This document shows positions 1-64,000 of a stretch of DNA of 64,000 bases, in pieces. The DNA lies in assembly GCA_026874595.1 (NCBI GenBank), contig CM049307.1, positions 91,975,330-92,039,329 on the forward strand. The letters run 5' to 3'. This DNA comes from Sipunculus nudus. Lineage: Eukaryota > Annelida > Sipuncula > Golfingiida > Sipunculidae. Numbering within the stretch: the first letter of the stretch is position 1; each line of letters starts with the position of its first letter. The notes under the pieces are model-generated. The model made no database searches, was not told the origin of the DNA, and saw nothing but the letters and a program-made list of their open reading frames with translations. The position numbers were made by a program, and so were the translations under genes.

Positions 1-73
1 TCTACACATAATGGACGTGAATAAGGCGCAAGTGAAACAGGCGGTTGTGGAGAGTGAAATTATAGGAACCATG

Positions 74-74
<1 letters not shown>

Positions 75-148
<74 letters not shown>
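75..148. repeat. (CA)n(TA)n microsatellite
   Basis: An uninterrupted AC/CA run is followed directly by a TA run. The same CA-then-TA order recurs at the junctions of the tandem units at 17.9-18.4 kb. The peptides rich in Tyr-Ile or Val-Cys that it encodes are artefacts. Confidence 0.97.
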
Positions 149-150
<2 letters not shown>

Positions 151-1030
151 ATAACATAATTAGGTATTGTATTTTTATCCAAGACTCTATTCGGAGCTCG
201 AGATAATCTTTTTTTTTTTTTTGCAAAGATGAGAAAAGTCGACACCAAACAATACAAGGGGGCATAGTTTGGTCATGGCGCTGGGCCTATTATACCTCCA
301 GACATGAAGTTTTCCCTAATTGTAAATAACCTCGGTAGCATGAAAATACGGTCAACCATGTATTAAAACAGCCATTGTTGTATTATATAAATACAAATAT
401 ATCTCTTGTTGTGGAAACCTCTTATGTGTAACTGTGTATGATTTATCAACGTTTTCCTCATATAATTAAAGGGACCTATTCACATAACAGGTAAGATAAA
501 TTTAGTTGATGACTAGTGTTTTATACTTAGAATATTAAGTAATCTGCCAACATGTACTCAAACAGTTGCTCACTCATCCACACGGGGGATATAACTTGCA
601 TAAGGCGCGATTAATAACCCAAAACATAAACATAAATATCTCTCTAGCGCCAGCGAGTGTTTCCTCTGTGTTTCTTGCTTAATTTTCTTCTTGTTTTAGA
701 GATGTCGCGCATGTACAAGATAAGACCTCCGATGAGACAATTGTCTAATGGTAAACTTGGATTATGTTTCCTTAGACATAAAACCATAACTGCGTTTAAA
801 AGTGCCCTGGAGATAGCAAGTCCGTATGACTGGCAGGAATAGCTGGAGTAACTTCAGTATTGATCAAGAATTGACTAAATGCATGAAACACTACAAAAAT
901 TATTGCAACCGTGTATGTATATTTTAAATTAGATTTATTTGAAAGATATTAATCGCCGATATTCAGGTTTCCTTTTTTTTCGATTTATCCACTCCCTGCT
1001 ACAATTATACCACAGTTGATGATTTATGAC
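149..1030. other. intergenic, no gene seen
   Basis: AT-rich sequence with only short open frames and no recognisable protein. A motif near 473 (TTAAAGGGACCTATTC) matches the end of a dispersed repeat family also seen at 26,694, 32,827, 45,769 and 56,818. The stretch 381-470 resembles 11,290-11,390, so this may be the edge of the duplicated block described next. Confidence 0.5.
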
Positions 1031-1235
1031 ATTCTTTATTCATGACAGTAACTGTCATAGCAATCAATAAGGGAAAGGGGACTGATTTACATACGCATTT
1101 AAAATACAATAAAACTGCCGATAGAGTGTGTCAGTATTGGGTGTTTCTTGAAAATATAACATCAATCAGTTCTTCGATCTTGCCTGGAAAGAGAAACTTT
1201 ATAATTGATAAAATAACCGTAAGAAGCAGATATAT
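1030..1235 (+). repeat. duplicated block, copy of 11,480-11,700
   Basis: The text CAATAAGGGAAAGGGGACTG, the nearby AAAATACAA-AAACTG stretch and the later GAAGCAGAT motif align in order with CAATAAGGGAGAGGATGCTG and its followers at 11,517 onwards. This is a diverged relative of sequence just upstream of symporter copy 1. It is probably an older fragment of the same duplication family, without a gene. A C-run (about 1,290-1,303) follows. Confidence 0.6.
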
Positions 1236-1894
1236 GTTAAGAAAGTCAGTGGCCCTTTTTTTCAGGGTCAGGCAGCAGCTACTTGTGTACCCCCCCCCCC
1301 CCCACCCCGCCCTTCACCAAAGGAAATTGGACAAAGAATAGTGAACATCCATCCCTCCCTCTGTCTATCCTTCCAAACTATAATGTTAGAGCAATAACTT
1401 GAAAACAAACATATATTCCTACCTACATGCAGTCACCATGCATTCTCATGCCATTGATGTATAGTTTAAATATTGATGACCCCATTGATGCATTTCATGA
1501 AAGGCTAGGTTAAGTATGAATATGAACGACCATGTCGCATTTGTAATGGAGACAGAGCCAATACTGTTTGTTACTGATATCACACTGATAAGTCATTAAA
1601 AGAAGTGTCTCTTGACTTTCCCCACTGGAAACCTCTCCTGCAGCTACTTCCATAAGAGCCGGGGAACAAACCACATCTGCTCCACAGATTAACCGTTCTT
1701 GTACCCCGATTTTTATTGGACTGAATATGTAATGCCTTCTATTGAGTCAGATTAAATCGGGCTACCGTCCTTGTTGTTATTACATTTAATTCATCCGAAT
1801 AAAACCACTTTATAAATAAATATATATTTGGATCCAAACAGTAGTTTCAGTTGTGATTCAACAGAACATCTAATTGGTAGCATGTAAATTAACA

Positions 1895-2553
1895 CGAAAA
1901 TAGCCTTTCTTTAGAAATAATTGGTACCTGCCAAAATATTGTTGTGTAACCGTTGGTTTACTCCTGTACAAACAGTGGACAGCATCAACACATATCGTGG
2001 GTCCCCGTGCATCGCCCAGGCCACAACACCTGTCAAACACGAGAAGCCCTGACTAAGAAAATAAAAATGTAATACATGTTCCCGCTGGCTGAAACATCGC
2101 ATGTTGCGATGGCTGATGCCTAGGACCCGATACACGCGCTCAGACTGTGCTACCCGTGTCATTTCAGCTGAGGCTCCTGGACCTGAAGTACAAATCTGTT
2201 GTGAAAGGTTCTACAATGAATTTATATTCGGCCCACGGACCGTAATGACCATCCAGCAGAGACATATCAGATGACATGAAGGTCCATGTATTGACTAATG
2301 TGAACTACTCTTTGATTTGGATCTGTCGTACATGCACACATTGGACCTCTGGTCACGCGGCCTTGTAAACAGACACACATGGACTGTGTATACTCGCACG
2401 CATAACCATAACAAGGTGTTAAACAGCCCAAGGGGAGGTACTTAGACCATGTGCTGGGATGGTTTTACCTGGTTACTTTTGTCACAAGCAAACGTGAACG
2501 GATAGCGTGAAAGAATATGCATAACATTGCTCCTGATTATGTCCTTTCTAATG
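1895..2553 (-). mobile_element. MITE-like element, diverged copy (TTAAAGG family)
   Basis: Read on the minus strand, this is a diverged copy of the elements at 12,150-12,660 and 62,454-62,955. The end ATTAGAAAGGACATAATCAG matches ATTAAAGGAACATAATCAG at 12,150. The CCTTGTTATGG segment and the GCAGGTACC end are also shared, in the same order. About 290 bp in the middle (2,110-2,400) is not in the other copies; it resembles 3,030-3,350. Confidence 0.65.
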
Positions 2554-2826
2554 TGCATCATGATAAAAATAAATTTACAGAAAATTGCCTGATCAGATTG
2601 GTCCAACCTAGTTATATAACCCTGGGGTCATCTTGACGTCATCGACTTACAGTCTGGCCACAAACTTCTAACTCACATTCCAACTCACAACGAGCTTACA
2701 CCTATGTTGAAAGATCAAATAATTTGCTATATAAGTATATGATATCCGTTCCACATCATACAATAAAAAAATTGCTAGTCATTTAATCACATCAACTGGT
2801 AGTTAAACAAGCAAGACCTGACAGAG

Positions 2827-2828
<2 letters not shown>
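2554..2828. other. intergenic, no gene seen
   Basis: AT-rich spacer without a recognisable gene or repeat border. Confidence 0.4.

Positions 2829-2884
<56 letters not shown>
2829..2884. repeat. (CT)n microsatellite
   Basis: About 28 uninterrupted CT units. Confidence 0.98.
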
Positions 2885-2887
<3 letters not shown>

Positions 2888-3029
2888 ACGAATAACAATT
2901 CCCTCATAGACCGCATTCCTTCGCAAATGTTACTAGATCCATAATCTTTAGAGTACTTGGATAAAACTTTCTGCCGAATATGTGTAAGACAATATAGGTA
3001 TATGTAACAGAATAACAGACACTGGCATT

Positions 3030-3350
3030 TAAAATGTGATAAATGTACCCGCTGTCTGAAACAATCGACACGATTCGCGTGTTAGCAGTGGCACAGCGAC
3101 CCAGTATACGGTCACAAATACTGTGCCTGTCATCTCTGCAGAGGGTACAGGACTGTTACAAAATTATTGCGAAAGTATCTATAATGCATTTATTTTAGGC
3201 CTATGCGCCGTTATGTTCGTCCAACAGAGACATATAATAAAACATGAACGTCCATGTATAATCTGCCTGAATACACTGCGAATGCTTTCACTGCGAATGT
3301 AACCAAGCGCGTAGGTCTGTGGTCACAGAGGGACGTCCGCTCTTGGAGCT
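3030..3350. repeat. diverged copy of 2,060-2,400
   Basis: Shared ordered words include CCCGCTG-CTGAAACA, CCAGCAGAGACATAT versus CCAACAGAGACATAT, and GAACGTCCATGTAT versus GAAGGTCCATGTAT. This is the middle segment of the element at 1,895-2,553, present here on its own. No protein is encoded. Confidence 0.6.
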
Positions 3351-3484
3351 GGATGCACAATGCGTTACCACTCTCTCATTGGTCTGATTACAATGCTTTA
3401 CTCTGTGCCTAACCTGCAGTTATAACCGCTGCGTACGGAGTGTACATATAACTCATAGAATATAGGTCGCAGTGATCATATTAC

Positions 3485-3610
3485 AGGTGTCCAGGGAGGT
3501 TTTCCAAGAACCTCCCTGGATGTCAAGTTATAAGATTCTAGGTCCAGCGGTCCCGATTTGTGCCATGGTAACGGACGACAGGAGGGCCGGGGAAGATACG
3601 AAAGTCAAAG
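3485..3610 (+). repeat. single fragment of the 0.3-kb HINE-like monomer
   Basis: GATGTCAAGT, AAGATTCTAGGTCCAG, CGATTTGTGCC and GTAACGGACGAC occur in the same order as in the monomers at 8.6-10.25 kb and 36.4-37.9 kb. It begins with a local inverted repeat, GGGAGGTTTTCC ... GAACCTCCC. Confidence 0.65.
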
Positions 3611-4269
3611 GTATTACGATGTGGTTCGAAACGCGAATGAATGTGGGTGTAGTGTGAAGAACACATGGATCTGTTAGCAGTTGAACGGTATACGATACAG
3701 CGTTCAGAGACACGGCTTAATTTCACAATAAACTTATTTATTTTACATGGATTCTAAAAAAATAGTTATTTAAACTAATCTAAGCTCTCTCCTTGGCTCA
3801 TGTGGTGGCGTGCAGTAGTGCCTTTAGAAAACCGGAGAAATCACCGGTCCTACCGTCCTGGACTGGCGACTACAACACACTCTTATAGCCAAGCCGGGGA
3901 TCTTACCCGGATCGCCAGGAGAAAAGTCGAGCGTTTTAACCCTCGACTGTCCAGTCCCAGTATCTGTACATTATAATAGTTTATCTATATTCTCCACCAA
4001 AACAGTTATATTTTTTTTAAATATATGTTAAAAATGATTAGTGTTTTTAATATGTTCTTACGATTTTAATTATCTCTCTGTATATCGATTTGTATTTGTC
4101 TTGGCAACAATATCGAGCAATGTGTTAAAAAAACCGGGATTTTTACTTATACGCTTAGTGAAAGACACAACTGTGAATGCTTAACTTGCTTATGCAAGAA
4201 AGGATGGCTTGACTCAAATGTTAAACGATATTTTTTATCTTTTAATATGTGACTATAAATGCATTCTTT
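3611..4269. other. intergenic with a dispersed-repeat fragment
   Basis: The stretch at about 3,725-3,830 (TTATTTATTTTACATGGATT, then TCTCTCCTTGGCTCATGTGG) resembles 24,550-24,640. Nothing coding was recognised. Confidence 0.4.
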
Positions 4270-4299
4270 TGGGGGACCGAGATCCGAATTCGGAACAAT

Positions 4300-4835
4300 C
4301 GAACCAGTTATGGAGGACTCGACTCGGGACTAGGACTCGTGTCCGGACTATAGTTCCACTTTGTAAAGGACTCGGACTTTGACTCGAGCATCCAGGATTG
4401 TTCACGGACATAAGATTTCGAGAAATCATTCCAGGTCAATCTCGAGTACTTCAGAAAGACAACTCTGTCACATACCATAAAGACATTTATTAACATGTGC
4501 TAATTAACTACATAGAGAATATTACCAAAAACGACTATATTCCAAGCTTTAGGCATCGGGAGCTAAATGTAAGTTAACCTTAACGTAAAATACAAGTGTA
4601 AACTTACATGACAATACTTGTAATAACGTCAACAAAGTGACAATTAATTTTTTTAATAGATTTTATTGGATTCGGACTCGGACTTTGACTCGGGTGCCAG
4701 ATGACTGGGACTCGATTAAGGTGGATGCTGACTCAAACCTCAAGGACTCTGAATTAGACTTGGCTTCGGGAGGCTTCGACTCGGACTTGCACTCGGACTC
4801 GGCTAGTGTGGACTCGACTACAACAATGAATTGAA
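4300..4835. repeat. GACTCG-rich low-complexity blocks in direct repeat
   Basis: Two blocks (about 4,310-4,390 and 4,668-4,825) are built from variants of GGACTC/GACTCG. The string GGACTCGGACTTTGACTCG occurs at about 4,371 and again at about 4,676, roughly 305 bp apart in the same orientation. The second block reads as a short Asp/Ser-rich peptide, which follows from the hexamer and is not evidence of a gene. Confidence 0.7.
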
Positions 4836-4877
4836 CCTATCATGGCAGCGAGCAATGAAAGAACACCTAATTGGTCT

Positions 4878-5264
4878 TGTTACGAAGACAAGTTATTCAG
4901 GGGAAAATATTGGGCCGATCTGGGATTCGAAGCCATAACGGTGGCGCACATGTCCGGCATACCAACCGCTTCGCTGGTAAAGCAAGCTTCACTAGCGAGA
5001 CAGTTCGGTCTGTTCTTAAGTCACCGCGTAACACACCCCCTCTTAAGAGCCTTCTGCTATCAGAACAAGACTAATTATCCCAGGAGTCACACTTTGGTGA
5101 GCTTATTCCCTGGACCACAAAGATAACCGTCAGGTTGGGCGAGCCCCCATTTTGTTACAAAGACAAATTTTTCAGGGGAAAATTCTGGGCCGATCTGGGA
5201 TTCGAACCCATAACGGTGGCGCACAAGTCCCGCGTACCAACCGCTTCTATGTCACTCCGTAACA
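4878..5264 (-). mobile_element. complete miniature LTR element (TRIM-like) with tRNA-like LTRs
   Basis: On the minus strand the element runs 5' LTR (5,153-5,264, about 44 bp shorter than its partner), interior (5,034-5,152, 119 bp) and 3' LTR (4,878-5,033, 156 bp). Both LTRs begin TGTTAC and end GTAACA. Three bases after the 5' LTR lies TGGGGGCTCGCC, which fits a primer-binding site for tRNA-Pro. The interior ends in CTCTTAAGAGGGGGTG, a polypurine tract. GTCT flanks both sides (4,874-4,877 and 5,265-5,268), a 4-bp target-site duplication. There is no coding capacity. Each LTR contains a pol III B box (GGTTCGAATCC in the 5' LTR; GGCTTCGAATC in the 3' LTR). The 5' LTR deletion removes the front of its A box. 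Confidence 0.88.
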
Positions 5265-5279
5265 GTCTAAATTGAAGTT

Positions 5280-5960
5280 TGATTCTGTAAACGGTTTTTT
5301 GTATTTGTATCTAAAAAAATCGTATGGATATTTAATTTTGGTATCTCTTGTATCAAGAATCAGTAGGCACTTTGTAAGTACATGTATACTAAGGAATGCT
5401 TACCATTTGTGACCGTGTTTTTATTGTTGATCCGTAGAGCATTCAGTGCAGGTCAGAGTTCATATATAATATATAGGCTACATTGATCGAATAATGAAAG
5501 GATTCATTAATATAATATTGAGAATATTGGGCTACACCGAAGGTGGTTAGAAAAAAAAACCGACACCAGCTCGATATACAAATTTAGCTTATGCATCGAT
5601 TGATTATTTCTAACGTGGTAATAAGAGTACAGCGGGTGTGGTCGTGAATATGGTCAGGTGAAAGACAAGTGCATGTATTCGTGCTGAGTAGCGCAATTTC
5701 TTTTCAATATATGGCGGGACGGCCTTGCCTCCCCGCCACTAATACCCCCCCCCCAATGGTAAACTGAACAGGCCTTTAAAACACTATATACCAAATTCAG
5801 CCTCTATAAAATATATATATAATGTTTTATGTGGTGTTATCAGAATCTAATTCTAGACGGACGAGCGAATATTTTCATGGAAGGGCAATTGTCAACGCTT
5901 AGTATCCGTTGAGGGTGATCAGGAGCTGTTGGGTATGAGTGGGGTTGTCCCATCACTTTT
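5280..5960 (+). repeat. duplicated block, copy of 37,890-38,370
   Basis: Ordered matches with 37.9-38.4 kb include GGCACTTTGTAAGTACATGT, TTGATCGAATAAT-AAAGGATTCA and GAGAATATTGG. A GGGACGG-CTCCCC stretch, the GTATCCGTT / GTGTCCGTT motif and GAGCTGTTGG near the end also match. In the right-hand unit this block leads almost directly into the upstream flank of symporter copy 3. Here about 6 kb of other sequence separates it from the flank of copy 1. Confidence 0.75.
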
Positions 5961-5979
5961 TCCATGTACATTTAAATTT

Positions 5980-6840
5980 TAAGTAATTTTATTAGAGATT
6001 TACAAGGAATATTCTCGCTTCAGAGACGATCATTCAGTAAAATCATTTGCCCCTTGTGCATCCGCTGGTTTTGAACGTTCTGATTTTAATCCTTCAAGAT
6101 TTATTCACTTTGTGTTATTCATGGTCGGTCCACATGTTGGGAACGAAGGAATTATGTCACATTATCAATCATTAAAATTCTGAAAGACAACGCTTAATTT
6201 ATATCCGAGGAACTTTGTAATACTTAGACGGATTTTCGTGAATAAGTCATCTCTGTTCATAGATTACACCACTCATGTAGCGGTTCTATATTGTTAAAGG
6301 TGCCCTTTTTATTGTGTGACACGGGCGTAACTCGTGTTGTAGCACCCTCGCCGGGCCGCTTGTTACATTCTTGGTTGAACTCTCGTTGTCATGATAGCTT
6401 GGGGCTGTTTTAAGTAATTTTTATTAGAGATTTACAAGGAATATTCTCGCTTCAGAGATGATCATTCAGTAAAAACATTTGCCCCTTGTGCATCCGCTGG
6501 TTTTGAACGTTCTGATTTTAATCCTTCAAGATTTATTCACTTTGTGTTATTCATGGTCGGTCCACATGTTGGGAACGAAGGAATTATGCCAAATTATCAA
6601 TCATTAAAATTCTGAAAGACAACGCTTAATTTATATCCGAGGTACTTTGTAATACTTAGACGGATTTTCGTGAATAAGTCATCTCTGTTCATAGATTACA
6701 CCACTCATGTAGCGGTTCTATATTGTTACAGGTGCTCTTTTTATTGTGTGACACGGGCGTAACTCGTGTTGTAGCACCCTCGCCGGGCCGCTTGTTCCAT
6801 TCTTGGTTGAACTCTCGTTGTCATGTTAGCTTGGGGCTTT
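5980..6840 (+). repeat. 432-bp tandem duplication containing an LTR 5' end
   Basis: The sequence from about 5,980 to 6,410 is repeated from about 6,412 to 6,840 with only a few differences. The unit holds about 313 bp of flank plus the first 115 bp or so of the LTR described next. The duplication therefore happened after the LTR element inserted; the first copy of the LTR start (about 6,293-6,407) is not a separate insertion. Confidence 0.9.
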
Positions 6841-7530
6841 CTCGCCTGACCGAGCCGGGTCGTGATTCACGAGTGGACCCTGGTATGTAGAGACACAGCG
6901 ATGTTCTTCTAGATGATACCTGTAATGCGTGTTTATTGTGTATGGTGGTAGATCGTTTAGACTGTTCTAGAAGTGGAAAGTTCTCGGCTTGGGGCAGGAA
7001 GTTATAAATAGGGGACTGTGTTTTAAACCGAGAGAGGAGGAGAGAATATTCCAGCGGACACCGACGTGTTTATGTCAGTTTGCGGGACCTGTCCGATTAT
7101 CCAGTAATTTCAGGGATTCTACTATTACTTACTCTAAACAATTTAATGCTGCCTACTTAAGTTTACTTTCTTGATTGTTACAAGAGCTTTACATTGGACT
7201 GTTATTCTCCGAGAGTATACATTTAAAGAACTTGTCGCTGTGGCGGTGATGGTATCCAAGTACTGTGCACTGTGTTTATTAGGCTTTGTGATTATATTGA
7301 TTTGATGTTATACTGTTACTGTACTGTGTAATTGTATTGATTTAGTGTACTGTAATGTTAGGGTTGTTTTAAGAATGAATTATAGGTATTTGTTAACACA
7401 AAAAACACTGACTTCTTTATTTATTCCCTTAGACATTTCACGCTGCCTAGTGTTACAGAATCTGATTTTTTTATTACAAAATTTGTGTTCATCACGCATA
7501 CGTGATCTGTTTATATTAGGTTCCGTATCA
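6724..7530 (+). mobile_element. solo LTR of a gypsy-type retrotransposon (about 807 bp)
   Basis: Starts TGTTACAGG and ends CCGTATCA, one base from the expected GTAACA. ATAT flanks both sides (6,720-6,723 and 7,531-7,534), a 4-bp target-site duplication. A TATA box (TATAAATA, 7,003-7,010) sits where an LTR promoter would be. The whole length is matched in inverse orientation by 51,535-52,330. No gag-pol sequence lies on either side, so this is a solo LTR left by recombination. The superfamily is inferred from the 4-bp duplication and TG...CA ends. Confidence 0.85.
7003..7010 (+). promoter_or_regulatory. TATA box inside the solo LTR
   Basis: TATAAATA followed by GGGGACTG. The sister LTR at 51,535-52,330 has TATATAAA at the equivalent minus-strand position (about 52,045-52,053), so the motif is a family feature. 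Confidence 0.6.
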
Positions 7531-7534
7531 ATAT

Positions 7535-8583
7535 CTCCTTCGCTTTAACCGCTGCTTTATTTAGCAAGATTTTTCGGGTTTCTTCACCAGGGCTGTCACA
7601 GGGCAAAATGAGAGTGTGTTATTGCATCGGCATCGAACCTCAAGTTTTAAACCAGCGAAAGCCGGCTCTGTTTGGTATGATTCTAAGTTCTGTGCTAGCT
7701 ATGGAGTTGAGACCCCGGGACTCTAGCTAAGCATAGCAGCAGTTAAAGCGAATGAAATCGGGAAAGACTGCACAGTACTACAGCTGCGTAAGGAGTCTAT
7801 TGGACTGAAATGAAATCCTGCCTTTTATGGCACATTGACATTCATTTAATGGCCAAATTGTGGGGGATATGATATGGTATGTCCCCCCCTGGTATAAAGT
7901 ATGTGTGTGTGTGGGGGGGGGGGGGGCACACATTGCACCAGTGTTTGTGTTCTTGTAAACGTACATGAATAATTATATAAAACGTTTAATTATATATCAT
8001 AACAATATAAATAAATACAATTGGCGTTCTGAAGATTATTAACACATAAAAATTACCATTTGTTTCATTGCATGAACATGTGTTTGTATACATATATTAG
8101 CCCCTTCAAGTAAGAGAACCCCTTCCCATATTTTCGGTAATAAAAAGTTAAAGGTTAAGTTAGGATGGTACATCCATTAAGTTTTCTGTGGTAAAACTAA
8201 TGTACACTGAAGATATATAAAAATTCACCTCTGGCACCAAAGAATTAAAGAAAACTCACAAGCCTGATAGGTCCATCCAAGATTTTCCCAGAACACTCAT
8301 TAAACAAGGAGCAAAATACATGTAGGATACTCATCAAGAGTTGAATCATAATATATAATCATATTTATGTGAAGATACCTTTAAAAGCTAAAGGAATCTA
8401 TATATAAAACTTCAAACATAATCCCAATACTTTTTCAGCAGATATGACAGAGAAACAAATAATATACTTTTTTTAATTATTTGGTCAGTAAACGATAATT
8501 TCAGAACCTCAAAATCAGGAAAGTTACCAGTGAAAACATTATGTTTACCTCCTTGAAATCACTTTTAACAAAAAAAAAAAAAA
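7535..8583. other. intergenic with a G homopolymer
   Basis: AT-rich sequence, no recognisable gene. A G14 run lies at 7,913-7,926 after a short GT run, and a poly(A) run (about 8,570-8,586) leads into the next element. Confidence 0.5.
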
Positions 8584-10252
8584 AAACAAGTGGCCTATGG
8601 GCCATGACGCTCAGCTGAACTTGGAAATACAAAGAGTGTATTTTAAAATGTATTCGAAATATAATAAACATCAAATTTTTAATTATTCTGAGGGGTACGT
8701 CTGAGCCCCATAGCTCGAAGTATATGGGTAACAGAGACCTTATTTCAGGTTTTCAATGAGATTTTTCATGGACCTCTCTTGATGTCAAGTAAGAAGATTC
8801 CAGGTACAGTGGTTACGATTTGTGCCCTGTTAACGGACAGACGGCCGAACGGCCAGATAGGCGGACGGACGACGGTCAAAGAGTGACCACTATAGCTCAG
8901 GTGACTTACAGTCAGCTGAGCTGCAAAATTGAGAAAAAAATGCCCAAAAAAAAATTGGAAAAAATCTTTAGGAATTAATGAAATAGTCCTTTATGAATAT
9001 GCATACAAAAAATCATAGTGATCAATGCAAGAGTTGTTCAGATAATGGAGCTTTTGTAAAAAATCATTTAATTATTCTGGGGGGGGGGGGGGGGTGCACT
9101 TTGGAGCCCCATACCTCAGAGGTTATGGATATCAGAGACCTAATTTCAGGTTTCCAAGGAGACTTTTCATGGGCCTCAGGTGATTTACAGTCAGCTGAGC
9201 TGCAAAATTGAGAGAAAATGCAAAAAAATTAGAAAAAGCTGCAGAAACTGATGAAATATTCCATGATCAAAATCTATGCAAAGAATCATAGGGATAATTG
9301 CAATAGTTGTTCAGATACTTCAGCTTTTGTATGAAATTTTCCATTATTCTTGGAACTACTTCGGAGCCCATAGCTAAGAGGTTATGGGAAACAGAGACCT
9401 AATTTCAAGTTTCCAAGGAGACTTTTCATGGGCGTCCTTGCATGTCAAGAGAGAAGATTCTAGGTCCAGCTGTTACGATTTGTGCCCTGTTAACAGATGA
9501 CTGCATCTTAAGAGGTCTAAATATTGAGAAAAAAAAATCGTAAAAGTAAATTGAAAAAATACAGGTGGCACCACCAGCTGCAGAATCTGATGGAATATTC
9601 CATGATCAAAATCTATGCAAAGAATCATGGGGATCAATGCAATAGTTGTTCAGTTACTTGAGCTTTTGTATCAAATTTTCCATTATTCTGGGGGGGGGGG
9701 GGTATTTCGGGGGCCCATAGCTCAGAGTTTATGGGTTACAGTAACCTAATTTCAGGTTTTTAAGGAGACGTTTTATGCGCCTCTCTGCAGGTCAAGAGAG
9801 AAGATTCTAGGTGCAGTTGTTACGATTTGTGCCCTGTTAACATATGACCGCATCTTAAGAAGTCTCAAAAATAGAGAAAAAAATCGTTAAAAAAATAAAA
9901 AAAAATACAGTTGGCGCCACCAGTCTGCAGAAACTGATGAAACACTCCATGATCAATATCCATGCAAAAAATCATGGTGATCAATGCATTAGTTCTTCAG
10001 AAACTCGAGCTTTTGTATCAAATTTTCCTTTATTCTGGGGGGGGGGTACTTCGGAGCCCCATAGCTCAAAGAATTTTGGTAACAGAGACCTAATTTCAGG
10101 TTTCTAAAGAGATTTTTTATGGACTTCCCAGGAAGTCATGTTAGAAGATTCTAGGTCCAGTGCTTACGATTTGTGCCTGGTTAACGAACAGACGGACGCC
10201 GGACAAAGGGAGATCGCTATAGCTCAGATGACTTTCAGTCAGCTGAGCTAAA
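8584..10252 (+). mobile_element. Helitron-like/pearl-type element with about five 0.3-kb internal repeats
   Basis: Starts after a poly(A) run with AACAAGTGGCCTATGGGCC, then GCTCAGCTGA. It ends with AGCTCAGATGAC ... CAGTCAGCTGAGCTA, an imperfect hairpin. Between are about five monomers of 270-345 bp. Each has an ATCAATGCA-AGTTGTTCAG stretch, a G-run after ATTCT in three of them (9,079-9,094; 9,690-9,702; 10,037-10,046), GAGCCCCATA, AGAGACCTAATTTCAGG, GATTCTAGGTCCAG and ACGATTTGTGCC. No protein is encoded. Palindromic ends around a tandem-repeat core fit non-autonomous Helitron/Helentron derivatives (HINE, pearl); the class is inference. Confidence 0.65.
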
Positions 10253-10361
10253 AATAATTGCGTGAATGATTCAAGTTCAGAAAGAGACATAACAAGATTA
10301 TGTAGGAGGCATCAAACCCCCTCCAGGATGATCATAATGAAATTGCTGTATAGATCTACAG

Positions 10362-10775
10362 GTCGCCTCCAGTACAGTGTCATATGGTATTATGGTGATC
10401 CAACCTACCTTCGAAATTGAAATAAAAATCGATTGTTTCATAGTTGTTTTCCTAATCCTCCACTAAGTCTGTTCAGAACTCTTTGCGTAAAAATACTTTC
10501 CCTCTGGCCACCTGGCGACGGTAAATTAACCGGCATTCATGCGGCATATTAATTTTAAAACAAAAAATAATCGCTCTTTTACGAAATGTTATAAGTTTGG
10601 TTAAACTACACGTTTAAGAGATGCAGTATAGCTTAAACATTTAATAAAGATGATTTTTCTCGAAATTACACAAATGTGAGCTAGCCTCTCTGGCTCTGGG
10701 TGGTGGGGGGGGGGGGGGGGGGGGGGGGATTGGACGTTGTATAAACGTTCAAGTAAATGTTTTGCTGGAGGCGAC
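10362..10775. mobile_element. MITE-like element with GTCGCCTCCAG inverted ends
   Basis: GTCGCCTCCAG (10,362-10,372) and its exact complement CTGGAGGCGAC (10,765-10,775) bound 414 bp without coding capacity. A G24 homopolymer lies inside (10,705-10,728). A lone end with CAGGTCGCCTCC recurs near 29,848, supporting a dispersed family. No clear target duplication was seen. Confidence 0.55.
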
Positions 10776-11150
10776 TGCCTTATTGTAAACCTAAATATAT
10801 TTACCTGCAGACTTCCCTATTGGCGGGAGACTACGTAACAGACCGGTTCCACTCTATTTTCGTTATTTTAATTTTTGCCCTGGTGTTACCAAGGCCTGGT
10901 GACTAGTGGAGGCGTGTACCGCTCCGACACATATAAACGGTCCGTTTCCGGTCCGGTCCAGCTGTAAGGCAGTCCGCTAAAAAGATTGAAATTGAAGTTA
11001 ATTTGTTCAAATGTAGAGTAAAACTGAATATCACATGCACCGCAAGACCTGGTTTGATTTCTGAATGACTCATATTTAGTAATCAGGAATGTTGGCGGAG
11101 GTATTTATGCACTACGTCTCTCACTGTTTTTCTAGTTGGTATTGTATTAT
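10776..11150. other. intergenic, no gene seen
   Basis: Mixed sequence with no recognised gene or repeat. Confidence 0.4.
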
Positions 11151-11720
11151 AACCCGGGAACATATAAAAATAGGTGCATAGTAAAACTGCTTGTGGTTAA
11201 CGTTCAGACAGAGACCTGGGTCTGTTAGAGCAAGCATTCACCAAATAGTACTGTTAGCATTAAAGATGGTCCGCACTATAGAATACCGACATCAATTTTT
11301 TTAATAAAATAAAATATAAATATATCTCTTGTTAGGAGAGTCTGCTCTTCGGGAATGTGTATGCCTCTGAAGACGCTTTCCCGCTATTATTAATTTTTTT
11401 TTATTTATGGATCACGGATATTTACCCTCTCTATCGAATCCCAAACCCCGGCCATGATCATTCCACATTTGATTAATGTCGTTACTTTATTTATGAGGCT
11501 AAGCGTCGTAGTGGTCAATAAGGGAGAGGATGCTGATTTATATACTTTTGAAAATACAACCAAACTGTCAAAGGAGTTATTAATCATAAGTGTCTTTTAA
11601 TCAGAGTCATTAAAGAATAACATTAATCATTTCTACTTGACTGCCAAAAGAAATTATACGAAGCAGATTTATTTTAACACGACCTTCAAATCTTTTTTAC
11701 ATACAGCAGTTTACAAGTAG
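11150..11720 (+). repeat. duplicated block related to 1.0-1.2 kb
   Basis: Partner of the block at 1,030-1,235, lying upstream of symporter copy 1. The shared order includes CAATAAGGGA, AAAATACAA-CAAACTG, AATAACAT-AATCA and GAAGCAGAT. Confidence 0.6.
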
Positions 11721-11899
11721 TAACACGAAAGATCCTCAATGATACACATTTCAATGATACTCCGATGTATAATTTCCGTAAAATTGACATAATATACTGC
11801 GCTAAGATCATAAAGAAAAATTAGTGAACAAGGTCCCTAGGCGTATCGCTGGTTTGTGACCGTTTTTATAAAACCTACGTTTCCTTGTTATATCTGGCT

Positions 11900-12149
11900 T
11901 TTACGCACCCGCTCAGTTTTATCACACAGGTACACCGTCTTCACTGTATCACTAATTAGAAGGTATCACTCCTCTTTCTCTTCTTTATCACAGTAAACTT
12001 CACTGTTTTTCTGTTTGTAAACCCCCTCTCTCTGTCCCTCTCTCTCTCAGTATTTACAGGGGCATCGCACTTGATCGATCTAGGGTCAGAGGGTTCTCTC
12101 TGTTTTCACTAACTCCACACAATTGCAATTTAGTGCCCGAAGTGGGGTA
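11900..12149 (+). repeat. 5' end of the symporter duplication unit, copy 1
   Basis: ACAGGTACACCGTCTTCACT, GTATCACT and CACAGTAAACTTCAC match 18,750-18,840 and 38,440-38,520 in the same order. This is the leftmost sequence I can see shared by all three gene-bearing units. An insertion (12,150-12,660) separates it from the rest of the shared flank. Confidence 0.75.
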
Positions 12150-12660
12150 TTAAAGGAACATAATCAGGATCAATATTATGCCTATTCTTTCACACTATCA
12201 GTTCAGTTTTGTTTATACAAAGGTTTCCAAACAGAACCATCCCAGAAGACAGTTTCATTTACTCGCTTACGGCTGTTTAACACCTTGTCATAACCGTGCC
12301 TGTTGGTAAATACAGTCCAGGTGTGTCTGTTTACCATAACAAGGCCGCGTGGCCGGAGGTCCGGTTAATAGGGGCAACAGGTGGTGTTTCAGCCACGGGA
12401 ACATGTTTATATTTATTTGGCCAAGTCAGTCAGGGCATCTCCTGATTGACACTTGTTGTGGCTTCGCATTGCACACGGCCCCACGCACTGTGTTTATGTT
12501 GACACCTGTCATCGCGCCCGGTCCACTGTTTTCAACACTCGTTTACAGGAGTAAGCAAACGGTTTCAAGGCAATGTTTTGGCAGGTACAGATTTATTTTA
12601 AAAGTAAGAAACTATTTTTCTTTATAACGCAACATGCTTTACAGGTGATTAGGCCTCTTT
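12150..12660 (+). mobile_element. MITE-like element (TTAAAGG family)
   Basis: Starts TTAAAGGAACA and ends GGCCTCTTTAA, so TTAA lies at both borders next to inverted AGG/CCT ends. Its interior matches 62,454-62,955 over its length (CAGTTCAG-TTTG, TTTAACACCTTGT / TTTAGCACCTTGT, CGGTTTCA, GGCAGGT). It is absent from the flanks of copies 2 and 3, so it probably inserted after the duplication. TTAA borders would fit a piggyBac-type source, which is a guess. Confidence 0.65.
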
Positions 12661-13612
12661 AAACTTTGGGAAAACCATTTCACCGCACAGTCTACTCAAA
12701 CCGAGTAACAACATTTATTTGTTCCGCACTAGGAAGCGCCTGCTGTAACCCTGACTAGATTTCCTAAACTTTCCACATGATATAATAATCACGTACCATA
12801 CATTTAATGTCATCGCATGAGACATGACAGTGAGAATTGCCATACCTAACTTATGTTAGTCTTGGAAAAAAAACCAAATACCTAAGTATATAATAGGTCA
12901 AACAACAGACGCAGAAATGCCTGGACAAAAAGGAAACCCCTGTTTTCTCTTAAAAAAATACCTTTACCTGTCATTCAATAATCATATAAAACCATACATT
13001 GAATTTCTTTTTTAATGTATAAGAGAGAGAGAGAGAATTATCAAGACTGCCTTGTGATTCCTTTTTGAATAATTTTAGTCAAATGCAAATGTTGTTAACG
13101 TTACATATGTCTGATATCTTAAACCCTTGGAGGATATGAATCACTGGACCTCGCTCATGATTCACATGTAATCGCAGTCATTTGAGTTCAAGTGACTAAA
13201 CAGCTGGTTATTTGAAAACCCCTGTTAATATAACCACCTCAACACATAAATCCGTTCACCGCAAATTAATTGTGAACGCGATAAATTCGTGTGGAAGGTA
13301 CCATCCCCTGAACATACATGTTTCATTCCACTTTCTCCGAAAATGAAAATAAAAGCTTTATTTTATGTTGCTTTATCACTTTTCGTTATAGGCGTCTAAA
13401 ATGTGACATAGCCATGAACGTTCCCAAGATTTCTGAACATATTTGTTAACATGGTAAGATCTGAACATGCATTTTTAATCACACATGAACCTTGTACTAC
13501 TATTAGGAGCACAGGGGTACATTACTGAATAATATATTGTTATTCGAAGACCATCATCACCCAGCAAGACTCATGACTGCGATAAAGGTCCAAAGGTAAA
13601 ACCGTAACCCGT

Positions 13613-13630
13613 GATCATGATTTACGTTTA
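13613..13630 (+). promoter_or_regulatory. 18-mer invariant upstream of all three symporter copies
   Basis: GATCATGATTTACGTTTA is identical at 13,613-13,630, 20,487-20,504 and 40,278-40,295, and ends 107, 108 and 108 bp before the respective ATGs while surrounding bases differ. It may be a core-promoter or factor-binding site. Conservation could also reflect recent duplication alone. Confidence 0.4.
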
Positions 13631-13639
13631 CTAATAGGG

Positions 13640-13645
13640 TATAAA
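13640..13645 (+). promoter_or_regulatory. candidate TATA box of symporter copy 1
   Basis: TATAAA about 95 bp before the ATG. The equivalent bases are GATACGAAC in copy 2 and GTGTAAAC in copy 3, so only copy 1 keeps a consensus TATA. Confidence 0.4.
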
Positions 13646-13736
13646 CAGGTCATTCGGAAGACAAAACGGCTCATTTAAGTCTATACTTTGGCGTTGAACA
13701 GTTCTGCAGAGGCAACGACTCAGACAGCACGTGAGA

Positions 13737-15647
13737 ATGGAGGTGCAACAGCTCCATCCATTTGACTGGGTCCTGTTCGCACTAATGCTGGTTTTCTCTC
13801 TGGGTATTGGAATATACTTTTCTCTGACTGGTGGTCGACAGAAAACTACGAAAGAATATCTCCTAGCAAACAGAAAATTGAGGGTGATACCCACTGCAAT
13901 GTCAATGTTTGTATCAGGTATGTCAGCAATATTCATAATTGGACAGACCGCAGAGGTTTACCTCCATGGGCCACAGACATACATCGGTATAGTAGGCAGT
14001 GTCGCATCTCTTATACTTAGTGCAATTATTTTCGTGCCAGTATTCTACAAGTTGAAGCTGACCAGCGCTTATCAATATTTGAACCGCCGTTTTGAGTCGG
14101 ATAAACTGAGACTCCTCTGCGTCGTTATAAGCATTTCACGCAGCCTTGTGCACAATGGGCTAGCTATATACGCCCCTGCCACCTCCCTGGAAGCAGTTAC
14201 CGGATTTCCATGGTGGGCCAGCCTCATAATGGCAGGTACCGTTGGAACCGTTTACACGACTCTTGGTGGAATGAAAGCTGTTATATGGACGGACGTGCTT
14301 CAAGCTTCTATCATATTTGCTGGCCTCCTTGCGATGATGATACTCGGGACGATTCGAGTTGGTGGCATAGGGATCGTATTTGAGTATGCAAGAAGAGGTG
14401 GACGGCTTAACTTCTTTAATTTCAACCCAGATCCGACTGTTCGTGTAAACTTTTGGTCGGTGATCGTTGGAAGATTAGCTTTTTCAATGGCCAGTATGGC
14501 TGCCTCACAAGCCAACATCCAACGGTACTGTGCCCTGCCGACCCTCACCAAAGCACGTCTTTCTGTGTTTGCAAATATTCCGTTTACTCTTTTTGCTTCT
14601 ACATCTGTGGCGTATTTAGGACTGGTGATGTATGCATATTTTACTCACATTGGATGTGATCCCTTGAGAGCTCGGATCATTTCAAATCCAAATCAGATCC
14701 TTCCTTATTTCGTCGTAACAGTGATGAACTATCCAGGCGTGACGGGTTTGTTTCTTTCTGTACTATTTTCGGCAGCTTTAAGTACCTACTCATCCAATCT
14801 CAGTTCCCAGTCAGCTCTGAGTTGGAAGGACATCATAGAACCTCGCATTGGAAAGATCCCTGAAACCCGGAAAGCATTGATAACCAAAATACTGGTTTTT
14901 GTGTATGGAATGGTAGCAATATGCATTGGACTTGTATCACGTTATCTACCGGGTCATATCATGGAAGTGTCACGAAGAGCGCTTGGAGCGCTAAGCGGAC
15001 CATTAATAGGAACACTTATGTTGGCCGTAATATTTCCGTGTGCGAATGCTAGAGGAACCATGTTTGGCATTGTAATTTCGTTTGCCTTTGTGCTGTGGAT
15101 AAACATTGGCTCTTACTTAACAAACCCTCATCAAGCCACCTTAAGTACCACTGTTGCAAATTGTTCAATGCCACCAAACGTTACCGCGCTCCCAATTCCT
15201 ACAGATCCACCACCCGGAACTATATTCCCTCTGTACCGTATTTCTTTTATGTGGATTACAACTATCACGACGTTTACGTGCATCATCGTTGGACTGGTCT
15301 TCTCAGGCTTGTTTGGGGGTAGACGGAGATGGTCCGGAGATCCAAGGCTTCTGGTTCCAATATCGAGCTACTGCTGTTTCTGCATGCCAGAATCAGTCCG
15401 TCGCTTCCTGTGGTGTGGAGTTGACCATGACGCCAAGCCAGAAGGTGAGATAAATCTAGACGAGGAGCAGGAACAGAAGGAGGATGACAACAAAGTCGTT
15501 GACGGCGAGATGAAAGGAACCCCCGTAGTATCCCAACCTGGAAAAGAAAATTCTTCATCCCAAAATTTCCGGAAAAGAGCAAACCAACAGCCAGGGTTTG
15601 ATAATAAAGGGTTTGCACACGCGACTGTGGATAGTACCAGGGTCTGA
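13737..15647 (+). CDS. SLC5-family sodium/solute symporter, copy 1 (intact, single exon)
   Basis: A 636-residue Na+-coupled transporter of the plasma membrane. The front half (DWVLFALMLVFSLGIGIYF, residues 10-28; GGRQKTTKEYLLANRKL, 32-48; SAIFIIGQTAEVYLHG, 63-78) matches SLC5A8/A12/A6-type carriers, for which monocarboxylates, vitamins or iodide are known substrates; the actual substrate cannot be read here. SAALSTYSSNLSSQSALSW (345-363) is the sodium-symporter signature region. About 13-14 hydrophobic segments end near residue 527. Sequons NCS (475) and NVT (481) lie in the last extracellular loop. The acidic tail ends STRV, a class I PDZ ligand, as in SMCT1. The start is the ATG at 13,737 (A at -3, G at +4); the in-frame GTG at 13,731 is not a eukaryotic start. 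The lack of introns suggests a retroposed ancestor. Confidence 0.93.
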   Translation: MEVQQLHPFDWVLFALMLVFSLGIGIYFSLTGGRQKTTKEYLLANRKLRVIPTAMSMFVSGMSAIFIIGQTAEVYLHGPQTYIGIVGSVASLILSAIIFVPVFYKLKLTSAYQYLNRRFESDKLRLLCVVISISRSLVHNGLAIYAPATSLEAVTGFPWWASLIMAGTVGTVYTTLGGMKAVIWTDVLQASIIFAGLLAMMILGTIRVGGIGIVFEYARRGGRLNFFNFNPDPTVRVNFWSVIVGRLAFSMASMAASQANIQRYCALPTLTKARLSVFANIPFTLFASTSVAYLGLVMYAYFTHIGCDPLRARIISNPNQILPYFVVTVMNYPGVTGLFLSVLFSAALSTYSSNLSSQSALSWKDIIEPRIGKIPETRKALITKILVFVYGMVAICIGLVSRYLPGHIMEVSRRALGALSGPLIGTLMLAVIFPCANARGTMFGIVISFAFVLWINIGSYLTNPHQATLSTTVANCSMPPNVTALPIPTDPPPGTIFPLYRISFMWITTITTFTCIIVGLVFSGLFGGRRRWSGDPRLLVPISSYCCFCMPESVRRFLWCGVDHDAKPEGEINLDEEQEQKEDDNKVVDGEMKGTPVVSQPGKENSSSQNFRKRANQQPGFDNKGFAHATVDSTRV

Positions 15648-17640
15648 ACCATCGGCCATGCGACAATAACAAAGTATGTACTGCTTGTTATGGAATTTCC
15701 CGCGAACCTTTCAAAGCACACACACATATACCTGTAAACCTCTTGTTACAGACAAATTTTTAAAGCTTTATTAGTAGCATAAAATAGAAATACAGCATTT
15801 CTAATAAGCCTTCCACAGTCATTTTATTTTATAAGATTTTGCATAAAAAAATATATTTTCACGTTTAGGCCTGATAAACTTGTCAATCAATTAAAATTTT
15901 ACATTTAGTAATAATGTAAAATTCACAAAGCAGTAAAACAAATAGCAGAAATACTTTATGAATCAAATTAACGGATATATGAATACATTTGAAGCATGTG
16001 GATTTGTGAGATCACATATGTGTTAATAAAAAAAAATTATCTCAGTAATACTCGCATTTATACCAGTAATAAATGGCTATATTTATTTAAAAGAATAATA
16101 TGAAGATGGATCATTTTCAAGCATGAATTACTTTTTTGAAACCCTGATATAAATGTGAATATGTAGCATACGCATTGAACGGCTAGTCACCACTCTGTAA
16201 GCTCTTAAATTAAACTTTGTAGACAATAAGACTCATTTGCTTTGTGAACTTAAAGGACTGATATGCTTGCATGAAAAAAAGTTAACTGGAAGTTATAACA
16301 AAAAAAAGTTTTCTTCGCTTATCTACCTTAACTCTTTACATATGACACGAGAACTCTTAATCGACAAAAAAGTGTTTCTATAGACTAACACTGACTCTTT
16401 TTCGTATTAAATGTAAATGTCGCATCATTATATGCTTGAAAATCGTTTCCTTATTTAAATATATGCTTTTAGCGAAATGTAAGCCTCAGCTATCAGCGCG
16501 GTTTCGTTTGAGACATCCGGTAATGGTCTTTGACTGATGAAAGGTCCTTAAGCCAGAAATTCGCGGGTCACATCGGACGCTGGGACCCTCAGAACCGAGC
16601 ATCCGTAAGATATTTCAAGCATCAGAGAGGCTTACCCCCGCGTCTCTGAAAGCCCTGATATATATAATAAATTTTCTTCATATATTTCTCCGTCTTGCAT
16701 TGGAGCGATACGAAGAGTCCCCTAACTGTACTGTATATAGTTAAGGAGAACACGGTTATCTGCTTGTATTTAAATTTTAATTTTGATCTAAATTCAACAT
16801 AAAAAATGCAACAGACAGCTTACATTGAAATCCCTTTTGTTGAAACCATTATATTAGGAACATATTAAGAGAGGTGCCAGCAACATCCCCCAAAACATGC
16901 ACCTGATACACTTTCACTAAAAAAACGGTAGAATGCCTAAATAATAAACCCAGAGATGGCCATGTGCTTTGGGTCTGTTTTAAATACAGTTGTTAAAATT
17001 GTCCCCAGAGAAAGGAGAGACAGTCCACGTTCAGTAATAGGTCCTGCTATTTTGTAAAGGTATTGCATATACTTGTTAGGCAAAGTGTAGCCGTGTACTT
17101 CCTGACGAAATGGTATCATATTTATTTCTGTTCTGTTCTTGGTACTGTTATTCTGTTATTCGTTCAAAAAGAGTGAGTTCTTTCTAGACATAAATAGATA
17201 TGAAACATCGAAAGTAAGAATCCTGATTTCAGTTTTAATCAACTTTCGTTCAATTTTTAATAATAGGATTATAAGACGAAATATTGTATTACCTGTATAT
17301 CCATGAACAGTCTTTATAACAATGTGAATACCTACCTTTGAAAGCTCAGTTGAATATGTTGTGACAAAAAATGAATAAATTGTAAAATTTGTTTTATCAA
17401 TAAACTGCAACAATTTGATTTTCTGTATCATCCATGATATGTGTTTGTTATTTTTCACGTTACTTGTATATATCTCAGTGAAAACTTTGATGACTGTATC
17501 TTTATTACTGACTATGCGATTTACCTGTTTTACACTAAAAGAGTAAATTTTAAACATTTGACGTGATTGTTCGAACACCAACTATTTATCTAGCCTCGAC
17601 GAGATATTGATATATAGCGTAATGGACATTTACACCTAGT
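15648..17640 (+). repeat. shared 3' flank of symporter copy 1
   Basis: Matches 22,524-24,040 and 42,190-43,640 in order: CAAACACAxATATACxxGTxxACCTC, GATATAAATGTGAATATGTA, GCCTAAATAATAxACCCAGAGATGG, GAGACAGTCCACGTTCAGT and GTGACAAAAAATGAAT. AATAAA at about 16,023 is a possible polyadenylation signal. Small open frames here (for example 17,156-17,581, minus) are AT-rich, lie in duplicated non-coding DNA and are not called. Confidence 0.75.
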
Positions 17641-17649
17641 TTTTTTTAT

Positions 17650-17958
17650 TATCATGAACGTTGTGTCATTTATAAATGATCCTTTTAATAAACTTTTGAC
17701 AAACATGTGGCTCACAGCTAGAATGTTGTTTACTTTATCCAGCACCAGTCACGCACTTGTATTTGTCCTGCGTTCTGCTATTTTTTATGCAGTGAAATAA
17801 TTGCATCAATTAAATTCTCATTTTACCGGCTATGGAAAAGACGCAGAATCTGACGTTTCATGTCTGAGATTTACAATAAAAAAATCAAATTCTCGTAATA
17901 TGCCGAATCAGAAATGACTCGCCAATATGAATTACAACTTTTTTTTTCCACACACACA

Positions 17959-18005
<47 letters not shown>

Positions 18006-18312
18006 TTCAAGGAATGTTGTGTCATTTATAAATGATCCTTTTAATAAACTTTTGACAAACATGTGGCTCACAGCTAGACTGTTGTTTACTCTATCCAGCA
18101 CCAGACACGCACTTGTATTTGTCCTGCGTTCTGTTATTTCTTATGCAGTGAAATAATTGCATCAATTAAATTCTAATTGTACCGGCTATGGAAAAGACGC
18201 AGAATCTGACGTTTCATTTCTGAGATTTACAATAAAAAAATCAAATTCTCGTTATATGCCGAATCAAAAATGACTCGCCAATATAAATTACCACTTTTAT
18301 TTCACACACATG

Positions 18313-18363
<51 letters not shown>

Positions 18364-18705
18364 TTCAGGGAACGTTGTGTCATTTATAAATGATCCTTTT
18401 AATAAACTTATGACAAACATGTGGCTCACAGCTAGAATGTTGTTTACTCTATCCAGCACCAGTCACGCACTTGTATTTGTCCTGCGTTCTGCTATTTTTT
18501 TATGCAGTGAAATAATTGCATCAATTAAATTCTCATTTTACCGGCTATAAAAAGACGCAGAATCTGACTTTTCATTTCAAAGATTTACAATAAAAAATCT
18601 AATTTTCGTAATATGCCGAATCAACAATGACTCGCCAATATGAATTACCACTTTTTTTTCCACACACACATGCACACACGCATATATAAATATGCTTTAA
18701 GGTTC
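17650..18705 (+). repeat. three about 357-bp tandem units ending in CA/TA microsatellites
   Basis: Units start with GTTGTGTCATTTATAAATGA at 17,660, 18,016 and 18,374 (periods 356 and 358). They share ATGTGGCTCACAGCTAGA, CCAGCACCAG-CACGCACTTG and GACGCAGAATCTGAC. Each ends in a CACACA stretch and, in the first two, a TA run (about 17,962-18,003 and 18,332-18,361). One unit only exists in the 3' flank of copy 3 (43,655-43,900), so the triplication is specific to copy 1. Confidence 0.9.
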
Positions 18706-18744
18706 CCGAAATAGGCTAACAGGCTAATCACCGAGGTACCCCTC

Positions 18745-20611
18745 CGTCTCATGAAAGAGGTACACCACCCTAACATTATCACTAACTAGTAGGTATCACT
18801 CGTCGTTCTCTTCTAAACCACAGTAAACTTCACCTTTTCCAGTGTTTATAGTGGCAGGGCTTTCGGGCGATCTAGGACCAGAAGTTTCTCTCTTGTCTCA
18901 CTTACAGTCACACAATTGCATTCGATTAAGTGCCCAGAGCGGCGAATTAAACTTTCATAAAATCATTTCACCGCCAAGTCTCTCAAACCGACAGTAACAC
19001 TATATATTTTTATCTACATCCTAACTAAACTTCCTGAACTGTTCACATGACATCGTTATTACGTAACATAAATTTAGAATATACCATCGCGTCAAAATAT
19101 GACAGTGAGAACTCCGATACCTAAGATATGTTAGTCTTTGAAAAACAAATACCAAAGCAAACGAATGATAGGTCAAACAACAGGAGCAGGAATACCTAAA
19201 CTACAACAAAAATTAACCCTGTGATTTCAACGTTTCTGCAAAACGCCAGACAAAAATTACTTCTCCGGTTAGGCCATAATCATGTTAAACTGTATATTAA
19301 AAATATAAGGATACTTATATAAACTGCCTTGTGATGCCTTCTTGAATCCTTTTAGTCAAAAGCAAGAGTCGTTAACGTTACATATCTATGATTTATACAA
19401 TCTTTGGAGGACATGAATCACTGGAACTTGCTCTATAAGATAGCATGCATATAATCGCGTGTTTAACCATAGTATTTCTTAACCATGCAGTAGAGCAGAT
19501 GTTATGTCATTATTGCCCTTCAAAAAGTGTTTTGCATAACAAATTAGCACAAATTCTTGACCTTCTACTGAAGACCTACCAGAGGAATCCTTGACATTCA
19601 TTCTTTAATTGTTAGCGAGAAAAGAGAAAATACAAACGCGATTAATAGATAATGATAAACGGGGCCGTCATTCCGAACTAGGCTCAAGACCAGATTATTT
19701 GCTCATCAACCAATTTCTTTATTTAGGCCATCTAGTTACACTGCACATTATGAAGTGCAGAAGGAAATTTTATCCGGATCTCATTATGTGATTTCTGTTT
19801 GACTTTTAATTTAAAAAAAAGAAATTGTAAATATTCCAATTCGTCAATTATTACCTTTTTAGTAACCTTATCAAAATTACAGATAATGACACGGAAAGAT
19901 TCAAGGTAAATTGTGTGATAGGTTTGGCAATGGTGTCTAACGGCAGAATATACAGGGATGCCTTTATGAATGCCACAATGACGTCACAGCTAACTGGCTA
20001 GTTGAAACCTCTTTCAATACAATCACCTTATCACAAAATTCCGTTCATCGAAAATAACGGTGAACTCTAGAAATTCGCGTGGAAGGTAACATCTACAGGA
20101 CATACGTCTTTAATTCCCTTTTCTCCGAAAATGATAAAAAAATAGGTGTAGATAATACACCCTGAGAATGACGTATGCCTTTAGCTCAAACTACAATCAA
20201 TGTTACAGTTAGTAGTATAGCGGTATTTATGACAGAGGCAGCATGTTGTTGCTTTATCACCTCTCGTTAAGGAGCCCAAAAGGTGACATATCCCTGAACC
20301 ACTGTTAGATTTCTGGGCATGTTTCTTTACATAGCTTAGATCTGAACATACCTCTTCACTTAGACCTGTACCTTGTACTATAAGGAGTACAGGGTTCATA
20401 AGTGATATATTATTATTCGAAGAATAATCATCAACCAAAAAGATTCATGTCTGCCATAAAAGTACAAAGGTATATCCATAACCGATGATCATGATTTACG
20501 TTTATTATTGTGATACGAACAGGTCATACAGAAGACAAAACACCTCATTCACGTCTATACATTGGCGTTTAATAGTTCTGTAGACGCAACGACTCAGACA
20601 ACGCGTGAAAA
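18745..20611 (+). repeat. shared upstream flank of symporter copy 2
   Basis: Begins with GAGGTACACCACCCTAACAT, then CACAGTAAACTTCACC, GACAGTGAGAACTCC and GTTAGTCTTTG, matching the flanks of copies 1 and 3. It lacks the MITE seen at 12,150. The TATA-like position is degenerate, whereas the invariant 18-mer is kept at 20,487-20,504. No other gene is seen. Confidence 0.8.
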
Positions 20612-22300
20612 ATGAAGATCCAACAGCTCCATCCATTTGACTGGGTCCTGTTCGCACTCATGCTGGTTTTCTCTTTGGGTATTGGGATATACTTTTCTCT
20701 GACTGGTGGTCGACAGAAAACTACCAAAGAATTTCTCCTAGCAAACAGAAAGTTGCGGGTGATTCCCACTGCAATGTCCATGTTTGTATCAAGTATGTCA
20801 GCAATATACATCATTGGACAGAGCGCAGAGGTTTACCTTCATGGGCCACAGACATACATCGGTATGTTAGGCAGTGTCGCAGCCCTTATACTTTGTGCAA
20901 TTATTTTCGTGCCAGTATTCTACAAGCTCAAGCTGACCAGCGCTTATCAATATTTGAACCGCCGTTTTGAGTCGGATAAACTGAGACTTCTCTGCGTCGT
21001 CATAAGCATTGCAAACAGTCTTGTGCACAATGGCTTGGCTGTATACGCCCCTGCCACCTCCCTGGAAGCAGTTACCGGATTTCCTTGGTGGGCCAGCCTC
21101 ATAATGGCAGGAACCGTTGGAACCGTTTACACAACCCTTGGTGGAATGAAAGCTGTTATATGGACGGACGTGCTTCAAGCTTCTATCATATTTGCTGGAC
21201 TCCTGGCGATGATGATACTCGGGACGATACGAGTTGGTGGCGTGGGGATTGTGTTTGAGTATGCAAGAAGAGGTGGACGGCTTAACTTCTTTAATTTCAA
21301 TCCAGATCCAACAGTTCGTGTGACATTTTGGTCGGTTATGGTTGGAAGATTAGCCTTTCAAATGGCCACTATAGCCGGCTCACAAGCCAACATCCAACGG
21401 TACTGTGCCCTGCCCACCCTCACCAAAGCACGTCTTTCTGTGTTTGTAAATATTCCGTTTACTCTTTTTGCTGCAACATCTGTGGCGTATTTGGGACTGG
21501 TGATGTATGCATATTTTACCAACATTGGATGCGATCCCTTGAGAGCTCGGATCATTTCAAATCCAAACCAAATCCTTCCTTATTTCGTCGTAACAGTGAT
21601 GAACTATCCAGGCGTGACGGGTTTGTTTCTTTCTGTACTATTTTCGGCGGCTTTAAGTACCTACTCGTCCAATCTCAGTTCCCAGTCAGCTCTGAGTTGG
21701 AAGGACATCATAGAACCTCGCATTGGTAAGATTCCTGAAACCCGAAAAGCGATAATCACCAAATTACTTGTTTTTGTATATGGAATTGTAGCAATTTGCA
21801 TTGGTCTTGTATCGCGTTATCTTCCCGGTCATATCATGGAAGTGTCACGAAGAGCACTTGGTGCGCTAAGCGGACCATTAATAGGAACACTTATGCTAGC
21901 CGTGATTTTTCCTTGCGCGAATGCTAGGGGAACCATGTTCGGTATTGTGATTTCGTTTGCCTTTGTACTGTGGATAAACATTGGCTCTTACTTTACAAAC
22001 CCACATCAAGCCACCTTAAATACAACAGTGGCAAATTGTTCAATGCCACCAAACGTTTCCGCGCTCCCAATTCCTACAGATCCACCGCCCGGATCTATAT
22101 TCCCTCTGTACCGCGTTTCGTTTATGTTGATAACAACTATCACGACGTCCACGTGCATCTTCGTTGGACTGGTCTTCTCAGTCTTGTTTGGGGGTAGACG
22201 GAGATGGTCCGGAGATCCAAGGCTTCTGGTTCCACTATCGAGCTACTGCTGTTTTTTTTTTGCCCAAATCAGTCCGTCGCTTTCTGTGGTGTGGAATTGA
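20612..22300 (+). CDS. SLC5-family symporter, copy 2 (tail frameshifted)
   Basis: The ATG at 20,612 opens a 562-residue frame that matches copy 1 with about 36 substitutions over the first ~547 residues (roughly 93-94% identity by eye). All membrane segments and the signature region (SAALSTYSSNLSSQSALSW) are kept, as are both glycosylation sequons (NCS, NVS). After YCC (residue 546) a T10 run (22,252-22,261) replaces the 9-base stretch of copy 1. The frame shifts and stops at 22,300 after ending SLSVVWN. The ancestral tail is still readable in the other frame to 22,523, ending STRV. As written, the protein would be a full transporter core without its acidic tail and PDZ ligand. A homopolymer sequencing error is a serious alternative. 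Confidence 0.85.
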   Translation: MKIQQLHPFDWVLFALMLVFSLGIGIYFSLTGGRQKTTKEFLLANRKLRVIPTAMSMFVSSMSAIYIIGQSAEVYLHGPQTYIGMLGSVAALILCAIIFVPVFYKLKLTSAYQYLNRRFESDKLRLLCVVISIANSLVHNGLAVYAPATSLEAVTGFPWWASLIMAGTVGTVYTTLGGMKAVIWTDVLQASIIFAGLLAMMILGTIRVGGVGIVFEYARRGGRLNFFNFNPDPTVRVTFWSVMVGRLAFQMATIAGSQANIQRYCALPTLTKARLSVFVNIPFTLFAATSVAYLGLVMYAYFTNIGCDPLRARIISNPNQILPYFVVTVMNYPGVTGLFLSVLFSAALSTYSSNLSSQSALSWKDIIEPRIGKIPETRKAIITKLLVFVYGIVAICIGLVSRYLPGHIMEVSRRALGALSGPLIGTLMLAVIFPCANARGTMFGIVISFAFVLWINIGSYFTNPHQATLNTTVANCSMPPNVSALPIPTDPPPGSIFPLYRVSFMLITTITTSTCIFVGLVFSVLFGGRRRWSGDPRLLVPLSSYCCFFFAQISPSLSVVWN

Positions 22301-22523
22301 CCATGACAACAAGCCAGAAGGTGAAATAAATCTGGACGAGGAGCAGGAACGGAAGGAAGATGAAAACACAGTCGTTGACGGTGAGATGAACGGAATCCTC
22401 ATAGTATCTCAACAGGGTACAGAAAACCCTTCATCCCCAAATTTTCGGAATGAAGCAGACCAACAGCTTGGGTTTGAAAATAAAGGGTTTGAACACGCAA
22501 CTGTGGATAGTACAAGGGTCTGA
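22262..22523 (+). pseudogene. out-of-frame but conserved tail of symporter copy 2
   Basis: Continues the ancestral reading frame from SVRRFLWCGIDHD through an acidic stretch to STRV, closely matching residues 553-636 of copy 1 with no stop. Its conservation suggests that the one-base insertion is very recent, polymorphic or an artefact. Confidence 0.8.
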
Positions 22524-24350
22524 ACCATCGAGAATGAGTCATCAGAAAGTATGTGCTGCAGGCGATGCAATTTTCCTAGGACCTATGAAATATTTTTAGC
22601 ATACAAACACAAACATATACAGGTGGACCTCTTCTTACAGAATTCTTATTTGTAAAACTTATTTTTCGGATTTTTAGGATAAAAATAGAAGTTCTGTATT
22701 GTTCATTAACGTACCACTGTCATGTAATTTTGTAAGTTTTTGCAGAACTTAATATATGAACACACGTTTAAGCCTGGAAAATCGTTTAGTAATTTTCATA
22801 TAGTAATATAGAAATAATATAAAATACACGAATTGTAAACCAGAAGGCAAAATTGCTTTATGAATCAAACTTATGTAAATACGAATAAATTTAAACCATG
22901 TTTAACTATGAAATCACATTTATGTGAACATAATATCTTAGTAGTACTCAAATTATACGATTAAAACTCTGTCAAACTTGTTTCAAAGGAATAATATGCA
23001 GACGAATAATTTTGAAACATGATTCACCATTTTAAACCCTGATATAAATGTGAATATGTAGCATTCACATTGATGAGCTTGTCAATACTTGTTATTTTAT
23101 TTTAATTTTATCGACAAAAAGAGCAATTTTCTCTTTGAACTTGAAAAAATTCCTTCATGAAAATAAATTTGATATAGTTGACGCTATCACAGAAACATTA
23201 ACGTTTTATTTGCTTATCTACATTACCTCTTTTCTGTTGACAAGAGAACTACTATCCAAACGTTTGGTGTTACTAAAGACTACCATTATGTACCATCAAT
23301 CTCCCCATAACTTTAACATGATACTCCTTTGCTAAAATAAAGGATAGAATGTCTAAATAGTACACCTAGAGATGGTCAGACGCTTAGGGTGTATTTTCTG
23401 TTACAATTATCCCCATAGACAGGAGAGAAACAACCAATGCTACGTTACAAGTCCTGCCCTTTCTGAACAACATTCAATATTGTAAGACAGTCTGTACCCG
23501 CGTACCTCTTGATGAAGTGGTATCGTATTTATTTCGTTTCTGTTCCTGGGTATTCTGCCATCATGCTATTTGTTTTAAGAGAGTACTTTCTAGTAATGAA
23601 AAGTTATGAGCTATCCAAAGCAAGAATCCTAATTTCGGTTTAATCCACATTAATTTGGTGTTCAGTAATACGAACATAATACGAAAGCTTGTATAAATTA
23701 TATTTCGATGAATAGAGTTTTTTCTCAATGTCATTTTTTCATTTGAAAGCTCAGTTGATATGATTGTGACAAAAAATGAATGTATAGAACAATTTGTTCT
23801 ATCAATAAACTGTGACTATTACTATTTGATTTACAGTATCATCTATGACGTGTTTGGCACATCAGTGAAAACCTTAATGACTGTATATCTAATACTAACA
23901 GAGACAAAGTCCAGGTAATTGTATGTGATTCCCCTGTCATACATTTCAAGAGTAATGTATTTGTCTGGATATTTTATTCTGGATATTCTGCGAACAGTAT
24001 TTACTGATATAGCCGCGGGTGTATATTGATATTTTTTTCATTATTATCATAAACAGGATGTTATCTATTAATCTGAGACCTACAGCTAGACTACTGTTTA
24101 ACAATCTTCCACAAGTCACGCACTTCATCTTCGTCATAATATTAATCAGGAATGAAACAATGCACTCTGACTATACATTTCTTATATTTGCCGTCAAAAC
24201 TTTAAATCAAAATGCCGAACCAATATTATTTAAAACATGTAATGACAGGATAACTTTTTTTTCAGAGTGTTGTATTTTTGCGGGAGTGCAGTTCTTTGTG
24301 GATAAGAAGTGGTACTTTATGCGTTAATGTGTTCGTACCTTGAATGAAGA
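22524..24350 (+). repeat. shared 3' flank of symporter copy 2
   Basis: Aligns with the flank of copy 1 and also with the orphan block at 31.9 kb: AAGTCCTGCCCTTTC, CGCGTACCTCTTGA, GCCATCATGCTATTTGTTTT, GAATCCTAATTTCGGTTTAA, TCTGAGACCTACAGCTAGAC and AATGCCGAACCAATATT. No gene is seen. Confidence 0.75.
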
Positions 24351-25500
24351 AATACCCTTCTTTTATGATATTATTTCTATTGTACAGGCACGCAATCCTA
24401 TAAATTTAAATGTTTCGATCATATCAAAAACTATTTGTTATCTCAGCCTGTTACAACCTGAATATGATCTTTTTTTTTTAAATTATGTCATTTAACAAAT
24501 GTCACCACATCTATCCATGAATTACCATATATATTGCAATATATAATTATAAACTGTATTTATTTTACATGGATTGTACTACTAATTAATATAACTAATA
24601 CGAGGCACTCTCCATGGCTCGGATGTTGGCGCTCGGTAGTCGGCAATATGCCCACTACAATATACAAAGAAAACGAAGTAGAGCACCAGGGACCATCATG
24701 AGCTGAATGAAGAGTTTTAGTTCAAATCCCTGCACAGATCTTAATGGATCCTTTTCTGATATCTGACGTTCATTAACACAATAAAATTCCATGGACCATT
24801 TATAAAAAAATAGGTCAGAAAACGCCTATCCCAACGCAGCCAGGCGATTTAGAAACTTGTGTTTATAACATGTCGGGGCCCGCCAAAATAATCATTCAAA
24901 CACATTCAACAAGGACATCTGTCGTCACTTCAGTCGAACAATATCCTTGCAAAAAGCGTTTTGCAGCTTCATTTTAACTTCCACATATATGCAAACAACC
25001 ACTTTTTGTTACATGGTGCTCTTGCTGAGAAACAAGCACGTATATCCGCCAGAGAGAAGTTAAGTTCCCTAACATGAATCATGTACTCATTAATATGAAT
25101 ATTGCAGTAATCACATAAATTATTTACAAAAGATAGGTGAATAGCTGTTATTAAAGAAAATTCATAAAACGCTAAAAACACCTTGACCTGGATATACGCT
25201 TGGGAAACAAAAATCGCTTCTGGTTCAATTTACTGTTATGATTAGGCAGCTGGATTTGTCCCCGAAATTCATTGGTTCGCTTCCTGTTTGGATCGTCCTC
25301 CGTGGTAAACCCCTTGCAAAAGTCTTCACCACAAATGAAAAGCAAACAGACGGTGTTTTCAGAAGTTACCAGAAATGTTTTCAGAAGTTACCAGAAATGT
25401 TTTCAGAACTCAGTTTAAGCATGCATCCCTGTGTTACTTAAACCACGTCGTATCTCGTCTTATATTTTTTTGGCCGTTCAATACAGTTTGTATATTTAAA
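24351..25500 (+). repeat. downstream duplication block, unit 2, with tRNA-like fragments
   Basis: Matches 32,535-33,620 (orphan unit) and 45,590-46,560 (unit 3): GGGACCATCATGAGCTGA, TTTTTAGTTCAAA, GGTCAGAAAACGCC, AGCGTTTTGCAGCTTC, GATTAGGCAGCTG and CCTGTTTGGATCGTCCTC. AGTTCAAATCC near 24,720 and TTGGTTCGCTTCC near 25,270 (GGTTCGAATCC in the unit 3 copy at about 46,333) resemble pol III B boxes, so tRNA-derived SINE remnants may be embedded. Confidence 0.7.
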
Positions 25501-26060
25501 GTGTCTTCGGCTTAAAGACATGTTCGTTTATTATCTACAAACGGTTAATCACAGCAATGTTGACAAAGGGGGAAAAACATGCAACCTAAGGTCATTGGTT
25601 GTATATATGCTGATGTTAAAAGATCCCTATTTGTAAAACGCCCTTTTCTCAACTCTGATTCGTTTAACTGTCCACCAGAAACCCTTGACGACCATAAGAT
25701 AGGCTACCGTGTGGTCTGACCGCGAAGATTAAACCTCCCAAAAACAAGGAAACGATGAAATCGCCAGAGGGTACACCGCGAATATTAAGACAACCACAAC
25801 AGTTGATGCATGGCTACAACGTGAATCAGTTTTATATATGATCCACCTGTTATTTACGAGGAAGTAATCTATCGTAGGCCGAAACAACAAACATTTTCGC
25901 GGCTCCCATTTTTCGTGAATCTTTTTTTTTTCTAATGAAGACCTGGTCCTTGGTAAAATTGCTAATTTGTGCTATTACAGAGTTTCCCTAAAATGATTCT
26001 TAAAGATATGGAAAATGGACTTAATTTATGAATATCATTTCAGGACCATTTCATGAATTT
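25500..26060 (+). repeat. duplication block shared with 35,240-36,340 and 49,960-50,040
   Basis: CTAAGGTCATTGGTTG, GGCTACCG-GTGG-TGACC, CGCGAATAT-AAGACAACCACAA, TGATGCATG and GGTCCTTGGTAAAATTGCT-ATTTGTGCTATT occur in the same order in the second block. No gene is seen. Confidence 0.7.
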
Positions 26061-26064
26061 GTTA

Positions 26065-26241
26065 CAGTGGAACCCCACAATTACGACCACCTTAGGGACT
26101 GGCAAAGGTGGTCGTAATTTGGGCGTGGTCGTATTTGTGAAACTCTAAGTTACCTGGATCGTATATTCGGGACCAAGAAAAGTGGTCGTAATTGTGGGGA
26201 TGGTCGCAATTGCGGGGTGGTCGCAAGGCGGGGTTCAACTG
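26065..26241. mobile_element. 177-bp Tc1/mariner-type MITE with TA target duplication
   Basis: CAGTGGAACCCC at the left is mirrored by GGGGTTCAACTG at the right, with TA directly outside both ends (26,063-26,064 and 26,242-26,243). GACCACC/GGTGGTCG motifs repeat inside. CAGTGGAACC ends with TA duplications are typical of pogo/Tigger-like Tc1-mariner elements. There is no coding capacity. Confidence 0.8.
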
Positions 26242-26539
26242 TATATATTTCTAGGCAAGCTGACGAAATTCCACGTATTGTATCTGGCCCGGCCGGTAAA
26301 GAAAAGAAACAATTTGCCCGCTCCTATCATATTTTGTTCGTTCCCACAATCCGTAGAACCACACGTTATGTGTAGCCTTATTATCTCACGTACTTGCCCA
26401 TATCAATCGTGGCCATACAGTTTGCAAATAAGATTGTAATTGGATAAATGAACCATTTTTGTAACAGTATTAACCGAAAATACTTTCTTTTCTCTGTAAC
26501 ACAGTTTTTATTGTAGAACAAGCCGGAAGGAAACGGCAC

Positions 26540-27260
26540 CAGTGTTATAAATCAACAAGAGGCTTGCCTGGTTAAAGGACTGGTATATTTGAGACATTTG
26601 CAAATTTTATATTACATCTGAAGGCCGAGAATGAAATTTTGATATCGAATGGAGATGATTTAAAAAGTGGCAATATCAAGAGAATCAAGCACATAGAAAT
26701 TAAAGGGACCTATTCAGATACCTCCCGATAATCCCTTAAACCTTTTATAAAATATATCAGAAAATGCCGATCCTATCGCACACAGGATGTTTGTTTTGCC
26801 CATATTCACGTGTTAGTTACAGGGAGAAATTCGCCAAAATAATCCAAACACATCTAACAAGGACACCTTGTGGCACGTTTTGCAAAGGGAGTTTTGCAGC
26901 TAGTAACCTTTTTGCTTCCGCACATATGCGACCAACCACCTTAGGTTATATTTTCTGTCAATATGGGCGCATGTGCCGTACGTGTTTACTAATGTCTACG
27001 GATAAACAAGCTCGTGCCGTCCCTCGCAGGAAGTACCTATCGTTCTTTAAATTGTTTCAGATTTAGCCAGAAATCAGATACATTCTACAGAAAAGGTGAC
27101 AGTTTTCTAAGAAAAGGTTCACGTGACATATGGAACATTCTAGGTGGTGTGATAGTTATTCAATTAGGCATACTATTTTTAATCATCATGCTGCTTTATC
27201 GGCATGTTATAGCTTTTGAACTCATTTTCCTCAACATGTGTGTAACGAAAGAATTGTAAT
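26540..27260 (+). repeat. dispersed repeats shared with 36,985-37,150 and 57,000-57,150
   Basis: 26,545-26,730 (AGAGGCTTGCC, CATCTGAAGGCCGAGAAT, AATCAAGCACATAGAAATTA) matches 37,007-37,140. 26,730-26,970 (GGAGTTTTGCAGCTAGTAAC, CCGCACATATGCGACCAAC) matches about 57,040-57,125 and the related stretch at 24,900-25,010. No gene is seen. Confidence 0.65.
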
Positions 27261-27432
27261 ATTATACATAAAAGTCGGGAGTGCAAAATAATATAGTCCC
27301 TCCATATTGTCAATCAAAAATACCGGATGTGTAAAATTAACTGAAATATATATAGCTGTCCAAAAATATATTTCGTATGAGCCATATACTGATATGGTGT
27401 TCAAAGGAATGGGAAAATGTACCCATCCACAC

Positions 27433-27454
27433 GGGGGGGGGGGGGGGGGGGGGG
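27433..27454. repeat. G22 homopolymer
   Basis: Unbroken G-run followed by AGGCGGGGGG. Nearby proline- or glycine-rich open frames are artefacts of it. Confidence 0.95.
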
Positions 27455-27629
27455 AGGCGGGGGGAGGCTGCCCGTTTACATATACAATGTACGTATATCG
27501 ACGGCCTATTCTCTGCAATCAGGAAATCTGCGAACAGGTGGCAGTGTTATTTGAAAGGCGCCGAGTTTGAATATTGATACAGGTACATGCAACAATCCAT
27601 TCACCGTCGTTTATTGGTTTTCTTTCACT

Positions 27630-27970
27630 CTTCAAGCATACACAAAGTTTTTTTTTTTATTTTTCTGATTGATGGCACACTTCATTTGTTTACAATGTGA
27701 TCATCATATATACATCAACAATAACTTGAAAGGTTCACACGTGGCCTTATAATGAACCTTGGTTTATTTATTTGTCTGTTCACCGGGGCATGATTCTCGC
27801 TGTATATATTGGTGCCTAAATATATTGATTCTTCGTAATAACATACAAACACAACATAACGTGATTATTTTGTAAATAACAACATGGCATGGTAAAATTG
27901 TAAAATCATTTCTTAGGTTCCTATCGACTAAATTAATTTTAAAACATATGGATAAATTAATAAAAAAAAT
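27630..27970 (+). repeat. duplication block, copy of 52,830-53,160
   Basis: GTGATCATCATATATACATC, AACCTTGGTTTATTTAT, CAGTTCAC/CTGTTCAC-GGGGCA and TATTGGTGCC occur in the same order in both places. This extends the similarity between the units of copies 2 and 3 to their far downstream edge. Confidence 0.7.
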
Positions 27971-28317
27971 AACTAGATGCATACAATGGCCAAGTGATCA
28001 TTGGAATCCTACCGACCACGGAACTGAGCCATCAGGGGCATCGGCCGAGAGGTGTACGTCCTTGGGAGTACGATCAAGGCCACAAATAAATATTAGGTGC
28101 AAATCTGTGACTTAGGACAAGTATTGGGCCCGAATGGCAATGGCCAATACCGAAACAGAAAATGGCAAAAACAACTTTAAAAAATTAAATTTGAATTGAA
28201 AATTTGACATTGGGGAGATGGAGGGAGGGGTAGGGGAGCTGACCTAAGTAGGTCAACCCACAACATCCAAGTACCCACTTTTGAGTATAGAAATAGACTC
28301 TTCATGCGGGGTGGCTC

Positions 28318-28318
<1 letters not shown>

Positions 28319-28350
<32 letters not shown>

Positions 28351-28392
28351 GTAATAATAATGATATAATTATAAAAATAATAATAATAATAA
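28319..28392. repeat. (ATA)n tract beside a CCCGTGG hairpin
   Basis: An imperfect ATA/TAA run is followed by AACTAGCTGCTCCCGTGGAA and TCCACGG. A trinucleotide tail next to a CCCGTGG stem resembles the 3' end of a LINE or RTE-type element. This is suggestive only. Confidence 0.6.
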
Positions 28393-28499
28393 CTAGCTGC
28401 TCCCGTGGAAAATCCACGGCTCTATCTGATGCATATTTTGTTATGAGCTGAAAGGAACTAAACGACGCATATTTTAATCCTAAGGTTTTTGCAGACACT

Positions 28500-29265
28500 T
28501 TTGTCATGTGTTTTACTTATATGATAAAAATACTATTTCTTCCAGAATTCTCCAGGAACACCCTCCCCCTAAATATCAAAATAGAAAGAAAAAAATATTC
28601 TATACTAGAAATCACACAAAAAATTATTTTGGAAAGAGACGTGAGGCATATACTGGGTGTACGAATTTTAAAGTGAGAAGATTTTTTTTCCGATAAACAA
28701 CATAGGTCCGACAGCTTCTTTGCTTGGGAAATATCGTAGATATAACGATTGCATAAAGAAGCATTTTATACCGTGAAATTATTTGAAAGATGCTTTGTAT
28801 TAGTTGAAGCTCAGGCGACATCGTAATACACGATGTTTATTCAGTGTAGTCAGTTGAGGGTATAGTCTAAGGCATGTTAACAGACACATGCGTTATTCGT
28901 ATACACATGCATATGTCGTTGAAGCCTCTTGTACGCGAAAGGTATAGCTGCCAATTTGAAAAGATAGGCCCAGAAAAATATATTCCAACAGTATTAAATT
29001 TTTGGTTTAATTTTGGTTTTTGGTAACTGTAAATTGTCACTGAATAAGCAGGTCTGATGCAAAATTGACAACTCTCCCAGATAAAAAGAAAGCAAGTAGA
29101 TATATTTCGATGACAGAATTTAGCAGAGAAACCACTTCAGCATTGGATCCTTGCATTGTCTTTCAGTATATTATGCAAAATGTAATAAACCGATTTTGCT
29201 GGAAAATTGTAGAGCGGTAGAGTAATACTGCATCCGTAATTCATTACATTTTTGGAGGTGATCGG
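28500..29265. other. intergenic, no gene seen
   Basis: AT-rich sequence without a recognised gene or repeat. Confidence 0.4.
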
Positions 29266-29269
29266 AATC

Positions 29270-30120
29270 ACCATAATTTTTTTTTTTAAGTGCCATAATC
29301 ACTATTTCACAAAGGAATAAGTGTAGGGGGCTATTCCTTTGTCCCCAAGTTGAAGCCGCCGAGTCGTATGCAGTTGTTCTGCCACTCGCCTGGTGAACAC
29401 GTGTTTCTGAACTATGACAATGTTTTACATGAAACGTGCACGTATTAACGAACGACTGATTAGTAGGTTCTTGTCGGGTTTCAACGTCCCCAAGAGATTG
29501 AGGACCCTTTGAAGTGTGTGCAATCCCCCCAACGGGCTTCCTTTCCCGGGCTTACTTTTAAAAAAACTTTTTTTCAAACAACCCATAAATCGGCCGAACT
29601 ATTAAACCATGGTTATCATGGAAAGATACTTTTGAATGTATAAAAATCGTTATACCTGTAAACCTATAAGACGATGATCGTGTAAAGGGTCTCAGCTCTT
29701 TGTGTTCACTCAACGGAAAAAATACTTCCTATTGAAAGATTCATGTGAACATGTGTTCCGCGCTTGAATTTAAAATCTTTAATTCCTTTTGACAGAGTAA
29801 AATATCTTAAGAGGCGATATAATGGCAATAGGGTTCAGTGGGGATTACAGGTCGCCTCCTGAAAAAGCGTGACAGGCGAAAAATGTTTTGCTGAACATTT
29901 TTAGAGGGTTAGGGTAAAGACATATCAATCACCACAATATATATTTTCTTATAAACCATCATGACAAAGGACTATTCTTTTTTCCCCGTGTGGAAGCCAC
30001 CCATTCGTATTTATTTGTTCTGCCACTCGCAAGGTGAACTTGTGTTACTGAAGCATGACAGTGTTCACACATGAGACGAATACACGTGAACATATGACTG
30101 ACATTAAAGGAGACTAGCAA
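29270..30120 (+). repeat. diverged direct repeat (29,270-29,470 and 29,930-30,120)
   Basis: GTTCTGCCACTCGC-GGTGAAC, GTGTTxCTGAAxxATGAC and CACGTxxACxxAxxxACTGA are shared in order, about 660 bp apart. The spacer holds a CAGGTCGCCTCC end (29,848) like the MITE at 10,362. No gene is seen. Confidence 0.6.
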
Positions 30121-30250
30121 ATACCCGTGCTACGCACGGTTTTGGGCGAACACAATCCGTATGGTGGTATGGGAAATCCACCGGAAATCCGAGGTATACG
30201 GAAAATCACACAAAATCTGATACGCTATTTATATATAGATCCATTATATA
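30108..30250 (+). repeat. short dispersed repeat, relative at 31,440-31,555
   Basis: ACTAGCAAATACCCGTGCTA then CGCACGG, and an end with TACGGAAAATCACA ... TACGCTATTTATATATAGAT. The second copy reads TACGGAAAATTACA ... TACGCTATTAACATATAGAT. It looks like the 3' portion of a dispersed element of unknown class. Confidence 0.55.
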
Positions 30251-31435
30251 TATGGTGTTATGAATAAACATCATATTGAAGCCAAGAGCTTGCACGGAGA
30301 ATTTTTCGGAGAAGTTGATATGATAAATAAAATAAATTTTATTTGAAAATATATACATGTATTATGTTGAAAATCGCTATTTAAAGTTGCCCTCCGATTT
30401 TTCTTGCGACAAAATGGCACCGTGTAAAAAGCTGGTGACACATCCCAACGTTTATTTGCATCCGATCATTGCATCCGTTCATCGCATCCATGTAAAAATA
30501 TTGGACATTATATATTCAATTACACATGACACATACCTCTGGCAACGATTATCAGGTGCGATCAACGCATGCATGCGTTTATCGCAGACCTTAAGTCCTG
30601 CTCATTTTTTTTGCAATGAATGCATCCGTTACACGCACATGGCGTGAAATCGGGGAATTAAAGTTCATTGAAGGGGAATAACTATAGGGAAACATCACTG
30701 AATCAATGAAAATTGCAACAATGAATTTGATGCAATAAAACGTGACATTTAAAGTGGAAGCAAAATAAAGCGATAATCACGGGCGCCAGGACAATTATTT
30801 TTGTGAGGGGGATGGGGTCCTATCCCATATAAATTTAATTAAAACATAATTATTTGTTATATATTACTGAAGTATCATTTAGGTTTACAGGCATTAATCT
30901 TGATCTGATAGGACAAAACGACTTATCGTCACCTGTTTGACGCTTGTTTGTGTTATGTGTTGCCTCATAGTTGCCGTCCTTTGATCGCACATGAAAGACG
31001 GGTGCGAAAAACCAAATGCGATAAACGCTGGTTTCAACTTTGTGTGACCTTTGAACACGATATTAGTCGCATGCGACTCGCTCATTTGTCAAAGGCCCTG
31101 GACCCGGTACGTGTGCATTTAAGCATAACAGGTCATGTAAGGGGGTCGCAGGTAGAAGCCCTTCTCATGCGATCCCTCGGTCACAGGAAGGGCAGCCAAA
31201 CAATTCTTTCAAAGGTATCCCTTTTAAGAAGGGGATTATTTCGGGCCGGAGACCGCGAAATGTACAAATAACCCAGATAGGGCCCCCGGAGTAAAACTCT
31301 GTCTAAGCATTACACACTCTATGGCCATTGTGTTACCGGACCCGAAGACAAAGAAAAGTGGAGCCCTCGGGGACGCAAGTATTAAAATTATTAATTATGC
31401 ACATAATACACAAATAATGCAAATAAAAGTTGGTG
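30251..31435. other. intergenic; short GCATCC-type repeats
   Basis: No recognised gene. At about 30,459-30,490 the words TTGCATCCGATCA, TTGCATCCGTTCA and TCGCATCCATG follow each other, a small degenerate tandem repeat. Open frames of about 100 codons here show no recognisable domain. Confidence 0.45.
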
Positions 31436-31555
31436 GAATCTCTTCGGACGTATCCAGGGCATATGTATGTCAAAAACCACGGCAATCTGTACGTTGTTAT
31501 CATAGGAGATACGGAAAATTACAAAAATCGTCTTACGCTATTAACATATAGATTC

Positions 31556-31900
31556 TGATGGAGGTCTGTACGCCCTGACTACAGATTCTAGTTTGTTATC
31601 AATTTAAAGATGTACTGGTGATATTTTTTTTATGTTTCAACGTCCCTACAGACAACGGATCTTAAAAAATATATGTGATGTCTGGGTGGTGCCTACTGTC
31701 ATAAAATTAAAAAAAAAAGCTATCCATGATATATACGCATGCAAATTTCAAGTGAATAAGTCCAACCACTGCAGTGATATGAGTAATTTTAACCTAAGGC
31801 AAACAAAAAGATGGACCCTGTGCAGAATGGTTGCAGGTGGCGCCACCAGTTTTGCCTATGAAAAAGAGCTACGTGAGATCTATACACATACAAATTTAAA
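31556..31900. other. intergenic, no gene seen
   Basis: Nothing recognised. Confidence 0.4.
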
Positions 31901-34150
31901 ACAATGTTAAGTTACTAATCCTGCCCTTTCGGAACAGCATTCAATATTATTAGACAGACTGTAGTCGCGTACCTCTTGAAGAAATGGTATCATATTTATT
32001 TCCTGTGTATTATGCCATCATGATATTTGTTTTAAGAGAGATCTTTCTAGTCATAAATAGTAACGAGCCATCCAAAACAGGAATCCTGATTTCGGTTTTA
32101 ATCGACTTTAATTTGGTGTTTCATAATACGAATATTAAACAAAAGATTGTATCAAATATATTTCCATGAATAGTGTTTATACAATGTGAATTATTTCTTT
32201 GATAGCTCAGTTGAATAGAATTTGACAAAATGAACAATATAGAAAAATTAACGGTGTCTTATCAATAAATCTGAGGCCCACAGCTAAACTACTGTTTGTC
32301 CTTTCTACCACGAGTCACGCACTTTTCTTCGTCCTGATTTTAATCAGGGAATGAAACGACGCACTCTCTGACTATACAATTCTTAGATTTACCGTCAAAA
32401 CATTAAATCAAAATACCGAACCAATATTGAATCGCGAATATGTTATGTCATGGGAACGTATGTTGTAATCTTGCGACAGGGCTGTTCTTGGCAGTTGCAT
32501 AAGAAGTGATAATTTATGCTTGAACGGGTGTGTACTTCCCCTGAACAAAGAATTGCCCTTCTTTTATCATTTGATTCCTATTTTACCGGCATGTAATTAT
32601 ATAACTATAAAAAGACATGATGTAAATTTTGTTATTTTGGTATGTTACGACCCGAATATAATCATTTTTTTTAAATTATGTCATCAGACAAATGTCACCA
32701 CCACTGTCCACACAGTACCATTCATAGGTCTATTGCATAACGTCAAAACAATATAAAACAGTAGAGCTTCAGGGACCATCATGAGCTGACTAACAATTTT
32801 TAGTTCAAAACCTTGCACAGATCTTAAAGGAGCCTATTCTGACATCTGACGTATATTAACCAACAAACATTCCCTGAACTTTTTATAAAAATAAGCCAGA
32901 CAACGCTGATCGCAACGCAACCAGGCAAAATTATTTATACCCTTGTGTTTATGACAAGTTGGGGCCCGCAAAAAAAATCATTCAAACATATTGAACAAGG
33001 ACATCTTTCATCTAGTTAGTCGAACAGTAATTTTGCAAAGAGCGTTTTGCAGTTTCCTTTCAACTCTTTACACCAGCCACCTTAGGTTACATGATTTTTC
33101 TCTTTGTCAGCATTGCTTTATTTACTAACGTCTTGTTCGGAAACAAGCACATGCATCCGTCACTGAAAGTTAAAAGAGCTTAATATCCTAGTGTGAATTA
33201 CATAATAGTATATTATTATGTACGAAGAGTATTCCAGTAATTACGTAAATTCTTTAGAAAAATTATAATAGCTGGCTTTAAAGAAAGATTAAAGAGAGCT
33301 AAAATAACCTTGACCTGGATATACGCTGGGCAACAAATGACGCTTCTTACACTTCTGGTTCAATGGGCTGATATGGTTACACAGCTCGATTTGTTAAGGC
33401 GAAGTTTGTTTGCTTCCTATCTGGACCTTCCTCTGTGAACACTTGCTAATAATTTTACTACAAAGGCGTGGCAAAGTTAAGCGTTTTCACACTGGGGGCG
33501 AGACGGTGTGTTCATAGGTTACCAGAAACGTATTCAGAACTCAGTTTCAGCATGCCTTCCCTTGTTTCCGACCACATGTCGTCTCCCGTTTTATATTTGG
33601 GAAGCCGTTCATTACGATTTGTATATTTGAAGATGCATAATGTCCTGGATATTTGAGTGAAATCCGCTGGAATACAAGACTATCGACCTACTGACATCAA
33701 TATTCTGTTCACACCATCGGCCCGCAAACATTAATATTTTGTTTATTTTATCGGCCCATCAGGAAACTTCCCGGTAGCCCGGTCCGCCTCTGAATTGGTT
33801 TGAGCAAGGTGTTAATTCATCCCTTCAAAAACAGTACCAACATTTATTTTAACTGAAGAGCCGTCTTTTTTATTTATTTCACTTTAAATATCACTTGCCT
33901 CTACAAGGTTATATTTATATGTCATAACTGGTGATTCTATGGCCATACATTAAATCTCAGAGTGTGTTATGAATATAAAAATACATATCGTAGCACTCTG
34001 GTGTTTTATGTATGAGAATCAGCGATCAATGTACTTTGATAACTTTATCAATATACCAGCATATAGAGACATGAGGAAGTTATCTAAATATGTTTCGTTG
34101 CTGCCTTAACTGTTGTGTTTATTTGACAGCAATAAAGTACAAACGACCCG
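31900..34150 (+). repeat. orphan duplication unit without a symporter gene
   Basis: Starts with CTAATCCTGCCCTTTCGGAA, matching the middle of the 3' flank of copy 2 (23,445 onwards), then follows units 2 and 3 in order through the TAGTTCAAA block to CACCATCGGCCCGCAAACAT and AATTGGTTTGAGCAAGGTGT (33,712-33,820). The last two occur also at 47,770-47,895 in unit 3. No symporter sequence precedes it. Either a gene copy was deleted or only the 3' part was duplicated. Confidence 0.75.
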
Positions 34151-34695
34151 TGATGGATTAACAATATGGGATATGTGAAGTGTACTTATAAACTTTCCAT
34201 GTGCTTCATGAAAAAAATATCAGATATCACATAAATAATCAATGACGACAATCGTTTCAGGAGGCAATGGGACAATTAATACCCCCCTAGGGCATTTACC
34301 CTCGTCAACTAACAATTTCCCCTCCCCCTCCCCCAGACAATCACCCCAGGCCAATTACACCCAAGACACCTCCCCTCCACTACCCCACCCCCAAACCACC
34401 TGGTCATTTACCCGCGAGGTAATAATCCGCTGGATTCAAACTATGGGATATGGGAAGTGTACCCATTAACTTTCCACGTGCTTCATAAAACAAATTATCG
34501 ATTTCTCATAAACGATCAAAGACGACAATCGTTAATGGCGACAATGGGACAATTAATTATCCCCAGGACAATATCTCTCAACAACTAACTCCCGGACAAT
34601 CCCCCCCCCCCCCAGACAATTACACCCGAGACACCTCACCTCCACTACCCCAAACCCCCCGGTCATTTACCCCAAAGATAATAATCCGCTGGACA
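34150..34695 (+). repeat. about 285-bp tandem pair, third partial copy at 48,195
   Basis: GGGATATG-GAAGTGTAC, ACTTTCCA-GTGCTTCAT, GACGACAATCGTT and CAATGGGACAATTAAT recur after about 280 bp. Both copies end in pyrimidine-rich tracts with ACACCTC and CCTCCACTACCCC. A single relative lies in unit 3 (48,195-48,300). Confidence 0.75.
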
Positions 34696-34699
34696 GTTA

Positions 34700-35235
34700 C
34701 CTGTTCTTCGGAATAAAGCGTGTATAATTATATTTCCAATATTTTAAGGTGTAAAAGAGGGGCATGCGTTTGGTGACCCCTCTTAGTACACCCCTGATTG
34801 GCCACAAAATAACAGCGGTCTACATACAGACACATATCGGGCGTGTATCCAGGATTTTCTATGCAGGAAGAGGCCTTCACCAAGGGGATGTCCATTCCTT
34901 GTCCCGAAACAGGGTGCGATTTCCCGGTATTTAAAGATTCAGCTTGATAATGTTAACTGTTAAGAACCAAATTCATCTAACAAATATCGACCATGGCCTG
35001 TTCATATATTCAAATAAACTTCGGTTTTATATGAAGCATAAATAATGAGCATTTGGAATTTTCATAGAACATAATTTAGGTTATTACCGTAGGTACGAAA
35101 TCCGAGCAAATATTCTGAGGTAGTTAATAGCTATTAATCTACCTTTCCTATAGAATTTATATGATTTCTGGCTTACTCTCCATACATACTAATCGACTAT
35201 TAATGAATTAATTCGAGTCAGAAATTTTGACGGAT
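34700..35235. other. intergenic, no gene seen
   Basis: No recognised gene. TATCGGGCGTGTATCCAGGAT with the following CAGGAAGAGGCCTT (34,836-34,878) resembles 49,300-49,345, so the block is again shared with unit 3. Confidence 0.5.
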
Positions 35236-35239
35236 GTTC

Positions 35240-36360
35240 GAGCTTCATTATCTACAGACTGTAAGTAATAAACACAGCAATATTTAAAACCGGAAAAAAC
35301 ATGTAATCTAAGGTCATTGGTTGCACATATGCTAATGTTCAACGATCCCATGTTGCAAAATGCTCTGTGCTAAGCTTTGGTTGGTTTGACATGCCACCAT
35401 ATGTTCTTAATGAACTTGTTTTATGTGGCGGGCACCTACCATGTTAAAAACACGTGGATATAACAAAACGAACAACCTATATGCGCTGTTTTTTGTATAA
35501 GAGGTACAAGGGATTATCTGTGGTTTGTAGGCGTCAGATATCGGAATAGGCTCCTTTGAGGCCGCCTAACCCCCCCCCCCCCCCCCTCCTTTTGGATGAA
35601 CACTTGATACTTTATTTATCCCTTTTTTGCCAGTTTTCAAATCCTTGAATAACCCGCCTCATGTAAATAGATTTTATTACTTTGTATTTTATCTCATTTT
35701 TGTCTCAAGCTCTTAAATAATATAAACATTATAAGAATCGTCTTTTATGTTACATTCAAACCAATTGTTGACATTAAATAATAAAGGACCTTTTTATATC
35801 ATTCATCAATCACGTTGATATAAACAAAACAAGCAGCCTGTGTGCGGTGATATCCACGTTTTCTGGTCTAATTTTATAAAAGCTCTGAAGGATTACCTTT
35901 AGTTAATAAAAGTCAGATTGGGCCCCTCTAAACAAGAATTTCCTACGGATTTCCCTAGGTTATCGTAAATATATACAGAGCACATGTTAAATAATTTTTC
36001 CCTCTGTAGGCTACCGTTTGGTTTGACCGAGAAACTGGAACCCTCGCGAAACAGGGAAACAGTGAAATAGCCAGAAGGTACCCCGCGAATATGAAGACAA
36101 CCACAATAGATGATGCATGATTACTGGTTCCGGAGTGTATTAATGTACCGACAGGTGTGGTCAAGGTGAATCAGCATAATGTCTGATACACCTTTTATTT
36201 ACGAAGAAGTAATTTATCTTTTCCGTACCATATTGGCGGCTTCCATTTTTCCTGGATCTTTTTTTTCCAGTGAAGTCCAGGTCCTTGGTAAAATTGCTGA
36301 TTTGTGCTATTGCACAGTTCACCTAAAATGATTCTTAAAGCTATGGAAAAAAGAAGAAAT
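35240..36360 (+). repeat. duplication block, partner of 25,500-26,060
   Basis: Same ordered words as the partner (CTAAGGTCATTGGTTG; GGCTACCGTTTGGTTTGACC; CGCGAATATGAAGACAACC). It is longer because of local sequence around a C16 run (about 35,570-35,586). No gene is seen. Confidence 0.7.
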
Positions 36361-37905
36361 TTATGTTTATCATTTCAAGAATATTTTGTTTCACTCCATG
36401 CATTATCAATATGCATGCAAGTAATCATGGCGATCAATGCATTAGTTATTCAGATACTGGAGTTTTTGTATCAATTTTTAATTATTCTGCATGGGGTCAT
36501 TACGGACCCCATAGCTCAGAGGATATGGGTAACATAGACCCAGTTTCAGGTTTCCAAAGATATTTTTCATGAATTTCCAAGGATGTCAAGTAAGAAGATG
36601 TAATGCGTAAAAATTCGACAAAATACAGGTGGCGCCACTTGTCTGCAGGAACTGATGAAAAGCTTCATTGTCAGTATGCATGCAAGAATCATGGCGACCA
36701 ATACATGAACTATACAGACCCTTTAGCTTTTGAATTAATTTTTTTAATAATTCCGAGGGAGCACTTACGGACCCAATAGCTCAGAGTATATAGGAACAGA
36801 GACCTAATTTCAGTTTTCGAAGAAGATTTTTCATAGACCTACCTGGATGTACAGAAACAAGATTGAAGGTGTAACGGTTACGATTTGTGCTTTGTAACGG
36901 ACGTACGGCACGACGGTCGTTCGGACGATGGGCAAAAAGTGATCGCTTTAGCTTATATGACTTTCAGTCAGCTGAGCTAACACTTCAACCAGTGTTGAAA
37001 ATCAACGAGAGGCTTATTTAGGATATACGAGACATTCGCGAATTTTAAATTTCATCTGAAGGCCGAGAATATAATCTTGTGAACGGCTTATGATTTTCAA
37101 TGTGGCGCGATCAAGATAATCAAGCACATAGCAATTAAAGGGGCCTGTCCGATACGATAGCTCCAGCAGTTACTTTTTGTGTCCTGTTAACAGAAGACCT
37201 CTTCATTTGAAGATCTCATATACAAAGAATAAAATTGTAGAATTTCGAGAAAAAAATACAGGTGGCGCATACGGTCTGCATGAACTGATGAAACACTCCC
37301 TGCATTATCAATATGCATGCAAGAATCATAGCAGTCAATGCATAAGTTATTCAGATACTGGAGCTTTTGTATCATTTTTTTAATCATTCTGGGGATAATT
37401 ACTAGCACCATAGTTCGGAGGATATGGGTTACACAGATCAAATTGCAGGTTTCCAAGGATATTTTCATGGACTTCCCAGGATATCAAGTAAGAAGATTCT
37501 AGGTCAAACGATTACGATTTGTGCCCTGTTAACAGACCATCCCTAATTTGAGGGTCACAAAAAGACAAATGTAATGCGTAAAAATTTGAAAAAATAAAGG
37601 TGGCGCCACTAGCTTGCAGGAACTGAGGAAAAACTCCATGATCAGTATGCATGCAAAGAATCATGGCGACTAATGCATTAGTAATTCAGATACTGGAGTC
37701 ATTTTGTAGTTCAGAGAATATGGGTAACAGAGACCTAATTAAGGGTTTGCAGGGAGATTTATCATTGGCCGACCTGGATGTACAGGTTCTAGGTGTAACG
37801 GTTACAATTTATGCCTTGTAAATGGACGGACAGCACGACGGCCGTACGGACGACGGACAAAGAGTGATCGATTTAGCTCAGATGATTTCAGTCAGCCGAG
37901 ATAAA
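36360..37905 (+). mobile_element. second array of the 0.3-kb Helitron-like monomers, interrupted
   Basis: Monomers with ATGGCGATCAATGCATTAGT (36,427), relatives near 36,692, 37,327 and 37,660, AGAGACCTAATT, CGATTTGTGCC and TGGCGCCAC. Two palindromic ends are present: CAGTCAGCTGAGCTA at about 36,966 and CAGTCAGCCGAGATA at about 37,889. A segment matching 26,545-26,730 separates them, so this may be two elements. No protein is encoded. Confidence 0.6.
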
Positions 37906-38370
37906 AATCGCATTATATTTGATTTTATTATCTCCTTCTTATCAAGATTAATTAGGTACTTTGTAAGTACATGTATAGTATATAATGTTACAATTTGCGA
38001 CCGCGTTTTTGCCGTTGTTCGGTAGTGCCCTCAGTGCAGACCAGGTTTCATAACATTATAATATATGGGCTATATTGATCGAATAATTAAAGGATTCACA
38101 AATATTAAAAGAGAATATTGGTATACACGTGCACCGAAGAAGGATAAAATAAATCAACTCTGGCTGGGTATACAAATTTATATTATGAAATTTCTGTTCA
38201 ATATATTGTGGGACGGCAAATTCCTCCCCATCCCTAGCACCCCAACCTCCGGCAAACGCCTTTATGGAACACATATTTTTATGAAAGCGCGATTGTCGAC
38301 AGTGAGTGTCCGTTAATATAAGGGGGTCGAGCTGTTGGAATTTGGTGGGGCTGTCCTCGCCACAGTTCTC
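37890..38370 (+). repeat. duplication block, partner of 5,280-5,960
   Basis: Runs almost directly into the upstream flank of symporter copy 3, giving the likely ancestral order: this block, then the shared 5' flank, then the gene. Confidence 0.75.
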
Positions 38371-38429
38371 GATTGGTCGGTGACCACACAATGAAATGAA
38401 CATTGACCAGCCGACATCACAGGGCGACC

Positions 38430-40402
38430 CCTCAGTCTTATCACAGAGGTACGCAGTTTTCACAGTATCACTCACTTGAAAGTAACACTCGCCTTTTTCT
38501 TCTAAACCACAGTAAACTTATTATTTTTTTTTTCTTCTTGTGAACCCTTCTCAGTGTTTACAGAGACAGGACATTCGGTCGATCTAGAACCAGAGGTTTA
38601 TCTCTTATATCACTGAACATCAGACAAATGCACGCGGTTTAGTGCCCAGAGCGGGTAACTTAACTTTGATAAAATCCATTTCACCGCACAGTCTACTCGA
38701 ACCAAGAGCAATAACATATATTTGTTCCGCATTAGGTAGCGCCTGATGTAACCCTTAACAAAATTCCCAAACTTTTCACGTAGCTTCATAACGAACATAA
38801 ATTTAGAATATGCCCATTGTATGTCATGGCGTTAAAATATGACAGAGAGAACTCCCATACCTAACATCTGTCTGTCGTTGATAAAAAAACAAATACCGAA
38901 GTATATGAATGATAGATCAAACAACAGATACAAAAATGCCTGGACAAAAAAAATAATCCACGTGTTCCCAACGTTTCTGCAAAACGCCGAACAAAAATAT
39001 CTCTCCTGTTTATCAATAATCATAATCAACCATACACTAAATATATTAAATTTTAACAAATAAAGAGACCTGCCTTGTGTTGCCTTCTTGAATCCTTTTA
39101 GTAAAATGCGAACGTCGTTAACTTTACATATATATATATCATATATATGTCCTTTAGAAGACATAACAATGGTCTGCTGTTGCCGAGAATCACTGGACCT
39201 TGCTCATGATTCACATGTAACCCCAGTCATTGGAGCTTTATCATATTGGCATGCATAATCATGTGTTTCATAGTATTTCTTAACTAACCAGCATGGCAGA
39301 TGAAATGTTATTATATCCGATGGAAAGCAACAAATTCTTAACCTTCTTCACTAAAGACAATCCAGAAAAATCCTTGACATTCCTAGATATCGATCTTGAA
39401 CTCAAAAAAAAAAAAAAGAAAAATACTTCCACTCGCGCGAATAGGGTAATACACAGGCGATAAATAAATAATCATGAAAAGGCCCTTTACTGATTTTTTG
39501 AACACCCTAATAAAAGTTAATGTACCTGAACTTAAATACAGTCAAGAGACAACGTTATTGTCATAAACGGGTCCGTCTATCCAAATCAGACTCCAGACCA
39601 GATAATTTGCTCCTTAATCTATTTTTATATTTACACTGCATTATATAAAGAACAGAAGGATGTGTAATTGGAATCTCATCAAGCGATGTTTATTCTAAAT
39701 CGCTGTTGTGACCCAACGGTTACCTATTAAAAAAATCTTATTAAGTTTAAGTTTTATCTTTAAGATAACGACACAAAAAAAATACCGGGGCAATTCGTGT
39801 GAAAAGTATGGTAGCGCTGTTTAACGTCAGATTAAATAGGGATGCGTAATGAGCACCTAAGTGACGTGACAGCTAACTGGTTATTCGTGTGGAATCTTCT
39901 TGACATACATTTTTTATTATTCTTTCTCTGAAAATGAAAAAGAAAACACTCTATATAATACCCCCTTGGATAGCCATGCGCTTAATCTAATGTATCAGCT
40001 ATCTCTATCTGTTTATGACAGAGGCAGTATATTGTTGCTTCGTTACTTTTCCTGAAAGGCGCAAAAAAGGTGACATAGCCATGAACCTTCCTAAGATGTC
40101 TGGGCATATTTCTTAACACAGGTAGAATCTGAACATGCATTTTTAATCAGACCTGTACCTTTTACTGTTAGGAGCACGGGGGTACATTACTGAATAATAT
40201 ATTGTTATTCAAAGATCATCATCACCCAGTAAGACTCATGACTGCGTTAAAAGTCCAGAGGTATAACCATAACTCGTGATCATGATTTACGTTTATTACT
40301 TGGGGTGTAAACAGGTCATATGGAAGACAAAACGGCTCATTTACGTCTATACTTTGGCGTTAAAAAGTTCTGCAGACGCAATGATTCCGAAATCGCGTAA
40401 AA
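38430..40402 (+). repeat. shared upstream flank of symporter copy 3
   Basis: Starts CACAGAGGTACGCAGTTTTCA, then CACAGTAAACTTA, TTTCACCGCACAGTCTACTC, ATAAATTTAGAATATGCC and, near the gene, the invariant 18-mer at 40,278-40,295. The TATA position reads GTGTAAAC. No MITE is present at the position used in copy 1. Confidence 0.8.
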
Positions 40403-42187
40403 ATGGAGGTGCAACAGCTCCATCCATTTGACTGGGTCCTGTTCGCACTAATGCTGGTTTTCTCTTTGGGTATTAGAATATACTTTTCTCTGACCGGTGA
40501 TCGGCAGAAAACAACGAAAGAATATCTCCTTGCAAACAGAAAATTGAGGGTGATACCAACTGCAATGTCAATGTATGTATCAAGTATGTCAGCAATATTC
40601 ATCATTGGACAGACCGCAGATGTTTACCTTCATGGGCCACAGTCATACATCGGTATAGTTGGCAGTGTCGCATCCCTTATACTTTCCGGTATTATTTTCG
40701 TGCCTGTGTTCTACAAGCTGAAGCTGACCAGCGCTTATCAATATTTGAACCGTCGTTTTGAGTCGGATAAACTGAGACTTCTGTGCGTCTTTATAAGCAT
40801 TGCACGCACCTTTGTGCACAATGGGCTAGCTGTATATGCCCCTGCCATCTCCCTGGAAGCAGTAACCGGATTTCCTTGGTGGGCCAGCCTCATAATAGCA
40901 GGAACCGTGGGAACCGTTTACACGACTCTTGGTGGAATGAAAGCTGTTATATGGACGGACGTACTTCAAGCTTCGGTCATATTTGCTGGCCTCCTTGCGA
41001 TGATGATACTCGGGAAGATTCGAGTTGGTGGCATAGGGACCGTATTCGACTATGCAAGAAGAGGGGGACGGCTTAACAAAATTTTACTGTTCGTGTGAAC
41101 TTTTGGTCGGTGATCGTTGGAAGATTAGCCTTTTCAATGGCCAGTATGGCTGCTTCACAAGCCAACTTCCAACGGTACTGTGCCCTGCCTACCCTCACCA
41201 AAGCACGTCTTTCTGTGTTTGTAAATATTCCGTTTTCTCTTTTTACTTCTACATCAGTGGCGTATTTGGGACTGGTGATGTATGCATATTATACCCACAT
41301 CGGATGTGATCCCTAGAGAGCTCGTATCATTTCAAATCCAAACCAAATCCTTCCTTATTTCGTGGTAACAGTGATGAATAATCCAGGCGTGACGGGTTTG
41401 TTTGTTTCTGTTCTGTTTTCGGCAGCTTTATGTACATACTCGTCCAATCTCAGTTCCCAGTCAGCACTGAGTTGGAAGGACATCATAGAACCTCGCATTG
41501 GAAAGATCCCTGAATCCCGGAAAGCATTAATAACAAAATTACTGGTTTTTGTGTATGGAATGGTAGCAATATGCATTGGACTTGTATCACGTTATCTTCC
41601 GGGTCATATCATGGAAGTGTCACGAAGAGCGCTTGGTGCGCTCAGCGGACCATTAATAGGAACACTAATGTAAGCGGACCATTAATAGGAACACTAATGT
41701 TAGCTGTGATTTTTCCGTGCGCGAATGCTAGGGGAACCATGTTTGGTATTGTGATTTCGTTTGCCTTCGTGTTGTGGATAAACATTGGCTTTTACTTAAC
41801 AAATCCCCACCAAGCCACCTTAAATACAACGGTGGCAAATTGTTCAATGCCACCAAATGTTACTGCGCTCCCAATTCCTACAGATCCACCGCCCGGAACT
41901 ATATTCCCTCTGTACCGCATTTCTTTTATGTGGATAACAACTATCACGACATTTACGTGCATCTTCGTTGGACTGGTCTTCTCGGGATTGTTTGGGGGTA
42001 GACGAAGATGGTCCGGAGATCCAAGGCTTCTGGTTCCACTATCGAGCTACTGCTGTTTCTGCATGCCTAAATCAGTCCGTCGCTTCCTGTGGTGTGCAAA
42101 AAAGCAAACCAACAGCCTGGGTTTGATAATAAAGGGTTTGAACACGCGACTGTGGATAGTACCAGGGTCTGAACCATCAAAAATCTG
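40403..42187 (+). pseudogene. SLC5-family symporter, copy 3 (pseudogene, four or more lesions)
   Basis: Opens with an intact ATG and 225 residues close to copies 1 and 2, with unusual changes such as GIRIYF and TGDRQ. It is then broken. (1) A small deletion/replacement at about 41,077-41,088 shifts frame after residue 225. (2) A TTG to TAG change at 41,314-41,316 stops the next segment. (3) A 29-bp tandem duplication (41,644-41,672 and 41,673-41,701) creates a stop and a shift in the TM11 region. (4) About 155 bp of the cytoplasmic tail is missing at about 42,097, and the STRV end is out of frame. The rest stays highly similar to copy 1, so inactivation looks recent. No intron explains the gaps because no splice sites flank them. 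Confidence 0.93.
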
Positions 42188-42189
42188 AC

Positions 42190-44045
42190 CACAACAAAGT
42201 ATGTACTGCTTGTTATGCTCTTCCCGTCGACTTATGAAATATTTAAGCACACAAACATATACCTGTAAACCTCTTTTCATAGACATCTGTCGTATTTGTT
42301 AAACTCTTATCTGGAGGATAAAATAGAAGTAAAGCATTGATAATAAGCCTTTCATTATTTAGGCCTGCTAAACTAACTTGTCAACCTATTAGGAATTTTC
42401 ATTTAGTAATAATTTAAAATACACAAATCAGTAGAACAAATGGCAGAAATACTTCATTAATCAAATTTGCGTGTACATGTATATGAATAGATTTGAATTA
42501 TGTGGTATGTGAGATCACATTTATGTTAATAGAATAAGGTATCCTATTAACATTCGCATTCATACTAGTAATACTAGGTTACATTTATTTTAAGGAATAA
42601 TATACAGATATATTTTTTTCAAACATGAATTACTTTTTGGAAACCCGGATATAAATGTGAATATGTACACGTACATGTTGATCGGCTAGTCATTATATAT
42701 CATTATATCATCAGGAATCGTGTCACGATATGAATATATGCTTATAGCGAAATGTATGCCTCATTTATCAGCGCGGTGTTTACCCCAATGACGGGTCCGT
42801 TTATGGCAGCTGGTAATATTATATAGGCATTATATTAGGCAAAATAAAGGGCAATGTTAGCTAATTAATCGGTGACGTACCAATAATCTCCCCTTAAACA
42901 TGCATCTGTTACCCTTTCGCTTAAAACGGATAGAATGCCTGAATAATATACCCAGAGATGGCCTCGTGCTTAGGGTCTATTTTCAAATACAATTGTTACA
43001 ATAGTCCCCAGAGAAAGGAGAGACACAGCCAACGTTCAGTAACAGGTCCTGCTATATTGTAAAGGTATTGTATATTGTTTGACACAGTGTAGCCGTGTAC
43101 GTCCTGACGAAAGGGTATCGTATCATTTCTTTACTGTTCCTAGTATTATGCCGTCATGATATTCGTTTAAAAAAGATTTCTTTCTAGCCATAAATTGTTA
43201 TGAAACATCTAAATTAGGAATCCTGTTTTCAGTTTTAATCAACTTTAATTCAATGTTTAATAATATGATGATAAGACAAAATATTGGATTAGCTGTATTT
43301 CCATGAATAGTCTTTATGACAGTGTGAATACCTTCCTTTAAAGTTCAGTTGAATATGCTGTGACAAAAATGAATGTATAGTAAAATTTGTTTTATCAATA
43401 AACTGTTACAATTTGATTTTCTATATTATTTATGAATTGTGTTTGTTACTTTCACGTGACTTGTAAAGTTTGGTGACTGTATCGTAAATACTGATATCGA
43501 CAAAGTCCAGGTGACTGTATGTGATTCACCTTTAATAAATTACAAGAGTAAAGTATTAACGTGATTCTGCGAACAGCAAATACTTATCCATACTCTGGGG
43601 TATATTCAAATATAGCGTCCATTTAGGACCTTCGCACTTTTTTTTTATTATTATGAACGTTGTGTTATCAATAAATTATCCTTTCAATAAACTTTTGACA
43701 AACTTGTGGCCCACAGCTAGAATACTGTTTACTCTTTCTACCAGGGTCACGCACTTGTATTTGTCCCGAGTTCTTATTTTTCTATGCAGTGAAAAAAACT
43801 GCTTCAATAAATTCAATTTTTACCTAGCAAAGGAAAAGACGCAGAATCTCACATTTCATTTCTTAGATTTACGATAAAAAATCATATTTGCGCAATATGC
43901 CTATCTAATAATAACTCGCGAATTTATTCTGCCACGAATCTTTTTTTTCACAGTTTTTTGTTCTTGCGGCAGTGCTGTTCTTGGCAGTTGTTTAAGAGGT
44001 GTACTTTATATGTGTTTGAACGAGTGTGTTCTTCCCCTGAATGAA
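42190..44045 (+). repeat. shared 3' flank of symporter copy 3
   Basis: Follows the flank of copy 1 (GATATAAATGTGAATATGTA, TACCCAGAGATGGCC, CAACGTTCAGTAACAGGTCC, GAATATGCTGTGACAAAAAT). It contains one copy (43,655-43,900) of the unit that is triplicated after copy 1. Similarity breaks at about 44,050 after CTTCCCCTGAATGAAGAATT and resumes at about 45,590, bracketing the Penelope-like insertion. Confidence 0.75.
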
Positions 44046-44519
44046 GAATTTAACCGGGGCGTAGCCAAAGGGGGGGGGGGAGGGAGGTTAGCAAAACGGG
44101 CCATGCCCCGACCCCTTCCCCGCCCCCCCCCCCCTCCCCGCATCCAGTACTCCCCGTCCTCCCAGAATTTCATTTAGTCGAACAATAAACAAATATATTC
44201 ACAGATTTCGGACTTACTTCAGTATAAAGCATTGCCCATGCAGTAATTTTTGTATTGTTTATCAACAATTCTACATTTCATTAGGTTTGATCCTGCAAAT
44301 ATGATATTTGTTTTACTTATTCATCTTGTACAATTGATATTTCCGATTGGAATTAAAACACGTGACCTGTTATATATATATATATATAAATATTCAGCAA
44401 CATCATTTTTTCGGTACAATCAGGCAACATCCACCGTGCTAAGACTCTATCAACTTGGTCCCCAGTCGACCCAACAAAGGAATATCAATCAATCATCGTC
44501 AGTCTTTCCAGTCAGACAC

Positions 44520-45420
44520 CATCTAATCAAACGTATATTTTACAGATGGGCTTATCGTTTTGCCCCACACCTTATACCATGGACAAAATCCAGATTTGCC
44601 AAAATAATGAAAATTTCATTAGGAGGTTGCGCCTTCATGAGTTTTTTTTTCAGGACCCGATTAACCAAACAATAACCAGATCTTACCAACGTAAGAAACG
44701 TGACAGTCATTGAACCCCTCCACCTGGACGCAACATGATTATTTACTCTTTCTTGAACACAGCCTGTAGCCATTTTTATACTTTTGTCTCACAACCTATA
44801 CACATGGAAGCACCCAATGTCAGCCTGAACCATCGTAAAGCAATAGCTAGTCTGACATAGAACCAGGATATCACCAAAAAAGAGGCAGCCAAAGGAGGGG
44901 CCATCACTCTAATTTACAACTCAGCCTACATCAAATCATGCGAAGAACTTTTTGGGGACACTCATACTTGTGAACCAGTTCCCGCCACTACAACTGGACT
45001 TTTCATCAGAGAGGCCAAGGCCATGATTAAAACACTTACCACTTTAGCCTGAGAAATAAATACCTCGCCACCTTCTAAACCTAAGCCCGCCACTTTTTTA
45101 TGGACTTCCGAAAATTCCTGAAGACCGCCGGGAAATTATATAGGAGAAACTAGCACCATATTCAAACACAGAATGAACAATCACAATAAAACATCCGCAA
45201 AAACACTCCCCGTGGCCGCACATTACAACAAATCCCACCATTCTCTCCGAGAGATAAACATCCACCCTCCTTAAAAGGCAACTTTTCCTCCAGCAAAGAC
45301 AGATCTACACCCGAACAAAAGCACGTTCATACTCTTCGAACACACATAAAAGGATTAAATAAGGACTCAGCTTTTTTTCTCGCTGAATACACTCAGCACA
45401 TACGCTTCCCTTCGAGACTA
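44520..45420 (+). pseudogene. Penelope-like retroelement remnant (RT front part plus GIY-YIG)
   Basis: Decayed plus-strand open frames, in order. 44,522-44,760 reads GLSFCPTP, then ENFIRRLRLHEFFF, with one internal stop. 44,804-45,052 reads NHRKAIASLT, a stop, then AAKGGAITLIYNSAYIK, resembling the PADKGGAIVI region that precedes the reverse transcriptase core. 45,096-45,140 reads FYGLPKIP, like the YGLPKIHK motif of Penelope-like elements. 45,134 onward reads NYIGETSTIFKHRMNNH ... VAAHYNKSHHS, a GIY-YIG-type endonuclease. 45,301-45,370 reads HTLRTHIKGLNKD, its usual end. The reverse transcriptase catalytic core is missing between YGLPKI and the endonuclease. The assignment rests on remembered family motifs. 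Confidence 0.72.
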
Positions 45421-45629
45421 ACCCCTCCCTGTCATTGATACCCCAGCATCCTTGTTTTCCCTATTTACACAGGCCAGTTCTGAAGAGACATCAGGCAGAT
45501 TAATGGGTATAGCTGGCAAGCCAGCCCCGGTGACCTAGCGAAGGGTCACTCTGTTAGCTTTGTTTTTACTCGCCCTGAAAAAACTGAAAATTTCAAATTA
45601 TGTCACCAAACAAATTTGACCAACACTGA

Positions 45630-45631
<2 letters not shown>

Positions 45632-45701
<70 letters not shown>
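45632..45701. repeat. (TA)n microsatellite
   Basis: About 35 uninterrupted TA units just downstream of the Penelope-like insertion. Confidence 0.98.
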
Positions 45702-45704
<3 letters not shown>

Positions 45705-45705
<1 letters not shown>

Positions 45706-46640
45706 TGCAGATCACCAAAAGCAGACCATCAGGGATATTTTTTAGTTCAAAGCCCTAAGCAGCGTTTTAAAGGGGCCTATTCTGTCTGACGTTTATTAGC
45801 CAAAGGAAGTTCTTTGAACCTTTATATAGCAATAGGTCAGAAACCTCCGATCTCAACGCACACATGCTATTCTATTGATATCCTTATGTAGTGATATCCT
45901 TTTATATTTATAAATTTGGACCTGCCAAAATTATCATTTAACCAAACACAGTAAACTAGGACATATGTTTTCAAGTCAGTAGAACAAATTTGGAAAAAGC
46001 GTTTTGCAGCTTCCTTTCCGCATATATGTAATCAATCGCCTTAGATTACATGGTTTTCTGTCTGTCAACATTGCTCTGTTTACTAATATCTTGTTGTGTA
46101 ACAAGCTAATATATTTGTCAAAGAGAAGTTAATTACATAGTTATTAACATGTACCAGACTAAATACAGAAATTATTGAAATTATGTAGAAACGTATGTGC
46201 ATTGCTTTCTTTAAAGAAAATGTAAGAGCGATTAAAAAACTTTGACCTGGTTATACGCAGGGAAAAAACGAAGCTTTTGGTTCAATATGCTGTTATGATT
46301 AGGCAGCTGAATTTGTGTCCGCGAGGTTTATTGGTTCGAATCCTGTTTGGACCGTCCTCCCTGGTAAACCCCTTGTCAGTGTATTAACCAAAAAAAGCAT
46401 AGAAAAGAGACGGTGTTTTAATAGTTACCAGAAACGTATACAGAACTGTTTTAGCATGCATTCCCATTTATTTACCACACGTCACCTCCCGTCTGACGTT
46501 TGGGAAGCCGTTCAATTCGCTTTGTATATTTGAAGCGTTTTCGGCTTATAGACATGTTGTTTTGCATAGTCTGGTTCTTAATTTGTTAAGGGGCGGAATC
46601 GGGTGAGACTTCTAGACCATGGAAATTTAAGTGAAAACTG
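45705..46640 (+). repeat. downstream duplication block, unit 3
   Basis: Matches 24,690-25,520 and 32,765-33,650, including GATTAGGCAGCTGAATTTGT and the perfect B-box-like GGTTCGAATCC at about 46,333. The open frame at 46,315-46,533 lies inside this non-coding block and is not called. Confidence 0.7.
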
Positions 46641-46645
46641 CCCAA

Positions 46646-46647
<2 letters not shown>

Positions 46648-46682
<35 letters not shown>

Positions 46683-47740
46683 TTATTTTATATAGCGTAA
46701 AATCCACAGAGTGCTCTAAAACGCTGTACAAATGATATGAATAAACATAATAAAAATATACATGTGTATGCTCATCAATCAAGATAAAAAGGTATTTATC
46801 CATGCACACAATAAAAGTCTTTATGTACTAAAATGATTTATGAATAAGAATGTTTTCAACTGACTCTTAAACTGAGAATAACTGGACATGGATCTCAACT
46901 TCGCTGGGAGATCATTCCACATTTTAGGCCCTGCGACACTGAAGGCACTATTTTGTACTCGTGTTGATTTTGTGAATGGGACATGCAGTAAATATTGGTC
47001 GGCAGAACGCAGTGCTCTGCATGGATTGTATTGTTGCAACAATTCCTGAAGATACTGGGGTGCAAGCCCATAGACACACTGATATACCAAAGTCAGAACT
47101 TTAAATTTCACTCGCTGTTCAACTGGCAACCAGTGAGGAGCATACAAAACTGGTGTGATGTGTTCCGAATTTGATTTCCCAGTGAGAATTCTAGCTGCAA
47201 CATTTTGAATACGTTGCAGGCGATTCAATTGAGCAGATGTAGCACCGCATAATAGTGAATTGCAGTAATCCAGCTTGGTCGTTATAAATGAATGAATGGC
47301 CGTTTCAAGAGAATCACTATCCAAATATTTCTTTAGTTTGCCTATATTTCGGATGTGCATATAAGCGGACTTGCACACCGATGAGATATGGGCATCCATC
47401 GATGCGTTTGAGTTCATGATGATACCAATATTCCTGGCAGAATGCGAGGGTAAAATATTACAGTTTCCAATGTGAAGTGTGGGTGATGTAAGCTTGTTTC
47501 TCATTGACTGTGATGAAATTACTAAGAATTCGGTCTTGTCACTGTTCAACTTAAGGGTATGTCGACTCATCCAGTTTTGTATTGATGTTATACAGGTTTC
47601 AAGCTGACTAATGGCTCCATCAATGTCGGTGGGTTTGCATGTTATATACATCTGAGTGTCGTCGGCATATAGATGGTAATTTATGCTCATTTTACGAAAT
47701 AGATATCCTAATGATGTTGTGTAGATGGTGAAAAGGTATG
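46648..47740 (-). mobile_element. 5'-truncated CR1/L2-like LINE insertion
   Basis: The minus-strand element ends in a TTA trinucleotide tail (46,650-46,682 on plus) and is cut off at about 47,740. On both sides the sequence matches the uninterrupted orphan unit (33,640-33,720), so it inserted into the already duplicated block. It encodes the reverse transcriptase fragment listed next. Truncation at the 5' end with a microsatellite 3' tail is typical of CR1-group LINEs. Confidence 0.85.
46821..47740 (-). pseudogene. LINE reverse transcriptase, C-terminal part
   Basis: An uninterrupted minus-strand frame of about 305 codons. It runs without an ATG from about 47,740 (YLFTIYTTSLGYLFRK) into NYHLYADDTQMY, the catalytic YADD motif. 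LNSDKTEFLVI and the C-terminal region TTKLDYCNSLL, HWLPVEQRVKFKVLTLVY, STRVQNSAFSVAGPKMWNDL follow. This is the palm-thumb and tail region of CR1/L2-type non-LTR enzymes. The endonuclease and front of the reverse transcriptase are missing, so it cannot move on its own. The absence of stops suggests a young insertion. The first ATG (47,688-47,690) is incidental. Confidence 0.88.
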
Positions 47741-48310
47741 AAAGACCATCGGCCTATAGCTACTGACATCGGTATTCTATCAAAACCATCGGCCGGCAAG
47801 CATCAACATTTTATTTATGCATTTGGCCCACCGAGAAACTACTCAGTAGCCCGGTGGCAGGCCCGGCCCGGAATTGGTTTGAGCAAGGTGTTAATTGCTC
47901 TATTTTAAAAACTGCCAACATTTATTTAATTATAGAGAAATTATTTTGATTCATTTAACTATATATTTCACATGCCTCTGCATGGTAATATGTCATCACT
48001 GATGATTCTAAGGTCATATATTATGTCTCATCGTGTTTTATGAATATATAAATACATATGGTAGCACTCTGGTGAGTTATGTATGGGATTTAGCGATCAG
48101 TAAACCAGTACATATAAACATGATTAAGTTATCTTGATAGTTTTCGTGCCAGCTTGAACCGTTGTTTTCATTTGACAGATAGTACAAACGACTCCATGAT
48201 GGATTCACATTAACGGTTATGTGAAGTGTAATAACTTTCCACGTGCTTCACGAGAACAAATGATCAGATATCGCATTAACGATCAATGGCGGCACTCGTG
48301 TCAGACAAAA
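47741..48310 (+). repeat. duplication block, partner of 33,690-34,270
   Basis: ACTGACATC-xTATTCT, ACCATCGGCC-GCAA, CAGTAGCCCGGT, AATTGGTTTGAGCAAGGTGT, GTAGCACTCTGGTG and CAAACGAC are shared in order with the orphan unit. Confidence 0.75.
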
Positions 48311-48499
48311 GAGCTGAAAAATGATCAGGGGCGGAAACATGATCATGATCTTAGAAAAAGGGGAGGGAGATGTGACGGGAGTGCTGGTTGACTGTATACA
48401 TGACCCGTTATACATACAGAGGTAGAGGAAATCCGTGCAAAACCTAATTCTGTTGCTTCTTTTCTTAATTAAGCGTGTATTAGTCTATTTCCCTAAAAT

Positions 48500-49185
48500 T
48501 TAGGTGGGGAAGAGGGGTGTACCCCCCCCCCCCGTTTAGCTGTAACGCCTCTGATTTATTGATTACTTTTATTCCTTTACTCCTGAAGAGCATCAATACA
48601 TTATACAGTGGTCTACATGGAAATACAAACTGTGAAATTCAATCTAAATTATAGGCGAGATATAAAGATCGAAAATAACAACACTGGCCCGTAATATTAA
48701 CACAACAATAAATGTTTACCTATATATATATATATATATATGTGTGTATATATATATAAATATATATATACACAAATGCATGCAAATCCAATGCCTTGCC
48801 CCCCCCCCCCACTTTATTTGTAACGGATTTCATTTCCCCATTGATTCGTGATTAATATTTATTTTGCATCTTTCGTTTTTATTCATTAGCAATTCGATTA
48901 TTAAGTTATCCGCAGTTCTTTATTTTTTTAGGATATTAATGTACAGCTGTCTGATATCCTCCGTTAAAACAACAACAAAATATTTCTGTATATTTACCAT
49001 GGCTCCTCTGCCGATACTCCTGTACTCGAACTCACGGTCTGTGCTCTGTGCAGTCCTGTGTGCTGGCTATGGCCAAAGAAGCCGGAAGAATGCTACGTTA
49101 AATATAACACTTCAACATAACAGTTATTTATATATATATAAAATATATATAACGTAATGACATACACAGGCACACACACACACAC

Positions 49186-49223
<38 letters not shown>

Positions 49224-49260
49224 GTATATATATATATTTACAAAACAAAAAGTTAAATGC
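48500..49260. repeat. microsatellite-rich stretch
   Basis: C-runs near 48,522 and 48,800, TA runs near 48,722 and 48,750, and a CA run at about 49,169-49,217 followed by TATATA. The 97-codon frame at 48,864-49,157 has no recognisable domain and is not called. Confidence 0.8.
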
Positions 49261-50930
49261 ACAATTTAAGAACGTATTTTTATTAGAGTCAGACACACAT
49301 CAGGCGCGGATAGCCTACAGGATTTTCTTTGCAGAAGGAGGCCTTTGCAATCATGCAACGGGTTATCTTGGGAACATGGAATGCGATTTCCCGGTATTTC
49401 AAGATCTAGCTGGTAACTGAATTTAATTTCCGAAATCGATCATGGTCTCCATGCATACGCTTCCAAAAAGATTGAATTTATTTTTATAAGACGGCAAATA
49501 AAGTGCAATTGGACATTTGTAAAAACATCATAATATACCTTAATGTCGTCCCTATTAAAGCCGAAGGTTTGATGTTGTTACGAGTGGTCTAATGTAACTA
49601 CGTTTTGCGATTCGGTTCCGTCCCAAGTTCCACACTTGCAATTAAGAAGGGAAAAGAGAAATAATCGCGAAAATAAAACCTTGAACAATGTCCCTCATCT
49701 ATTGGTAAACAGTCTTAATTCACGTAATGTTTCTTAATCCATTTGTGTCTCAAGCACGTAAACAATGACTACAGAGTAAGAGGTAAAAATTTTAATATCA
49801 TAATATTAATACGTTCTTTATGTTACCTTTAAATCAATTATTTATATTAATGATAATAAACTAACCTTTAATTTCGCCATCAGTATTGAACAAGAATTTT
49901 AATTGATGTTCCCTAAGATTATCGTAAATTAATTTGGCGACGTGTAAAATAATTATAGTTTGCGTAGGCTACTTTATGGTCTGACCACCGAAGATGGAAC
50001 CGCAAGAAACACTGAAACAGTGAAATCGCGAAGAGTTTCATGGCGAGGACGCGCTTTCTGATTGGTTGATGGCAGGTCAGCACAATATGACAAACGGTCC
50101 TATTGGTAAATAATCAAGAGAAAATATATGAGAACTCTAACTCTAACTCTAAACTGAAAATATAACCACAGATAAATGTTATTCATCCACAGTCACAGGT
50201 ATATTAACATAAACATTCAGCACGTGTTGCAGAACCCGTTATAGTCTGTCCCAGTACCCGTGTCCACGTTTTCTGGGATAATTTTACATACAAGTAAACC
50301 AGTATAAACATGCCTTGTCCAAAAGTTGTAGGAGCTATTCCGCTGACTGCCTGCGTAACAAAAAAAAATGCCTTGCCTTGCATTGAATTCGCATGAGACA
50401 AATAATCCGAAATATGATAAAACAGGTTACAGCGACTTTTTAACCGCCAGAGAAAGGATCATGAACAAACCACACACGTTGATAACGTCAGTGAATTGAA
50501 GGTGATGTTGCACCGATCATTTTGACGTAACTTTTGTCCAACAAACACTACCTGCAGCATAGACATGGAAAGAGTACTGTGGAGGAAGGTATCGTCGATC
50601 CAGCAGTGCCGGGAAGACGCCATCCATGGTCCATCAGCATAAATAACGCAATAAACTCATGATATTTTACATGATATATTACTATTTTACATAAAATCGG
50701 CTGAATATCTGTATATCTACTTTTGGCTAAAGGGAATTTTTAATGGATATTCTTAAAATAATTATCACGAAAATAAATGCGGACAAGGGTTCTGTGACGG
50801 ACTATAGAGTGTGAATCGTCTGGTAATCAGGATCTTGAGATGGGGGTATTTTGATTATATGGTGCCAGAGAGACGTCTTCTTCAGGATAAGATATAGTTG
50901 CCTGGTAATGTATGCTATAAAATGCCAATG
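49261..50930. other. intergenic, fragments of shared blocks
   Basis: 49,300-49,345 resembles 34,836-34,878. 49,960-50,040 (GTAGGCTACTTTATGGTCTG, ACAGTGAAATCGC) matches the blocks at 25,700 and 36,005. No gene was recognised. Confidence 0.5.
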
Positions 50931-51289
50931 CTAACACGAAATGCAATTATCAATGAACAACGGTTCAGCCAACCTCGCAGGTCTTTCAAATTTAGCCCAA
51001 AACCGATTTTTTCGCATGAGCGTTTCACTAATCACATTAGGTGACATGCCTGTAGGGCGCCTTCTTGCCTGCCTATTTAAAATATCGAATAATAAAAAGA
51101 TGGACCATATAGTGGGACAAAAGTCAGATAAGTAAAAGTTGTTAGGGAATGACCCAGAAAAAAGTAACAAATTTAGCCGAAATCTACACTTACGGCAATT
51201 CAAGCGCCTTTGGTTTAACCCACTTACATCTAAGCTGGTCGGCAGGTATTCTCTTGAAAATTCAAATTCTGTTAAGCGACATTTTAATT

Positions 51290-52710
51290 TCGCATATCGA
51301 TACCACACTAATAAGCTACATTCGATATTCGCATTATAATATCGATTATCACACAAATCACCGTCACTCGATATTCACCGGCGAAATAGGGGAAAACTAT
51401 CAGCGCTCAGCTAGTTCGACACCTGGTCAACTTGGACAAATATTTAATACATGTTTGGGAAACGATTGGCATGACTTTAGATATTTGCACGCCAATATCA
51501 CACAGACAAGCGATATTTGCGTGCTGTTACGGAACCTAATATAAACAGATCACGTATGCGTGATGAACACAAATTTTGTAATGGAGATAAAAAACAAATC
51601 AGATTCTGAAACACTAGGCAGCGTGAAATGTCTAGGGAAATGAATAAAGAAGTCAGTGGTTTTTGTTAACAAATAACTATAATTTATTCTCAAAACAACC
51701 CCTAACAATACAATACACTAAATCAATACAATTATATAGTAAAACAGCGTTATAGCAACAAGTCAATATAATCACACAGAAAGATAATGGTACAGTACCT
51801 CGATACCAACACCGTCACCCCGATAAGTCCTTTGAATGTAAACTCTCGGAGAATGACAGTCCAGAGGAAAATTCTTGCAACAACACAGAAAGTTAACTGA
51901 AGTTCAAATGTATAAAATCCAGGAGAAAATCTTTGAAAATGTATGATTGCCGCATTCGTCGGATAAGGTCTTAGAATCTGACACACGCTTCTGCGTCCGC
52001 TGGTATCTGCTCTGCTGTCAGCCCCCTGGTTCTAAAAACAGCCCCTTTATATACTTCACACCCCAAGCCGGGAATTTTCCACTTCTCGAACAGTCTATAA
52101 GGTCTTGCCCAACACACGTTTCGAATTCTCTAGAAAGAACAGCGCTGTGTATCTCCACACACCAGGCTCATCACGTGACCCAAGACCAGGCGTGAAAGCT
52201 CAAGGCTCACATGACAACGAGAGTTCAACCAACACGGATTAAACATAGAATGCAATACGCGGCCAGACACGCTCGAGCGCCATAACAGGAGCTACGCCCG
52301 TGCCACACAATAAAAAGAGCACCTGTAACAATGCGAATATCGAATATCACACAAATCAGCGACATTTGATTTTTACCAGCAAATATCACAAAAACCACAT
52401 CTATTGGTGAAATTCGATATTCGATAATCGCATGCGACATTCCGGCAAAACTGTCGGCGCTGGACTAGTTCGACAAACTGACCAATGGGAAGTGACAGGC
52501 AATGACCTTAGAAATTTGAACGCCAATGTCACGCAGAAAAGCGTTATCCCTGCAATATCGAATATCGAATGTCCCTGATTTGGGGTAATTGATATTGGCA
52601 TGATATGAGCGCATGATATTCGATATTCGCATGCGAATATCCAATGTCCCTGATTTGAGTGATATTCGATATTCGCAGGATATGAGTGATATTTCAAATA
52701 TCGATCAAAC
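51290..52710. repeat. diverged tandem repeat rich in CGATATTC, split by an LTR
   Basis: 51,350-51,534 and 52,331-52,560 are diverged copies: CACACAAATCA, CAGCGCT/CGGCGCT, CTAGTTCGACA, TGACTTTAGATATTTG / TGACCTTAGAAATTTG and CGCCAAT-TCAC-CAGA. Between and after them are many GATATTCGATATTCG variants, including a perfect 20-bp palindrome at 52,622-52,641. The solo LTR lies between the two copies. Confidence 0.75.
51535..52330 (-). mobile_element. second solo LTR of the same family (about 796 bp)
   Basis: Inverse-oriented relative of 6,724-7,530. In plus coordinates it starts TGTTACGGAACC and ends ACCTGTAACA. The flanks read GTGC before and ATGC after, a probable 4-bp target duplication with one change. 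CTCTCGTTGTCATG, the TATA region and GACATTTCACGCTGCCTAGT (minus strand) match the first copy. Terminal bases are intact here, unlike the 3' end of the first copy. No internal retrotransposon sequence adjoins it. Confidence 0.85.
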
Positions 52711-52829
52711 TAGTGTATAGCGACGGCTAAAGCTATGCAATTAAGAAGTACGAAAGAGTGTCATTGTTATTAGATTATCGACGAGCCCTTCGGTTATAGA
52801 GATCTTAATTAAAATAATTCATTTACAGT

Positions 52830-53160
52830 TATTTTTTTTCTTTCACGCGTCACGTATAATCTAACAATATTCCTGATTTATGGCTCCCTTCATTTTAATC
52901 ACAACGTGATCATCATATATACATCAACAATAAAATTGATAAGATCACGCGTAGTCCTATAATAAACCTTGGTTTATTTATCTATCAGTTCACTGGGGCA
53001 GGGTCCCTCTGTATTATTGGTGCCAAAATATGTTCATTCTTCTTGATTACATCCAAACATATAGAGATGACTATTTTTAACTAACAATGTTGCAAGGTAT
53101 ACTTTGTAAAAATTCAAGAACAATGATATTTAAACACCCAATCATTCTTAAAAAATGTAA
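52830..53160 (+). repeat. duplication block, partner of 27,630-27,970
   Basis: Far downstream edge of the similarity between units 2 and 3 (GTGATCATCATATATACATC; AACCTTGGTTTATTTAT). Beyond it I see no further shared unit sequence. Confidence 0.7.
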
Positions 53161-53292
53161 ATATAATAACAGTTATAGCTGGGTCCTCAACAAGCGTCAG
53201 TTATCTGATGATCGCCCGGGTGCCTATACCGGCAACGGCGTGAAACTCCGAGTTATAACAAGATGATTCAGCGTGCTTAACGTTTAGTATAT

Positions 53293-53577
53293 TGTTACGG
53301 GGTGCATAAAAGCGGACCGAACTGTCTCGCTGGTGCAGCTTGCTTTTCTAGCAAAGCGGTTGGAACGCCGGACTTATGCGCCACCCACATGGGTTCGAAT
53401 CCCGGATCGGCCAAGTATTTCCCCCTGAACAGTTTTTCTTCGTAACAAAATGGGGGCTGTTCCAACGTGACGGTAAACTTTGTGGCCCAGGAAATAAGCT
53501 CACCAATAAACGACTTCTGGGATAATTGGTCTTTTTCTGATTACAGAACGCTCTTTAGAGGAGGGGGGGGGGGGGTT
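53293..53577 (+). mobile_element. partial miniature LTR element (5' LTR and interior)
   Basis: LTR 53,293-53,447 (155 bp) starts TGTTACGG and ends CGTAACA. Three bases later TGGGGGCTGTTCC marks the primer-binding site. The interior continues with GTGACGGTAAACTTTGTGGC and GGGATAATTGGTCTT, and ends in a purine tract that has become a G-run (about 53,560-53,575). No 3' LTR follows. Inside the LTR are a perfect A box (TAGCAAAGCGG, 53,349-53,359) and a perfect B box (GGTTCGAATCC, 53,392-53,402). Confidence 0.85.
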
Positions 53578-55680
53578 TAAGCCGGGTGCTCAATTCCCGA
53601 TTTTATCAAGCGACATTGTCGTGCGATTTTTTTTTGGCCGATTTTCTCAGTCGGCTGAAAATCAGCTCGGTTCAGTTGGCCGGTTTTTCGGTGTCACATT
53701 TACCGACGCCCGTGTTCCCACCTCTCGATTATCGCCGAAGTAGTCTGTTACATCATGGCGATCTGATACTGAGCTTTCTAGGTGAAAACCCAAAAGGAAA
53801 TATTTGTTCGCTTTGTGGCTTGTCCAAAGAATTATGTGTCGGAAGAGTGACTTGTGGGTTAAAATTTGGCTTGAGTGTAGAGAGGAACCAGGGGCACATA
53901 AACAGTACACTTGTATGCGAACTGAGACAGGAGGATGAACCGTCCTTCATCAATATAATGGTTTTCTTCGCATATCTCAGAAGCGGGTCCAGGATTTAGG
54001 AAAAGAATGGTCCAACCCTAGACTAAAAACAAAACCTAAAGAAAGGTCCCCAGGTCCGAAAGGATTGGTCTTAAACCCTTTAAACGATTGCGGCGGCAGA
54101 TCTGCAGGATTTGGTAAAACCAAACATCCAGCATCAGGATACTACATTCAGAAGGGCTATTTCACCAGATATGAACTCTAATTTAGAAAATGACATTCTA
54201 ATTGCATGTGTGTGTGATTTCTAGGATTTCCTGTTTCCAGAAATTCAAATAAGTAATATGTAATCTTTTATTCTGCATAAACCAGCCAACACTTCACTTG
54301 ACTGGTACACACCACAAACGCCAACAGCAGCGGGTATTTTGCGTGATTATGTTTTAATTTTTATCATTCATTCCCGCAGACGTGAGATAATCAGTTATAT
54401 ATCTGGCGACTCTCTGTCATCTGTCAGATTAAATATATTTTTAAACGAATTAAAGTACAGCATCGCGTACCAATGCCGCTGACCTATGTTCGTTCAGTAT
54501 TATGTTTACAGAAATGTTCTCACATTGTAATTACAAGAAGGGATACTCCTTTATAATCAAATACTTATAGTAGGAATTCGGTTCACGTTTGTTCGCAATG
54601 TTCCCTAAAACCGCGTTGTGTACAATACTGTGCCATACATCATTTTAATTGCTATTATCCCCTTAGTGACATAGGCGATATGAAAATAAATAATTTTTAA
54701 TGTACATATAATTTTGAGTGATTTTTCCGTTTATTTTACCGAGCACAGCCGAACCGCCCTCGGCAATCACCGGAATGCGTGCATCGTGGTCACTCATCCT
54801 AAAACACTAAGGTAATTGTTCATATGAATAACGCTTGCTTTCAGTTAGGGATTTGAGCATGTCTGGCTTACATTTGAATGAGGCTCTCACCCACGTGCGT
54901 GGCCAGTAAAAGAAAAAAAAACACATTTTTCTCGCTATTTGAAATGGAGAGTTCAACCCCGGAGGATTAATGACAAAACCTAATTCAAGGTCCCAATTTA
55001 AGGAACAGGGCTAGGGTGGGGTGGTGGAGGGGATTGAAGGCCTCATAATTTTTCTGATACGATGAAAAAAGGTTGCGGTGGCTGAAAATTGGAGCCTCTG
55101 CTGTAATCCCGTTGGGTCCGCCTCTGCTACTTACCATGTATGCATATTTTTCATTTTTTCTTCAGGAACAGTTTCCTTGCAAAGAACATTTGATTAATCG
55201 TTCATGTGTTCCTCACATCAACCTATTCTTTATACGTCCAACGATAGAAGCCAGTCAAATATCAACGAAACACTGAATGCCCCCGCGTCTGATTCCGGTT
55301 CGCAATGTAAACCATCACTGACCAGGTCTAAAAGGTAAACATATACCGGGTTGAGATTTTTTTGGCCACGAGCACAGCGCCACAAAATAACTGTAAAAAA
55401 AAAATTTGTACATATCCGATTCAGAGAGTATCACACTAAAATCTATATTTTCTTTTAAATTTTAGAATAAAATATGAGCCAACATTCAACATCTCAGTAA
55501 ATATATCTCCCCAACCCCGGTAAAAAGCCCGGTATACCGGGTTTATCAGCAATTGTGATTAATTAATTGCAGGTCGTCTTTTAGGAATACATGAAATTTG
55601 AATCTTTACCAAAATCGGTCTTTAATTCTTTTTAAATACAGAAATATGCCTTATACAATCACGCCGAAGCCGACAAAATC
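53578..55680. other. intergenic, no gene recognised
   Basis: A 137-codon frame at 53,586-53,999 has no recognisable domain and starts in inverted-repeat-like sequence (GGCCGATTTTCTCAGTCGGC). The rest is AT-rich with no recognised element. Confidence 0.45.
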
Positions 55681-55782
55681 GCGTCGCTTGGGGTGTCACA
55701 CTACACGACAATGTACCCCCGTCGGTACATAGTCGGCCGATCCTGTGAATCGGTCGATAAAATCGGCAAGTAAGCCACCGGC

Positions 55783-56180
55783 TTTAAGGGGTGCATTAAA
55801 GCGGACCGAACTGTCCTCACTAGCGAAGCGGTTGGTACGCCGGACCTGGGTTCGACTCCCGGATCGGCCCAGGATTTTCCCCTCAACAATTTCTCTTCGT
55901 AACAAAATGGGAGCTCGTCTTACGTGACGGTTAACTTTGTGGCCCAGGGAATAAGCTAACCAAAGTGTGATTCCTGGGATAATTAGTCTTTATCTGATAG
56001 CAGAACGCTCTTAAGAGGGGGTGTGTTACGGGGTGACATAAAAGCGGACCGAACTGTCTCGCTAGTGAAGCTAGCTTTGCTAGCGAAGCGGTTGGTTCGC
56101 CGGACTTGTGCGCCACCGACCTGGGTTCGACTTCCGGATCGGCCCAGGATTTTCCCCCTCAACAATTTGTCTTCGTATCA
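55783..56180 (+). mobile_element. full-length miniature LTR element (TRIM-like)
   Basis: 5' LTR 55,783-55,904 has a degenerate first end and is shorter, but ends CGTAACA. The 119-bp interior (55,905-56,023) starts AAATGGGAGCTCGTC (tRNA-Pro-type site with one change) and ends CTCTTAAGAGGGGGTG. The 3' LTR 56,024-56,180 (157 bp) starts TGTTACGGGG and ends CGTATCA. The A box (TAGCGAAGCGG, 56,081-56,091) is perfect; the B box at 56,124 has one change in the 3' LTR and is perfect in the 5' LTR (GGTTCGACTCC). No target duplication can be read because the left end is eroded and a TA microsatellite abuts the right. Confidence 0.86.
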
Positions 56181-56229
<49 letters not shown>

Positions 56230-56230
56230 G
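56181..56230. repeat. (TA)n microsatellite
   Basis: TA run directly abutting the 3' LTR end. Confidence 0.95.
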
Positions 56231-56815
56231 TTTCCAACCTTTCTTAGGGTTTATTCAGGTTAGAGGTCAGCCCGCCGTCACGTGTGGAACACCAAGTCAC
56301 ATGCTCCTATTTTGGTACTTTATAGATAATACTCTTTCAGTCAAGACCAAAGTCTCTCATAAACTCTCCTGTTTACATCCATCACAGTCCTAATCATATA
56401 CACTCGACCTTTTTCTATTAATCCATGCCGAGACATCTAAGCATGGCGGCAAAGGGTTGTACCCATGCGACAAATAACAATACCCCAAACTTGCGACGAA
56501 TTGCCACTTCTCCCCCCCCCCCCGAAATATCTAGCGACTGGTATTGGTATCGGCAATTGATTGTCGATGGAGTATCTATATTGTTATAATTGGGGAGTAT
56601 TTGTGTTGAGATTATATAAACTTCATCAGTAGTAAAACTACACAACCCTTATAAAACCTAGACGTTTCAATCTCTCTTAAAAAATATCCAGTGAGACAAA
56701 TTAACTAATAAATTTTCCTTGCGATACAGATTACATGATAATTTTAAAGAAATTATCTGCCTGGTGTACCCGTTTTTGGTTTTTGTATGATAAATGATCC
56801 TTTTAAATTAAAAGC
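56231..56815. other. intergenic, no gene seen
   Basis: Contains a C-run near 56,513 and nothing recognised as a gene. Confidence 0.4.
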
Positions 56816-57230
56816 CATTAAAGGGGCCTATTCTAAAATCTGACCAATATCTAACTAAAGATATTCCATTGATCCTTCCACCAAAACAGGCAAGTGAACG
56901 CAGATCCTATCTTAGAGTGTTTTTTTTTTTTGGTTTTGTTTTGTTTACATTCCCGTGTTTTTTAACATGTGCGGACTCCAAAGTAATAAAAAAATCATCA
57001 AAGACGAATTTAGGCGAAACCGGAATTTTGCAAATCAGACGAACGAGAATTTTCCAAATGCCGTTTTGAAACTAGTGACTTTCAACGCCCGCACATATGC
57101 TACCAATCACCTGAGGTACGTGTTTATTTTCTGTTTGTCTCCACATTTGCATGGGCCTTGTTTACTAACAGCTTGTACAAAAACAAACATAAACCGCCCC
57201 ACCCACTTGGCATGATACCAGACAACTCCA
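56816..57230 (+). repeat. dispersed TTAAAGGGGCCTATTC repeat
   Basis: Relative of 26,694-26,990 and of the stretches at 24,730, 32,827 and 45,769: ATTAAAGGGGCCTATTCTAA, ATTCCATTGATCC, then GCACATATGCTACCAATCAC. It probably represents a dispersed element that is also part of the duplication units. Confidence 0.6.
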
Positions 57231-57365
57231 GATAAAAAATAAACATTTCCGAGGAGTGGTCACAGAAGATTCAATTGCGTGATAACAATAGGGCAGCACT
57301 GATGAAAGGACAGATGTATGCACATATGAAACAGAGCAGCAACGTTTCCTTCAAATTTAAACGGG

Positions 57366-57611
57366 TACTTGTTAATGCAAAATAAAGTGATACGGTATAT
57401 GATTAATGCTCATGCTAGAATGCATATAGGTAACAATCAGTTAAAATATACAGATATTCTACCAGTATCATACAGGGTAGATCAACTGAAACTGAAATGG
57501 AAATGCACCTAGATAGCCTACTTGAGAGATAATATTGACTTGATTAATATGCAGCACAGATACAGGACAAGTTATAATAAACTGACATGTTCAATACCGA
57601 GGGTCAAAGGA
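57366..57611 (+). pseudogene. LINE reverse transcriptase C-terminal fragment
   Basis: One frame with a single TAG reads YLLMQNKVIRYMINAHARMH, IGNNQLKYTDILPVSYRVDQ, then a stop, then RDNIDLINMQHRYRTSYNKL and IPRVKG. This is the thumb/tail pattern of CR1/Jockey-type non-LTR enzymes (QNKVIR, LPVSYR, YNTR-like, PRVKG). It is cut where the GC-rich block begins and no catalytic motif is present. Confidence 0.7.
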
Positions 57612-57880
57612 CTGTTAGGGCAGCGCCCCGGACTTCCACGGGAGTGGCACGGACACCCACGGCATAGCCCCGTCAGAGCTACGGATGAGCCCCGGATCAC
57701 CACGAATCGCCTCGGCAGTTTTTGACATCCAAAAACTGACGGCTCGCCCTCCCGGACCGTCCCGGAACATTCCGGACTTTCCCGGACCTTCCCGGACCCT
57801 CCCGGCAGCGCTACGGCTTACACCCCGTATCCCCCTGAACCTATCCTTGGCACTGCCGTAGCTCTGCCGGGTCCTCTATG
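57612..57880. repeat. GC-rich block with 10-bp minisatellite and inverted repeats
   Basis: Five consecutive 10-mers of the form CCCGGACCNT run from 57,751 to 57,800. A hairpin, AGTTTTTG-ACATC-CAAAAACT, is centred near 57,727. CCGTCAGAGCTACGG (about 57,668) is mirrored by CCGTAGCTCTGCCGG (about 57,857). The block is far more GC-rich than its surroundings. Its function is unknown. Confidence 0.75.
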
Positions 57881-58490
57881 GGACTTGTACTTTAGATGTA
57901 CAAGCCACTGGTTTCCTATATTGTAGTATGTAAATTACAAATAGCAGGGTACATAGAATGTCCTATTAGGATTTTTTAGATAATTATTTTAGATCTTATT
58001 TCTTAAATCAACTCATTTTAATTTATAGTTAACTCTTAAGAAATTTTTAACAAGTGCAAATTTTTAATGTAAGCTTGTATATTTTAGTGACTCTGTTTCT
58101 TGTCATAATTTGTCATGTGTTGCCGTACTATGGTTGTTCTCTCGGTATCACATTAGAAATAAGTGTCTTTATAATACTTTTATGTGTTATCCTCGGTAAC
58201 TTTATATGTATGTTGCACGTGTATGAATTTTACCAAATAAACATGCTTAGAACATGTACTGCGCGCCACCTGGTGGCAAATTATACAACTAATTTTCGTC
58301 TCTCTGACCAGTGATAATTAAAGCCTAGTAGACTGGCCCAGTCAATGAAATGGCTCTGACAGAGATATCAAACGGCTCTCATTGAGTCGCACTTGGTGCC
58401 GGTAATGCTACCAAGTGGCAACTTACATATAACCAATTACTACTCTCTGACCCTCTTATTTAGTGATAAGAGCTAGAACTGAGTTACGTC
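57881..58490. other. intergenic; hydrophobic small frame not called
   Basis: An 86-codon frame at 58,054-58,314 encodes a hydrophobic stretch (about two membrane-like segments) but has no recognisable family and may be chance in T-rich DNA. Confidence 0.4.
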
Positions 58491-58599
58491 GCGCCATCGG
58501 TACATGGAATCACGTTTCATTTGAAGCATTTTAGCAGTAAACATCAATACACTAAAGCCCAGGCAGGGCTAAAAGCCTAGGTCTCACTTACCATGTTCT

Positions 58600-59060
58600 T
58601 GAAGGTCGTGTGAGGATTTGATTGGACGTAGCCTTTACCATACGAAACCGTAGGGGGACGTGAATGAACGTGAATGGTCGTGTGGGGCCCACATTCTCTT
58701 TGAAATGTTCAAATTCAACGGGACAGAAGTCACAGAACATGGTATAGATCCTCTTATCAACCCAGAACGTGGTCCATTGCTGTAGGATACCGTAGGAGAA
58801 CGTATTCGTAATTGAACGTGGTCACCGTGCCGCTTCAGTGACTCTGCCGAATAGGAGAACATAGATAATTTAACAGTAGCAGTACCGACCGTCTCGTTAG
58901 CGAGACCGTACGTGGCCACCACTGGGAGGAACGTGGTCTACCCACATTCTTCTACGGCAAGCTACATTTTACCGTTGGAGAACGTGGTATGACCGTTGCA
59001 ATGCCGAAGCAGCACCGTGGATGAACGCGAAATACCGTTGGAACAACTTGCCACGAACGT
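58600..59060. repeat. GAACGTGG/ACCGTNGG-rich segment
   Basis: GAACGTGG occurs repeatedly with variants of ACCGTTGG/ACCGTAGG over about 450 bp, together with a small hairpin GTCTCG-TTAG-CGAGAC (about 58,891). It is irregular, so not a simple tandem array. No protein was recognised. Confidence 0.5.
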
Positions 59061-59268
59061 CACAAAACGTTCACAAATGGCTAGGATGCAGATACTGGTA
59101 TACCCTCATTAACATTATACGTACGAACCTGGTATTTCGATAATGGACATTCAAAAGATATACCATGCATTTACGGAGCGCGGAACAATAGAAGGAACAC
59201 TTACATAATACATGTAGCATTCCCTAGCTTTCAGAAAATTATACCCTTAGGCCAAAATAAAAAAAAAT

Positions 59269-59566
59269 GTATGGTTCTCAGGCACTTTTTTTCAGAAATC
59301 AATGCGGGCGGGCGGTTTTTTTTTTTTATTTATTTTTTTTTTGTATGTTTCGATAAAAATGACAAATGATTAGGGAAAAGCATGATAATAACAGATTTAT
59401 TTGCTTAACAAGGAAAAGCCCTACATAAAAAAGGAAATGATTTTATCTCCTTGAAAGAAATTTTCGAGCGGTTGCAGCACAAAATTGGTAAGTTTCTATT
59501 GAAATTCAAATAAAAATTTTTGATGCGGGGTTTAAAATTGATGCGGGCGGTGCCTGAGAACCATAC
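59269..59566. mobile_element. MITE-like element with perfect 17-bp inverted ends
   Basis: GTATGGTTCTCAGGCAC (59,269-59,285) and its exact complement (59,550-59,566) bound 298 bp. The inverted match continues imperfectly inward (GCCCGC / GCGGGC next to ATTGATGC). If TA is the duplicated target, the true ends are TGGTTCTCAGGCAC. There is no coding capacity. Confidence 0.75.
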
Positions 59567-61690
59567 CTTTTATTTTATTTTATTTTTTTTTTTGCCTTTC
59601 TTTTATTCATGTTATGGCCGGATATTGTTTAATTCAGGGGCAGATAGGGGATTTAAATAAAGGGGGGGGGGGGGGTCATATATGGATATGGCGAAGCAAT
59701 TAAGCCCCAAGATAGCCGATAGGGAAAGTATGGGAGGTCAGTATATTCTTTTTTATATATTTGTAGATTCTCCCACATGGGGTCTGTATTTTCTTTGTTC
59801 TGTGTACACGTTCAAGTCCACCTGCATTACAGCTAGCTGTGATGCAAGTCAACTTGCATGGGTTTTCAAAAAAAGAATACATGTACACCCAGTTTGTTCT
59901 TATGAACATAGTAACTTCCTCCGACTGATCATGACTTACCGGTAAATCATGCTTACTTATACGCTGTTCGAGACATGTGGATGATCCTTTCAGAAAACTT
60001 GAGAAATTCCACCTAACGAAAATATTATATCTCAGCTATTTTTTATTGTTTCTTTATTTATTACTTTTTTTAAAGGACAGGTAAAGTACTCTTCGGCAGT
60101 GTTTCTCACTGTCAAATCTTTGAAAAACACTGATCAGTATAGTGATGATAAGCGAGCAAAAATATCTGTCCTGTGTTCTTCACATGCCCTACGAGCTAGC
60201 AACCTCTGTGGGTAAACTTTTTACAACGTATCATCTGCCAGTGGTCCGACTGTCTGAGTAAAGGCCACGCAAACCATGGAACATTTCAGATAAAGAAACA
60301 GTTTCAAGTACCGCAGTTGCAAAGTTTTTTTTTTTTTTTTTTTTTTTAAGAGAGTTCCCCTTTTCGTTCATTAACACAATATGGAGCTAAATTGCTTTGT
60401 CATTTAAGTATATTCCAATTTGAGGCCAAAAATTATTGAAATTTTCCTGTCATAAACACAATATTAGATTTTATACGATTTTATTCCAGGCAAGTAAGAT
60501 CTGGAGTTTTTCTAAAATTTTTATTCGGCTTTATCCAGAAGGCGACGCCGCAAATATATGCAGTTATGCAAAAGCTAGTTGGGGCTTGATGTGAGCGGGA
60601 TATTACAAAAAGAAACAGCTGATAGAAATGTCCTGCGACCTGAAGGCGGGAAATGTTGGACGAATCAGTTTTTATAGCCAAGGGAGTGTTACGTCTTACG
60701 TAAAGTTTAACTTGGTGTGCACATGTCTTCGCCTCGCGATGCCGTGCATGACCCACGCCTTATAAGACCGTACCTGATACATAATATTTCACTGCGGTGC
60801 AACCAATATATATTTAAAAAAATAAGATGGTGTAGTATTTAGTACTTGGGTAGTATTTTTGCTTTATTAATCCCTTTTTATTCTATTTGTCAGAGTTTGT
60901 AGGTCGAAAAGGGGAGGGGATGCTCAAATTTCCCCCTAATTAATCCGTTCCTGGTTATTTATGCTCCATGCCACTTAGCAAAAATGTACGGAAATACCCT
61001 CAATAAATGGATTCGGAACAACCTGGTTACCTAACAATCTATTAAATAATTAAGAAACTCACTTAAAGAAAGGAATATCATATTCTAGGGGCCTATTTGA
61101 TTATTATGGTGTGAGAATGCATTGGTTTTCTAGTGTGCTTACTATGGTCTTTTTCAACCAATCGCAATCATGTCCATATGTTTTTTTCTAAAATCTGTTT
61201 TAGTTACATTTCGAAGGGAAAATTTTGATGTTGGGTAGATGATTAAAGGGCCCAATTTTTAACAAAATAAATAATTACCCAAATTACACCTTATTAAGAA
61301 ATAGAATTATTTTAAACAATGAGAAATCAGTCTAAATTTTTCAACATATATCAGCCCCGCTAATGGCGGTCAAGGTCATTGGTCACATGCAAAGACAGCC
61401 TAAAAATGACAGCTACTTATTGGATTTGGGTGATTTCATGGAACATTTAAAAAAACTATATAACCAGGTAAAACAAAGATGGCTGTACATGCAGGCAGAC
61501 ATATAATCTGCCAGGTCGTTGTAAAGAGTCCAAAAAGTTTTGAAACTTAAACTAGAGATTTATTTAACATTTTTAATTGCCATATTATAGGCTGTCACAT
61601 TCACATGCAAATTTCTAAGAAATCATTGAAAAATATAAACTTTTAAGAAAATTATCTAAAAATAGACAGGAGGACACTGATTGTTGGAAC
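59567..61690. other. intergenic, no gene seen
   Basis: Homopolymers near 59,661 (G) and 60,326-60,347 (T). No recognised gene; the longest frames (about 90 codons) lack any known domain. Confidence 0.45.
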
Positions 61691-61693
61691 GGA

Positions 61694-61698
<5 letters not shown>

Positions 61699-61742
<44 letters not shown>
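61699..61742. repeat. (TA)n microsatellite
   Basis: About 22 uninterrupted TA units. Confidence 0.97.
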
Positions 61743-61747
<5 letters not shown>

Positions 61748-62450
61748 AGTTGTACGCTGTAAAGGTTATATATACAGTTTTGTCTTGTGCAAATCTGCTT
61801 AGCAGAAGTCAGTATTTCGACTCACCTGTTTCAAATATGAACCTTTTCGTCATTTTTGAAAATGTATAATGCAATACAAAATTTAAATTTCATTTGAAAT
61901 CGTGTTACTTAAAAACTTAAAACATGTTTAAATATCTTCAGAAATTTAATGTGAATTTCATGAATAAGTATGGCATAAAAAATATATTATAAAAAAAAAA
62001 TAGCTTTTAATTATTATAATATATTGTTTAAACTAATGGTTAACATAAAAATACATATGTGTCAGCTGATCATCAATAATATCATTTCAATCTTTTCAAT
62101 ATCACGCAAAATAAACATTTTTCTAACATATACATCTATGGCTTAACTATTGCAAATGTGTCATTTTTTTGGTAATTTTTCTTTACTTGTGCCATATATA
62201 TTCGTCTATGCCATTTTTGTTTGTCCCATTTTCGAATGTGCCGATTTTCGTCTGGTCCGGTCTGGTTATTAGCTGTCCGATATTTAAGGGACTTGTCCAA
62301 ACGGTCCAGTCCATTTATTAATTGCATGTAATAGTAAATCAAGACAAGAATTAATTACAAGAATGTGAAGAAATAGCATGATTGGTGATTAAGTCCTACT
62401 TGTTTGAATTAACGAACTGCAAATAATAAAATGAATAATCTGAATTCAAT
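61743..62450. other. intergenic, no gene seen
   Basis: AT-rich, nothing recognised. Confidence 0.4.
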
Positions 62451-62453
62451 ACT

Positions 62454-62955
62454 ATTAAAGGGAGCAATATTTTGCCTACTATTCCGCGCTCACAGTTCAG
62501 TTTTGCTTTATACAAAAGATTACCAGCAAAAACATCCCAGCACACAGGCTCAGTACCTCGCATACGGCGGTTTAGCACCTTGTTATGGTTCTGCGTGTTG
62601 ATAAACTCAGTCGACTTGTGTTTGTTTATCGAAACAATCCCGCGTGACTGGCCGTGAGGTCCGAATTGGAGCAACAACACGTCATGTTTCAGCCAGCAGA
62701 AACATGTATTTCATTTTTGGGGGGCCAAGAAGTCAGAGAATCTCCAGATTGACACGTGTTGTAGCCCGGCGATGCATGCGCTGTTTATGTTTACACCTGT
62801 GATCGCGCCCAGTGCACTATTTTTAAAACTCGTTTACAGAAGTAAGCAAACGGTTTCAGGGCGATAGTTTGGCAGGTGCCTATTCATTTTAAAGGGAAGA
62901 GGCTATTTTTCCGTATTAATTCAACGTGCTTTATGGGTGACTGGGCCCCTTTAAT
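62454..62955 (+). mobile_element. MITE-like element, best copy of the TTAAAGG family
   Basis: About 500 bp bounded by TTAAAGGGAGC on the left and GGGCCCCTTTAA on the right, so TTAA stands at both borders with inverted AGGG/CCCT ends. The interior matches 12,150-12,660 and, in reverse, 1,895-2,553. There is no coding capacity; a 94-codon minus-strand frame across it is not a gene. Confidence 0.7.
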
Positions 62956-63530
62956 GTTAAATACAGTTTTATAAATTAATACAACAATAAATGCATATTT
63001 CCATGCATATATTCTCTCCGTTTACTCTCAGGCCTTCCATGTCACTCGATCGATCATAATTAACACCGATACACACTACCTACTAACTTATATATTTTAC
63101 GTGACTTCTTCATTTAAGCACTTAACTTGGCGCCAGGAAAGACCAAGCTAGCTGACGGGTTGAAACTTAACTTTTTGCCAGTTGATTTGGTACATTTATT
63201 GTAGTTAAGCCGTCTTTCTTTGAGAAACTAACTTCAAAATCCAAACACATTGTCAATAATATATGTTAGGTTATCAGCTTCTTATTAAAGAAACAAATTT
63301 ATCTATAGCACAAGCAAAGAAATTAATAAAGAAGGCGTGTTCCGGAACAGCTTGGACCGGTCCGACCCAAGGATGAGCCGTACGTCCTGGCCCGTCCAGT
63401 ATTTTGTATTCGTGATCCAGAATAATAAAACACTTGTAATACAAGTGATTGCATGGTATGACTATTATTGGGTCGTTTAACCTGATTCCGTCGTAGTATT
63501 TCTAAGAACATTGGAGATATGAAGACCTTT
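62956..63530. other. intergenic, upstream of the terminal exon
   Basis: No recognised gene. GGACCGGTCCGACCC (about 63,356) is partly palindromic, with no assigned role. Confidence 0.4.
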
Positions 63531-63533
63531 TAT

Positions 63534-63540
63534 TATAAAT
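63534..63540 (+). promoter_or_regulatory. candidate TATA box of the terminal gene
   Basis: TATAAAT followed by AGGG, about 109 bp before the ATG at 63,643. It leaves room for a transcription start near 63,565 and a 5' leader of about 75-80 bases. Confidence 0.5.
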
Positions 63541-63642
63541 AGGGATTCAAGCGCCTGTGACTCTATTCTTTGCCTCAGTGTCTGGCTTGTTGTCGGCATT
63601 CCTCGGCCGCACTCGGCGTTTTGTATCTCGGGGAAAACTGTC

Positions 63643-63760
63643 ATGGCGTCGTCATCGAGAGGCAGGAACCCAACAGCCATGGAAGCACAACAAATTGATC
63701 ACTTGAGAAAGAAATTATTCGCATCTGGATCAGAACCTGAAGAAGAGGAAGAGGTCTCGG
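63643..63760 (+). CDS. probable first coding exon of a gene running off the window
   Basis: The ATG at 63,643 (G at -3, G at +4) opens 39 codons: MASSSRGRNPTAMEAQQIDH, then LRKKLFASGSE and an acidic PEEEEEV stretch. It runs into GG|GTGAGTGAG at 63,760/63,761, a near-consensus 5' splice donor that leaves phase 1. Read through, the frame stops two codons later, as expected if an intron begins here. The peptide looks like a short, disordered, charged N-terminus; I do not recognise the protein. The upstream TATA box, relatively CpG-rich leader and strong start context support a real promoter and exon. No retroelement motif is visible. Confidence 0.5.
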
Positions 63761-64000
63761 GTGAGTGAGCTGATTTAAATGCCCCGGAGAGGGCTACATG
63801 TTATATTTGTACTGAGTTTCAATTTGCGAAATTCTCCCAGGTTTCCTTACAGATTGTGTCCCCAGATGGCGCCAGCAGACACCAAGACTTCTGAATTTCT
63901 GCCTCCAGAATGTGATGTAGCTCACGTGCATGAATAAAAAAAAAATGATATTCAGTGTAGGCCTTTTGACCACAAAAACAATTTGTATCCACTTATTTAT
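63761..64000 (+). other. probable start of intron 1 of the terminal gene
   Basis: Follows the candidate splice donor. No acceptor or second exon is recognised before the window ends. Confidence 0.35.

Follow-up and report, generated by a model that had tools for sequence, protein, structure and literature searches.

Probable Helenus-like miniature LTR retrotransposons with tRNA-type promoter boxes in their LTRs: three decayed copies within a 64-kb window

Background

Helenus is the name given to miniature LTR retrotransposons (TRIMs) with tRNA-like LTRs containing boxes A and B, which have been described from six animal phyla (Kojima 2024, PMC10886601). According to this source, Helenus elements measure 311-1263 bp, the A box of most of them starts with TRGCY, and those of animals have 4-bp target duplications and Gypsy-like primer-binding sites (PBSs), with tRNA-Pro among the PBSs of bivalve families. 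Such elements are also reported there to have inflated the predicted tRNA gene counts of rust fungi, and transcription of Helenus by RNA polymerase III (pol III) is presented in the paper itself as not validated. The same paper describes Cassandra of plants, a TRIM with a pol III promoter of 5S rRNA sequence in its LTRs, and Ajax of nemerteans, which is 421 or 434 bp long. Ajax has a putative pol III promoter in its LTRs and part of a 5S rRNA sequence; its duplications measure 5 bp and its PBS corresponds to tRNA-Leu. From bivalves, the animal element biv-TRIM has been described, whose repeats measure 202-218 bp and whose interior measures 77-80 bp; the segment TGATCCCAAAGGAC is conserved in all of its species but one, and no PBS was identified unambiguously by the authors (Satovic et al. 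2019, PMC6934838).

In this study, we analyzed a 64-kb stretch of DNA (the window) in which an original prediction had placed miniature LTR retrotransposons carrying a tRNA-type promoter in their LTRs. This interpretation is supported by the analysis below, whereas presenting the elements as the tRNA-type counterpart of Cassandra in animals implied a novelty that cannot be upheld, as the kind is already in print as Helenus (Kojima 2024, PMC10886601).

Results and discussion

Layout and decay of the copies

Three related copies were found within the window (5264-4878 on the minus strand, 53293-53564 and 55783-56180), and their features are listed in Table 1. Both LTRs are kept in two of the three (copies 1 and 3), and the non-coding interior of each of these is 119 bp long, as had been predicted. 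The repeats of about 156 bp expected throughout were recovered in part: the maximum LTR length across copies is 155-157 bp, the 5' LTRs of copies 1 and 3 are shortened and copy 2 is without a 3' LTR. Similarly, the termini TGTTAC...GTAACA, thought to be common to the copies, are both intact in three of the five LTRs, namely the two of copy 1 and the single one of copy 2; in copy 3 the 5' terminus is gone and the element closes with GTATCA instead. LTR identity between copies is only 83-90%.

The window, with a GC content of 38.3%, additionally holds three related stretches with ORFs of SLC5-type sodium:solute symporters, two of which were checked against Pfam in a domain check covering five ORFs, and a reverse transcriptase piece that is LINE-like in look; from this content the window would be animal DNA. 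TACATGTA is enriched in the window, with seven occurrences where 10 shuffles averaged 1.5.

Table 1. Features of the three copies (positions of the window)
Feature	Position	Strand	Remarks
Copy 1 5' LTR	5153..5264	-	112 bp, 156 bp in partner LTR; B box retained (exact), A box gone
Copy 1 interior	5034..5152	-	119 bp; tRNA-Pro-like PBS and purine tract
Copy 1 tRNA-Pro-like PBS	5137..5149	-	
Copy 1 3' LTR	4878..5033	-	156 bp; A/B boxes at 43 bp, one mismatch in each
Copy 1 upstream target duplication	5265..5268	-	AGAC (element strand)
Copy 1 downstream target duplication	4874..4877	-	AGAC (element strand)
Copy 2 5' LTR	53293..53447	+	155 bp
Copy 2 A box	53349..53359	+	0 mismatches
Copy 2 B box	53392..53402	+	0 mismatches
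Copy 2 interior through purine tract	53448..53564	+	G run next; 3' LTR absent
Copy 3 damaged 5' LTR	55783..55904	+	About 122 bp; eroded terminus; alignment with two internal gaps; both boxes exact, 28 bp apart
Copy 3 interior	55905..56023	+	119 bp; PBS-like start, purine tract
Copy 3 3' LTR	56024..56180	+	157 bp; boxes at 43 bp, one mismatch (B box); GTATCA end adjoins AT microsatellite

Primer-binding site, purine tract and target duplication

All three interiors open with AAA followed by a tRNA-Pro-like PBS and close with a purine tract, in agreement with the prediction of such a site 3 bp inside the element and a purine tract at the other end. Relative to what we take to be the 3' sequence of tRNA-Pro, the PBS matches at 12, 11 and 11 of 13 bases in copies 1, 2 and 3, respectively. 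Copy 1 is the one copy with both ends intact, copy 2 having no 3' LTR and copy 3 ending in an AT microsatellite, and its flanks form a perfect 4-bp duplication which on the plus strand is the GTCT noted earlier. Elsewhere in the window, the PBS pattern of tRNA-Pro matched at only two places, each with two mismatches, and thus no partner element is visible there by this sign.

These features bear on whether the copies could be tRNA-derived SINEs arranged in tandem or in pairs, a reading to which we give very little credence. Although the spacing of the A and B boxes is that of a tRNA, and the G run of copy 2 and the AT microsatellite of copy 3 could pass for simple-repeat tails, the interior is flanked by two direct repeats in two of the three copies and is bounded by a PBS and a purine tract in all of them. 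Moreover, the G run comes after the interior purine tract and not after the end of a tRNA-like unit, and copy 1 is tail-less, with its duplication directly at TGTTAC/GTAACA. A single unit plus tail was therefore not the layout encountered, which is LTR-interior-LTR in copies 1 and 3, even though copies 2 and 3 terminate at simple repeats.

Membership in biv-TRIM was also considered, and its probability appears negligible. Both are animal TRIMs and a G-rich purine tract is shared, but the published lengths of repeat and interior differ from those found here (up to 155-157 and 119 bp), and so does the conserved interior segment: with up to three mismatches allowed, TGATCCCAAAGGAC has seven matches in the window (shuffle mean 5.5), none of which lies inside a copy.

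A and B boxes in the LTRs

A and B boxes spaced by 43 bp are present in three of the five LTRs, one per copy. The original prediction placed such a pair in each full LTR; the pair is, however, free of mismatches in copy 2 only, those in the 3' LTRs of copies 1 and 3 being imperfect (Table 1). In the two remaining LTRs, deletions have shortened the spacing or taken out a box, and consequently the pair is damaged in the 5' LTR of both copies that have two LTRs. Its restriction to three LTRs and its damage in the 5' LTR, the place where a promoter would be required, are a point against reading the copies as Helenus elements transcribed by pol III.

The 64-kb window was scanned for A and B boxes with at most one mismatch each at a distance of 38-50 bp, and three places were located, which are exactly the three copies. 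The same scan of 40 dinucleotide shuffles returned no pair 27 times, one pair 9 times and two pairs 4 times. Chance was considered as a source of the pairs and rejected. Because the copies are related, their three matches are not independent evidence.

tRNA models and folding

Recognition of tRNA sequence in Helenus was carried out with Censor and tRNAscan-SE (Kojima 2024), and ARAGORN and Rfam were used here. ARAGORN found no tRNA gene, and at gathering scores no Rfam family, tRNA included, matched anywhere in the window. When the copies were searched at E values up to 10, no tRNA-family match was among the matches listed (best match per clan); a weak match to tmRNA, which belongs to the same clan as tRNA, covers 55777-55863 (15.2 bits for a gathering score of 47, E 0.0022). 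Three LTR pieces folded alone gave three unlike structures and no tRNA cloverleaf. No 5S rRNA match, as would be looked for in Cassandra or Ajax, was among the Rfam matches listed over the copies. The exact 20-base LTR/PBS junction of copy 2 had no match in viral_contigs or genome_contigs, as expected for an animal element in collections without eukaryotes.

The failure of ARAGORN and Rfam to report a tRNA, the dissimilar folds and the damaged 5' box pairs would all suit a TRIM of the ordinary kind, transcribed by pol II, with a piece in its LTR that derives from a tRNA or SINE and is inactive as a promoter. Such an element would have the same LTR anatomy and differ in the transcription step only. 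Against it, every copy has kept both boxes at their 43-bp distance in one LTR despite the divergence of the LTRs, and a pol III promoter requires the boxes but not a full cloverleaf. We consider the pol II reading possible but the less likely one; the LTR promoter of these copies probably worked through pol III.

Comparison with Helenus, Cassandra and Ajax

The three copies thus combine paired LTRs, a PBS resembling that for tRNA-Pro and a purine tract with one 4-bp target duplication and with LTR boxes A and B spaced as in a tRNA, and on these grounds they very probably represent an old, decayed non-autonomous TRIM of the Helenus kind. As in Helenus, they are short two-LTR elements with a non-coding interior, tRNA-like box A and B sequence in the LTRs, a PBS, a purine tract and a 4-bp duplication, and their size falls within the published range; a tRNA-Pro PBS is likewise known among bivalve Helenus families. 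They differ at position 5 of the A box, which is A or G here and Y in the TRGCY of most Helenus (PMC10886601). The comparison with Helenus was made on its published description, and the copies may belong to an unlisted family or to one already listed. Cassandra and Ajax, as described in the same source, are similar in being TRIMs with a known or putative pol III promoter in the LTRs, and Ajax also in length, but they contain 5S rRNA sequence in place of tRNA-type boxes, and Ajax has 5-bp duplications and a tRNA-Leu PBS rather than 4-bp duplications and tRNA-Pro.

T runs and proposed transcription

At an aligned place 26-27 bp ahead of the LTR end, TTTT occurs in four of the five LTRs. In the LTR of copy 2 it is replaced by TTTC, and this LTR has one TTTT ahead of its A box and a T5 close to its end. 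The interior of copy 2 contains a T5 as well, and the other two interiors are free of any run of at least four T. The aligned TTTT of four LTRs and the two interiors free of such runs count in favor of the Helenus and pol III reading. The T-run pattern of copy 2, the single target duplication seen and the lack of any tRNA call from ARAGORN or, at gathering scores, from Rfam are further points against it.

For these copies, we infer all of the following steps of transcription and mobilization. Pol III would be recruited by the A and B boxes and start in the 5' LTR about 10-20 bp ahead of the A box, and the transcript would cross the interior and terminate in the 3' LTR, with TTTT as the likely stop. 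With this start and stop, R would span about 80-90 bp and U5 about 26 bp, the two regions on which first-strand transfer of the LTR type depends. Reverse transcription would be primed by tRNA-Pro, with reverse transcriptase and integrase supplied by a Gypsy-type element at another genomic site. A full-length RNA would require read-through of the TTTT of the 5' LTR, and hence the RNAs produced may mostly be short and tRNA-like.

A more far-reaching proposal, which we put forward as speculative and rather improbable, is that the copies belong to an unlisted Helenus family, perhaps in a phylum without reported Helenus, whose single LTR cassette would act as a two-product pol III unit: TTTT would terminate the majority of transcripts as short RNAs resembling tRNAs, and transcription leaking through to the TTTT of the 3' LTR would give the retrotransposition template and set the R/U5 borders.

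Conclusions

The copies add an independent record to a recently recognized category, that of TRIMs with pol III promoters, and their own weight is small. The TTTT shared by most of the LTRs leads to a simple testable model of how a pol III transcript could satisfy the requirements of reverse transcription of the LTR type.

Structure of the three elements

Direct reading and comparison against the whole window revealed that three miniature LTR elements are related to each other, and no further copies were found by the whole-window comparison at an E-value of 0.01, the only other match being a run of 17 G bases. The 4-bp target duplication of the original prediction was confirmed for copy 1, in which AGAC, read along the element, is present on both flanks (plus strand: GTCT). 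Neither copy 2, which is truncated, nor copy 3, whose end abuts an AT microsatellite, can show a duplication.

All three interiors open with AAA followed by the complement of what we take to be the 3' end of tRNA-Pro (12, 11 and 11 of 13 bases), and each is closed by a purine tract. Allowing up to two mismatches, the 13-base primer-binding site (PBS) pattern matched the window five times against 1.36 expected, with three matches located inside the copies. The weight of this putative PBS lies in the same fixed position across all three copies rather than in the number of matches.

Features identified in the window
Feature	Position	Strand	Description
Copy 1	5264-4878	minus	LTR 112 bp, interior 119 bp, LTR 156 bp (cut at LTR ends)
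Copy 2	53293-53564		LTR 155 bp, then interior ending in purine tract and G run; without 3' LTR
Copy 3	55783-56180		damaged LTR of ~122 bp, interior 119 bp, LTR 157 bp
Tandem array	5977-6838		period 432 bp
Tandem array	9237-10185		period 347 bp; similar sequence again at 36392-37908
Tandem array	17656-18693		period 356 bp
Symporter stretch 1	13366-16355		single long ORF, 649 aa stop to stop
Symporter stretch 2	20247-23250		single long ORF, 563 aa stop to stop
Symporter stretch 3	39894-42099		split over several ORFs; 29-bp tandem repeat at 41644-41704
Possibly tRNA-like stretch	46270-46370		B-box motif GGTTCGAATCC at 46333
Reverse transcriptase fragment	46821-47753	minus	Pfam RVT_1, E 4.4e-08, 310 aa stop to stop; presumably non-LTR type by its look

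The symporter stretches are related (84-90% DNA identity) and carry ORFs of the SLC5-type sodium:solute symporter; Pfam SSF matches were obtained for stretches 1 and 2, the two tested.

Promoter boxes and tRNA models

The window was scanned for TRGYNNARNNGG, or a form one base shorter, followed by GGTTCRANYCC at a distance of 38-50 bp, with at most one mismatch in each box. Box pairs were found at three places, one per copy and spaced by exactly 43 bp in every case, while each of 40 dinucleotide shuffles of the window gave at most two. Since the three matches share ancestry, this count mainly indicates that the pair has been retained. The 43-bp pair is lacking in two of the five LTRs, both of them 5' LTRs: that of copy 1 has lost the A box, and that of copy 3 contains both boxes in exact form at a spacing of 28 bp. 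Copies 1 and 3 are probably dead in their present form, because the damage affects the 5' LTR, where the promoter would be needed.

No tRNA genes were identified by ARAGORN and no match was obtained with Rfam at gathering scores. In permissive scans, which show one match per clan and thus the best of the tRNA clan, the 5' LTR of copy 3 gave a weak tmRNA match (15.2 bits vs a gathering score of 47) and no match to this clan was listed for copy 1. Given the absence of a tRNA match in these searches, the LTR is best read as retaining the putative promoter boxes without a recognisable tRNA.

The possibly tRNA-like stretch at 46270-46370 may be what remains of a tRNA-derived SINE. An (ATA)n run that adjoins a LINE-like reverse transcriptase piece is located ~270 bp downstream of it.

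Divergence and decay

By the standard mechanism both LTRs are identical at the time of insertion. At present, 100 of 112 aligned bases are shared by the two LTRs of copy 1 and 113 of 122 by those of copy 3, so the insertions are old. LTR identity between copies is 83-90%, and pairwise agreement of the interiors, with that of copy 2 trimmed to 119 bases, is 97, 107 and 97 of 119 bases. In the alignment, the 5' LTR of copy 1 has a gap that may be positioned between a pair of AAGCGG motifs. Three of the four other LTRs carry this pair, the exception being copy 1's own 3' LTR; this arrangement would fit a deletion between direct repeats.

Proposed pol III transcript

Four of the five LTRs contain TTTT, the minimal pol III stop, at a distance of 26-27 bp from the LTR end, one or two such runs being expected by chance per ~430 bp at even base frequencies. 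The LTR of copy 2 has TTTC at that site and runs of four or five T at two other places. Runs of at least four T are absent from the interior of copy 1 and from that of copy 3; the copy 2 interior contains T5. From these few and related copies we infer that pol III would start slightly upstream of the A box and stop at the TTTT 26-27 bp before the end of the 3' LTR. An RNA with that start and stop would bear the terminal repeat required for LTR-type reverse transcription, and the amount of full-length RNA would be limited by read-through because the TTTT of the 5' LTR must be passed as well.

Relationship to known elements

In Kojima 2024 (PMC10886601), Helenus is the name for TRIMs (non-autonomous miniature LTR retrotransposons) with tRNA-derived sequence in their LTRs, these are grouped with Cassandra and Ajax as TRIMp3, and pol III function is stated to be not yet validated. 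No other paper using the names TRIMp3, Helenus or Ajax was found in the literature searched, and no other description of tRNA-type LTRs was present among the matches listed, as judged by titles and the beginnings of abstracts. The bivalve biv-TRIM (PMC6934838) differs from copies 1-3 in its lengths and its conserved interior segment. The reading of these elements as miniature LTR retrotransposons of tRNA type was right in kind, and the kind itself had already been published; compared with Helenus by the description in Kojima 2024, copies 1-3 of Sipunculus nudus very probably belong to it.
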